64,000 nucleotides of DNA from Branchiostoma lanceolatum (lineage: Eukaryota > Chordata > Leptocardii > Amphioxiformes > Branchiostomatidae), in the NCBI RefSeq assembly GCF_035083965.1, contig NC_089726.1:14947501-15011500 (forward strand). The letters are read 5' to 3'. The notes under the pieces are model-generated. The model made no database searches and was not told the DNA's origin. It saw nothing but the letters and a program-made list of their open reading frames with translations. Of the stretch, positions 1 through 64,000 are shown piece by piece. A program made the position numbers and the translations under genes. Numbering within the stretch: the first letter of the stretch is position 1; the number at the start of each line of letters is the position of its first letter.

Positions 1-1990
1 AGTTCCTTACATGAAATTCGCATGACTTCAGATTTATCTGTGTCTAATGAAAAGCAATGAAATCCAAGAGAGTTATAGTTATTGCTTCAATAATCTAACT
101 CAAAGAGTATCTTAGACTAAAACGGTTGCATCAACTGTAAAATAGCAAGTGTAATGTCTGCATAACAACTACCTTTTTCAGTATATTTCAACTACCTTGT
201 TCGGTATATCTTAACTTTTATAGTTTTAAGTCCACTTGGTATTGTTACATTTTGATGATATGTAGCATCTGAGTATCAACGCTCATGAGCATATTCACAG
301 GACGCCACCTAAGCTATACCTCCACTTTATGGCGATGTCTTGATAAACCTTAGTCAAGCCTCAGGAGCATCAAATGTCTTGATCTGGGCTACCTTCTAAA
401 TTCTAGCTTCGTTCTCGATTTCATTATCAAAAGTACCTGTAGATGCTTGGATACTTCTATCTATAAAGGTTGCGTATAATTTGCTCCATAATTACTGCAT
501 TATCATATGCTACTATTGTTGTCACGCAGTACACACACACCAATTACACATATAGGCTCAGTCTGCACTACTGCTAATGTTATACCATTGTTGCTGTTGT
601 TGTTCTTGTCGAGCTATACTTAAAAGTAGCACAAATCTACATGCTATTTGCTCACTACGGGTACTCGTATGCAATGCTGCTATTGTCTATGGTTCAATTC
701 CATCATTTGTGTACATTATGCAGCCAATGTGACAGATGATTCTACCAATTAGACCGCTATTGAACAAAATAACATCAAAAGGAAAACACAGTGACACAGC
801 AGCTTTTAAACCATAACCTTTATTTTTGCATTTCTGTCCCCAAATGTCTTCACAAGACATGCAGTCTACCCCCAACTGTTTTGCATATGAAGCCACCAAA
901 TCAATATCACATTTATAAGCAGCCATGAAATTCACAAGTCCACAAAGCTGGCTAGCGGCATCTAACCGTAAAAACAATGAATTAAATGGACTATTCATAT
1001 TCCACTCCATCCCACAGACATAGATGTGAAATATTACTGCTTTATGTCATGTTTCATCTTCTTCTCCTACCACTTGGTCATGAATAACCTTATGATAATG
1101 ATTTTTTGTTCATTTGATATAGGCATTTACAAGTATTCAAAATACTTTTTAGTTTTTTTTGTCATTTTCAGATCAAAAATGTATATTTTGGCCTCATGTG
1201 TCCTGGCACTATATCAAAATGACCTGACATTTGGCATGAGGGTGCCTTGAGTATATTTTAACGGGACTCATTTTTTCCAACATCCACATTTTTTGGCTAT
1301 TTTCAGACCTAAAATGTATATTTCAGGCTCCTGTGCTCTGGTATTCAAACCAAATGACTGGAAATTTAGTTATGGGGGTGTCTAGAACATATGCATGCCC
1401 ACAGGACTTTATTCCCATTGTTGGCATACACTTCTTCAAAATGATTTATTCGCGGACTTTTGGCCTGTGCAGGTTCAAACTATTACAAGCCAAGTAACTA
1501 ATCGGCTATCCTGCGTATAAAAAAATGTACCTCTTCAAAATTCCATTCAAGAAGTTCACATGACCTAAGTTTTATCTGTGTCTGGGGAATGGCAATGAAA
1601 TATTTTAATCTGAGTTATAATCTGACAAAGAGTATAGTGGACTAAAACTGTCGGATCAACTGTAAGTTATCAAGTGTACTGTCTGCGTAACAACTACCTA
1701 TTTCAAGGTTCCTTGACTTTTTAGACGTCCATTTGGTCTTGCTACATTTTGTTAATATGTGAGGGTTTGATTATATCTGATTACCAAAGTCGTAGAACGC
1801 CACCTATATTATATAGTCAATTTTGCATGCGCTATGCTATATCCTACTTGATGGTAATGTTTTGATAAACCGTAGTCAAGTACAGGAGGATTGAACACCG
1901 TGTGATGTTTTCCACCTTTTGGATTCTTCACCCATCTTATAGTAAAAAGTAAATGGTTGAATATTTCTGCCTATTGCATATACTTTGGAC
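1..1990. repeat. Dispersed repeat, two copies 3' of the tectonin locus
   Basis: Bases 1-470 and 1537-1960 are similar (ACATGACCTAAG-TTTATCTGTGTC, AAGAGTAT-GACTAAAAC, ATCAACTGTAA, GTCTGCNTAACA). A third copy lies at 19855-20260. Bases 690-850 also match 19500-19680 (TTTTAAACCATAACCTTTAT). A two-unit repeat of about 135 bp (TTTTCAGANCNAAAATGTATATTT near 1167 and 1302) sits between. No gene is seen. Confidence 0.65.
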
Positions 1991-2354
1991 TATAGATACT
2001 GCATTATCACATGCTACTATTGGCATTTTTTTATATGTAATTTATCAAAAGAGCAAAACAACAACAGTTCTAATATGTTGTAACCTAGTAGTTCGAAAGT
2101 AAATTTTAAAAACGAAGAGACAATCACTTGCACAAAAAAAGAAGGTATAAAACTACACATAGAAGCTCAGGCTGCATTGCTGCTAGTGCTATACCATTGA
2201 ACTAAGAAAAGTTATCAGCTGGAGTTTTTTTCAGTGCTACTACTAGTGTATGCCTCTGAAAAATCATAATCATTGCATGTTCAGAACATGAGCTATCAAA
2301 ACCGCAGGTTCTGCAGCAATACCAACGAAAACAGCTAGGAGACCGGGCCGTAAT

Positions 2355-3677
2355 CTAACCTAAGCTTTGTCCGACTCGTCGGAAGATGTTGTCGGCTGCG
2401 TTCACACCCCATACTTGGTTGCTGCTAGAGCTGATGTAAACTTCTTTCAGAGCTCCTTGGATCAGCTGCCAGCTACTGCCTTGTGGTGTCCCAGCATTTA
2501 AACCTGTAATGACAAAGTAAAAAATGTACTAATCAATCATAGACCATCGTCAAGGGGACACCCAGAGAAGCGAGTAAGCTGTGGATGTGCGTTATCAAGT
2601 TACAACTGTTCAGAACAGACAAAAAGACTGAGATTCAAACTAGAAGATTGACTGACTTTCAGTTGTTTCAGACAATCATGTACTTTCCATAGTGCTCTTT
2701 CTTGTATGATATCTTACTCTTCAATGCTAACGTTACATATAGTATAAACATAGAGGAGCATACCGCGTCGTATGTAGATCTGGTTGTTGCTGTTGACACC
2801 CCAGACCTCGCCATTTCCTGACGAGATTTGTTTCAAGCCGCCGCTGACCTGTACCCATCCAGATCCAGGTGAAGCCTCATTACCAGCCGTTCCCGTGCGG
2901 TAGTAGATCTGGTCGTGTGTGTTCACTCCCCAAACGCCGGCTCGTCCAACCGACACGAATTTCAGCCCCCCATCGATTCGCTGCCAATCTGTTCCTGTAG
3001 GTATATATACCAGAGAGCACAGGTATCAAAACAGAGCACAAGTTTCATTGGATTTCCAACAAGTGTGTATGAATTAATGGCACAACTGATCGAAGCGGTA
3101 TCTCACCTGCTGGATTGCTTGCGGTGATTCCAGTTCGGCGATAAATGTTATCCGCGGAGTTTACGCCCCACACCTGATTGCTGGTGGGACTGACATGCAC
3201 CTGCTTCAGCTTTCCTGCAATCTGGCGCCAGCCTGATCCTTGAGGAGACCTTGAACCTATACCTATGGTATTAGAACATGGGATAAACACTTATGCGTCA
3301 GCGCTTCTGAGACAGAAAATCTTCAGAAATGGTGAGGATGCTATTGTTTTCTAGACTTCAAATGCATTTCCTCAGTTGCTGAATTTCACGAGCATAATGC
3401 ACTAGATCAGGGGAACAAGACAAGTTGACGATTGACAGACCTAATCGGAGATAGATATCATCATTGCTGTTGACTCCCCACACAATGTCGTTTCCGGATG
3501 AAATCTGTTTTAGGGCGCCATCGATGCGTACCCAGCCCGTGCCCAGAGAGGCTTCGTTCTTGTAAGTTCCAGTTCTGTAGTAGATCTGGTCGCCACTGTT
3601 CACTCCCCATACCCCCGATGGCCCAACCGACACGAACTTCAGCCCTCCATCAATTTGTTTCCATCCGGTTCCTGCAC
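2355..3677 (-). CDS. Third tectonin propeller cassette (4 exons, own stop)
   Basis: Exons 3677-3441, 3256-3107, 2994-2764 and 2503-2355 repeat the cassette once more with identical exon lengths and phase-1 borders. All four exons are open and the last ends in TAG at 2357-2355. Six VWGVN-type tectonin repeats are present. One difference is a first repeat of exon 2994-2764 reading TDWQRIDGGLKF, where the other two copies read TGWQQIDGLLKF. As with the middle cassette, no separate start exon is visible. The homologous stretch continues past the stop codon to about 2270, so the duplicated unit includes some 3' flanking sequence. Confidence 0.75.
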
Positions 3678-3993
3678 CTGTGGCGGAAGAGATGGATACA
3701 CCAAATTATGTCGTGATCTACCGTCAAGAATAGACAGAAACCAGGACTGAATACGTAGACCGCGATCAGCATTGAAAGTGCCTAAAAAAGGCAGGAGACA
3801 GTGAATAATCCATCGATGATATTCTCCTCCTAAATCATATGTATCCTGTGTATAGAAGTCCTATCATTGAAGAGGGTTCTTAGCTAAGATATTTCCTTAT
3901 TGGTAATTATCCGTTTGCCTCAGAACATGAGCTATCAAAACCTGACGTTCTGCTGCAATATCATAGAGAACAACTAGGGTACCGGGCCGTAAT

Positions 3994-5321
3994 CTAACCT
4001 AAGCTTTGTCCGACTCGTCGGAAGATGTTGTCGGCTGCGTTCACACCCCATACTTGGTTGCTGCTAGAGCTGATGTAAACTTCTTTCAGAGCTCCTTGGA
4101 TCAGCTGCCAGCTACTGCCTTGTGGTGTCCCAGCATTTAAACCTGTAATGAGAAAGTAAAAAAAATGTACTATTCAATCATAGACCATCGTCAAGGGGAC
4201 ACCCAGAGAAGCGAGTAAGCTGTGATTACTGTGCGTTATCAAGTTACAACTGTTCAGAACAGACAAAAAGACTGAGATTCAAACTAGAAGATGTACTGAC
4301 TTTCAGTTGTTTCAGACAATCATATACTTTCCATAGTGCTCTTTCTTGTATGCTATCTTACTCTTCAATGCTAACGTTACATATAGTATAAACATAGAGG
4401 AGCATACCGCGTCGTATGTAGATCTGGTTGTTGCTGTTGACACCCCATACCTCGCCATTTCCTGACGAGATTTGTTTCAAGCCGCCGCTGACCTGTACCC
4501 ATCCAGATCCAGGTGAAGCCTCATTACCAGCCGTTCCCGTGCGGTAGTAGATCTGGTCGTGTGTGTTCACTCCCCAAACGCCGGCTCGTCCAACCGACAC
4601 GAATTTCAGCAACCCATCGATTTGCTGCCAGCCTGTTCCTGTAGGTATAGAGACCAGAGAGCACAAGTGTCAAGACAAAGCACAAATTTCAGTGGCTTTC
4701 CAACAAGTTTGTATGAATGAATGTCTCGCCTAATCGAAGCGGTATCTCACCTGCTGGATTGCTTGCGGTGATTCCAGTTCGACGATAAATGTTATCCGCG
4801 GAGTTTACGCCCCACACCTGATTGCTGGTGGGACTGACATGCACCTGCTTCAGTTTCCCTGCAATCTGGTGCCAGCCTGAACCTTGATGAGACCTTGAAC
4901 CTATACCTATAGTATTAGAACATGGGATAAACACTTATGCGTCAGCGCTTCTGAAACAGAAAATATTCAGAAATGGTGAGGATGCTATTGTTTTCTAGAC
5001 TTCAAATGTATTTCCTCAGTTTCTGAATTTCACGAGCACAATGCGCTAGATCAGGGGAACAAGACAAGTTGACGATTGACTGACCTAATCGGAGATAGAT
5101 ATCATCATTGCTGTTGACTCCCCACACAATGTCGTTGCCGGATGAAATCTGTTTTAGGGCGCCACCGATGCGTACCCAGCCCGTGCCGGGAGAGGCTTCG
5201 TTCTTGTAAGTTCCAGTTCTGTAGTAGATCTGGTCGCCACTGTTCACTCCCCATACCCCCGATGGCCCAACCGACACGAATTTTAGCCCTCCGTCAATTT
5301 GTTTCCATCCGGTTCCTGCAC
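3994..5321 (-). CDS. Second tectonin propeller cassette (4 exons, own stop, no own start)
   Basis: Exons 5321-5085, 4900-4751, 4638-4408 and 4142-3994 have the same lengths (237, 150, 231 and 149 nt), phases and splice signals as the last four exons of the complete gene, and the reading frame is intact. They encode a full six-repeat propeller that ends in its own TAG. No signal-peptide or stalk exon lies between this cassette and the one at 5638-6960; only about 300 bases separate them. It is therefore either an alternative terminal cassette spliced from the shared 5' exons, an extension reached by skipping the stop-bearing exon 5786-5638, or a promoterless duplicate. Differences from the other copies are scattered substitutions such as IGGALKQ for IDGALKQ. 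Confidence 0.75.
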
Positions 5322-5637
5322 CTGTAGCGGAAGAGATGGATACACCAAATTATGTCGTGATCTACCGTCAAGAATAGACAGAAACCAGGACTGAATACGT
5401 AGACCGCGATCAGCATTGAAAGTGCCTAAAAAAGGCAGGAGACAGTGAATAATTCATCGACGATATTCTCCTCCTAAATCATATGTATCCTGTGTGTAGA
5501 AGTCCTATCATTGACGAAGGTTCTTAGTTAAGATATTTCCTTATTGGTAATTATCCGTTTGCCTCAGAACATGAGCTATCAAAACCTGACGTTCTGCTGC
5601 AATATCATAGGAAACAACTAGGGTACCGGGCCGTAAT

Positions 5638-8600
5638 CTAACCTATGCTTTGTCCGACTCGTCGGAAGATGTTGTCGGCTGCGTTCACACCCCATACTTG
5701 GTTGCTGCTAGAGCTGATGTAAACTTCTTTCAGAGCTCCTTGGATCAGCTGCCAGCTACTGCCTTGTGGTGTTCCAGCATTTAAACCTGTAATGAGAAAG
5801 TAAAAAATGTACTATTCAATCATTGACCATCGTCAAGGGGACACCAGGAGAAGCGAGTAAGCTGTGAATGTGTGTTATCAAGCTACAACTGTTCAGAACA
5901 GACAAAAAGACTGAGATTCTAGCTAGAAGATGTACCGACTTTCAGTTGTTTCAGACAATCATGTACTTTCCATAGTGATCTTCCTTGTATGCTATCTTAC
6001 TCTTCAATGCTAACGTTGCATATAGTATAAACATAGAGGAGCATACCGCGTCGTACGTAGATCTGGTTGTTGCTGTTGACACCCCAGACCTCGCCATTTC
6101 CTGACGAGATTTGTTTCAAGCCGCCGCTGACCTGTACCCATCCAGATCCAGGTGAAGCTTCATTACCAGCCGTTCCCGTGCGGTAGTAGATCTGGTCGTG
6201 TGTGTTCACTCCCCAAACGCCGGCTCGTCCAACCGACACGAATTTCAGCAACCCATCGATTTGCTGCCAGCCTGTTCCTGTTGGTATAAAGACCAGAGAG
6301 CACAAGTGTCAAGACAGAGCACAAATTTCAGTGGCTTTCCAACAAGTTTGTATGAATGAATGTCACGACTGATCGAAGCGGTATCTCACCTGCTGGATTG
6401 CTTGCAGTGATTCCAGTTCGACGATAAATGTTATCCGCAGAGTTTACGCCCCACACCTGATTGCTGGTGGGACTGACATGCACCTGCTTCAGTTTCCCTG
6501 CAATCTGGCGCCAGCCTGATCCTTGAGGAGACCTTGAACCTATACCTATAGTATTAGAACATGGGATAAACATTTATGCGTCAGCGCTTCTGAGACAGAA
6601 AATCTTCAGAAATGGTGAGGATTCTATTGTTTTCTAGACTTCAAATGTATTTCCTCAGTTTCTGAATTTCACGAGCATAATGCACTAGATGAGGGAAACA
6701 AGACAAGTTGACGATTGACAGACCTAATCGGAGATAAATATCGTCGTTGCTGTTGACTCCCCACACAATGTCGTTGCCGGATGAAATCTGTTTTAGGGCG
6801 CCATCAATGCGTACCCAGCCCGTGCCCGGAGAGGCTTCGTTCTTGTAAGTTCCAGTTCTGTAGTAGATCTGGTCGCCACTGTTCACTCCCCATACTCCCG
6901 ATGGCCCAACTGACACGAACTTTAGCCCTCCATCAATATGTTGCCATCTGGTTCCTGCACCTGTAGCGGAAGAAGTGGATACACCAAATTATGTCCTGGC
7001 CTACCGTCAAGTCATTAGATAGAAATATTATTCATGTATATTTCCATGCATGACTTACGGGTTGTTGAATAGACACATGTACAAAACAGGATTGAATACA
7101 CAGGCCACAATCAGCCTTTAATGAACCTTAAAAAATTCATTAGACATCAAATCTATGGATAATCGTCGCCAAATCATATGTGTCACTGGTATAAAAGTAC
7201 TATCATTGTACAGGGGGTTATTAGTTATGATAGATTCTCATTGATAATCATCTATAGGGCAGTCATTGATAAACACTGTGTCAGAAATTGTATTCTTGGT
7301 CCCCAGAATACACCTGCATATTCCTAAAAACAAACTAAACCAAGGTCATCTGCTGCGTGGGATCTTTTTACGATTCTTCAGGCAATAAGTTTTTCTCTGC
7401 GCAATGATTTGGAATTATGGTGCAAACATATAATAAAAGCTGACAAGCTGAATTGCTGAGTGCAGACATACTTACCAACACTTCTTGCTTCCTGCAAAAG
7501 TTTCTCTGCTGAAATGTGAGTTTGATTATTGTAAGCCGGATTTTTTACAATTCAATTAAAGTAGGTGGGCTGCAATACATTCATATTCAGTAGGCTTTCG
7601 ACGTGGCGACAACCCCAGTAGAATTAAGGATAGCAGAAGTCGCGAATAATTTAAAAGGGGAGAAATCTGTGGTCACAAAGGGTGTTATGATCACTAGCAT
7701 TTTAGTCGTCAGGGTTGCCATACCATCCACCCATTGACACTCCATTATCTTCAGCACCTTTGGAGTAAATGAATATTTCTAGTTCATAAACATACTTTTT
7801 ACTCCTATTCTTTACGAAACCTCTATTTACGTTCTCCAACATGATATCCATCAAACATGATTGACTATTGAATGGCGAAAATAGTCCATGCACCTTCTCT
7901 TCTTTTTAAGCTTATAGGATGAAAAATGCTTCTAATTATTGAGTTGAGATTTCAAGGAATCGATACGGTGCCGGTTTGAAACCAGGGCTAGGGAAAACTT
8001 GTTAATCTAAGCTCGTGTGTAACTTTCTTTAGTTAAGCTAATTGAATCGTCTACTGGTAAACTAACCAAGTCCATCCGTCGACAGTTCCCGTTCATCATC
8101 CTCAGTTATGCCTTTTTCCTCTTCTCCAGTCAGCTCTAAAATGAAAAGAAAACAAAGTGTACATCATTCGATGAGTCAAAGAGGCCAGTAAGAAAGATAT
8201 TGTAGCTACACCTCAAATCCCAAGAGGAGAAGTGGGCTACATATAATATTGAATGAAGCAGAATTATATAGAATGCCATGCACATTCTTTGATAATACAT
8301 TTGATTGATAGTACCTTGGAGCGTCTTCAACAGGTTTTCCGTTTTGTAGATTTCATCCGCGATACTGTCGTCTACCTCTCGGGGCACTTCTGCAGGCGAC
8401 GCGATCTTATCTGAAACATGGTTAATGAGACAATAAGCAAATAGTCTCCAATGGTAGTCTGTTACTGGCAACATTGGGACATTACGGCGTGGCTATTGAT
8501 ACCCTGTCAATAGTGAAACAAAGTAATTGACAGGAAGCACAAGAATGCCTTTTAATCAATAGGCAACCAATCAAAGCATTGGTGCAATGGCTCAGGGGTA

Positions 8601-9195
8601 GAGTGGCTGACTTGCAAGCCTACTATGTGGAAGGTCGGTGGTTCAATATTCGGCCACGACATTTTTTTTTGTTCTTTCATTTTCATAGTTAATTAATCAT
8701 TCTTCCACAGGAATGTAAATAAGTCTTACTTTTGCACTATTTTACAGGATCATCCTCAAGGCTAGGGATGTCAGAATCATGAATTGTTATTCACAAGATC
8801 ATCAATGGAACACCGTGTCGATAGTGCCAATACATTCTTACTGACAAGAACATCCTGTAAATACGTGTAGTGCAAAAATTTTCATTGACAGGAACATTCT
8901 GTCAATAGCCTCGGACTGATTTACTTTCTCGAAGCTTGGTGAGTATTCAAAAGACCGAGGGCCTCGGCCTTTTGAATACTCACCAAGCTTCGAGAAAGTA
9001 AATCAATGAATATTCAAATGTTCACATGTATTCTGAAAATCTCTCTTTCTTCTGTTAGAATTCCTCAATGTTGCTGAGCAGACACAAAGGATACAACCCC
9101 AGTTGTCAACTTCACGCACCTGGATATACTTCAGTTGCCGCCGTCTGTCCGACCAGGAACACAAGTCCCAGGGTCAGGAGCAGTTTGATGGCCAT
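5638..9195 (-). CDS. Secreted tectonin beta-propeller lectin-like protein, complete 8-exon isoform
   Basis: Joined minus-strand exons are 9195-9120, 8410-8315, 8135-8067, 7508-7476, 6960-6724, 6539-6390, 6277-6047 and 5786-5638. They sum to 1041 nt (346 residues plus TAG), every junction is GT-AG and phase 1, and the frame stays open throughout. Exon 1 begins MAIKLLLTLGLVFLVGQTAA, a clear signal peptide. Exons 2-4 give an acidic, probably helical stalk of about 65 residues. Exons 5-8 encode six tectonin repeats of the form W-x(n)-L-K-x(n)-VWGVN-x(2-3)-D/N-x-IYxR. Exons 5 and 7 carry two repeats each, and exons 6 and 8 one each, so the six blades look like a doubled three-blade half. Known relatives are horseshoe-crab lectin L-6 and fish-egg lectin, six-repeat proteins that bind sugars or bacterial surface glycans. 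Sugar binding here is inferred. The start is chosen because it gives the signal peptide. Two further propeller cassettes lie downstream. Confidence 0.85.
8590..8660 (+). mobile_element. tRNA-like sequence, probably a SINE head or tRNA pseudogene
   Basis: ATGGCTCAGGGGTAGAGTGG is a good box A / D-arm (GCTC pairs with GAGT). GGTGGTTCAATATTC is a box B, and TTTTTTTT follows as a Pol III terminator at 8664. The 5' and 3' ends do not form a convincing acceptor stem, so it is not called as a working tRNA. It lies in intron 1 of the tectonin gene. Confidence 0.5.
8918..9004. repeat. 87-bp near-perfect palindrome in intron 1 of the tectonin gene
   Basis: The 36-base arms 8918-8953 and 8969-9004 are exact complements (GATTTACTTTCTCGAAGC and onward). 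The centre CCGAGG-G-CCTCGG (8955-8967) continues the pairing except for one mismatch on each side. It lies about 115 bases from the exon 1 donor. Confidence 0.9.
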
Positions 9196-9359
9196 CTCAG
9201 GCGCACCTGATGACAAAAGACATGAGAAAACTTTAAATAATTACAACTTAAAAGCCAGACCTTTGCATTGAACTATTCTAATAAGGCGGCTAGTTATGAA
9301 GCTTTATATAGTCGTCAGGGCAAGAACAACAAACCCCGTAGAACAAAGCCCGAAGTTTG

Positions 9360-10250
9360 AAAAATGATATTTCGCATTTTTGTGGAATTTTGTTGAATTT
9401 CAAGTTTGATCTCTACCTGATGTTCATCTCTTCCTAACTCACAAACGTCATGATTATCAAATTAAAATCTTCCATCATGAATGTCAAATGGTATTTTCAA
9501 TCAATGATGCAAATGAGGCCTTCATTTGCATAACTTATTGATGATCTTTTATCCAACCATTGCCAGCATATCACAATCACAGGTATGAAACTTTCATCAT
9601 ATACCGCTATAGTATTATAGTTTTTTATCATAAATCATACAAAGTAGGTCCTCACTTGCATAATTGATATCTAGTAATAATCGTCTCTTTGTGTTTGAAG
9701 TTCCACCAAGGGGGTGTCGGCCATTATGCAGTGCCTGAAAAAGCTGCTAGGGGACCATAATCGCCATGTTTCATCGGTACGCCAATTTAATCACACAAAC
9801 ACAACCAAAAACAATTTTTCAAACAACCCAAACCTCCGTGAAATGGTTAATGGAGCTTGATGGAGAAAATTCTGTTGTAGAATTTTGGTGAATTCCATCA
9901 GTTTGATCCATGCCTGATGTTCATCTGTCCCTAATTTGCAATTATTAGATTCAAATCATCTACCATAGATGTACTATGGGATTTTCTTATTAATGATGCA
10001 AATTCATTTGCATCATTTATACCTGTTGATGATCTTTTACCCAATCTGCATGCGTTAGAAGTACTATCACGTAACAGTCGTTATAGCATGTGTCCATTGA
10101 TCATGCAAATTGTGCCCTTACTTGCATAATATCTGTCTAAAGATGTTTAGGGAACATGTTGCATGTGTTTGAAGTTCCTGTCATAGGACACAAATGGCCT
10201 GTCGGCCTGCAATGTGCCTGAAAAACCCGCTATGAACGACCGGCCGACAC
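9360..10250. repeat. Diverged tandem dimer, about 510 bp per unit, 5' of the tectonin gene
   Basis: 9390-9720 and 9885-10200 share CCTGATGTTCATCT, ATTTTC-ATCAATGATGCAAAT, CATTTGCAT and TGATGATCTTTTA-CCAA. Palindromic ATGCAAAT...ATTTGCAT pairs occur in both units. The tectonin promoter should lie near 9196-9400, where no motif was assigned. Confidence 0.6.
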
Positions 10251-11099
10251 CTGGGCGTGCTTCGGCAGGTTCTCTGCACGACAACGTCTGATGCATATGT
10301 CTGCGCCAGTGTTACTTTACTTTGTCCTTTTACGTTTGTAATGAATGTCTACTTTGAACTTGGTATTCATTTTGTTGAAAAATACATGCTACCAAGGACA
10401 CTATATAATGTCATTGATACTTCAGAAAGTCATGTTTTATTCCTGTCTCAGCTCATGAATATGTCGGTTAAGACATCCAAAACAAGAGAAGAAAGAAACA
10501 AGTATTGTCCGTGGTGTCCGCATTTCATATACAATAAATTATTTTCAATGAAGCTTTAACTTGCAATTGAATTGTCTTTCATTATAAACGTTATGCAGAA
10601 TTCTTAGACGAGTTAATACATTGTTCTTTGTTTATGTTCAAAGCTTATGTTTTGCACCAAACAAACTGTCGCCCAAGCTCCCACCGACACCTGCATGACG
10701 CTCGCCTGTATTTTTGGAGATTGCACATAAGTTGGCCCATAGAAATCGTATGCTCCCATTGGCATTTTAAAACGTTATTTGTCAATAAATAGAGCAAAAT
10801 AACAATAGTTCGTTTTACCTAACAAGAGCTACCTGTGACCTATCACGAGCTAGTTCTTATCGTGGTGGGTCTTATCTTATGTTATCTTATCTAGATTACT
10901 GGGCAAGACCCGGTATGGGTGAGTATGGGTATCACGCCCAGGGTGCACACTTAAGGCGGCCGGTGGTGGTGGTGGTGGTGCTCCACAAAAAGTGCAAAAT
11001 CAAAGCTAAACTAACGGTAATAAAAGAAACAACAACATGAACAAAATAGAAATAAAAGGTGCTGTGATAGCCGCCTTAGCTATTATATGCAACTACTGG

Positions 11100-12735
11100 G
11101 GGTGGGGAGGCCCATCTGCTGGGCCAACCCCACCTTAAGCTGGTTGACTGAGCTTGATGTCACTAAGCTGGCAGGTAGGCAGTTCCACTCTGGCAGGTAG
11201 GCAGTTCTAGGAAGTAGCTCGCCCTGTATACTTCCGTACTACAGTGAAGGGTTTGGAAGCGGCGTGAGTGTCCTCGTGTTCTGTTCTGTTCGAGCGTTTG
11301 GCAGTGTAGTCTTGGTAAGGTATGGCAACTAGGTTATTGATTGATTTGAAAAGTAGGACTAGGCGTGTGAATTTCCTGCGGTCTTGCAAAGGCGGCCACA
11401 CTAGCTTGCTCAACAGCTGAGAGACACTGGTCGACTGTCTATAGTCGTTGAATACAAACCTGGCCGCTCTTCTCTGAACTGATTCTAACTTATCCTGTGT
11501 TGGATTGTGTGTTTCCACGTTTCAGTGGGTCCGAAGCTGAAGCCGCATACTCCAGCTTGGGTCTGACAAGTGCTGTATATGCCTTAGCCCTCACCTCTTT
11601 GGAAGCCCCCCTTATGTTTCGCTTCAGGAAACCCAGAGTACTGTTTGCCTTTGCAGTAATGGAGTTGATGCAGTGGGACCACTTGAGGTCCTAGCTGTGA
11701 TAATATGATCCCCAGGTATGGGTGTTGATCGTTGACCTCAAGCGGATCTGTGAACATTGTGTACATGTAATGAGGTGACTTTCGTGATTTCGTGATTTGT
11801 GAATATGTCGGATACAACATTTCTTTACGTTAAATCTAAGTTGCCAAGTGACTGAGTGTGTTCAAATCATTCTGAAGTATTTGCTGGTCCTGTACTAAGT
11901 GTATGGGACGGTATATGGGACAGTCGTCCGCAAAGAGTCGCAGTTGGGAAGATATACCTCTATCAATATCGTTTATACATCAAAGGAAAAGGAGGGGGCC
12001 TAGGATTGTTCCCTGGGGCACTCCTGACTTAACCTTGGTGGGTACCTGCTGGTGTCTGTGAAGTAGCCAATTCTTTATCCATCTCAGGTTCCCACTCTTA
12101 TACCATAGAATTCTAACTTATTAATCAGCCGGGTATGTGGGACACTATCAAAGGCTTTGTAGAAGTCTAGAATTGCCAAATCTATCTGACTGCCCTTGTC
12201 GAACTATGTCAGATCATGCAGGGTACGTATATAAGTTGGGATTGGCATGAGTGGTTAGCACTAGTACTACTTCTGTGGCATACTTTGTTCTCTGAGAATT
12301 CTGCAAGGAATGTGGTCTGGCCCTGCAGCTTTACGTGGGTCAATACCTTCTAGTAGTCTTTGGACCCCTTCAAGAGTGACACTTATTTCATGTCCTGACA
12401 GGGGCTTTCCTCTAATTCTGGTATATTGGAGAGATCTTCATCTGTGAATACTGATTTGTATTGCTGTTTGAGGGCTTCAGCTTTGGATTGGCTAAGCTTG
12501 TTTTGGTGTTTAAGGGGCGATACCCCTGTTGCTGTCTGTTTCTTACATTTCACATAGTTCAAAATTTCTTTGGTCTTCGAGAGCTTCGCTCATGATGTTG
12601 TTTAGGTATTCTGAGTGTGCTTTCTTGATTCTCTGTTTAACCAGGCGAACCATTAGCGCCTCCGGGCTCCACGACGTGCATAGATATGAAAGAAACCAGG
12701 TGTGTGTTGTGACTAGCTCCGAAGAAAATACCACT
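11100..12735 (-). mobile_element. Degenerate LINE (non-LTR retrotransposon) fragment, reverse-transcriptase region
   Basis: Read on the minus strand, the translated blocks are in the order expected for a CR1/Jockey-like ORF2: LVKQRIKKAHSEYLNNIMSE and GVSPLKHQNKLSQSKAEAL (12690-12480), then AFDSVPHTRLINKLEFYGI (about 12150), then LRLFADDC with the FADD catalytic motif (about 11940). The C-terminal ESVQRRAARFVFNDYRQ (about 11480-11430) is followed by PRTAYLPEWNCLPASLVTSSSVN, whose RT-x(n)-WN-x-LP pattern is typical of LINE C-termini (to about 11130). Stops and frameshifts interrupt the blocks and the endonuclease domain is missing, so it is a 5'-truncated dead copy. Confidence 0.8.
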
Positions 12736-12739
12736 CTTT

Positions 12740-15700
12740 AAAGAAGTGATGCAGGACTAGCTTTATCTTGTGTCAATCACCGTTGAAAACTTGGAGCGAG
12801 CTCGGCCTCAGATTTCATCTCAAAAAGGACAAAATGTATTCAGCTGTTTGATACAAAGAGCATTGGATCCCACGACCCCTTTGACCGTAGCTGTCAAATT
12901 TAATTAACACAATGGATTATAGCCGGATTTTTAGAAATACACCAGAACAAAAGAAGAACCGAACCTTGGTAGACGAAACAATAAAGCACTGTCTGATATG
13001 GTCCCTTTGGAATTTCGGGTATGAGTGACTCACTTGGCCTCGGGCAACCTTTTCTCTTTGGCGAGACTGTAAACAATCAGGATCGTATCTGCTCAAGATT
13101 AAACTTGACACAGATTTTCTTTCCAAAAGTACATGAAGATTGAATTTCACCACATTTCTTTCATGGCGTAATTGCTGCCATTTTCTCACGGATGATCGTG
13201 TGAATCGTCAGAAATGCAACATAGTTTTACTTGTAGATTACGCATTCGTGGTTCAGTGACCACACCAATCGACTCAAGAGATAGATCAGACGCGCGCCGC
13301 AGTCAATCACCACATAGCAACGCCACCCAGTCCATAGCAACTACAACTTGGAAGTAAGTGCGCTGATGACGGCATATAAGAAGATGGTCACAATCTTCCC
13401 AATCAACCTGTGCTTTTATGCGGCTCTCTTCAAACGCGGGACCTCCATTTAACGTCCTATCCAAACACCCTGCCACTGCGACACCGCGACGCCACTTTGC
13501 TTTGTAGTAGGTCTATTCTATAAATACATGGATGGGGTGACTAATATGAGACAGGCAACTCTACCACCCCGGCATTAGAGCCGCGAGAGCCGTCCGTGCG
13601 CATTGATGATATTGCCTTTTTTAAAAAGCTGTTATTACGTAATACATTGCCGTCGTGATCTGACGATCGGCGTATTCTACGGCAGTGGGCCTCCTTCATT
13701 TAAAACATACCAGAAACCTGAAAACTGGAAAACTACATGGGCATGCCAAATAAACGCAGGATCAAGGAAGAACAGATCTACTACCCGTTACTCGTTTTAC
13801 CTCCCCGAGACTCACTGCGCTTTGTTTAAAGCGTTCTGTTAGAAAGTATGATATTTGTGTAGCTTTTGTTCATAAGTGCCCGGATGATTTTGGCGACAGA
13901 ACTTTGGTGGCTACTGTTAAGAATTTTCGAACGCGGACGTGCACCCCTCCCATGTTCTTTGAAGCCGACAGAAGCACACCGCCAATGTCTACCGTGTATT
14001 TAACATGTACAATCATTACTGGTAACTTTTATGGAAAAAAAACGCCCGTTTGCTATATAAAAAAGTTATACTTTGAGGCAAATGGTCAATCCGAGATTTC
14101 ACCCGACCATTGGAAGTTGTACGCCAGTCCGCTATCGTTCCCTTCGGCGAAAAGACTGCTTAAAACAGTAACGTTCCTTCCTTCAAGGTCCCCAACTAAT
14201 CTCCATATAGATAATAACCTCTGTCTATGATTTGCAGCATTTTCATTCTAAAAGTACAGATTCTCAAATTCATAAGGCAAGGGAATAACGGGGGCCAAAG
14301 TCTTCGTTTGGGGATTATATTATTCCAGACTTTGTGTAAATCATGAGATAAAAGAAACGGCCAGAACTTACTTTTTCTGCTGGCTGCGCGCGGTGAAAGA
14401 AGTGTCTGAAGTGTTGCTTTCTTTTCCCAGACTGGTGCGCTCAGGGGCCAATCTAACAATTTATAGCAGTACATATACAAATTTTCTGCCAACCATCCAC
14501 AATATGCCTTTTAAGGAAAATGGTTTCTCCACACTTTGGTGATGGGGAGAACGCACTTCTATGATTGGCGAAAGAAACCTGGGGTAGAATATCGGGGAGG
14601 AGCTCAGGAAAGATTGCATCATTATCAGTAGATAGCGCGAACACGTTTTCAAGTTAAAAAGCAATCAACCGTCAGACACGATCTCAAGTGTACCGTAAAG
14701 TTCACCGTCTACTACACCGTCTAGGGGTAGGTATGTGTAAACAGGTAGACTTCACCGTCTACTACACAACAATGGAACAGCATCACCGTGAATCCGGTCT
14801 TTTCAATCAACACATACCAGTTGCAGCATGTGCCAAAAACCTGCCAAATGAAACTCTCTCTCTGAGAAGCACGTTTAGATGATAACGTTATCTTTATTTT
14901 AAGTTACAGAGCAGACTGCCAAGAAGTGATCGAAAAGCAAAATAGACTATAAAATTTAGATTTCTAACGTAATTTAGATGCAGTTTTTGTCACAGTGTGC
15001 AGAATATAGCCAACCTTCTTACCAGATACAAGCAGACTTTAATATCAAGCACAGTTTTCCATAAAATTTGGTTGCATGATTATATTGCATCATTTAACTT
15101 TTACGGGAAAATCATCATATTTAGACGGTTTAAGCCAATCATCATCAACTGTAGTCCCAGGCTGGCGGGGTTAGACTTTGCACAGCAACATCTCATCAAC
15201 CAATAAGATTACGCAAATGACGTCCTTAGTACGACATTATGACACCAAATTTTATTTCATTTGTACATCATCTTCTAAACATCTGGCAATGAGACAATAT
15301 AGAACTTTGAAGCCTTATTACCTTCGTCGACGAATGGTTTCGTCGAGAAGGTTATTCGATGATGCTTGTCTGTGTGTCTGTTAGTGAACAGAATAAGTCG
15401 AGCCTGAACGCCTGGATGGTTTGTTGTCGTAGTTGGTGTGTCGGTGTGTATGTGGGAAATCTCAAGATGATTAGATTTTGGGCGAAGTGTTTTGCATAAT
15501 TAACGAGAAAAGTGTAAAAATGTGTTACATTGTATGCTGAAGTATGTGTACGTGTCGGCTGTGTTTTTCCAAGGCGTCATGGATAGGGCAAGAAGGTCAT
15601 GAGGGGTCATGTTGAAGGCAGGAAACGTCAGTTACACAAATTGGCTGTGAGCCAGCTGTAGGCATAATGGTAAGGTAGTCTCCAAGCAGACCTATGGGTT

Positions 15701-17780
15701 GGCTATAGCAGGGGCAGGTTTTGCTTCAGACTTTGAAAGGGAATTACTCAAGAAGGGCTTGGTGGATGGTCATAAATTCCTGTAAGTACATAGCTTGAGT
15801 GCTGATGTACATGATTAGATACTTATTATGCAAATCAGTATCTAATTTGCATAATTAATGAGGAAAGTTTATACATCCATCAATTTCCATGATAGGACTC
15901 TTAAACATGTGACATATGTAACTGAGGAAGAGAGAAATATTAATAGATATCAGCTTTGCAAATGAGAATCTCATTGACATGATTAATGAGAAAAACTATA
16001 ACTCGAGATGGTCTTGATGGATGGTCATGATTTTTGGTATGTAGATAGCTTACGTGATGCTTTGTATGATTGGATGATAATTATGCAAATCAAATTCTAA
16101 CTTGCATAATTAATGAGGCAATTTTAAAAATCTGCTGTGTTCCATGATATGACTATTCAAATATGTGACATTTGTAACTAAGGAAGAGAGGAATGTTGAT
16201 AGATAGGAAATATGCAAATGTGGGCCAAATTAGCATAACTAATGAGAAACTACTATAATTCCATACTAGTAAATGACGGCAATTTCATACTTGTGGCATT
16301 AGGAAGTTGTGTGAATGTGAACACCATTGAATCAAATTATGCTAATAAGGAGGGAGCTTATTTGCATAATTGATGATAAATGTTAGCATAACCTTCTTTG
16401 TTAAGCTCATAGTCATAACAAGGAGGTTTGGACAACTTATGTTATTTGGGTGAAGAGGGTCAACTGGTATGATTGATGATTGATGAAAAACACTCCTAAT
16501 ACGTCAGTCATAAAGGTCAAAATCATTTGACGAAGGTATGAGGTCGTAGAACTCTTGTTCTGTATGCGCCACCTCTGGGCTCGACCTGCAGCTGCTTGAG
16601 GCGCACTATCGGATAGACGCTGTTTTTTTACGACGCACCACTGATGGCGTTACTTTTGAAGGTAGCGTCATTCGTGGGAACTTCGCTTTGCATAAAAGAA
16701 TCAACGACTCGTACTATTTGTTTTTGAGCCAGGTGCTCCTATGTTTGAAATGTGATCCTTCTTTCTCCTAGCATATTTCTGTCCAGCCAGTTAAAAGCAC
16801 GTCCATGCACTATGCACCTCTTGGCTGATCTTTTTTAGGGGATATATATTCACTACGTGATGCCAACACAGTTCCATAAGATCTCCTTCCCATTCAATTC
16901 TAACACTTTATTCATCATACTTAGTTTCGTTTATGATATTGATTACGAAATAGCAGTTGTGTAAAAGGATACTGTTGCCTTTATTTCTCATAAATGGGAT
17001 AACATACAATGTGTAATACTAAATGAACTTGGCTCCTAGCCATGTTTTAAGCGTTCAGATCCAACAGATACACTTGAGCGTGACTTTTCAGGCCAAACAC
17101 ACTGCCCATGCTATGGCATATGCGTGCATTGAGCGTAACTGTCACGGACCCCAGCCTTTCAGGGGTTTACCAAGTGATGTTACAACATGCTTCTTGGGCT
17201 GCAATACTGTACAACTTTAAACAAGTAAATCTGTTCAAGCAGGCAGACATACAGAGCCGAAAACATAGTCTAAGGTAAAAACGGAATGTAAACCGTATCA
17301 GTGCTTGGTTCTTGGGCAGAGGGAGAGGAGGTAAGACAAAACACCTATTAGCGGTGTCATGATATCGCGACGGCAAAATCAGCGCGAAAACCGCGAAAAT
17401 AAAACCACCAAGAACATTTCAAGATTTACAGTACACAACTTAGACCTTCTACAAGGAAGTCGAATTGAGTGTTGATATGAGAGCCATGCGAGCGGCATAC
17501 ATTCCAACGCTAGGTGTGCCCGCAACTGAATTGATAAATCGATTCAATATGAGCTTTGAATCGATTTGTCCATATGTGCACGCACAGACACTCTCACACA
17601 GAACGGTCAGCCTAAGCACCCTTCGACCGTTAAACTTGACTTTAGAAGAGAAAAAAACAACCGATGATAGCGTCTGTCAATTTGACCTCGGCCAGGAAAG
17701 CGTCGGTACCGCCTACCCTACACCGGTGTTATTAGTTACTTTACATGAGGAAACAAGCTATCTACGTACCAAAAATCATT
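12740..17780. other. Intergenic stretch without a recognised gene
   Basis: Apart from the locus flank (12715-13140) and the element at 15310-16440, no exon with conserved protein sequence was recognised on either strand. 14690-14760 has a short repeated ACCGTCTACTACAC, and GGTATGTGTAAACAGGTAGACTTCA recurs near 18615. A 12-bp hairpin AAATCGATTCAA lies at 17536-17567. Open frames are short and lack domain signatures. Confidence 0.5.
15310..16440. repeat. Repeat element with two internal units of about 255 bp
   Basis: 15765-16015 and 16018-16260 share GATGGTCAT, TAGCTTAC/GAGTG, TTATGCAAATCA, TTGCATAATTAATGAGG, GTGACATNTGTAACTNAGGA and AGAGAG. The borders contain ACCTTCGTCGACGAATGG at 15320 and AACCTTCTTTGTTAAG at 16390. 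It resembles a non-autonomous mobile element, but its ends are not fixed. Confidence 0.5.
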
Positions 17781-17789
17781 ACCATCCGT

Positions 17790-18135
17790 CACCACCTTCT
17801 TGAGTTATTCTCTGTCACAGTCTGAAACAAGCCCTGGTCCTGCAGTTCCCATAAAGACGCCCAAACCTATGCCACTTATTCCCAAAGAGCTATCTACTAC
17901 TGAAAAATCAAGACCATGGCATGTCCAGAACACGGGATATAAAAACAGGAAGTTTCGCTGCAGTACCGTAACAAGCCGCTAGGGGGCCCAAAATCTAATT
18001 ATTTCCAGGTCTCTTTAAGACCTACCCACATATCAAAGCCAATACAATCCATTTAGGTCTTCTTGAGTTATGCTGTTCATCCAAACACACACATACACAT
18101 TCACATACATATATACACACATACATACATACTAA
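17790..18135. repeat. Diverged dispersed copy of the 300-bp repeat, ending in an AC/AT microsatellite
   Basis: GTCCTGCAGTTCCCATAAAG, AGGGGGCCCAAAATC, ACCTACCCACATATCAAAGC and CTTGAGTTATGCTG match the units at 52110-53040. The tail 18070-18135 is an ACAC/ACAT simple repeat, at the same place as the AC-rich spacer of the array. Confidence 0.65.
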
Positions 18136-18299
18136 CGCTACCCCAAACATAACCTTCTGGGCGAAGGTAAAAATACCAAATATCTGTCTGTGAAAGGTTG
18201 CACAAGCACAGGTCAAGCGCGGGAAACAACGGTGTACACCAACAGAATAAAACTGTTCTGATAAGACTGTTAAAAAGCCTAACCGGGAATTAACAGGCC

Positions 18300-18640
18300 T
18301 GTGGTAGTTCTGAGACCACACTTCTCTGATAGCAGGCTCCCTCGGTCTTGAGCTCCGTCGTTTCTTGTCTCCCAGCTCAGACTGTATTGGGCGGGGAGAC
18401 TGACTCAACTTTAAGAGACCGACTCAGTCCAAAATCATGCAAACAATATCTGTCATAGGGGTGTTTGGTTACTGCGCACTTGTCCCGATTTGCCCAACAA
18501 GAGCTGCCTGTGACCCATCACGAGCCTAGGTCATGAGCACCACAGGAAACGCCCCCGGGCGCAATGATAGACATGTAAGAAACCAGGTGTGTGCTGTGAC
18601 TAGCTTATTAAGGCTTAGGTATGTGTATACAGGTAGACTT
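18300..18640. repeat. Extra copy of the locus-upstream repeat
   Basis: 18310-18480 matches 26900-27075 (TAGCAGGC, CTTGAGCTCCGT-GTTTC, CCAGCTCAGACTGTA-TGGG, TTACTGCGCACT). 18487-18610 matches 10825-10860 (CAACAAGAGCT-CCTGTGAC) and then 12680-12720 (AAGAAACCAGGTGTGTG-TGTGACTAGCT). The second match is split in the left locus by the LINE at 11100-12735. Confidence 0.6.
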
Positions 18641-19499
18641 CAGCAGACTCCTGTTGGGTGGTACAAACATAGCAAATATCTGTCAAATTTAGCTATAGGA
18701 TGCCGAATGATTTGGCAGAAAGTTAGCTAGACGGAGGAGTGCCCTCACTTGGACCCTACACCTCTGTATCAGCTGACTAACTACTCTGGGAATCGCTCAC
18801 CCTATTGGCCAATTTCCCCAATCTTTCGACACTCAAAAGAGTCAGTTATATACTAGTGCACATGCAACTGTGGACTAATAATGCAGGGTTTCGTTTGTAT
18901 GTCTCCCGGTGTATCTCTATCACGTGGCGTATCTTATCCAGATTTATCTGAGAGACTCAATGTCAAAAGCAGATTTTAACTTATCTTTAGATGAGACAAC
19001 TCTGACAATGCAAAGATAGGCAAGTACATGAAATATTGCTTTGTCCTTTGGAAAGATACTGAAACACACGCCCAATCTAATTGCAACATGATACGGATTT
19101 ACTCATGTTAGCCTTTATTGCTTAGTAGATAGAATTTGAAGATGTATTGTGTATTTCGGAGTCAGTTGTGGAATCTCAACATCTCGCTCTCACAGGCACC
19201 ACAGTTGGCTGAAGACAGAGGTAGATGGTGAGGTCTTGTGAAACTAGTCGGCTCTATGCACCACGTGCAAAGGGGATGAGTGAGTGAGTGAGTGAGTTTG
19301 TACTGTTGGCCGCGTGCGAAAGTCACTGTATTGTTTGTTGTGACAAGAAAGCTTTTATATCCGAGGGATGGTTCCTTGAGGTAGCACCACTTTTCAGCAC
19401 AACTTGTCATTGAGGTAACACAACCCATTGTTACATTTCAATGATCTATAGAAAGACTTGTGTACTTCAGCATGTGGAAAACAACTTACTCGTATGGAG

Positions 19500-20345
19500 T
19501 AATGCTATGTTCATGACTCAATTCCTTCGCCTGTGACAGTTGTACAGCCAATGTGACCTATTATGATAGCAATAAGAAGGGAAAGCCAATGAAATGATAT
19601 AGAAATGAAAACACAACGACACTGCAGTTTTTAAACCATAACCTTTATTTTTGCATCTCTACCCCAATATATTTTATTTGAAGCCACCAAGCAAAAAAAA
19701 TCAATAGTAACGTTACATCCGATTTAAGAAGCAGACACGAAATATACTCGTCAACAAAGCTAGCTAGCTACATCTAATCGGATTGACAAAAATGGACTGT
19801 TTTCAAACTGTTGTATACACCCACTAACAAATCGTCTATCCTGTGTATGAACAATTTTACCTTTTCAAAGTTCCTAACATGAAATCCGCATGACCTAAGA
19901 TGTTATCTGTGTCCGAGGAAAGGCAATCAGATCCATCACTTAACATTCATTACACCAATAACCTGAACCAAAGAGTATCATAGACTAAAACAGTTGAATC
20001 AACCGTAAGATATCAAGAGTGCTTAATGTCTGCATAACACCAACCAATTTTAAAGTATCTCTACTTTTAAGCCCACTCGATCTTGTTATATGTTGATGAT
20101 ATGTTAGGGTTTGCCAGTAACTGGTTATCACCTCATATTCACAGGACGGCACCTATGCTATAAAGTTAATGTGCTTGCTATACCCCTAGTTGATGGTTAT
20201 GTTATGAAAATCCTAAGTCAACTACATGAGTATCAAATATTATAGTTTGATCTAGTTTGAACATCCATCCCTGAATATGTAGAAGAAATGGATTTCAATC
20301 ATACCGTGGTCTACCGTCATACCATTAGATAGAAACATTATTGTC
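19500..20345. repeat. 3' flank of the Methyltransf_FA locus, colinear with the tectonin-locus flank
   Basis: 19500-19680 matches 690-850 and 19855-20260 matches 1540-1960, in the same order. 20284-20345 (TGGTCTACCGTCATACCATT and AGATAGAAACATTATT) matches 6966-7035, the intron just upstream of the first tectonin cassette exon. It therefore looks like a relic of tectonin-locus sequence next to the other domain's array. Confidence 0.65.
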
Positions 20346-20479
20346 ATTATATTAACGTGTCCAAATTTCATGAATCAAAACGTCCACATTTTCTGACAAC
20401 TTGCGATGGAGCACCGTGAGTTCGAGAACGTGATACAAGCGTGTCAAGTTAGGCCTGTGTTGCATTGATTGTGCAAATA

Positions 20480-20496
20480 CCCCCCCCCCCCCCCCC
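20480..20496. repeat. 17-base poly-C tract
   Basis: The equivalent position in the other Methyltransf_FA cassette spacers reads TTACCCATCAAGG or TTACCCCCCAATG, so a short C run expanded in this copy only. Confidence 0.9.
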
Positions 20497-20866
20497 AGGC
20501 AACTATCAATGTTTGGGAGCGGGCCAAAAGCTAACAAGGCTGGACTCCAGGCTAGGTTTGGGGGCTTTTTTTCATATACAAGTAGCTCTCGAGGACATGT
20601 TATAGGTCTAGACCCTCTAGCAGCTTTTTTTTAATACGATGGGATTTTTGATTCAAACATTGGAAAACATTTTGGTCATGTTGCTATCTTAGATTATGAT
20701 TGATATAATGATATGGTAATTATACAACCCACCTTTTCTCAAGAGAGCCCAAGAAATATTTGTAACTGAAAAGTCGACACCTAAGCACATACCGAATACA
20801 TCAGAGATTCATCCACAGCTTCTCATCTGTTTTTTTACCACGTATAGAAAAACATATTGTCTTTGA

Positions 20867-21461
20867 TTAGAGTTCAAATTTACCCTCAGACAGAACGGAT
20901 TGGCAGAACTTCCACCGTCCAGTACTTCCCCAGCCAGTAGAGTATCCAGCATAGGCGATGGGAAGCGGGTCTGGGTCCGTCCACTGCATGAACGGCTCAG
21001 TTTCATCACCCTTCCCAACAGCGATGGTTCCGTCTGAAGACCATGTTATCCAGAAGGCTCGGTACTCTGTCGGAGAGTTGATTCCTGAGAGCAAAGAAAG
21101 AAATAAGCTCATAAGAACGATGTACTACCAAGGTGGTCACATACAAATTTGACCTCCTTGGTACTACCAAGGACCAGAAGCTCAAAGTTCTCCATAACAG
21201 TATGAAGGAGGTTTACAGACTTACCAGGTGTTGAGACAGTCGCATGGTTGTTGCCTTGCTTGCTGCGGCGTATGACAGACTGGGTGTTACGCCAGCCACC
21301 GAGGACAATTTCATACATGGCGTCCAGGTCCTGGTTCTGGGATGACAGAGCCACATGGGCGTCGTTGTTGGCCTGTACCTCAAACGTGAAGCGAGATACA
21401 GTCAGTGGCGGCAGATTCCAGCGGTACCGGTACTGGGTGTCCGTCTCGTAATACTCACAAA
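20867..21461 (-). CDS. Methyltransf_FA cassette 5 (3'-most, probable terminal exon)
   Basis: Exons 21461-21225 and 21084-20884, with read-through to a TAA at 20869-20867 giving the C-terminus SEGKFEL. No homologous exon follows downstream, so using the stop rather than the GTAAAT donor is the simplest end of the gene. The end WKFCQSVLSEG differs from WKFCPSARPDG in cassettes 1-4. The first half is nearly identical to cassette 3. Confidence 0.75.
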
Positions 21462-24400
21462 CTGTATGAACACAAACACTCATTTGACTACTTCCCCAAA
21501 TGTTTTCAGGTCTTCATGTCAGTGTGTACCGGTTGTAACGAAGAGCGGAAAAGGTTCAAAACAGTATGAATGCATTTCTTACTTAAATATGTTATAAACA
21601 TTTACGTGTCCAAATTTCATGAATCAAAACCTCACCATTTTCTGTCAACTAGCGATGGAGCACCGTGAGTTCGAGCACTTGATACGAGCGTGTCAAGTTA
21701 GGACATTGTCGCATCAATTGTGCAAATTACCCATCAAGGCAACTAGCGATGTTTGGGAGCGGGCCAAAAGCTAACAAGGCTGGACTCCAGGTTAGGTTTG
21801 GGGCTTTTTTGCAGATACAAGTAGCTCTGGAGGACATAATACAGGTCTAGACCCTCTAGCAGCTTTTTTTCAGTACAATGAGATTTTTGATTGAAACGTT
21901 GAAAAGGTATAATCATTTCGGGCACGTTGATATCTTAGATTATGATTGATACAATGATATGGCAATTATAGAACCCACCTTTTCTCAAGGGAGCCCAAGA
22001 AATATCTGTCACTGAAAAGTCGACGCCTAAGCACATACCAAATACGCCACAGATTCATCCTCAGCTTCTCATCTGATTTTTCTACCACCTATAGAAAAAT
22101 ATATTGTCTTTGATTAGAGTTCAAAGTTACCATCAGGCCGAGCGGATGGGCAGAACTTCCACCGTCCAGTACTTCCCCAGCCAGTAGAGTATCCAGCATA
22201 GGCGATGGGAAGCGGGTCTGGGTCCGTCCACTGCATGAACGGCTCAGTTTCATCACCCTTCCCAACAGCGATGGTTCCGTCTGAAGACCATGTTATCCAG
22301 AAGGCTCGGTGCTCTGTCGGAGAGTTGATTCCTGAGAGCAAAGAAAGAAATAGGATCATCAGAACGATGTACTACCAAGTATCAGAAGCTCAAAGTTCTC
22401 CTTAACAGTATGAACGAGGTTTACAGACTTACCAGGTGTCGAGGCCTTCGCATGGTTGTGGCCTTGCTTGCCGCGGCGTATGACAGACTGTGTGTTACCC
22501 CAACCACCGAGGACAATTTCGTACATGGCGTCCTGGTCCTGGTTCTGGGATGACAGAGCCACATGGGCGTCGTTGTTGGCCTGTACCTCAAACGTGCAGC
22601 GAGATCCAGTCAGTGGCGGCAGATTCCAGCGGTACCGGTACTGGGTGTCCGTTTCGTCATACTCACAAACTGTATGAACACAAACACTCATTTTACTACT
22701 TCCCCAAATGTTTTCAGGTCTTCATGTCAGTGTTTACCGGTTGTAACGAAGAGCGCAAAAGGTTCATGAACAGTATGAATGCATTTTTTACTTAAATATG
22801 TTCTTGACATCAACGTGTCCAAATTTCATGAATCAAAACCTCACTTTGTTCTGGCAACTAGCGATGGAGCACCGTGAGTTCGAGCACTTGATACGAGCGT
22901 GTCAAATTAGGACATTGTCGCATCAATTGTGAAATTACCCATCAAGGCAACTAGCGATGTTTGGGAGCGGGCCAAAAGCTAACAAGGCTGTACTCCAGGT
23001 TAGGTTTGGGGCTTTTTTGCAGATACAAGTAGCTCTGGAGGACATGATATAGGTCGAGACCCTCTAGCAGCTTTTTTTAGTACAATGAGATTTTTGATTG
23101 AAACGTTGGAAAGGTATAATCATTCGGGGCATGTTGATATCTTAAATTATGATTGATATAATGATATGGCAATTATAGAACCCACCTTTTCTCAAGAGAG
23201 CCCAAGAAATATCTGTCACTGAAAAGTCTACACCTAAGCACATACCAAATACATAACAGATTCATCCACAGCTTCTCATCTGATTTTTCTACCACCTATA
23301 GAAAAACATATTGTCTTTGATTAGAGTTCAAAGTTACCATCAGGCCGAGCGGATGGGCAGAACTTCCACCGTCCAGTACTTCCCCAGCCAGTAGAGTATC
23401 CAGCATAGGCGATGGGAAGCGGGTCTGGGTCCGTCCACTGCATGAACGGCTCAGTTTCATCACCCTTCCCAACAGCGATGGTTCCGTCTGAAGACCATGT
23501 TATCCAGAAGGCTCGGTACTCTGTCGGAGAGTTGATTCCTGAGAGCAAAGAAAGAAATAAGCTCATAAGAACGATGTACTACCAAGGTGGTCACATACAA
23601 ATTTGACCTCCTTGGTACTACCAAGGACCAGAAGCTCAAAGTTCTCCATAACAGTATGAAGGAGGTTTACAGACTTACCAGGTGTTGAGACAGTCGCATG
23701 GTTGTTGCCTTGCTTGCTGCGGCGTATGACAGACTGGGTGTTACGCCAGCCACCGAGGACAATTTCATACATGGCGTCCAGGTCCTGGTTCTGGGATGAC
23801 AGAGCCACATGGGCGTCGTTGTTGGCCTGTACCTCAAACGTGAAGCGAGATACAGTCAGTGGCGGCAGATTCCAGCGGTACCGGTACTGGGTGTCCGTCT
23901 CGTAATACTCACAAACTGTATGAACACAAACACTCATTTGACTACTTCCCCAAATGTTTTCAGGTCTTCATGTCAGTGTGTACCGGTTGTAACGAAGAGC
24001 GGAAAAGGTTCAAAACAGTATGAATGCATTTCTTACTTAAATATGTTATAAACATTTACGTGTCCAAATTTCATGAATCAAAACCTCACCATTTTCTGTC
24101 AACTAGCGATGGAGCACCGTGAGTTCGAGCACTTGATACGAGCGTGTCAAGTTAGGACATTGTCGCATCAATTGTGCAAATTACCCATCAAGGCAACTAG
24201 CGATGTTTGGGAGCGGGCCAAAAGCTAACAAGGCTGGACTCCAGGTTAGGTTTGGGGCTTTTTTTGCAGATACAAGTAGCTCTGGAGGACATAATACAGG
24301 TCTAGACCCTCTGGCAGCTTTTTTTCAGTACAATGAGATTTTTGATTGAAACGTTGGAAAGGTATAATCATTTCGGGCACGTTGATATCTTAGATTATGA

Positions 24401-26692
24401 TTGATACAATGATATGGCAATTATAGAACCCACCTTTTCTCAAGGGAGCCCAAGAAATATCTGTCACTGAAAAGTCGACGCCTAAGCACATACCAAATAC
24501 GCCACAGATTCATCCTCAGCTTCTCATCTGATTTTTCTACCACCTATAGAAAAATATATTGTCTTTGATTAGAGTTCAAAGTTACCATCAGGCCGAGCGG
24601 ATGGGCAGAACTTCCACCGTCCAGTACTTCCCCAGCCAGTAGAGTATCCAGCATAGGCGATGGGAAGCGGGTCTGGGTCCGTCCACTGCATGAACGGCTC
24701 AGTTTCATCACCCTTCCCAACAGCGATGGTTCCGTCTGAAGACCACGTTATCCAGAAGGCTCGGTACTCTGTCGGGGAGTTGATTCCTGAGAGCAAAGAA
24801 AGAAATAGGATCATCAGAACGTTGTACTACCAAGTATCAGAAGATCAAATTTCTCCTTAACAGTATGAACGAGGTTTAAAGACTTACCAGGTGTCGAGGC
24901 CTTCGCATGGTTGTGGCCTTGCTTGCCGCGGCGTATGACAGACTGCGTGTTACCCCAGCCACCGAGGACAATTTCGTACATGGCGTCCTGGTCCCGGTTC
25001 TGGGATGACAGAGCCACATGGGCGTCGTTGTTGGCCTGTACCTCAAACGTGAAGCGAGATCCAGTCAGTGGCGGCAGATTCCAGCGGTACCGGTATTGGT
25101 TGTCCGTGTCGTCATACTCACAAACTGTATGAACACAAACACTCATTTCGCTACTTTCCCAAATGTTTTCAGGTCTGTATGTGTTTACCGGTGGTAACGA
25201 AGAGTGCAAAACGTTCATGAACAGTATGAATGCATTTCTTACTTGAATATGTTCTTAATATTTACGTGTCCGAATTTCATCGATCAAAACCTCACCATTT
25301 TCTGGCAACTAGCGACGGCGCACCGTGAGTTAGCACTTGAAAGGAGTGTGTCAAGTTAGGACATTGTCGCGTTAATTGTGCAAATTACCCCCCAATGCAA
25401 CTAGCGATGTTTGGGAGCGGGCCAAAAGCTAACAAGGCTGGACTCCAGGCTAGGTTAGGGGGCTTTTTGCAGATACTAGTAGTAGCTCTCGAGGGCATGA
25501 TATATGTGTAGACCCTCTAGCAGCTTTTGTTAATACAATTGGATTTTTGATTGAAACGTTGGAAAAGTATAATCATTTTTGGAATGTTGATATCTTTGAT
25601 TCTGATTGATATAATGATATGGCAATTATACAACCCGCCTTTTCTCAAGAGAGCCCAAGAAATATTTGTCACTTAAAAGTCTACACCTAAGCACATACCA
25701 AATACATAACAGATTCATCCACAGCTTCTCATCTGTTTTTTGACCACGTATAGAAAAGCATATTGTCTTTGATTAGAGTTCAAAGTTACCATCAGGCCGA
25801 GCGGATGGGCAGAACTTCCACCGTCCAGTACTTCCCCAGCCAGTAGAGTATCCAGCATAGGCGATGGGAAGCGGGTCTGGGTCCGTCCACTGCATGAACG
25901 GCTCAGTTTCATCACCCTTCCCAACAGCGATGGTTCCGTCTGAAGACCACGTTATCCAGAAGGCTCGGTGCTCTGTCGGGGAGTTGATTCCTGAGAGCAA
26001 AGAAAGAGATAGGATCATCAGAACGATGCACTACCAAGAATCAGAAGCTCAAAGTTCTCCATAACAGTATGAACGAGGTTTACAGGCTTACCAGGTGTCG
26101 AGACCTTCGCAAGGTTGGTGCGTTGCTTGCCGCGGCGTATGACAGACTGTGTGTTACCCCAGCCACCGAGGACAATTTCGTACATGGCGTCCAGGTCCTG
26201 GTTCTGGGATGACAGAGCCACATGGGCGTCGTTGTTGGCCTGTACCTCAAATGTGAAGCGAGATCCAGGCAGTGCCGGCAGATTCCAGCGGTACCGGTAC
26301 TGGGTGTCCGTCTCGTAATACTCACAAACTGCATGAACACAAACACTCATTTCGCTACTTTCCCAAATGTTGTTGGGTCTCAGTATGTGTTGTACCGGTT
26401 TAACGTGCAAAAGGTTCATGAACAGTATGAATGCATGTCTTACTTAAATATGTTCTTAATATTAACGTGTCCAAATTTCATGTGAAAGCTGTGATAAGCT
26501 AGATTCACAAGTTTCCCCTAGTTTCAAACCAAGAAACAATATAGTGCGGGTTTGAAACTAGAGAAAACACGTTCATTCAAGCTCGTCGTCATTCAAACTT
26601 CCTTTAGGTTAAACAGTTAATGGAATGATGACAAATAATAATAAACTAACCAAGTTCCTCAGCCATGCCTCTGTTCACTTCTCCAATCAGCT
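20867..26692 (-). CDS. Multi-domain Methyltransf_FA (farnesoic acid O-methyltransferase-like) protein, 5' end not found
   Basis: A 42-nt stalk exon (26692-26651) is followed by five cassettes of two exons each (237 and 201 nt). All junctions are GT-AG and phase 1 and all frames are open. Each cassette encodes one Methyltransf_FA domain (PF12248 family) of 146 residues. The first exon carries the beta-rich half with dAHVALSSQNQ and YEIVLGGW-NTQSVIRR, and the second carries FWITWSSDGTIAVGKGDE and YAGYSTGWGSTGRWKFC. Despite its name the fold has no proven methyltransferase activity and is a common extracellular module in invertebrate mosaic proteins. If all cassettes are joined the product has about 730 residues of repeats. 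The last exon can read past its donor to a TAA at 20869-20867. The stalk exon is homologous to exon 3 of the tectonin gene. No signal-peptide exon was recognised upstream to 30000. Confidence 0.7.
22114..22669 (-). CDS. Methyltransf_FA cassette 4
   Basis: Exons 22669-22433 and 22331-22131. It differs from the other copies in reading SRCTFEV for SRFTFEV, which adds a cysteine at a conserved aromatic position. Its introns pair with cassette 2. Read-through of the final donor gives NFEL and stops at 22116-22114. Confidence 0.75.
23321..23915 (-). CDS. Methyltransf_FA cassette 3
   Basis: Exons 23915-23679 and 23538-23338. The protein variant is YEIVLGGWRNTQSVIRRSKQ, shared with cassette 5. The short intron between the two exons contains an extra stretch (about 23585-23635) with a self-complementary ACCAAGG/CCTTGGT motif that occurs only in cassettes 3 and 5. 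Read-through of the last donor stops at 23323-23321. Confidence 0.75.
24569..25124 (-). CDS. Methyltransf_FA cassette 2
   Basis: Exons 25124-24888 and 24786-24586, both open and phase 1. It carries the variant DTDNQYRYRWNLPPLTGSRF and QNRDQDAMYE. Read-through of the final donor gives NFEL and a TAA at 24571-24569. Introns and spacer match cassette 4 closely, at a distance of about 2455 bases. Confidence 0.75.
25773..26328 (-). CDS. Methyltransf_FA cassette 1 (5'-most)
   Basis: Exons 26328-26092 and 25990-25790. The first begins VCEYYETDTQYRYRWNLPAL and the second ends RPDG at a GTAACT donor. Without splicing at that donor the frame reads NFEL and stops at 25775-25773. This is the most diverged copy (PALPGSRF for PPLTGSRF, KQRTNLAK for KQGHNHAK), as expected for the edge unit of an array that expands internally. 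Confidence 0.75.
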
Positions 26693-28120
26693 CTAAAATG
26701 AAAAAAAATACATAATTTTAGAAGTCAGATACACACACACACAAACACACACACACACACGTGCACTGTGACACACACACACACCAATGCGGTTTACACA
26801 CACACAACGGCAGCCTGACGGATGACAGCGTTTGTCATAATTAAGCAGCTAGCTCCCAAATCAACATGGGAGATGATATCTAAAGGCGTCTGACCGTAAT
26901 CAACAGGGGTAGTCTGAATCCACACTCCGCTGTTAGCAGGCACCTTCGGACTTGAGCTCCGTTGTTTCCGGGTGTCTTCCAGCTCAGACTGTACTGGGTG
27001 GGACAAGCTTAACTTAGAAGGTCTGCCCAGCAACAAAAGCAAGGTATGTGATAGGGTTTTTAGTTATTGCGCACTAGTATTGATAATGAAGACGTATGTC
27101 CTGCGCAATACCCCTATGTCAGACTCCCTCGTTTTACCCGACTGTCCGTTCTGGGTCGTTAAATTCGCGAGCGCCACACCTAACCATCGCCTACGGGAGT
27201 TGTGACGGGCATATCATGTGTTGTGACTTGCTCCGAAGAAAATTTCACTCTTTAATACGGGACAAAAAGTTAGCACCATTTCATATTTACCATCTGTCGT
27301 TATAAAAGCGATCTTCGTTGCAGAATACACATCAAAAAGGACAAAATACCATCAGCTGCTTGTAACAGTGAGTATTAAATCCCACGACCCCGTGCCCTTA
27401 GCTGTCATTTTTCACACTATGAATTATGAACGGTGGTTTCAAAATACATCAGGCCATACCACCTTAATTTTATGGATGACATCCTCTGGAGTCCACAAAA
27501 CTAATGCGAGAGGGCGAAAAAATAAAAAAACTAGCAAAAAAAAAAGATGATAAACCGGAGGACTACATAGCTGGTATTACAAATTAAACCACAGAACACA
27601 GTGTAACAAACAAACAAGTCTTTATTTGTTTGAATCAGCTCATATCAAAGTGCTTTTAACATGGATGATGCCTGGTTTAAAGACCCATATGTAACATTTG
27701 GCCGTTCAAAGAAAAAAACAAAATGTGTTCGGCTGTGTACACAACATCATGCCTTCTGTTAGAGCAAAACATCAAGCTCTGTAGGCAACCCAGCCAGAGA
27801 TAATATCATCCAGTTTAATACAGACATGTACAATGATAGTATTGTCATATCAGGAACAAAATTTCGGAGCCTCTTCGGAGGTGATTTTTTTTTTGGAGAA
27901 CGGACGAAAATCAATGCGCGCGCGGATGTCATCCATAAAATTAAGTTGGTGTGGCCTCAGAACAAAACAAAAAAAAAACTGGCCGTACACAAATTGATTA
28001 TGCGGTTACCTTGGAACTTGGGTGAATCACTTGCATTAACCTGTACTAACCTTTCTCTTTGTCTCTTTGTCCAAAAATACATGCGGGCTGATACTGTCAC
28101 ATGTATCTTTTATCTCAACT
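26530..28120. repeat. 5' flank of the Methyltransf_FA locus, homologous to the tectonin-locus flank
   Basis: 26545-26710 matches 7966-8150, including a stalk exon and its intron borders. 27230-27450 matches 12715-12950 (TGTGACTTGCTCCGAAGAAAAT, ATCAAAAAGGACAAAAT, ATCCCACGACCCC). 28000-28100 resembles 13000-13140. An AC microsatellite (26731-26815) interrupts it. No signal-peptide exon was found here. Confidence 0.65.
26731..26815. repeat. (AC)n microsatellite
   Basis: Interrupted ACACAC tracts lie upstream of the Methyltransf_FA stalk exon, in the place where further 5' exons would be expected by homology with the tectonin gene. Confidence 0.9.
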
Positions 28121-28236
28121 GTTAACGTTGTTACAAAGTGAAATGTAGTGTAGCGTGCTAGCAAAGTACCTCATACACCAATTGTTTTGATAGATGTGTT
28201 ATCAACAAGTCTTTCTGTGTACGTGATAGGCGGGGG

Positions 28237-28318
28237 AACCAACCAGCCAACCAATAAACCAACCAACCAACCAACCAACCAGCCAGCCAACCAACCAACC
28301 AACCAACCAACCAACCAA

Positions 28319-28349
<31 letters not shown>

Positions 28350-28503
28350 ACCAACCAACCAACCAACCAACCAACCAACCAACCAACCTACCAGCCAGCC
28401 AGCCAACCAACCAACCAACCAACCAACCTATCTACCAACCAACCAACCAACCAACCAACCAACCAACCAACCAACCAACCAACCAACCAACCGACCAACC
28501 AAG
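28237..28503. repeat. (CCAA)n/(CCAG)n tetranucleotide microsatellite, 267 bp
   Basis: An almost uninterrupted run of CCAA with blocks of CCAG and single variants (CCTA, CTAT, CCGA). It produces long Trp-Leu-Val-Gly and Asn-Gln-Pro-Thr frames that are not genes. Confidence 0.97.
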
Positions 28504-30369
28504 TTGAAATCTTCGAGTCGAGTCTTGTCTAGTCCTAGAATCAGGACAACTACGTCTGCACTACCGAGAATCGAGCACTGATATAGTTTAACCTTGTAAG
28601 TCTGGTTCGCGAAGGTCGCCTGGACCGTGGGCTTCCCCCTTAACGAACGCCGGACGATAATATCGGTCGACACGCTTTGTCCGCAAAAACCCAAAAGTGC
28701 GGTCTATCATGCCCTAGTTGATAACTCGCAAATGATTGCAATGACACTTGTGCTGTCTTGTACACCGCCGCTTTGCAAGAAACGATAAGAAATTAACCGT
28801 GAATTTAGTTACAAGACTAGGCCGGCACGTGAACCAAAGGTTGAGGCGGAATTCAGTAAATTATAGAGGTTTTAGTCCACAGTCACCTTATGTGAAGTAT
28901 CTAATGTAGAAGAAATATTGACACAAGCTAGCGCTCTAAGTAGGTTAAGACTCACCAAATCTGTCGAAGAAAGTCGAGGACAGAGGAGACCTGGTGTGAA
29001 GCCGCAGTCGACTCGCCGCGAAGACTGTGACAGCGGCCTTGGGTCCGCCCACATATAACGTTACATATTTCTCGTATGCCGTAGCTCGGCGTGGGTAATC
29101 AATCATGGTGCATTTATCTTGTCTCGCGATTGTTAACAGATCAATAACTACAATTTTGTTTTCAAACATTCTCACATTTTAAGCATGAAAATCCTTTCAC
29201 GTCGTAACTTTACTTGAAGCCTTATATGTCTGAAATCTACAAAATGCACCGGGAAGTTATTGGAATGGATAAAATGGTGGTGGAATGTTTAGATGTTACT
29301 TCGTAAACGTCTCTGATCTTTGCCATTGTGCATCTTTGTGGAAAATCAGGGAGAATATTGAAGGAAGGGTTTTCAGGCCGGTATCAAGTGGCATTCTGTT
29401 TAAAGATGTTCTTACCGTGTGTGTAAGAAACTAAACTTATTTTCCGCTTGAATTGATCAATCCATCAATGTTTGGGAGGAATTATCATCTGAATTTCTGA
29501 AAGAATCGTGTTTTGGGCTAAAGGACAAAACTGAGATTGTGATTGACCCAAGCTTCGTCCTATGCATCATGTTTCAGGCGTCCACAAAAATGCTTCAAAT
29601 GTGTCATTAACTTCAGGACTGCTCTGAAATGTGGCTTGTAACGCCAACACAGGTCTCAAATGGCAAGATTTCAGACATCAGTTACCGATGTACATGTCTG
29701 CCATATCATGCTTTCCCTACTCTCCCCAAATTGGGCTAAATTCCTCGAAAAAAGACAGATTTGTAGAGAGCTTGAGATATTCTTACCGCGTGTGTGAGAA
29801 ACTGAGTTCTTTTCCACTTTAATAACATCAATCCATCAATGCTTGGGCGAGAGTAGTATTCTTAAAGTTGGTCAAATGATTGTGTCTTGAGGCTAAAGCG
29901 CAAGACTGTGATTCTAAAAAGTATACATTGACACCAAGCTCCGCCCTAGGCGTCGTGTTTCATGCGTCCATGATAATGATTCAACTGTTCCATAAAGTTT
30001 AGAGTTCTAAAGTGTAGCTTATAACGCTTTCGAAGGCCCCATATGCCACGATTTCAGACGGCAGTTATCGATGAACATATCTGCTTTATTATGCTTTCCC
30101 TGCTCCACCAATGATTGGCTAAATTCTTCGGAAAAGGAAGGTTTATAGGCCGCATGCGAGTGAAAACTCCCCTGCCACGCTGTGGGTACGTACGGATCAA
30201 GTAACTTTAAAAGTGATGTTTATTTATTATGATAAAACTGTATTTTTTTATCACTTCGGCCGATGTCTGAAAAGAAAAGAAACAACCGATAGCGGAAACA
30301 CCCCTTTTTTTCTTGGTCTTTATTTGGTCAAGTTGCTCGTCGTTTCACAAAGTTTGAAACTCGCTCCGA
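28504..30369. other. Intergenic stretch before the Rab gene
   Basis: No conserved coding sequence was recognised. On the minus strand an open frame ending at a phase-1 GTGAGT donor (about 28953) could be a 5' exon of the Methyltransf_FA gene, but it has no signal peptide or homology to support it. The rest is the dimer at 29440-30170. Confidence 0.4.
29440..30170. repeat. Tandem dimer, about 365 bp per unit, upstream of the Rab gene
   Basis: 29455-29830 and 29830-30170 share ATCAATCCATCAATG-TTGGG, AAGCT-CG-CCTA-GC-TC, TTTCAG/TGCGTCCA, GATTTCAGAC-CAGTTA, CATGCTTTCCCT and TTGGCTAAATTC. No reading frame or known element was recognised. Confidence 0.7.
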
Positions 30370-30440
30370 ACATGCGCAGATCAAAACATGACTCTGCTAG
30401 CATGACGTAATAGTATTCCTGACGCGGCGAAAACCATCAT
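30370..30440 (+). promoter_or_regulatory. Probable Rab promoter: NRF-1-like and YY1-like sites
   Basis: ACATGCGCAG at 30370-30379 matches an NRF-1 half site, and ACCATCATGGCGG near 30432-30444 resembles a YY1 site. Both lie 100-175 bases before the start codon in a GC-richer stretch, a usual arrangement at TATA-less animal housekeeping promoters. The POC1 promoter has the same pair. Confidence 0.4.
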
Positions 30441-30543
30441 GGCGGACTGACCAAACATCATCCATACCGCACGTTGTAACGGCAAGTATTCCGGCCTCTC
30501 CAAGTTTTGCCAGCCTGTCACTTCAATCTCAAATGTTGGAGAA

Positions 30544-33333
30544 ATGTCTACGCTCCTAGAGAACGACGACAGTTTTGACTTTCTGTTTAAAATCGTGCTG
30601 ATCGGGGACGCGGGAGTGGGGAAGACGTGCGTGGTGCAGCGGTTCAAGTCGGGGACGTACATGGAGAGATGTGGCAGCACCATCGGCGTTGACTTCACCA
30701 TGAAAACAGTCACCATCGACGACAAGCGGGTAAAGGTGAGTGGGGGAGAAACCCAGTAGCGAGCTGCTGTATCAATGTGAACAGAAATAGCGCACTGACA
30801 CCCTCAACATTTTTGATGGAATCACCCGGAATCACTAACCCGGAAGTGAGGGTAAGGGGAGGGGGGCAAAGTCGACCTGTAGTGTACTACAATGAACACA
30901 AAGGGCGCGTGAACCACAGTTGTTCAGGATGTAGACTGCGTCACAGCATTGATTTTTCGACTCGTTGACACGTTTCTGAGTTTTCGTCCGTGCCCTGATT
31001 GTGGGCGTAGATACAATAGAACGTGCTGACGACTTGGTTGGGTCCGATTTTAAATGCCATTAACACTGGCGAGTTGAAGTGTTAATCAAATTATTAAAGT
31101 TCTTTGTGTAGCTTGGCCAACCGTCCATGAAGAACGCTAACCTAGTTAAGACTAATACAGTTGCTGATGGTTTGATTAAGATTTTCCCATGGGATTAACC
31201 TAGATTATCGTTACAACACACCTGCCCCTACCACTATTTAGACTTTCAACATAAACATTTATGTAAGACGTCCTTTGCACCAGCTAAAGTAGGTCATAAA
31301 AGACATGAGTCATAATTCTTATTGTTTCCACATCTGTACTTAGAACAAGAGCAATCGCTGTTTTTGTTGCGTCGCTGTGACATCATCGCGATCACTGGTA
31401 TAGTGAACTCAGGGTCAGCTGTTGTCTGGGCAATGATATTGACTTAAAGTTTGCAGTGGGTAGTGTAAAGCTTTGCACATTTAATAACCTCAACATATTG
31501 TAGACTGTTTGAGTACTGTAGCCTGGGTAGTTTTGAAGATTAACATTAATATTGAATTGAAGCTAACACTAGTAGTACTTTACCCCAGCTTTGGGGTACT
31601 TTACCCCAGTTTTGGAGTACAATTTGCCCTTGGGGATTAAGGCTTTCATTGCCTGTTTCTATTCCTATTCGTGGGCTGTTTCAAGTTCAAACAAGTCGAG
31701 ACAATTAGTTCAAAGTGTCGTTTTCCTTCAACCCAGAACATCAAACACAGCACCTATATGGCCTTATGTTGGCTATCTTGTTAATTCTAGCTTCAAGTAT
31801 GGGACACGGCCGGTCAAGAGAGGTTTCGCACCATCACACAGAGCTACTACCGGAGCGCCAACGGTGTCATCATCGCGTATGACATCACCAAGAAGGAAAC
31901 GTTCGACAACGCAATACGATGGTTGGAAGATGTCAAGAAATACGTGGGGCCTCATGTCGTCAAGCAGCTTGTGGGTAGGTGAAAGCTACGTCAATGTTCA
32001 GCTAAGATTGAAGTACAATGCTCCCTCAGTGAATGCCTTCAAAGCCAGATTCGACAGGTACATGGAATGTCACCCTGTTAAGTACAACCACAGAGCTTTG
32101 GAACACCCACACAAACCCACCATGACAGTTGAGTGAAAAGGAATTCAACAATGAAGAGCGGTCTAAACTGGAACAGTCCTACCTGACCGAAAATTCTACC
32201 CTACTGTACTCTACATGTGTCTGACACTTGTCAAGGTCATAGGTCAAATGGCTGAGTGGCCGGGCTGGCAGACATCAGATCGAAAGCTCACAGTTTTGAT
32301 TCCTGGCATTCCTGGTTAGCCGTTGTATCCTTGGGAAAGGTACTTTACAAAAGTTTCCTCTCTCTACCCAGGTGTAAAATGGGTATTCAACTTTGGTTGT
32401 GGAAGCAAAAGGCAGTGGAAACAAAGAATACAAACAAATAAAAGGAGAAGGATGGGCTTTGCCTTCCAATACCATGCCCAAGACACAGTGGACTAACAAT
32501 CCACTACCCCTTCTGCCTCAAAAAGGCTATGAAACTTAAACCTTTACCAAGGACATGAAAATATGTCAAAATCTAACAAAGCAATTTTCTTTCCTGATGT
32601 GTCACAATCAAAACAACCTGCCTGCACTGAAGTGGTAGAAAATATCAGTGAAAGGTCACAAAGTACATGTTGTGTACAAGTCACTTTTGCTATGTGCATA
32701 AGTTAGGAAACAAATGAAGTATACCATCTGTGACATTTTGTTGGCCATGCCAAATTTAGATGATCGATCTGGCTGATTATGAAGAATATAATATAACAGT
32801 TGTCTGATGTCCAGAAAGATACAGTTAAATACTTTGTAACTCTAAGCACAGAGGTAACTTACCAATAAGTTTTTTTTTCTAAAGGGATTGGGATAAAAAA
32901 TTCTGTGTATTATAAGTTTTCAAAAATATTGGGGCAAAAGTATGAATTAAAAATCTATGGATTTTATGAGAACTTGTAAGGGGAATCTTAATACTCTTAT
33001 TGTGTGTTATGTGTAGTTGCATACAGTTCAATCTGCAATACAGGTAACCATTCATTCCGTGTTCTACATGTAGGTTGCAAAAGAGACTTGGAAGAAATGC
33101 GGGAGGTGAACGTAACAGAAGCCAAGTCCTTTGCAGTTCAGAACAGCATGTTCGACGCCTTGGAAACATCAGCCAAGGAGGACACTAATGTTGAGGAATG
33201 CTTCATCAGGATAGCAAAGGAACTAAAGAAACAACATGGCGGCACAGCGCTCCAGGGAGACAAGGATGATGGGAAAATTGTGATGGGAGAGTCCAGGAGG
33301 GTGGATGGGGGAGGGTGGGGGTGCTGTGGATAA
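30544..33333 (+). CDS. Rab GTPase of the Rab43/Rab19 group
   Basis: Exons 30544-30735, 31791-31974 and 33074-33333 (192+184+260 nt) give 211 residues, the usual Rab size. Visible motifs are the P-loop GDAGVGKTC (residues about 22-30), the switch I threonine in [32 protein letters not shown] for switch II, and ETSAKED for the G5 loop. The end is WGCCG, a CCX-type double-cysteine geranylgeranylation site. [20 protein letters not shown] and [12 protein letters not shown] fit Rab43 best, a Golgi/ER traffic and cilium-related Rab in vertebrates. Odd point: the G4 guanine-specificity motif, normally NKxD, reads CKRD at residues 127-130, just after the exon 2/3 junction. The start is the first ATG before the conserved core. 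Rab43 versus Rab19 would need a tree. Confidence 0.9.
32235..32455 (+). mobile_element. tRNA-derived SINE copy A (Rab intron 2)
   Basis: A box-like ATGGCTGAGTGGCC and box B-like TTTTGATTCC are followed by the core CCTTGGGAAAGGTACTTTACA, TTTCCT and CAGGTGTAAAATGGGTA. The core is shared with copies at 42531-42815 and 62345-62590. Confidence 0.6.
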
Positions 33334-35650
33334 AGTCAGGTGAACATGGTAATGTAGTTAGGAAACAAAATGTTACATTATATTGTGGAAAAGAGGTATG
33401 AGGAAGAAAAGACAGACTTCAAATTATATTACATGCCTTTGGTTTACATAGCTCAATGTTTGAATAGCAAGTTTGAACAAAGGAAAATGTTTTTAGGGAC
33501 AGGGCAGATGGTAAATTTTAGCACTAGTTTCTGAAAGTCTAGAATGCTTGTTAAGTCTGTAAGTTCCCCGTTATCTTTCAGTCTCCCACATAAATGTTTG
33601 CCATCCAATATGTGCCAAATATTGGTATTGCTGCTGCATGGAAATTCTCCATGTTAGGTGTGAAGTCTTGCTTTTTCAGTGTCATTGATTCACAAGGAGT
33701 TGAAAACATTGTTAAAGATACTAATGTTGAAATGATCCTGTGGTTGTCACATAAGGGCTGGTTCTAAGGCTCTCTAGTAGAAAATTTAACTCCTATAAGG
33801 TCACTTCTCCCTAGAATGTTTTGACAGCAGCCCTGTCAATTATACATGTAGATGGTGAAGCGACATCTTCATAAAGAGGTTCCTTTCTTGCTTTCCTAAT
33901 TTCATTTAAACATCAGAGGTAATTTGTTAGCATGGAAGGCCATCTCTGCTGTTTTATAACATTTATGAAAGACTTCAACTGTTTTCATACACGTTGACTA
34001 TATGTTGGTTTGATGGTTGAAGACTAAAAGTTTCCACCAGTGTAAACTAATTAAAAGTGATGCCGAACATGTTGGTTGTGTAATAACGTTAGCATGTGAT
34101 TGGTCAAATGTCTAAACAAGTGCCAGTTTCTATGAACTACACATGTATATTTCTCGAGAAGAACATTTCCGTGTATTTTGTCGCAAGTGAAAGGCTTCTC
34201 CGAATGTGCCATGATTGAATTTTAAATTCCATAAGGATATATCGTTTTTTGAATTGTGGTCAGTCTGACAATTTAGTTTATTAGATTCAGTTGAGTTTTT
34301 CTTGGTTTTGGTGTTATTGTGAATTTGCTGCTGGTGGCAATGATATGTTTGTATTATTTTGCGTGATTTTGCCCTGTTTCTTACATAGCTTGATAAAGCT
34401 CATGTTAAACAGACTCCTTGCAATGCAAACAATGCTTTAGCAATAGTTCAGTGTGTTGTTTTAAGAATATTCCAAAGAAATGTGGAACTAATGTTTGTTG
34501 CTGATGAAGAAATGGTATGTCTTAATTTATTCCATATAGTATGAATTATGGGTTAAATAACCCAATTTATTGGAAATTTTAGAAGTATTGGTGGGATGTG
34601 TTTGTATATATCTGACATCATACAGTCTGGCCTTAAATGTCATGGTGAAGAAATATACCTGTCAATCATATTGTTGTGGATTGTTTTCTTTGCATTCAGT
34701 TAAATGATACATCAACTAAATGATTTTCCCTGCAGGGCACACCTCAGTTAATGTAGTTTAAGAGTTGAAAACTTTCACACATTTTTTAGATTTCAGTCCA
34801 AAAGCAACAAGCAGAGATAGATTCTGTCATCGTTCATTTCAAGAGTATATTTCACAGACGATTACACAAAATCTCTGTACAAGTCTACCCTACACTTCAG
34901 TTGAGTGGTCACTGGTCTCCTTATAAACTGGTTTATGTACAAGCATTAGAGCAGCAAGGGACATCACAGAGACATTAGATATCTGACAAGATAGCAACTG
35001 TAGTTTTGAACAGTGTACATGTACTCTCATTCCATTGGAGGACAAAATATGACAGAGCATGTACCCTTATCTATATTTGGGCATACTGTCCATGTTTGGA
35101 AGTTTCTTTCAAGAAATGATGTAAAGCTTGTGCTTCAGTACATTGACCACCAATGCTGGGAAACAGGTTTTGGATTTTCCAAGGGTACTTATGTTGAATA
35201 TAAAGGTTAAACACTGTTAAGGAGGAAATCTGTAGAGAAGGGATTGGGGGATAACATGACTGCCAATATGAAGACTACTACAGATCGGGCACAATCATAT
35301 GTCATCAACAAACATGTAAGTAAGAAACTTCTCTGTCCAAAGTACAAAAGGGACTAAATTTTGCGGTAGCAGGGGAAAGGAGGTTTTTACTGTTTTAGAT
35401 TTGCCGTTGCAAATATTTTGCAGTACAGTAGAAATACAGCGGAAATGCATATGCATGGTGTCATGATTTTGAGGTGGAACAATCCCCGCAAAAACCATGC
35501 AAGTACAACTACCGTGAACATTTCAAGATTTACAGTACAACAACCATACAACATAGACATGAAGTTTCCCAAAGTCAGTTTGTACAGACTGCCATGTCAC
35601 ATAATACTACACCTCACAAGGAACAGTACAAATGTTTGAATTTTTGTCAG
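33334..35650. other. Rab 3' UTR and tail-to-tail gap with SPF45
   Basis: AT-rich sequence without conserved frames between the Rab stop codon and the SPF45 stop codon (convergent genes). A part at 35400-35545 ends in GAACATTTCAAGATTTACAG, which also occurs at 17414-17433, indicating a dispersed element. No canonical AATAAA was assigned to either gene. Confidence 0.5.
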
Positions 35651-38600
35651 TTATATTTCATCTGCTAGCTGCAATGTTCGGAACTTGTCCAGCCCGTAGA
35701 AGGCTCCCTTCACCAGCCGTCCCCCAAAGTAACGGCCGTTAAGATCTACCACAGCTTTAATGGCCGCTTCTAATCTGTCAAACTCGACAAATATTCGGAC
35801 TGCCTCGTCCTCTGGTCTTCCTGGCATCTACAAAAACACAACATTAAAAAAGTCATCAGATACAACAGCGACTTGATAAAAGGTACAGCAGCCATCCTCA
35901 AGTGAGGTGAAGCATGATGCGTTTTAAAGTAGCTAGTGGTAGTGCAATGTGGCCTCGCCACGGCTTGCATTTTTCTGCCAAGCACACCGGGTCACCCCTA
36001 CTCTTCTCGATAAGTGTGTTGGGTTCTTACATGTGCAATATTTTACAAAGGATAATGTGCCCATCGTCTTTTGTATGTGACAATATTTGTGGACACTGTG
36101 TCAGGAAAACCTACATGCACACAACTGGGCAAGTACTGTAAATGCAATGATTTACTTTCGTGGTAGGGAGAAAGTAGGGAGAGTGCTCGCAGTGGTATTA
36201 AATTTAAGGTTGAAAGGGTAGGCAGGCAGATGACAGAAAAAGCATTTTTCCCGGTCCTTTTGAGTTTGGGGTGAAGAGGTCAACGGAAAAACTGCAAACA
36301 TAAAACCACTGCAGACTTATATGCATTTACAGTACTTCATAGTCTTGTCAGCCAGACTGGAAAATTTTGTTAAAAAATTGACTACCACAATACTTTTGGC
36401 AAGGTCACCTACCTCAAAGATGACGACCTTGTTGACTTTACCATATTTGGCACACTCCTCAGCTGTCTCAGGTTCAAGGTCCTCATCAACCTCCCCGGGG
36501 CCCACCATGTTCTGTGAGGGTCAAAAGGTCAAGGTCAACAGGTACACCTTCTTGACTGTGTTACCTGTACTAGATATACACAACTTTCCAAAGGTCTGTT
36601 TTTAGTGCTGTATTATTTTCATTATACAATTAATTTTGATTTGTGTGTGTGTGTTAACAATATTTTGTGTGCTTCATTGTTAATAATTTTACTTGACAGG
36701 TCATTTGCGAGTTGATTCAATGTCCCTAGGTTATGAAATCAACCTTCTAAACCTACATTCTTTTAGGTGAATCCGACATTAGCCTTACCCGTAACACGAC
36801 CACTTTTGTTGGGTTCTTCATAATTTCTGTGATGGAGTCCAGCTCAGGTTTGACCACTGAAACAAATCAATAACAGTGTTTGATAATTTGCTACATTCTA
36901 GGGAGTGGGAGCAAGATATCTGAAGACATTGTAAAATGTTAGCCATTGGTAAAGACTGAAGATGATACTTTTTCGTATGATGAAGGAGACTCAAAACTTA
37001 TGAGGAGAATTTCTTATTGTACCTTTTGGCTCCAGTGTCCCTTGGATGATCTTTCCTCCCCTCTTGCTAGTTTTCTCCACCTGTAAGGCAGTACTGATAC
37101 CCTGTTCAGACTTGCCCAGACCCTGGCCCTCGCGGTACCCGTACTTCGCCATGATCCGACTCGCTGCCAACCCGCCTGAGCCACTACAGCACAAAAACAT
37201 AACAAAGATGCTTTAGATACAGTCAAAACTGCCCCAAAATCTAAATGACATTATTGGCACTAATATACCTAGTGTTCTCTCAATCATCGCACAATTTCAG
37301 CCGATCTTTGCAGGTCCCCGAGCCCCATTTAAAGTGATGGGGGTCGATTTTCAGGTGAAAAATATGCTTGAGTCTCTGGCGATCTATAAATTTGGTGACC
37401 TACTGGCGATCAACAAATATGGCTGTAGTGTGACTGTGTGACAGGGCCTTTACATTTATATGTACGAGATAATTTCTTGCTCTAGCTTGAGAGGTAAGCT
37501 TGGAATGGTTACAATACATACATTTTTCAAAGGTTTATCTATTTCATGTTTTTTTCATCATGATAATACTCTCGATGTCTAAGCACTGATTTTCAGTGAT
37601 GACCAGGTAAGGCCACGCCATACCCGATGGTCGCTGCAAAGCTGCTGCCCGGCGGCGGCGTGGTGGATCTCTCGGGATCCCGTTCCTCCTCGTCCCGTCG
37701 CTTGGCCGAGAGCCTGGCCCGTCTGGCGAAGGCTTCCTCGCCGGAGATTCGCAGGTCCTCTTCCGAGGCTACTCATTGGACAAATACTCATCAAGCATGT
37801 TTCAAAGGCATGTGTTTCACTTTAGGAAAGACATTTTCACATCAATTCTACACGTCCCTGAAATACTGGTTTTCAACAGAATTGGTTTTTCAGAAATGAT
37901 GCATAACCTACAGTTTTCAGGTGGCTATATTGTACATTTATTTCAGTTTTATAAAAATTCTATCAGGGAAATAGACTGAAAGGACATTGCATCTTACTTT
38001 CAATCTGAATCTGATTTGTATGTTATCGATCCTGGAAGATTAGCTCCTTGAGGGCTAAAGGGTATTTGAATAAACATAAAGGCATTCAGCGACTTACTTT
38101 CAGCTGTGTCCAGGTTTGAAGGTGGGGCAATGGCAGCTCCTCCATAGTTACCTATATAAAAAAGGGACATTCAATTATACAAGCAATATTTGAAATTTTT
38201 ACTTTCCATAATGCTACCATGATGTGCCTTGCAACAATGATGTGCCTTGCATACTGTTATTCTTGTAATGTTTCTTTCACCGTAACTTTATGTTCACTGT
38301 TTTCAGTCACCTCTGTACCGTGAACTTATCATCACCGTGAAAAAAAAATGTTGTTCTTATTATAATGATTCCTTTGTACATCCGTTCTGTAAATCACTTG
38401 CTGCCACCGTGAAGTTAAAGTCCATTTTCCTTACACCTCCTACCGTGAAGACAAAGTGAATTACAATACTTCAGTCTAATAAAGTATATTCCCAGAAAAC
38501 GTGAACATCCCGGTGCTTACTTGATCGTGGTTTTCTCTCAAACGGTGGCTCGTCATCCTGAAGGCTGGGGGGAGGGGCGATAGCTGCACCACCGAAGGGA

Positions 38601-41600
38601 GCTGGAAAAGAAAAGGTTCTGTGAATTTTGGATCATCTTCAGTCAATTTTCACGCATGAACCAGGAAGTGCATAGGTAATATCTAAGGAAAGAATAATGG
38701 GGTAGAATTTACTAAAAATGTGACCTAATTGACAACATACATATACAATATCAACATGAGGTACACATTCGTATAACAGCACTTACTTCACCTTAAATCA
38801 CACCATATTCATCTGTACAGAGCTGTTGCACATATTTCTAACAATCATCTCTTCAGAAAAAGACAAATATCGAGACTCACTTGATCTAGGTTTTCTGTAG
38901 TCACTGTCTTCATCCAGGTTGGGGGGAGGGGGGAAGCCTGATCCTGATCGACCTTTGGAGGAAAGGAAAAATCCAATGTCATGACTAAATAGCTTAAGTC
39001 AAGCTGGGGGAATATTTTCATTCAATGGGAGGAACTCCGAACAGATTATGTCATAGAATTTTATCCTAGCAACAAGAATAAACATTCTGCAAATGCCATT
39101 ATCATGCCACACATCAATGAAGGGCAATGCCAGGAGCTGGTGCATGATGGGAAACATTCTCTTGCCATGTCCATATTTGGATTTTTTGAGAGATGTTGCA
39201 TGATGAGACTGAAATATCAGTACAGTAATGATCGTTTCAGAAGGTTCACTAACGTGATCTGGGTTTCCTCTCTTCAGGAGGGTCATCGCTGGATCCAGAG
39301 GCCGCTACAAAGCCGCCTGGTCATTGGTCAGACAACAGGTCATGTGATCCAGAATAAAATAAAGCCCTACACATTGATTGTACCGTTAATCCCATTTTTG
39401 CAGAGTGGAAAATGCAGGTTGGAAAGGATTTTGAACTCAATATGCTGTATAAGGCGCTTAGGCATGTTTGGAAGGATTGACTCAGTCTATTGCAAGTGAA
39501 CAAGCTTTTTAACTCAGCTTTGAAATTGAAGAAGGCAAAGTTGCAGGCTGAAAACTGAGCACTGAAATAACTACATGTTTAAACAATTGAGCAAGAGAAA
39601 GAAAACAGATAACTGAGGTTGCACATTTCTTTGGGTATCTCCTGCATGGTATAAAATGACAAATATTTGTTAAAGGATGAAAAACAACACTATTTTCAGC
39701 ACATGTGAATATTGCAATCACATTATGATTATAAACTTAATTTGTCATCCTTTGATGTGACTTTCCATATACCAGATGCAACTTGAACATGTGGAAATAG
39801 ATCCCAGCACATGCTGAACTGATATTGATAAATATGTATTCTCGATGTATATGTAGAATGGAAATCATGAAAGAAAAAACACTCACCTCCTCGACTGGGC
39901 TTCCTGCTGTAAACATCGTCATCAGCCAGACTGGGAGGGGGGGCAATGGCTGCACCTCCGTATCCAGCTGTGGGGGGTTACACAGAACAGTAAATAAACC
40001 TGGTCATGGTTCCAAGTGCACATCGGGTAGATGCATCGTGGGTAAAGCATGGTCGAGACTGTTTACAAGTTAGGGGGTTTCGTCTTTGCCTGCTGCACAT
40101 GTGCACTTAGAACCATGAATCCACTTATTAACACAGTCCACTCCGCCCCTGAAGAGTAGCCAAAATACAGGCGGTCTTGAGCAAACAAACAAATATGCAT
40201 AAAACTGAGATTGCACCCTTTTCAGTTTTGTGATAAGGCTAGCGCCAATTCTTTGACACCAATTCTTTGACGGATGTTTCGAAAGCTTCTCATTCACACA
40301 ATCACAGTGGTCGGATATTCTAGCAGGCAATGGTACTCAAACTAAAAGGCAGTGTGGTCCTTACTATACCCTATACATGAGCCAACTTACTTCCTCTGGA
40401 TTTTCTGTTGAAGGTCTTTGGCTCATCATCATCGTTTGGTGGTGGCGCAAACCCTGGTGGTGGAACCATGCCACCTTAAACAACGGCAGTGCAGAACACA
40501 TGTTTAACCCTTTCAACAAGCAGCTATCTCAAATGATAATTGTCAAACTTGTTTGTTTTTTGCACAAAAACATAATAGAAACGTCAGGACTTTTAAATTG
40601 AAAAAAAAGAAGAAAAAAATCAAAACAAAAACAACCTATCTTAAGGAGATGGTAATGATCAATAATGCAAGGTATATCTCAAACAGAACAAAACCATGCA
40701 TGCAGGCTGTATGAATGTGGCCAATTCTGCATCATCATCTATATTTCAAAATGAGACAAGCAAAGTTGATGTCCCAATCCTTTTTAAGAATTTTCCACAT
40801 ACAAATTTGCCATTTAGAAGTCCAATTTCTACAATTATCCACACATAAGAGTGTTTCAAAGAAATCCAATTTCTAGAATTTCCACATGTAAAACCATTTT
40901 CAAGAAATCCATAAAAACATGCTTACCGGATCTTCGTCTGTCGCGTTCATCATCCTCATCACGGTCGCGGTAGCCTGGGAATCCACTCCGACGGCCACGG
41001 TCACGGTCAAAGTCGTCATCGCCAAACCTGTCTCTTCTGTCACGATCTCTGTCCCTTTCCCTGTCTCTTTCATGGTCACGATCCCTGTCTCTATCCCTGT
41101 CTCTGTCTCTCCGTCTCCTACACAGAAAACATACCAGAATGTTCCTTTTCTTTTTCTGTGTCATGTTTAGTTTTTCTTTATCATATCTTCATTGGCAAGC
41201 TCTTTTATCTCCTCTTATAATAAGTTATATGCTCTTTAGGGACTAGGTAGATAGGTAGGTATCTGCCCTGTTGATCTACAGCAAACATTATTAAGAAGCT
41301 TTGAGTCAAAGTACAATAGATTTTCCAGTATTGTTAAGCTGCCTTCAGAGCTGTACTTACTTCCATTTCTTTAAATCTTTGGTGGAAATTTCTTGCATTT
41401 GCATTCACATTTTGTATGATAATCCAAACCATGCAAATCTTATCTGTATCTGTATAGCTGCTATGACTGCCCTTTGGCATAACACACCAGCCTTAGTTAT
41501 ACTCGACCTAAGCCTCACCTATCTCTCTCGTCTACGTCCCTTTCTCGCTCCTGGTCTCTCTCTCGCGCCTGTTTCTCCCGGAACTCCTTGGCGACCTTTT

Positions 41601-43334
41601 CGTAGTCGTTGGGGAAGAGCGGGTCGTACTCATCGATCACGTTGATCAGCGCCTCCTCCCCGGGAATGGACGCCGGCATCTGACTGGGGTCCTGAATGAT
41701 AGGCAGAAACAGGTTTTTGCTCTTTGGGAGAAACAGAACAAAAGAGCAGGAAGTTAATATGTGAGAAGACAAGGAAGAGTGTTCAAGTGAGCCAAGCTCC
41801 CATTCAAAATGAGACAAGGGGTTCTGAAAGGGGTCAAGTACTCCCTCTTTGTCACAAAAATCACAGCAAATTATATGTACACATGTTGAATGTACATTTT
41901 GATCAAAGTCAAAGATGAAATCTGTGATCACTTTACCTCGACCCTTCATATATTATTCTTATTTTGATATTGATATCATTTAAACACATACATGTGTACA
42001 TGTATTAAGTATAATATACGATACAATTATGCATGGAATGCAGCATAAGAGATTCTATTCTATTTCATCGGTAACACATTTATTGCTTTTGAAGTAATAC
42101 TAGATATATTGAAGTGAAGGTTGTATTATACTTTATACTTACCACTCTGGGATGCTGTGCAGGTCTGTTGAAGGACAGGGTGGGTGGGGGCGGCATGTCT
42201 CGTACTATGGACTGTTTCCCACTGCTGCTGATGGTAGCCTCTACTAGCTCCTCCTTCACTTTGGCACTGCCCAAGGCCACCACAGGGGCTACTGTAGCCG
42301 TTCTGGCTTTTTGCTACATAAATGAAGATTACAGATTACTGATGGATATAAGGTGTACTTAGAAACTTCTCACAAACAGTTATACAGACTATTGTAGATA
42401 CATGTACAAGGCAAAGCTGCTTCTGCATAAATTTCTGTATTCTGCTTCAAATACATACATATCTTATCAGTCTATCATGTCTCTGTTCAAATTCTACCAT
42501 CAGCTATAACACATGTAGATGTCTTTAGAAACAAACAAACAAACAAACAAACAAAAATTTAAGAGCTCTTGGTGGATGTCAACGTGCAGATGTTGGCACA
42601 TTGGTGCACCAAATCCGTAGTGTGTTTTCGGCACACATTTTGAAATATTAGCCAAATACAAAGTGATTTGGTGGACGTCAACCCACCGACAGGAAATGTC
42701 ATGTAAAATGCATTTCCCAAGGGCACAATGTCGGGGAATGGTGAGTATCGAACCCCAGACCTATTGGTTCTGAGTCCAATGCTCCGACCGTTACGCCATG
42801 CTGACGTCACTTTAGAAACAAAGATGTGTGTACCATTGAGTTTCTATGTCAGTTTTCTGGCTACAAACTTGTTTTTAACATTACTTATAATATGCATACT
42901 AAAAATGATGAGTCTTGCCTACCCTCTGGGCCTGTGTGAGGGCAGCTTTCTTCAAGGCCAGCTGGGACTGAAGTAACTTGATTGATGATGACCAGCCAGC
43001 TGAAAAATTGACATTGTTGTTGCATCTTTATTATCAATTGCCTTGTCAACTGCATGTATTAGCCTCTTTTTTTAAACAAATTTTCTATGGACTTCCTGCT
43101 CTTGCAATGGATCATAAAGTTATGAAGATATCTAGATTTACTTTGAAATTGAATAAGACAAAGTACTGTGGTACGAACCTACTGTCAAAAAAGTTATTAT
43201 TTTCTTTAGTTTATACACAACATTTGGGATACAACAAGTTTCTTGTATCTCTAGCACTTACAGACATCTGCACTTGCTTTCTTGGCGTCATCTTTGGCTC
43301 CTGAGTCCAGACCCAGCCCGTCATACAGGGACAT
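35651..43334 (-). CDS. RBM17: Splicing factor 45 (RBM17/SPF45)
   Basis: Sixteen exons: 43334-43262, 42999-42923, 42313-42143, 41691-41519, 41117-40927, 40474-40391, 39967-39887, 39316-39254, 38952-38881, 38601-38521, 38151-38098, 37768-37624, 37183-37023, 36856-36789, 36511-36413 and 35827-35651. They total 1770 nt, 589 residues. The start MSLYDGLGLD and IKLLQSQLALKKAALTQAQ match the SPF45 N-terminus, as does EYDPLFPNDYEKV. A G-patch follows (RIMAKYGYREGQGLGKSEQG), then the C-terminal UHM-type RRM with the acidic helix EVDEDLEPETAEEC and the Arg-x-Phe loop in GRYFGGRLV, which in SPF45 binds ULM peptides of SF1, U2AF65 and SF3B1 during 3' splice-site choice. Vertebrate SPF45 has about 401 residues. 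The extra length is an Arg-Asp repeat exon and a series of GGAAIAPPP-type micro-exons. Nuclear function is established for the family. Confidence 0.93.
36131..36337. mobile_element. 207-bp MITE with 16-bp inverted ends (SPF45 last intron)
   Basis: AAGTACTGTAAATGCA at 36131-36146 is the exact complement of TGCATTTACAGTACTT at 36322-36337. GTGGT/ACCAC further in keeps pairing. Similar ends (ATTTACAGTAC) occur near 35530 and 17430, suggesting relatives. Confidence 0.65.
39993..40129. mobile_element. Hairpin MITE-like element, copy 1 (SPF45 intron)
   Basis: AATAAACCTGGTCATGGTTC (from 39993) pairs imperfectly with the complement of GAACCATGAATCCACTTATT (to 40129). The interior has CTGTTTACAAGTTAGGGGG, also found in the copy at 53941-54075. 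It begins 26 bases upstream of the acceptor of exon 39967-39887. Confidence 0.55.
42531..42815 (-). mobile_element. tRNA-derived SINE copy B (SPF45 intron 2)
   Basis: On the minus strand it begins with a tRNA-like head (TGGCGTAACGGTCGGAGCA, then GGTTCGATACTC as box B). The core GTGCCCTTGGGAAATGCATT follows, and the end is a (GTTT)n simple tail at 42531-42556. A head, core and simple tail make this the most complete copy in the window. Confidence 0.7.
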
Positions 43335-43685
43335 GGTGGAGTGTTGTGCAGGGCTGAAGGGGCTCTTCACTGGGCGTTAGCCTAGCTATAGATTGAAGTA
43401 ATGATATTAAGTTTATCAATGAATGCAACAAAAATATCAATGAAGGTACTACTGATTATGTTACACGGTGATGTACATGTATTAAACACTGGTACCTCGC
43501 CTGTTTCAAAGTCTGTGAATAAAGTACCCCTGCAGTTCCGAGGGAAGCTGCAAGAGGGCCGAAACCTATTTCCTGAGCACATAACGCTGTTAGTGTTACA
43601 TAATTTGTGCCTGGCTGAGAGTGTATTTTTTAGTCAAACCATATTTGCATACATCTGCATTATGTTCTGCAAAGATGAAAACAGG

Positions 43686-43752
43686 CTTATGCCTTCTCTT
43701 CAGTCACTATACGTATAACTTGTACGTATAGTGACTGAAGAGAAGGCATAAG
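43686..43752. repeat. Palindrome 1 between the SPF45 and RPP14 promoters (30-bp perfect arms)
   Basis: Arms 43686-43715 and 43723-43752 are perfect complements with a 7-base loop TAACTTG. It directly abuts the larger palindrome at 43752. Confidence 0.92.
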
Positions 43753-43968
43753 CGACGAAAATCGGCGTGTAAGATTAGACCCTTCTACACCATGTAAACG
43801 TTCTGTAGTACTTGTACTAGTAGACTCCTGGTATGGTACTGTGATAGTGACTTGTACGGTACAAGTCACTATCACAGTACCATACCAGGAGTCTACTAGT
43901 ACGTACAAGTACTACAGAACGTTTACATGGTGTAGAAGGGTCTAATCTTACACGCCGATTTTCGTCGC
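43752..43968. repeat. Palindrome 2 between the SPF45 and RPP14 promoters (about 106-bp arms)
   Basis: Left arm 43752-43857 and right arm 43859-43968 pair along their whole length, with a one-base centre. The only difference seen is an extra GTAC in the right arm near 43901. It lies 418 bases upstream of the SPF45 start and 553 bases upstream of the RPP14 start. Confidence 0.92.
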
Positions 43969-44520
43969 CATCTACCAGTCAACAAAATAGATGGTATACG
44001 TCAAACGTATGCCATCACTGGCGCAAAATAATCTTAAGTGTCTGCGTACTAGTATATAGTCTCTTACCTTCAGTCTTGGCTTTTGATATGTGTAAAATTT
44101 GTCTTTTTCGACTGAAAATGCATGGAGACAGTCAGGACCTCTTATCCACTCTGGGATTACCACCGTTATTATCTTTCTGCCTGATATAAATATCGACATG
44201 TATACGATATGAATTACCTTATAACCAACGTAACATATATATATTATCATTATGATATCTCATAAATTAGTTTTCGTTACACAGTGTTATGACAATAGTT
44301 GATTTAAAGAGTAGAGTTACCTACCTTTTTGCAGGCATCTTTATTGCAATAAAAGACACGAGTAAAATGTTGGTGAGGCATTATGGGAATAGCGAGGCCC
44401 CCATTTCACAGACGAAAAGTGGGGAGGGCGGATTTGTTCTGTTGCGGGTCTCAGTGCAGGCAAATACTTAAAAACTTCTGTCTTCTAGTAGTTTCTGACA
44501 AGAAGTTGCGAGGTTTAACA

Positions 44521-45998
44521 ATGAAGAGGATCGTCAGCAAAGGAGACGCACCTTTCTACTATTTGAAAGTGTTATTGTAAGCACGTGTTCTCTGACTTTG
44601 TAGTTCAGCAACATGAACAAACTGCTGATTTTTTTTACTGAAAAAATTATTCTGGGCTACTTTTACTTAAAATTATGTTAAATATCCTTGTTCTTAATCA
44701 GAAAGCCATAGATAGAAATATAACCAAAGCTAATACACATAACATGGCCTGTGCAAGGACATTATTGGCCTGTGTTATGTTAGCAGAATTACGTACAATT
44801 TTGTAACGGTGTTACGGTATTAATCAGTGACAGTAAGGTTATAATAAAGTTATTAGTAGTTAGATGGCTAATAACAAGGTTAAGATTCTTCACATTTGAT
44901 CATTGATGTTGTGAAATCAATTGCATCACTTAGATTCTGATCTTGTTGTTTGTTTACCTCTTCAGGGAGTTTGAAGACAAGACAATGACTGTTGATGTCT
45001 TGACGTTTAGAACTGTGATCATGAAGGCTATGATGTCCATGTATGGAGAGGTAAGAAGATGATATTGATTTCAAGACAGAACAACACTTAAGTTGGTCAA
45101 CTTTGCATTCAGAGAAATGGACCATTTCATGTATTTTGGAACAATTGCAAAACAAATATATTATAAGATGCATGATGTTACTCTGAGAGTCCGATCAAGG
45201 TTTAGCTTGTTTATTTTTGTTACAGGTGGGCGCTGCTATCCAAATTGATATCCTGAAATATGAGGATGAGACCATGTCAGCCATCTTAAGGGTAGCAGGC
45301 AGGTATGTCCATTTTGGATCATAAAACCAGTGTGCTATTAAGAACAATAATATCCATATAATGTTACTGTATTAAGAGCAGTAAAAAGGATTATGAATGA
45401 TACAACTTGCGTCCAAACAATGGCAGCCCTTTGTTTGAATTACACGTTCAACAGTTAAACATATACAAAAATGTACATTGATATTGAATCTTATTCATTA
45501 TACACAGTAACATGGTGAAGCTATGGGGTGCCCTGACAATGCTGAGTTACTATGATGAGAAACCATGTGCCTTCAGGGTTCACCAGGTGAGATAACTTTA
45601 TGTACGTTAATAATAAATAATAATTACTAACTGTTCAGAAAAGGAATACTTTCTCTGAGTTTTGTTTATAACACGAAGTCCCAAGTTCAATTTTCTTTTG
45701 GCCCATCCATTTCTGCAGTAATCAGCAGAAAGACTGTCATATCTCTATTGAGATTTTGCATTTTAATAAGTACCTGTCTACTTCATACAGATACCCTCTC
45801 CTCTTTTCTGTTTTGCAGATTCTTTTAAAAAGTTGGAACAGGCAATGTCTTGATATCAAAAGGGGATGACAATGAAATCTTGCCATTTTCCATGTTGTCA
45901 ATTGCAAGTGCTGACAATAATGTTGTCTTTTTCAGGTTTCTCCATTTCTTATGGCTTTTGCAGCATCTAGCAGACAACTACTCTTGCACACAGAGTGA
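44521..45998 (+). CDS. RPP14: Ribonuclease P/MRP protein subunit p14
   Basis: Exons 44521-44576, 44966-45050, 45226-45302, 45508-45586 and 45936-45998 sum to 360 nt, 119 residues, with GT-AG borders and continuous frame. The protein reads YYLKVLLEFED, then EVGAAIQIDILKYEDETMSA and SNMVKLWGALTMLSYYDEKP, and ends QVSPFLMAFAASSRQLLLH. It matches vertebrate RPP14 (about 124 residues) along its whole length, including the family's VSPFL near the end. RPP14 is a POP5-like fold subunit of nuclear RNase P and RNase MRP, which trim tRNA and rRNA precursors. The gene is head-to-head with SPF45 (start codons 1.19 kb apart) and its tail faces CCNQ. In vertebrates the RPP14 transcript also encodes HTD2 downstream; no such frame is seen here. 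Confidence 0.92.
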
Positions 45999-46055
45999 TG
46001 GAGGACATAAACAAATATGTCTGTCTGGACACAGAGTTTATTTTTGTATCTATAA

Positions 46056-46061
46056 AATAAA
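46056..46061 (+). terminator. Poly(A) signal of RPP14
   Basis: A canonical AATAAA lies 58 bases after the RPP14 stop codon and is the first one on that strand. It implies a very short 3' UTR, which leaves no room for a second reading frame on the same message if this site is used. Confidence 0.5.
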
Positions 46062-46604
46062 ATGTATATTACATTTTGTCCATTTGCGTTTTTGTCCATT
46101 TCCTTAGCTTATATTTACAATATGTACAAGGATATATTTAAGAATATATAAACATCAAATACATTGATACATGTACTTTTATAAAAGACAAGTCAACCTT
46201 CAGCCTGCTAAGTTAGCTGTTTGGCAACAAATTTGTTTTGGTTATGACTTCAGGCAGCATGGAGAAGGTTAAAGAAGCTTCCATTCTATCTGTACATATT
46301 TGTATTTACAACTTCATCTCATGTGTTATTTCCTTACACTGTAACAAGAGAGAGAATGGGAATGTAGACAAATGCATCAGTACTTGTACCATCGTATTTA
46401 TCTTACATTTAGTTCTTAAGGTTGCTTTTCATGCTACATTATACCAGTAATATGATATCAGATTCTGACAGACTTGGTTGAGAATATTAGATGGAACTTG
46501 GCAAAACACAGCTCTGTAGTCATCCCAGACCTAAGAAACCCATAATGTAGAGGTAAGCATATTGTATTCTTCCAAACTTTGCTGTCTATTCTACCGGGTC
46601 TTGG

Positions 46605-49600
46605 TCACAACCTTTTCTCTAAGTCATAGACATCCATGATCTGCTCTATGATGTTCTTAATCTGTTCTTCAGAGATGTCGTCAGAGAACACCTGCAACAC
46701 AGAAAAGAAGAAACTTTATTGAAGACAAAAAGTATGGAAGGAAACTTCACACTTAAAACTTGTATTATATAAAAATACTGCAAATATTCATCCCTTATCA
46801 GAGACACCCCCCCAGTAGAATCAAATTGACTTGAAACTATGCAGACATATTTCAGTTTTAATTGATTTGCCACCAATGGAGTTAGCTCTAATCAATACAA
46901 ACCAAACCAACCAACCTTCCACCATTCTGTCTCAGCCTGGTTGTTCAGAGGCACTTCAATACCGTAGCACAGGAGGCTGAAGTACAGGACAGCCACAGCA
47001 AGGTGCTGAGCCTTGTGCTGCAGACAGACCTTCCCATGGTACAGGTCCCTCAGCATGGCCCAGGCGGTGTCTCTGATAGGGGTTCTGTTCCACACACTGG
47101 CGTCCATCCAGTCTCCTAGGGTCTTCAGGTAGTGGAGAAGGTACTGTGGAATGAAAGATGTACATAAATCAAATTTCATCTGCAAGTTTTGATACATGTA
47201 CCGTTAATGAGTACAGTGATACAATTTGCAATATCAAAGTGATAGATAATTTCAATGTTTGCAGGGAAAAATGTTTGCATTTTAAATATCAAAAGTGCCC
47301 TGAATTTGCTGTTTGATGTGACATTAGTCGCATTGGATAGAAAACCAAAAGCAAATAAGCCACTTCTGTTGTTGACTAAGACCTAAACTGATTATGTCCT
47401 GATGTTTAAATGAACCACAGACTAACCTTATGTGGCAGTTCTTTGGTCACATTGAAGCCCAGCACTCTCATGATGAGGAGTTCACAGCTTGCCATGGCCT
47501 GTCTCAGGTCTGCCAGCTCTGTCTGGGACTCAAGGGGAGGCTTGTCCATGTGACGAGTCCTGTCAATCATTTGATACAACATGATGTCATAATAAATTAC
47601 ATCACAAAAAAAATTCACAACAAAGTTTGACATTGTTACTGGAACTGAGTTCTGTGTACCTGTGTACTGTTGACCAATATCTACAGTATGTTGTTTACCC
47701 ATTTTGCATTGGCAGTATAAGAGTTTTTATTAAGACCTCCACTTCTTGTTCCCCTTGGTTTGACAGTACCATTAGAGAGAATACTTTGATAATTCTTGAA
47801 GAATAAGACCTAACAGTAACATACCTGTAACAAACATTGATGACATCTCTGATCTTCAGATGCTCTTCTTCCACCTTGGATGCCAAACTAATGGCTGTCA
47901 TACCTATAAGCTAGAAGTAAAGAAATGCCAAAAATAGTTACTCAAGCAACTGGATAAAATTTAGAAACAGACGTTTCAGACAGCATCCGCTGTCTTTTGT
48001 CAGTGACTAACGATAGGACTGGAAAACCAGATTCATACCAAAACTCTGAATAGATATGTTTATGAGGTTAAGACAATTTAGGCATTTTTGGCATATAAGA
48101 TGGCTTACTACCTGGATGTCTAACCTTCATCAACGTAGAAATAAAGAAGTTTAAAACATTTTTTACAAGTCTGACTTGTCATAAACTAAGGTAATATGGC
48201 ACTCCAGTACGGCCAAATGCCTGAAATAGCAATACATTGTTTGTACTTCAGTCTCTTTCTTGCATGTTGGAGCTGATCATCCCATTCTCTGATAGACATG
48301 ACTTTGACACTTCTGTATGGATTGTTGTCTAGTAGAATGTCTACTCTAAACCACTGCAGTGCAACAAAGGATTCACTTCAACTGAAGTTACTTACGTAAG
48401 GATCATAGTCCTGTAGTCTGCAGACAGAGAAGAACCTATGGTAAATGATGGCTGCTGTTGCCATGGGAACAGATGTCATCCTCAGTTTGATCCCTGTCAA
48501 ACAAAGCAAAACAAGTTACTTGTCTGTTCTGTATTTGACATGATAGTGATATTGTTAAGGACGAGAACTGCAAAACACGTTCACACACTTTGAATACTTG
48601 AAAATAAATTATTTTATTTAAACATGAGAATGTATGCTAAGAACGGGATCAACCATACTATGTTTAATACTCTTAAGATCTGAAAAATCAATGTCTTCGT
48701 AATCCCATATTTCTGAGTTCTGACGTAACTTATAAATTCATTACTCTCACCTCTCAAATAAACGTACCGGTACGTTTATTTTTTTTCGCCAATAGTTCCA
48801 CCCTGTACTTTCTTATTCTAGACGGTACGTTTATTATTTTTTTGAAAAATTGAGGCTTTGCAAACCAGGAATCCCTCTAAAATCGTAAGTTAAGGTTTTT
48901 CTGCCCATATTTCCGCGGTATTTTTGCTCGTAATTCGCTATTTTTCGGCCTACCGGCGTTGATTTTCTCGCCGCTTTGACGGCCCTGTGAAAAGTATCCT
49001 GGCGGCACTCGTAACATATCGGTCGATATCGCTATGACGCTACAAAGTAAACCGGAAAATAAGACGCGACATTGACATTTTAAAATACAATTTTCATATA
49101 AATAACTTTGATAGTCTCTATTTACATCGTAAACCAAAGCACGCTGATCAAAAAACGTGTGGAGTAGGGTGCACGCCTTCACGGGGAATAATAATTTCCT
49201 GACCACTATATCCGTAGTATCGGCAGCGCGGCGGAAGAATTATTTGTTCGCAGAAGACATGTAACACGTTAAAACAATAATCATAACTTAATTTCCCTTG
49301 TGATATGTGTTTTGAGGCCACAAAATCTCTAAAACGGCAGAAATATGTCCGATATGATTCGGTAAACAACAGCGCGACATCGCGAAACATGGCCGCCACT
49401 CTCAGGCATGGCGACAGTAAAACTAGCAGCATATTGCGTAGTGCGGATACCGATCTTTAAAATGATACCGTAAACGCATGGGAAATATTATATTTTTTGG
49501 GCAACGATAGACACACAGCGCCATATTTATTTTCAGAGGGTTTATTTTTTTAAATAATCGTAAGATTTTCCCAATTTTGGCGGTTCACCGCGGGTTTCTA

Positions 49601-50550
49601 GTGTCAACAAGTAATGGGTAACTTCTTAGTATGTGCGGTCTGTGACGTTGAGCTACTTTTACAGTCGATCTCTGTTCAATATTGTGGGATTTACCGCGGG
49701 AACTCGAAATCCGAGCGTCTCACTTTGTTTTCGACGCTATGGAGCAAAAGTTTATAGACATATTTCTTCTGTGGAAGGACTGTGTTCATATTTGTGTTTT
49801 TTTGTGGTTGATGTCTTTAGAAAATATGATCAGGTACATTTAACTTTTAAAAGTACTCTGATGATTTTTGTTATATGTCACTGATTGTCAGTCATAATAA
49901 AATGATATAACAATTTTCTTTGATCACTTGCTTCAAGTTCCAAGTAGAAAAAGCATGTATCATGTACATTTTCACTTGTTGAATTTGAAAGCACCGTGGC
50001 CCCCGGTTAGGGGTCATAGCGGGGAACCTATGCCCAATTTTTCAATATTACTATTATATTTTACGAAGAGGCGAGGAAGATCATCATGATTTGAACAAGC
50101 TATGGACAGTTATTCTGTTCAATATCTATATACTTAATAGGTATGGCATAATTGACTAAATATAAGTTACCTACCTGCTTATTATCTTATTTCCCTCTGA
50201 CAGTGACAGTTGTACATGTATGGACACAGTTTACCTAGCCTCGACTGTCGATTTTTGAAAATTTCCGGGGGGTACTTTTATTCCAGGGGGTACTTATATT
50301 ACATTTTGAAAATTTGTCCGGGGGGTACTTCTATTCCAGGGGGTACTTCTATTTGAGAGGTGAGAGTACTTTAACATGGTCTGTCTCATATCCAATGGCC
50401 AGTTGTAGTAGTTATTGTAATGAAAAAACGCCTCTCACCTGACTCCATCATAAACCTGACTATTCTGAAGTGAACCAGCTCCTCCTCATGATGATGACTC
50501 CTCCTACGTGTGCTTGGGTCTTCTGTCCTTGCAGTCTTTGAGTCTGACAT
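46605..50550 (-). CDS. CCNQ: Cyclin-Q (FAM58A), CDK10-activating cyclin
   Basis: Exons 50550-50439, 48493-48396, 47910-47825, 47559-47427, 47143-46916 and 46691-46605 sum to 744 nt, 247 residues, against 248 in human. The first cyclin fold contains HFRIVRFMMESGIKLRMTSV, MATAAIIYHRFFS and SLASKVEEEHLKIRDVINV. The second contains YLLHYLKTLGDW, TAWAMLRDLYHGKVCLQ, QHLAVAVLYFSLLCYGIEVP and WWKVFSDDISEEQIKNIIEQ. CCNQ binds and activates CDK10, which phosphorylates ETS2 and acts in cilium length control; loss in humans causes STAR syndrome. Intron 1 (48494-50438) is unusually long because a 1.6 kb inverted-repeat element occupies most of it. The start gives the human-like length; the leading residues are variable in the family. 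Confidence 0.93.
48744..50366. mobile_element. DNA-transposon-like element with terminal inverted repeats in CCNQ intron 1
   Basis: CTCTCACCTCTCAAAT at 48744-48759 is repeated exactly as its complement at 50351-50366, each end flanked by TA, a possible target duplication. Subterminal repeats follow: AATAAACGTACCG-type units on the left (48756-48780, 48822-48835) and four units of GGGGTACTTNTATT on the right (50265-50355). No transposase is recognisable in the 1.6 kb interior, which holds only short frames, so this would be a non-autonomous element. The family is uncertain. Confidence 0.6.
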
Positions 50551-50954
50551 CAAAGTGTGATGATCCTTCCGTCTCTATCAGATGAAATCAGATGGAAAAT
50601 TCTAACAAGGCTCTTTTGTTTTGTTGGATTTAGCATAAACTTGAAGCTGTTTCATAAATGAGTAGCAATAGGTGGTAAAGTCTTATGACATCATATTTTA
50701 ACTTTCAACAAAACAAACAAGAGTCCGAAGACCCAAAATCTCCATGAAATTTGTTTTTATATGAGATGTGTTTATTTTCCCTAGTTATTTGTTGTTGCCG
50801 CTGGTTGTTTTGTTTTGTGTGCCAGAGGGTATCCATGTAATAGAACCTAGAAAGGCAACATTTTCGGGAAAATGCAGGATATTCCCCTCCCGTTACCTAC
50901 ACCTCAAATATGACGCCCTTAGCATTTACTGTAGTGTAAGGGAATCCTGAAGTT

Positions 50955-51915
50955 TCTGCATAAATTATGCAAACAAGGTCTGTATTAGCATGGTCAGGTG
51001 TGTTCAGCTTTCCTAAAGGTACCTACATCTGAAATATATCATCAGTAGCTTTTAAAGTAAGGGTTATGAATATATTATGCAAAAACTCCTCATTAGCATA
51101 ATTTATGGCCAGGTTTTCTGACCTTTCATAAAGGTACCTACATGTCAAATATGAAATCCGTAGCCTTTACAGTAAGGGAAATACAAGGTTATACCTAAAT
51201 TATACAAATGAGGTCCGCATCAGCATATTTTATGGACAGGTGTATTCACCTTCCCTAAAAGTACATACATCTAAAATATGACATCCGTAGCTTTAACGGT
51301 AAGGAAAATACACATTTATGAATAAATTATGCAAATGATATTCATTAGCATAATTTATGGCCATGTGTGTTCACCTTTCCTAAAATTACCTACATCTGAA
51401 ATATGACATCCGTAGCCTTTACGGCAAGGGATATGCCTAAATTATGCAAATGATGCCCTCATTAGCATAATTTATGGCCAGGCTTTTTTACCTTTCCTAA
51501 TGGTACCAACATCTCAAATATGACATCCATAGCCTTTACGGTAGGAGATATACACATTTACGCATAAAATATGCAAATGAGGTCCCCATTAGCATAATTC
51601 ATGGACAAGTGTGTTAACCTTTCCTGAAGGAACCTACATCTCAAATATGATATCTGCAGCTATTATGGTAAGGGAAATACATGTTTCTGCATACATTATG
51701 CAAATGAGGTCCTCATTAGCATAATTTATGTCCAGGTGTATTCACCTTTCCTAGTGGTACCTACATCTCACATATGACAGCCACAGCTTTTACGGTTAGG
51801 GAAAAACATGATTATGCATAAATTATGTGAATTAGGTCCTCATTAGCATAAATTATTGTCAGGTGTATTGACCTGTTCTGAAGGTACCTACATTTTAAAT
51901 ATAACATCCGTACTA
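50955..51915. repeat. Tandem array, about 8 units of roughly 120 bp
   Basis: Each unit carries TTATGCAAATGAGGTCCTCA, TTAGCATAATTTATGG, CACCTTTCCTAAAGGTACC, and TACATCTCAAATATGACATC with CGTAGCCTTTACGGTAAGG. Units begin near 50962, 51070, 51200, 51325, 51440, 51567, 51694 and 51815. ATGCAAAT octamer-like motifs recur in most units. Confidence 0.85.
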
Positions 51916-52089
51916 TGAAACAAAAGATACATATAACTTTCTGCAACACCATTAGTAGAGTTACCACCCTTACATCTACTTGGTTTTGGGCAGCGGAACC
52001 ACCAGCTGTTGGGAATTAGGGAATACTCGCCCTAGATAAGAGACCAATGGATTCAACAGATGTGACCTCAAAGCCCATACCCACAATGG

Positions 52090-53040
52090 AGAAGTAGATA
52101 TTCCCCATTACTTATGCAAATTCAGTCCAAATTTGCATAATTACCACTTCAGTTTGTACATCTCTGCCCAACCCACTTGCGTATCAAATAACATGAAAAT
52201 CTGTCGCTCCTTTCTTCAGTTATTCTTTGAAAATATTTACAAACACGCCATTGCAGTTCCAGTGACACATACCAGGGGGCCCAAAATCGACCTTGACCTT
52301 TCTCCTCCCAGCACCTACCCACATACCAAATATCATTTCAATCCATCCACACGTTCTTCAGTTATGCTGATTTTAAGCGTCCGGTGACACATACATACAA
52401 ACACGGTGACACAAACATACACACACGCGCACACACACACAAACACAATAACTTCGCATGATTTGCACTTCAGTGTGTACATCTCCGTCCAACCTACCAG
52501 CGTACCAAATAACATGAAAATCTGTTGATCCTCTCTTCAGTTAAACCCCTTTAGAACATTTTTACAAATAGGCCATTGCAGTTCCAGGGACACAAACCAG
52601 GGGGCCCAAAATCGACCTTGACCATTCTCCTCCCAGCGCATACCCACATACCAAATATCATTACAATCCATCTACACGTTCTACAGTTATGCTGACTTTA
52701 AGCATCCGACGACACACATGCAAACGATTTACCTCCTAACTTATGCAAATTCGGTCTCATTTGCATAGTTTGCACTTAAGTGTGTACCACTTGGTCTAAC
52801 CTACCTGTGTACCAAAGAACATGACGATCTGTCCATCCACTCTTCAGTTCTTCTACATTTAAGATTTTAACAAATACGCCATTGCAGTTCCAGTCACACA
52901 TGCCAGGAAGCCCAAAATCGACCTTGACCTTCCTCTACCTGACACCCACCCACATACCAAAAATCATTTCAATCCATGTACAGGTTCTACAGTTATGGCG
53001 ACTTTAAGCGTCCGGTGACACAAACATACACACAGACACC
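52090..53040. repeat. Tandem array, 3 units of about 300 bp
   Basis: Units begin near 52110, 52445 and 52740 and share ATGAAAATCTGTC, GCCATTGCAGTTCCAG, GCCCAAAATCGACCTTGACC, ACCCACATACCAAATATCAT and TACAGTTATGCTGACTTTAA. AC-rich simple sequence separates the units (52390-52445). A diverged single copy lies at 17790-18100. Confidence 0.85.
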
Positions 53041-53327
53041 AAACGCAAGCAAAACAGTATCTCATGATTTCATGGAGATAACAACGCCCCCCTCCCCATA
53101 CAGCTACACCATCCCCAAATCGATCTAATGAGACCTTTCAAACACGTATAGACGGCAACTTTAGCGGAAAATAACGGTAACAACAAATGCACACGAAATA
53201 TGACACCATAGAAGGAAAAGTAGGTCTAAGAACATCATTATTCCTCGAAAATACAAATCAAAACAACAAAATCATTTTTTTCTGACCGAGGGCGCCGCCA
53301 TGTTTGAATCCAGAACGAGGCTACCGG

Positions 53328-53356
53328 ACATGCGCAGTCGGTGGCATAACCGCCAT
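53328..53356 (+). promoter_or_regulatory. Probable POC1 promoter sites (NRF-1-like, YY1-like)
   Basis: ACATGCGCAG at 53328-53337 and CCGCCAT at 53350-53356 lie 110-140 bases before the POC1 start. A second GCCGCCATG is at 53294-53302. The same motif pair precedes the Rab gene. Confidence 0.4.
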
Positions 53357-53465
53357 TTTTGAAATCATTGTTTTGGAGGCTGTGTCGGTGTTTTGCAGTT
53401 TGGCGACTTTATTTTGGGATTTCCTGCTTTTTATTCATTGAAAGGAAACATCAGCGGCATCGATC

Positions 53466-56400
53466 ATGACGTCTGTGTTGGTAAGTCACTTTTTACGCTG
53501 TATTTGAGTCGATCTATGTACTGTAGATACGATGTTTTTGTAGCGTAGGTAACGTCAGCACTGTGGGAGGGGGTTACTCTGACCTTACTCGGGCCAAGTT
53601 GAAGTACAACCAGCAGCATGGTACAGGCAAAGAAAGGACGACAAAATTTCTTAATTCATTTAAGTCCTGTCATATCTCATGACAAGAGGAAATGAAAACA
53701 GCCATGGTTATAATTTATTGACCTATTGACAGCCTCTTCAAAATATACTTGTCTGTGTTCAGTAATAAATTTTATAAAACAAGAAAAGAAATTGTACTTT
53801 TCTAGTCCAAATGATTCATTTTCTGTATAGCTTGCTTTTTTGTTAGCTATTGTTAATGCTAGCAGATGTCTCCAAATGTCCCTGTGCTGATCAGTGGGTG
53901 TATCTTGACAAATATGCCACAAATGATAATTAAAAAAAATATGGAGGTTCACTATTCTTTGTATGCATGTGCAAGGTCAAAGGTGAAGGCCCCTGAGACA
54001 TAAACAAAACACAAGAACTGTTTACAAGTCAGGGGCCTTCACTTTTGACTTTGTGCATAAATCGTGAACCTCCTTATATCATATGTTATAATCATAAGTT
54101 TCATAACTCTAGTGAAGCAAACTGTTCTTCCTGTCAAGCTAAATCTACATCAGGAAAAAAATTAGTTTACGTGTTTGATAATTAAGTAACCATTCAACAT
54201 GATGCTGAAGTCATATTCCTAATTGATGTTAATGTTTGTGCCTCTTCAGGAGGACCCCACCCTGGAGAGACACTTCAAGGGACACAGAGACACAGTCACC
54301 AGTGTGGACTTCAACCCCAACATGAAGCAACTCGGTACGTCTTGAAGTTGGAATAGATGCCTAATTCCCTGTCAGAACTACTAAGCAAGAATAACAAAAG
54401 GCCTGAAATTATCTTTTGTTATTGTTTTTGTAGTTGTTATATTCTTGACATGATGAACTTCTTGTGATGAGGATTATGTGGGCAAAATATATGGTAGGAC
54501 ATCACTGCTTCCTGGAGGAAGGGTAAGTTGGACGTGTTTCTACCCAAATTTGACTTGTTGTTCCTCCCCCAGCCTCGGGCTCCATGGACTCCTGTCTCAT
54601 GGTCTGGAACTTCAAACCTCAGATGAGAGCCTATAGATTTGTTGGACACAAGGTATGTCTTTTATTTTGTTTCTTAATTGAAATCTTTTATTGTTGAATG
54701 TCATACTGAGACTTCTCTAATCGTCTAAAAATACAACATCAAGAAACTTAAATATGATCATGGTTGAACTCTAAGAACTGCAGTGTTTGCAGAGCCTTGC
54801 ATTTTTGCTTCCCATCAATTTCTTGTCTTGGGCAATTTCAACATTCTAAGCTTTGAAAATAGTTTTAATGCCCCAATTATTTGTTGTGTTGTATTTCTAC
54901 TTATTATGTATGATGGTAATGCTGTTTACTACATATAGTACATGTAAAATGTTTTTTCTTTACTCTTATCCATGACCTCTCCACTTCAACATTGTTGCAA
55001 AGTGGCAGTGTGGGCCGAACAAGCATTTTGACGGAAAATAAAGGCCATGACTCGACTTACACTTATATATTTCATTGTGATACATTGTAAATATGTCTTG
55101 CAGGATGCGGTGATGTCTGTAGTGTTCTCTCCCTCGGGACACCTGGTGGCGTCGGCCTCTCGAGACAAGACAGTACGACTGTGGATACCCAGCGTGTAAG
55201 TAGAGAACACTTTCACTACGAAATCTCGCAAATCTTCTATTCTGATCTTTACAAATACAGTGTATAATCCAAATTATGCATGCATCTTGGAGGAAACTCT
55301 TGTATATTGAAAGATTCTTGGCTATCATGCCCACACTAACAATTTCTATCCCAAACTTTGAAGCAATGTTCTACTAGCTGTAAAGCCTGTGGTTGAATGA
55401 CTGATGCTTATTTGGCCCCTACCCTGACAGGAAGGGAGAGTCCACAGTGTTTAAAGCTCACACTGCGACAGTACGGAGTGTGGACTTCTCTCCTGATGGA
55501 CAGTCTCTACTCACAGCATCAGATGACAAGTCTGTTAAGGTATGTCCAGTTTCTCTTCTTTCTGTTCATTGTTTTTGATTGAAGTATTATAGTTATTGTG
55601 TGATGGTAGTCTAGAAGAAGATAAAAGTCTTTACGTACTATTGGCAGAGTTGTGAACTAGTATTTCAACTTTTAGTGCATTGTTTGAAGCGTTGATACCT
55701 TATCTTGTTTTTGCTAACAATATGAGGTTTATTTGTAATCATACTGTTCCATATGAAGATGTAAGATGCTGATTTCTGCTGCAGGTGTGGACAGTCCACA
55801 GACAGAAGTTTCAGTTTTCTCTCAACCAACACATGAACTGGGTCAGGTGTGCCAGGTATGGTAATAGTTAACACTTTGTTTTTGTAATTTCTTCATGATT
55901 GTAAACCATTTCTTATGGGTAGAGGATTTCATGACTAATCATAAAGTCAATGTAGATATTGTCCAATGTCAAATAGAAAGGAAGTTTGGGTTCCTTAAAA
56001 GTCATTCTTGACTAACGGCTAATAAATTGATGAGAGCGGGATTTTCAGACAGTTAGTCATCAACAATGCTAAATATTGATATGTCAGACTAGTAGCTATT
56101 TGGTAGCATACTCCAGCACTGAAGGGATGTTGAAGACCCCAAGACATACTAGCTTAACACCTCTAATTCATTGGGTTTCTTAAGGCTCTGTTATGAGTGT
56201 TATTTTCCTTCGTTGCTTCAGGTTTTCTCCAGATGGACGTATGATTGTCTCAGGTAGTGATGACAAGACAGTCAAACTGTGGGACAGGAACACCAAGGAG
56301 TGTGTGCACACCTTCTTTGAACATGGAGGGTAAAGGAGCACTGAACACTTTGATTTTGTAATGGTATAATATGTATAGTAATGCAGCATGTACAATGTTC

Positions 56401-58978
56401 TAATGATGTAAATTTTGTTCTAAGCAACCTTCACACCAAAAAAGCAACAATGTTTCTGGTTTGAGGTATAATTAGTTGATAATAGAACTATGCACTCATC
56501 ATTTTTTCAAATATTCTTATGATAAGAATACATGTACATTCAAAAATGATTGAGAATATGTGATAAACATTGAAGCACCATAAAAAAGTTGTATGATGAA
56601 TTAGTTTCCTTGTGTTTGATCAAAAGTCTCAAATGTCCACCATGCCACACTTTGTGTTTACAATGCGTGTACGATCCTGTTTTGTGTTATTTTCCAGATT
56701 TGTGAACAGTGTAGCGTTCCACCCCAGTGGCACCTGTATTGCAGCAGCTGGTACAGACTCTACAGTTAAGGTGTGGGACATCAGGACAAACAGACTACTG
56801 CAGCATTACCAAGGTACGGCTTGCTTTGTGCCACCTTTCTACGAGAAGTCCAAAAAGATAATTTTGCCCATTTTCAAGAAAACTTTTACCCATGATCAAG
56901 CATTGACATGTTTTGAAGACACTGCCTATGTTATTGGCGAAGTCACAATATTTGGCTAGGTTACTGCATGGAAAAAGTTCAGATTTGATGCCAACTGACT
57001 TTGCCAATGTTTAAAGTGCAGTACTCTTTTGTGTCAATAGGTGTCCTTCCTGCACCGTCACATTTTCTTTGTTAGAGTTGAAAGAATATCTCAGTTCCAG
57101 AGGGTGTTTCTCCTCGAAGCAATACCATGTGCTTCTTGAACCTCGATGCACAGCTATTTCTTGGAGTTTCCTTTTTTCTCATATGATAAGTCTTTTGTGT
57201 TGGAAATTTCAGTTCAACTTTGCTTCAGAATACTTCAATGATATACCATAAAGAAACAGATACATGTTACTTGTACAGAATAAACAGACACTAAATAACT
57301 TTCCTGCTCCCCCAGTCCACACTGCTGCTGTGAATGGCCTTTCCTTCCATTCGTCTGGAAACTACCTCATCACAGCTTCCAACGATTCAACACTGAAAAT
57401 CCTGGACCTTCTGGAGGGGCGACTATTCTATACTTTACATGGCCATCAGGTAACAGGATTTGAACTTCAAGTTGAGTTTAGTGGGAAACTAGTTGCCACA
57501 TTTGGCAGATGTTCCACTTTACAGTGTTCCCTTACATAGACCTTGTTCTGCATGTTTGCCTTATACTAGTAATCAGGCTTGCCTAGCCTACATGCTGAGT
57601 ATATATATTGTACAGTAAACATTCAATGTGCAAGATGTAAAGTATGCTGATATTTCTGTCAAACTTGGATTGAAAATGTCATGTGGAATTTTTTGCTTTA
57701 TCTGATCTCTAGGGTCCAGCCACCACTGTTGCCTTCTCCAGGGCAGGGGACTTCTTTGCTTCTGGAGGTTCAGATGAACAGGTGAGTTTGTCCCTGCAAT
57801 TTTGATTGTAACTGCTAGGTGGCGTACCTGCATTTGCAATATCAGTGCCAATGGTGTAGTCTGTATCACGCAAACTCCAGCTGTCCGGGGGTTTCTCTCC
57901 CCTCCCCGCGGGTGGATAGCCGTTACAGGCGGCGGGCGGACACGGGGCTTGGTTGAAACCAGGCTACCAATGGTGAAGACAGGGAATTCTGTTATATAGT
58001 GATATACAATGCCTTGATTGATATGAGTCTGCGTATTGTATTCTAAGCCTTTCGTCTATAGTTTCTTAAAACTATTTTAATTTTTGCTTTGTATAGGTTA
58101 TGGTGTGGAAGACGAATTTTGACCAGGTAGACTACAGCGAGGTCCTGAAATCTCACAAAGCCAGGACTGAACAGCCCCAGCCTCCTCCTCACATCCACGA
58201 CATCCCTCCCCGCTCTCCTCACACAGTCAGACAGGTCCCCAGGCCTGCTGTACCACAGGTAGGTCTAAACAGCTCCTCCACACATCCCTCCCCACCCCAC
58301 ACATCCTCCCTACTCCCCACCCATCCCTCCTCACTCCCCATACACAGTCAAACAGGTCCCCAGGCCTGCTGTACCACAGGTAGGTCTGAACACCTTGGTC
58401 TGAACAGCCACAGTCTTCTCCACACATCCCCCCCTACTCCTCACACATCCCTCCCTTCCCCCACACATCCATCCCCACACATCCATCCCAACATATCCCT
58501 CCCCACTCCCCATACACAGTCAGACAGTAAACTGTGACTTCTCCTTCTCTGATACTAATAACAGAAGTGTCATATTTTCCCCACAACTGGCCCGACAAAA
58601 GACACTTCCCCTCACAATATCGGTCTTCATGCTGTTTATTTACTGGCATTGCTGTTGCCTTGCTAACTTTTGTATAGCTTTACATCTATATCTGTACCTC
58701 ATATTTTGTCACTAGTGGGTAGCATCTTAGAGTGGATCTGCTTGCCGAAACATTTGAATAAACAGTAAGCTGTAGAGTCATCATGTTTAGAGATGTAGTG
58801 CAGCTTGTTTAACATAGGTTTTTAGAGATTGTTCTACAGTGGAGTTGTAAAGGAAAGTCAGTGTAAAGTGGCTGTACTGTGTGTTTCTTAGCTTGATGCA
58901 CGGAGTGAGCCCCGTAACCTGGAGGTCCCCAGTCCTGAGGTGGTGGATGTGGGGCCTGCCCTCTTCTCTAACCCACAA
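53466..58978 (+). CDS. POC1: POC1 centriolar protein, WD40 part (3' end outside window)
   Basis: Twelve exons: 53466-53480, 54250-54334, 54573-54652, 55104-55195, 55431-55539, 55785-55855, 56222-56329, 56698-56813, 57316-57449, 57713-57781, 58097-58258 and 58892-58978, together 1128 nt or 376 codons, open and in phase. It begins [20 protein letters not shown] and contains seven WD repeats (for example [77 protein letters not shown]). It matches vertebrate POC1A/POC1B closely. POC1 holds centriole triplet walls together and is needed for cilia. A Pro/His-rich linker follows in exon 11. The C-terminal POC1 coiled coil was not found before the window ends, so intron 12 exceeds 5 kb or the exons were missed. 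The A/B split is vertebrate-specific, so the symbol is left general. Confidence 0.92.
53941..54075. mobile_element. Hairpin MITE-like element, copy 2 (POC1 intron 1)
   Basis: GGAGGTTCAC at 53943-53952 pairs with GTGAACCTCC at 54064-54073, and the arms continue through AAGGTGAAGGCCCCTGA and TCAGGGGCCTTCACTTTTGA. The interior CTGTTTACAAGTCAGGGG matches copy 1. Confidence 0.65.
58346..58390 (+). repeat. Duplicated 3' end of POC1 exon 11 with its splice donor
   Basis: CAGTC-AACAGGTCCCCAGG and CCTGCTGTACCACAGGTAGG at 58346-58384 repeat 58225-58262, which is the end of exon 11 and its donor, inside a C-rich stretch of CACATCCCTCCCC repeats (58275-58520). The frame remains open from exon 11 through the copy, so a longer exon ending at 58380 is possible. 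Confidence 0.75.
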
Positions 58979-61900
58979 GTACGTCCACTTACTGAACATT
59001 CAAACATTGCTCCCTCATGTCACAGGGAACAGGGCTTACCTAATGTGTGGCTCATACGAAAAGTACATCTAGGTAATCAAAGGCTTATTTTGTGGTGATG
59101 AAACTATTTTGTAGGGTAATGGATACATGAAAAAAAGAGAGAAATGAGTCAGAAGGGATTTCTGATAGAGAGCTAAAACAAAAATGTCAAAACTGTTAGG
59201 TTAGTTAGATGTCAAATTTCTCTAACAAACTAGATAAATGAATACTGGGCCAGGGGCTACACTTTTTTGCTTCTTTTTGTAAAAGATATTATAACCGTAC
59301 ACATGTTTTTTATCAGACACTAATTTACTGCAAATGTTACCCTTCCCACTATTTTTTTGTGTGAAAATTCATTGTTGAGCTGTATACAATAGCCAAGGGC
59401 AGTAGCAAGTAACTAGGCAACTACAACTTAGTACAAGTACATGGGTTTTTGAAAGGTGATGGTTCTATTTGATCAGACATTGGCTGGTATTTCCCCACAG
59501 GTAAAGGTGGCAAGTTACGAAGCAAACACAAACATAAAATCTAAATTGTTAAAAGTGTAAATAAAGTGTTTTATTATCTGTAATGTCAGCACACCTGGTG
59601 ACAGGTGAAGACAAACGGCTGCCCTCCAGCTGATAATTACTAACAATTATTTCAGGGGACGGCAAAATTAATTGGTCTGGGAGGTGCCATAATGATGATT
59701 TGCTGGTCTCGAATTATTTTGCCCCATTAAACCTCCATACATTTTGTTAAGATGATTAATTGATATGTGGTCACGTCTGTATCACCGTCACAGTCATCCG
59801 CCTCTGCATGCTTATTTACATAAAGAAAAGGACAACGTGGGAAAGAAAAGATGCCATATGGTATCATGTAACATTTTCCCCCACATCTCTGTTGTTCGTT
59901 TGTTTGTTTCGATGTCTGTTTTGTTATTTTGGTCTTTGTATGATTTTTTTTTTTTTTTTTGGAATTGTAAGACTTTTCAGCCATTTTTTTGTACTTGGTG
60001 CCTCATTTTAGCTTTTCTAGAGCAGTTTTACATACAGGTTTAACTTGCAGCAGTTTTATTCACAGAATCAACTATTAAAGAAGTCTCAGAATTTTTTCAA
60101 TATATGTGTACATCAAAATACTGTACTAGTACCTTTGCCAATGCATTGATGGTAGACCACTTATTACCACGCAACATTAGCCTATAGTCTTATTCAAGAA
60201 TTCAAATGCTGCCACTTTCATATTACCAAGGAAAAACATGTTCTGTGGACAGCCCAAGATGATGAAAATGTGTCTCAGAAATGTATTTACTTCGAACAAG
60301 TAAGAAATAGTCATGTTGATCTCTGCCACTTTTCCTTATACAACACATCTTAGCTTCGCTGCTGTTGTTTCATAAGCTTTTTTGTGAGATCCAACACTAC
60401 CATTTATACATGTAGTATACGTGGTGCAGGGTTTTATTGTTCCATAAAACTACCTTCCTAGATCTTTTGGTGAATATATGACCTTTGTTTCACACCACAC
60501 AAAGTTCACAGTAGTATTTATCCCATCAGGTGTTGTGTGGAAAGGGTACAAACCAATGATTACTGAGGCTTCTGTAACTACCGGTGATTTAATTAGATGG
60601 TGCTCTAAAAAGCACACAGCTGTCTGTAACAAAAGTGTCCATTCACGGCGACCCTGACGACCCCAGCCCAGGGCGACGTTTTATGGCAGGAAATAGTTTT
60701 CCTTCTGTAACCGTATCATTAGACAGGGCACCAGGTGCAAAAGCACATGAATTCAGGGACATATACTGTACAGCAGTTATATACAACAGGATCGGTGTTA
60801 GACTCTAAAGGAACCTAGATGTCTTTGACAGTACAGAAAAATCAGAGCAAGAGAACTTTGATCAAGTTTTCCCTGTTTACATACATTTATCTGTGTGTGT
60901 AACAGTTTAGGGAGGGTAGATACATGCATGTATGTGATTTTTTTGTCATCTTATTTCTGGTCCCAGTTGTCTCTTGTCCCCTTCCTTTTTCAGGTATTTC
61001 TGGGCAATTCTTGGAAACACTGTTGGACGATTGGACAGAACATATGATTTTTCCTGTTCTTGCAATAGAGGCAAGCCTCCCTCAATGAGTTTTTATTGAA
61101 TAGAATATGTACAGACTTTAGAATTTTTTTCTGTACTTAGAAATGACCCTTGTGTAACCTCTAGTAAGAGGACCTCTTCTGTTTAAGTACCAATTACACT
61201 TTATTTCTTTCCCACTCTGTATAACCAAGGCATTCCTCCTAGCCTGATTACAGTTGTTATGATTATTGACATAACATAGTAATGACAGGGGGGCGCCAGA
61301 GGGATGATACTCTCCCCTATTGTCCGTCTCACCAGCATCCTGGCAAAGCCTGTTTAGTAAACATCGTTTAGACAACACAGTGTGTGTTTGTGGTGCCTGG
61401 AGTGTTTGCGGAACAAAGTTTAGCTGAACTTCAAGTATTTTTCTTACAAACAACTTGAACTAAGTCACAGGTGATATGAACGTGATGTTGTCATGGTTTT
61501 GCCCCAACGCATTATCAATTGAACTGCAGTAATCAAGACCAATTAAACAATGTTATCTGTATTCTGGTTTATAGATTATTCCTGTCAATCAATTGGTTCA
61601 ACAGTAAACAATGTTCATATGTTATGGATATAGCCCTTATCCTGTAACAATCGATGTGGATCAAAGTATAACTACATATCTCTCTGTGTATAGATTTAGC
61701 TGCAAAAAGGTCTGAACAGTCTCCAAAGCACACCCTTTTTCTTCAACTTGACAACTTCGCCACCTGGGAATTGATTTTTTTATGGGTTTGGGACACTGTC
61801 ACAGTAAAATTTACACAACGGGAGGAAGGGCACTGCTATGTCAATAGTGGGCATGGTCAGGAAATTGATGTAATATCATACTAACCACATTATTTACTTT

Positions 61901-64000
61901 TGTTAACTTTTATGGGACAGTAAAATGCAAACATGATTCAATGGTACAGTAGTTAGATAATGACCCAAGAGAAACCACTCCTATGTCAACAGTGGGCAGT
62001 GTCAGGGAATTGATATGATATCATACTAACCACATGTCGCTTTACCCAGAACAAAGGTAGTCACCCTATTGTGAATCACTACATGACCATTAATAATTAC
62101 ACCTGACATCTAGCTGTCGACCACAGCCAGGGAGTGTCGACAGTGTTTTGAAAAGGAAAGACCACAGCTTCCCTTGCCTTGGGCTGTCTTATGGTGTATC
62201 ATATCATAATTATGATTAATCATTCATATGATACCTCAGTAATTCAGGCAGGAACAAAACTGTTCACTAAATGTAGATAAACCTACATGTATCTGCTTTT
62301 TTTTATAAATTCTAAACAAATTCTAAATACACTGTATGTGATTTTTCTGTGGCACGGTGGTCTTGTAGTTAGTTAGGGTTGTTGACTCAGAACCTGGAGG
62401 AACTGAGTTTGAATCCCTGACAGATCCCAATGTTGTGCCCTTGGGAAAGACACTGTACACCTATTTCCTTGACTCAGGTGTGAACGGGTACCTATAGCTA
62501 GCTTCAGCTAGGAAAGTCCCTTGGATAGGACTTAAATTGGGAGTCCCTTGTTGTATGGGAGCCACACCTCGAGCGAAAAATTACTTATAAAAATAAAGAA
62601 GAGTACTAGTAGAGGTCCATGCCGGTGTGAGACTCGATCAAGTAAATCTGTCCGGATATGCAGCTCGTACTCTTCAGTACAAACCTGGTGTGTTACATGT
62701 ATGCAGTGAGCCGGTTTGCTAAGTATGCAATACAAACAAACCAACAATTTCTGTATTTGGAATGATTGTGATTTACTATCATTTAGTCTGTACCTATTCC
62801 CACTCTTCCGTGAATGTTGCAATGCCTAAGGGCATGAGGATATGTCTGTACTTTGCAGTAAGCTACACAAATATTTTCTTTGTCCCTTGGAGTTTCCCAT
62901 GTAAGAACTGAGCAGTAGGATTGAGAAAACAAGTCGGCAACAAACCAGTATGGAAAGAAAGCATGTGTTGCAAAAAGATACCATGATTATAGTGGTCATT
63001 GAGGTTTATGGAGTTAGTGTGGGATACAAGCATGACTCTATAGCAAGCACATAAGGCTTGCACTGTCCTGTTTTATTCTACAATTCAATAGTCTCTACTA
63101 GACTGACTACTCTGGCTGATTGGGAGAATAATTTGCCTGTAAAATTTGGCTAAAGGGGTTGACCGGCTGTGCAACTGTGGGGGAAATATTAACCTTGTCG
63201 TGGACTGACTCTTCTGGCCAATTCTTCCCTTTTTTGTCGAATACTGCAATCCTTCCACCCATAGAAAGGTCTGGTGGAGGCTAACAATTCAAGGTCAAAT
63301 TGCACGTGTCTGGTATTAAAGATCTACACTCACTACTCACTAGGACAGTAAATTCTAATGTGTCAAACTCGTCCTCGATGGCTATGTCCTATGATACACC
63401 AACTTTAAAGTTTTTACTACCGGTCACCAAGTTTGATGGTTGTTGTCCCTGTCCTGATTTGACTCTATGAAAGGATAGGTGTCTAGTCTGATCATCGTAG
63501 CTAAAGGTCATGGAGACAAAGTTACAAAGCACTCAGTCTTTACAATTAAGTGGTGTAATTACATCACATTACAGTAACAATGGCCGTATTCACCACACCT
63601 CCAGCACAGGACCCACCCTTCCTACCACAACTGGGCACGGCCTGACATTTACCGTGGTTTCTGACCGCCACTCAAACAATGGCAGACACCTAACCACGTC
63701 AGCGACAGTTTAGAGGATAATAGTAGCTTTAGGGATTTCCTGCTGACATTTGGACATCTCCGATAGAAGGACAACAGTAGTCATGTGAACCTTTTGTAAG
63801 AGTGGTCCTTCTCGACTCAAGGATGTACTACATATTGTGTAGTCTGTACTTGGAAACATTATTTGCTAGGGAGACAACCAATCTTTTCAAAAGTTAAGAT
63901 GTACAAAAAGAAGCCAACAGCACACGTCCATTTGGGGATTTTAGTGGATGGGAACTAGGCTTTGGAGTTGGCACAGGGATGGTAGATGATTATAAAGTTT
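58979..64000. other. POC1 intron 12 or downstream region
   Basis: The POC1 reading frame leaves exon 12 through a GTACGT donor at 58979. Beyond the SINE at 62345-62590 and a poly-T run near 59945-59960, no exon resembling the POC1 coiled coil or any other conserved protein was recognised on either strand. Confidence 0.5.
62345..62590 (+). mobile_element. tRNA-derived SINE copy C
   Basis: GTGGCACGGTGGTCTTGTAGTTAG is a tRNA-like head, GAGTTTGAATCCC is box B-like, and the core TTGTGCCCTTGGGAAAGACA is followed by CAGGTGTGAACGGGTACC, as in copies A and B. It ends in an A-rich stretch near 62575-62600. Confidence 0.65.

Follow-up and report, generated by a model that had tools for sequence, protein, structure and literature searches.

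Tectonin and Methyltransf_FA loci

Two loci on the minus strand were recognised in the window, the whole 64-kb stretch of DNA analysed here. The sequence looks eukaryotic, as its genes are spliced. The predicted features of the tectonin locus are as follows, in the order of transcription.

12653-12951, minus strand: block P, upstream noncoding sequence common with the Methyltransf_FA locus (blastn, E 6e-24)
9120-9195, minus strand: predicted exon for the signal peptide of the tectonin gene, with 25 whole codons, a phase-1 end and a strong donor
8315-8410, minus strand: predicted stalk exon 1, phase 1-1, charged
8067-8135, minus strand: stalk exon 2, phase 1-1, common with the Methyltransf_FA locus, in block S (7953-8163)
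7476-7508, minus strand: predicted stalk exon 3, phase 1-1
6952-7048, minus strand: block J, the last part of the intron that precedes the first tectonin exon, acceptor included; matches 20268-20359 (blastn, E 1e-5)
2281-7025, minus strand: tectonin array of three units; every unit has four exons of phase 1-1 and codes for six tectonin repeats
662-2080, minus strand: block F, the 3' flank here, interrupted at 996-1473 by 478 bp of inserted sequence (blastn)

The signal-peptide exon at 9195-9120 was the top of three candidates that passed the cut-offs on both strands of the whole window, and the stalk exons of the model were chosen partly by eye among 16 listed candidates, some of which scored higher. 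All internal exons of the predicted model were of phase 1-1. The joined exons were free of stops for 860 residues and were followed by TAG (2355-2357) directly behind the last donor. Two of the tectonin units were 1.64 kb long and the last was 1.46 kb, and the units were 94-95% alike. Signal peptide, stalk and first unit, taken together as the query, matched the tectonin lectin profile PF19193 with E 1.6e-112 and 374.6 bits (cut-off 30). One unit of 255 residues matched fish-egg lectin (4RUQ) in part, with the best stretch at 43-136 (E 6.5e-28), and Tectonin 2 (5FSB) over nearly the whole length, at 5-251 of the query (E 9.7e-27). The structure 5FSB is six-bladed. Since each unit has six WGVN cores, counted by reading, and one unit aligned almost completely with 5FSB, the single six-repeat lectin propeller described in the earlier note would become three: the six repeats stand for each unit, as read by eye, and the array is made of three tandem units, not one. 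Nine of the 11 solved-structure matches of the unit were to neuropilin-1, with E 0.001-0.009, and this likeness was set aside as weak. By analogy with fish-egg lectin, the product is most likely a secreted, multivalent glycan-binding lectin, the heads of which are held by a charged stalk.

The features of the Methyltransf_FA locus are listed in the same order.

27217-27458, minus strand: block P of this locus (blastn)
26873-27231, minus strand: block Q, common with a relic copy at 18620-18260 (blastn and profile)
26651-26692, minus strand: stalk exon of 42 nt, phase 1-1, with an in-frame ATG
20352-26481, minus strand: Methyltransf_FA array of five units, every one with two phase 1-1 exons, M1 (237 nt) and M2 (201 nt)
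20268-20359, minus strand: intron end of the tectonin type, acceptor included, immediately behind the array (blastn)
19487-20266, minus strand: block F, 3' flank of this locus (blastn)

Each unit of this array measured 1.22-1.27 kb, and M1 and M2 together form one PF12248 domain. All ten exons were open and had AG and GT borders. The first spliced unit matched positions 6-136 of 140 of PF12248 with E 1.5e-45; the profile was run on this unit, and the other four were compared by alignment only. The Methyltransf_FA domains proposed earlier are thus borne out by the profile for the first unit, and their count in the array is now five. No Pfam domain besides PF12248 was found in the part scanned, and a sequence search for a solved relative gave nothing convincing (one match, E 0.55). 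The name Methyltransf_FA is no proof of farnesoic acid O-methyltransferase activity. No tRNA genes or Rfam families were found at the gathering thresholds, NCBIfam gave no match, and the genes at 40.9-41.9 and 46.9-47.7 kb had no Pfam or PDB match. A Rab43-like gene neighbours the cluster.

Shared blocks and partial copies

All DNA comparisons were made within the 64-kb window. The five matches between the two loci claimed earlier were found again by blastn at nearly the same coordinates, all on the same strand. Positions 662-995 matched 19487-19801 (67%, E 9e-30), 1474-2080 matched 19802-20403 (66%, E 1e-49), 7953-8163 matched 26529-26722 (66%, E 8e-9), 12703-12951 matched 27217-27458 (68%, E 6e-24), and 6952-7048 matched 20268-20359 (72%, E 1e-5). 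The second of these likely ends at about 20266, because anything beyond 20351 would lie inside the domain array. The last confirmed that a piece of tectonin-locus intron lies beside the second array. As also claimed, the matches kept one common order except for this intron piece, which is located before the tectonin array and after the Methyltransf_FA array. Blocks P, Q and F had stops in all three minus-strand frames (two copies of each, for F those at the two loci), and a coding role for them was dropped on this ground.

None of 60 dinucleotide shuffles contained a match at E<1e-3, compared with eight observed. Six control comparisons among other segments gave 14 matches (0, 0, 0, 12, 2 and 0), none of them in the matched blocks, and all 14 came from two unrelated repeats (9359-10149 with 51001-51908, and 18020-18152 with 52313-52752). 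The earlier note had asked whether the matches are just a high-copy dispersed repeat, in which case they would have no bearing on gene duplication. Mobile elements and repeats are present in the cluster (27451-27957, 9354-10149 and 15708-16441), which is in favour of such an origin. However, the blocks keep one orientation and order, one of them contains an exon together with its splice sites, and when the entire window was searched with profiles of the blocks and no filtering, no copy past 28.5 kb scored below E 0.02 (the lowest value was E 0.022, at 62675-62709). The genuine dispersed repeat of the window, in contrast, has distant copies in both orientations. A dispersed-repeat origin of the blocks is therefore very improbable, and it was dropped within the window on the basis of the profile search and of the shuffle and segment controls.

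Further copies and one mobile element were located in the cluster.

1-519, minus strand: second copy of block F (1-403 with 19869-20266, 64%, E 4e-32)
17900-18620, minus strand: relic copy, with the tail of block P and block Q (18620-18260), then sequence that follows the last tectonin exon
27451-27957, no strand assigned: element of 507 bp whose terminal inverted repeats are 34 nt long (94%), present only in the block P that belongs to the Methyltransf_FA locus

The copy of block F at 1-519 is perhaps the 3' flank of a further locus copy that runs off the window. In the relic, blastn matched block Q with E 1e-19 and aligned 17998-17900 with the tectonin tail at 2358-2256 with E 3e-8. Short pieces at 10858-10709 matched two blocks, the upstream one with E 3e-4 and the 3' flank, for which blastn gave E 7e-7 and the profile no better than E 0.075. 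On account of these further partial copies, the cluster is a tandem family with dead members and not a single duplicated pair. When the 507-bp element was left out of block P, the homology continued past it over 364 columns (66%, E 3e-30). On the tectonin side, it then reached upstream to about 13062, and the stretch on the far side of the element was weak when taken alone (E 0.009). From this alignment, the tectonin locus seems to retain the empty site of the element. Since the element interrupts a homology that resumes beyond it, and the other locus has the apparent empty site, the blocks should be older than the element. The old tandem duplication proposed in the earlier note is supported by the ordered same-strand matches of 64-72%, by the additional partial copies, and by the presence of the mobile element in one copy only.

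Array borders, stalk exon and constraint

An inverted repeat was identified at the left border of the Methyltransf_FA array.

26511-26568, no strand assigned: inverted repeat with two 20-nt arms (90%), at the left array border, carrying an inverted copy of the stalk intron

The homology of the stalk intron ended at about 26529, and the next bases were an inverted copy of the same intron. The arms matched at 18 of 20 positions, while shuffled sequences reached 15 at most, and 0 of 120 reached 18. Such a junction may be a scar of the template-switching type. The other end of the array runs into the tectonin-type intron across a few A/T bases common to both, too few to weigh. The remnant at 20268-20359 fitted best the intron before tectonin unit 1 (43.6 bits, compared with 31.6 and 30.0 for the introns before units 2 and 3). 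The sequence behind the surviving acceptor was compared with the start of a tectonin exon, but scores as high were reached by 129 of 2000 shuffles and by 227 of 3540 pieces of the window. This is no more than chance, and a tectonin exon remnant at this place was dropped.

Apart from the tectonin locus itself, noncoding sequence specific to tectonin was found in two more places, next to the Methyltransf_FA array (20268-20359) and at 17998-17900 in the relic. Neither a DNA profile nor a protein search turned up a convincing Methyltransf_FA remnant in the tectonin locus. The introns of the Methyltransf_FA units matched a repeat at 16022-16098 with E 0.002 and 0.003 by blastn and E 0.58 by profile, and this was set aside as chance or repeat because of the weak E values. 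The occurrence of tectonin-type noncoding sequence beside the Methyltransf_FA array and in the relic, without a Methyltransf_FA trace at the tectonin locus, argues that tectonin was probably the ancestral head.

The exon at 26651-26692 had been called correctly in the earlier note, with AG, 42 nt and GT in phase 1-1. It was 27 nt shorter than its counterpart at 8135-8067, a difference that stays in frame. Between the two copies, 12 of 12 acceptor and 9 of 10 donor positions were identical, as were 35 of 42 exon positions, 67 of 98 positions of the downstream intron and 12 of 16 of the upstream intron, so that the splice sites were better kept than the adjoining intron. All seven base changes in this putative coding exon were non-synonymous, as read by eye from the alignment, and this was counted against a replacement of one head by the other.

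The in-frame ATG of this exon stands in GGCATGG, which we take to be a good start context. Translation that started here could give a predicted protein of about 740 residues (counted by hand) without a signal peptide. The Methyltransf_FA product could also be secreted, given an upstream exon that went unrecognised or that lies outside the window. On the minus strand at 26.49-30.45 kb, the search for signal-peptide exons yielded a single candidate (29169-28956) that was weak and was judged not signal-like, and the two further candidates of the window scan (51952-51892 and 55328-55061) were located far upstream, past other genes. Blastn found no DNA match at the Methyltransf_FA locus to the signal-peptide exon or to the stalk exons 8410-8315 and 7508-7476. 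A protein search for stalk exons at this locus missed even the known one and says little. The interval 7953-7048, which holds stalk exon 3, had no counterpart in the Methyltransf_FA locus. The secretion put forward earlier is therefore likely for the tectonin locus, with its strong predicted signal-peptide exon at 9195-9120, and stays conjectural for the Methyltransf_FA locus, where no convincing one was found. Pathogen binding, which the earlier note considered possible, is conjectural as well.

Pooled over pairs, the tectonin units showed pN 0.015 and pS 0.079, and the Methyltransf_FA units pN 0.034 and pS 0.050, with pN/pS of about 0.7. In two of the ten Methyltransf_FA pairs dN exceeded dS, which was also counted against a replacement of heads. 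The Methyltransf_FA units diverged by 1.1-5.3% in exons and by 2.7-12.0% in introns. The five coding units were of the same length and contained no stops, and whole units differed by 3-11 indels per pair. In view of pN/pS, and of equal and open coding units despite the indels in whole units, both arrays look coding. Judged by these substitution patterns, constraint on the Methyltransf_FA array looks weaker, or else changing. Between units 3 and 5 the difference was 1.1% in exons and 7.0% in introns, a contrast that hints at exchange between units.

Origin of the Methyltransf_FA locus and known systems

The reading that we prefer, with a probability of roughly 0.7, is a tandem duplication followed by an intron-bounded replacement of the tectonin head by phase-1 Methyltransf_FA cassettes. 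From the shared blocks, their order, the exon phases, the open frames and the remnants, all of which were observed, we infer the order of events and the transcript structure; secretion, oligomerisation and binding of the products are likewise predictions. The left 28 kb would hold a minus-strand tandem cluster that goes back to a single tectonin-lectin gene with a signal peptide, a short charged stalk and a tectonin head. After duplication, one copy would have kept the outer frame, namely the upstream block, one stalk exon and the 3' flank, while the stretch from the stalk intron to the intron before the first tectonin exon would have given way to phase 1-1 Methyltransf_FA exons. The tectonin array of this copy would have been lost, with only the intron end left, and each head would have multiplied on the spot, giving three tectonin units and five Methyltransf_FA domains. 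As long as the breaks fall in introns flanked by phase-1 exons, the frame would be kept whichever exons meet. The Methyltransf_FA gene would then encode a repeat protein on the remains of a tectonin-type stalk. The replacement of the whole C-terminal domain suggested earlier is supported insofar as it concerns the domain array between common intron sequences, but it needs at least two changes: the roughly 0.9 kb that precede the first tectonin exon must have given way to the new array, and the tectonin array must have been lost. The phase-1 exon shuffling of the earlier note agrees with phase-1 modules throughout, as all internal exons of both predicted models are 1-1 and the borders of the swap are symmetric.

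The same remnants can be read differently. If the ancestor had carried a stalk with both Methyltransf_FA and tectonin heads, and each copy had lost one of them, no replacement would be needed, and the tectonin-type intron end survives after the Methyltransf_FA array, where a downstream tectonin head would sit. This is unlikely, since no Methyltransf_FA remnant was found at 7048-7953 or elsewhere in the tectonin locus, the relic copy has tectonin-type sequence only, and the left border of the array is an inverted-repeat junction. A single long gene, in which the Methyltransf_FA exons are spliced to the downstream tectonin stalk exons to give a two-headed protein, would fit the common strand, the order and the phase 1 of all exons. 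The tectonin locus, however, has its own predicted signal-peptide exon, and a 3'-flank block and the relic copy lie between the two loci, which makes one gene scarcely credible.

An appreciable minority chance goes to Methyltransf_FA exons that lie in a dead tectonin copy, where the stalk exon is a fossil outside a transcript that has its own start or is decaying. The signal-peptide search at 26.49-30.45 kb with its one weak candidate (29169-28956), the missing DNA matches to stalk exons 1 and 3, the seven stalk-exon changes that by eye are all non-synonymous, and the Methyltransf_FA pN/pS of about 0.7 are all in its favour. Against it, the stalk exon has kept its splice sites and phase, and its indel is a multiple of three; the ten Methyltransf_FA exons are all open with AG/GT borders, and the in-frame ATG could start the protein of about 740 residues. 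We also consider, tentatively and as rather unlikely in its entirety, that the cluster acts as a socket, in which the upstream block plus stalk on one side and the 3' flank on the other stay fixed, template switches in introns plug phase-1 heads between them, and the heads multiply in place. In addition, the Methyltransf_FA copy would have lost its signal-peptide exon and gained a new start in the stalk exon, so that its product would have left the secretory route and become cytosolic.

As a rule, domain swaps are deduced from a comparison of protein architectures. Under the preferred reading, a replacement of the tectonin head, this one event can still be read from remnants of introns, from its borders and from a dead sister copy, which allows a case to be made for its direction and order. 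The tectonin/Methyltransf_FA cluster would thus be a readable fossil of how new modular proteins are built in animals. Should the cluster differ between related species or individuals, it would offer a natural setting in which to study head exchange on a constant frame. Searches of the open-licence PMC literature gave no recognisable description of a pairing of tectonin with Methyltransf_FA or farnesoic acid.

The tectonin unit resembles fish-egg lectin (PDB 4RUQ/4RUS) and Tectonin 2 (PDB 5FSB/5FSC), which share its WGVN repeat core; here, in contrast, three tandem units follow a signal peptide and a charged stalk in one predicted frame. The PF12248 domain is described from adhesive and shell-matrix proteins with function unknown (PMC9382459, PMC6003135) and also from CPAMD8 (PMC9363628), and its role in sea-star footprints and its function in mollusc proteins are called unknown (PMC9382459). 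Sea-star footprint proteins, abalone shell UP5 and CPAMD8 have this domain in common with the array described here, whereas the present array has five near-identical tandem copies, no convincing signal peptide, and a place at a former tectonin locus. The snail VIgL family (FREP, CREP and GREP) combines one N-terminal scaffold of Ig domains with alternative lectin heads, which are fibrinogen, C-type lectin or galectin (PMC5433772). In the lancelet cluster, unlike VIgL, the remnants are at the level of introns in a tandem cluster, and the common protein part is one short exon. For lancelets, PMC4284660 reports that phase 1-1 domain exons are shuffled at a high rate, as a genome-wide statistic, while the present case is a single event with readable borders. 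The mechanism of replacement is thus of a known kind (PMC4284660), and what is new is this case, in which much of the event can still be read.

A headless relic copy of the locus and other pieces

A relic copy of the locus was identified in the window:

18620-18260 and 17998-17900, the upstream block (noncoding sequence shared by the tectonin and Methyltransf_FA loci), then sequence normally found 3' of the last tectonin exon

This copy lacks a head (the C-terminal domain array), and the point where the homology starts coincides nearly to the base with the former splice donor. Short fragments of the upstream block (E 3e-4 by blastn) and of the 3' flank lie side by side at 10858-10709; the 3'-flank fragment was detected with E 7e-7 by blastn but only E 0.075 by profile.

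Repeats and insertions

Repeats and insertions were located as follows:

9354-10149, 15708-16441 and 50893-51912, dispersed repeat family, both orientations
28237-28502, AACC microsatellite, about 66 units
27451-27957, 507-bp element with 34-nt inverted ends
996-1473, 478-bp insertion within the tectonin locus, in its 3' flank

The dispersed repeat family, whose member at 50893-51912 consists of tandem units of about 127 bp, served as the contrast case. The tectonin locus has an apparent empty site for the 507-bp element near 12950. Inside the 478-bp insertion, a sequence of about 104 bp occurs twice as a direct repeat, the two copies being 74% alike. By eye, a long near-perfect hairpin was seen at 9004-8917, in the intron behind the signal-peptide exon of the tectonin locus.

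Methyltransf_FA units and other genes

Methyltransf_FA units 3 (23915-23338) and 5 (21461-20884) differed by 1.1% in their exons versus 7.0% in their introns, a contrast for which exon-level exchange or a two-unit duplication is a possible explanation.

Two further genes were noted:

30451-33333, plus strand, Rab43-like gene
56600-57539, plus strand, WD40-repeat gene

The Rab43-like gene provides a landmark for locating the orthologous locus; for its last exon, the best solved relative was Rab-43 (E 7.5e-13).
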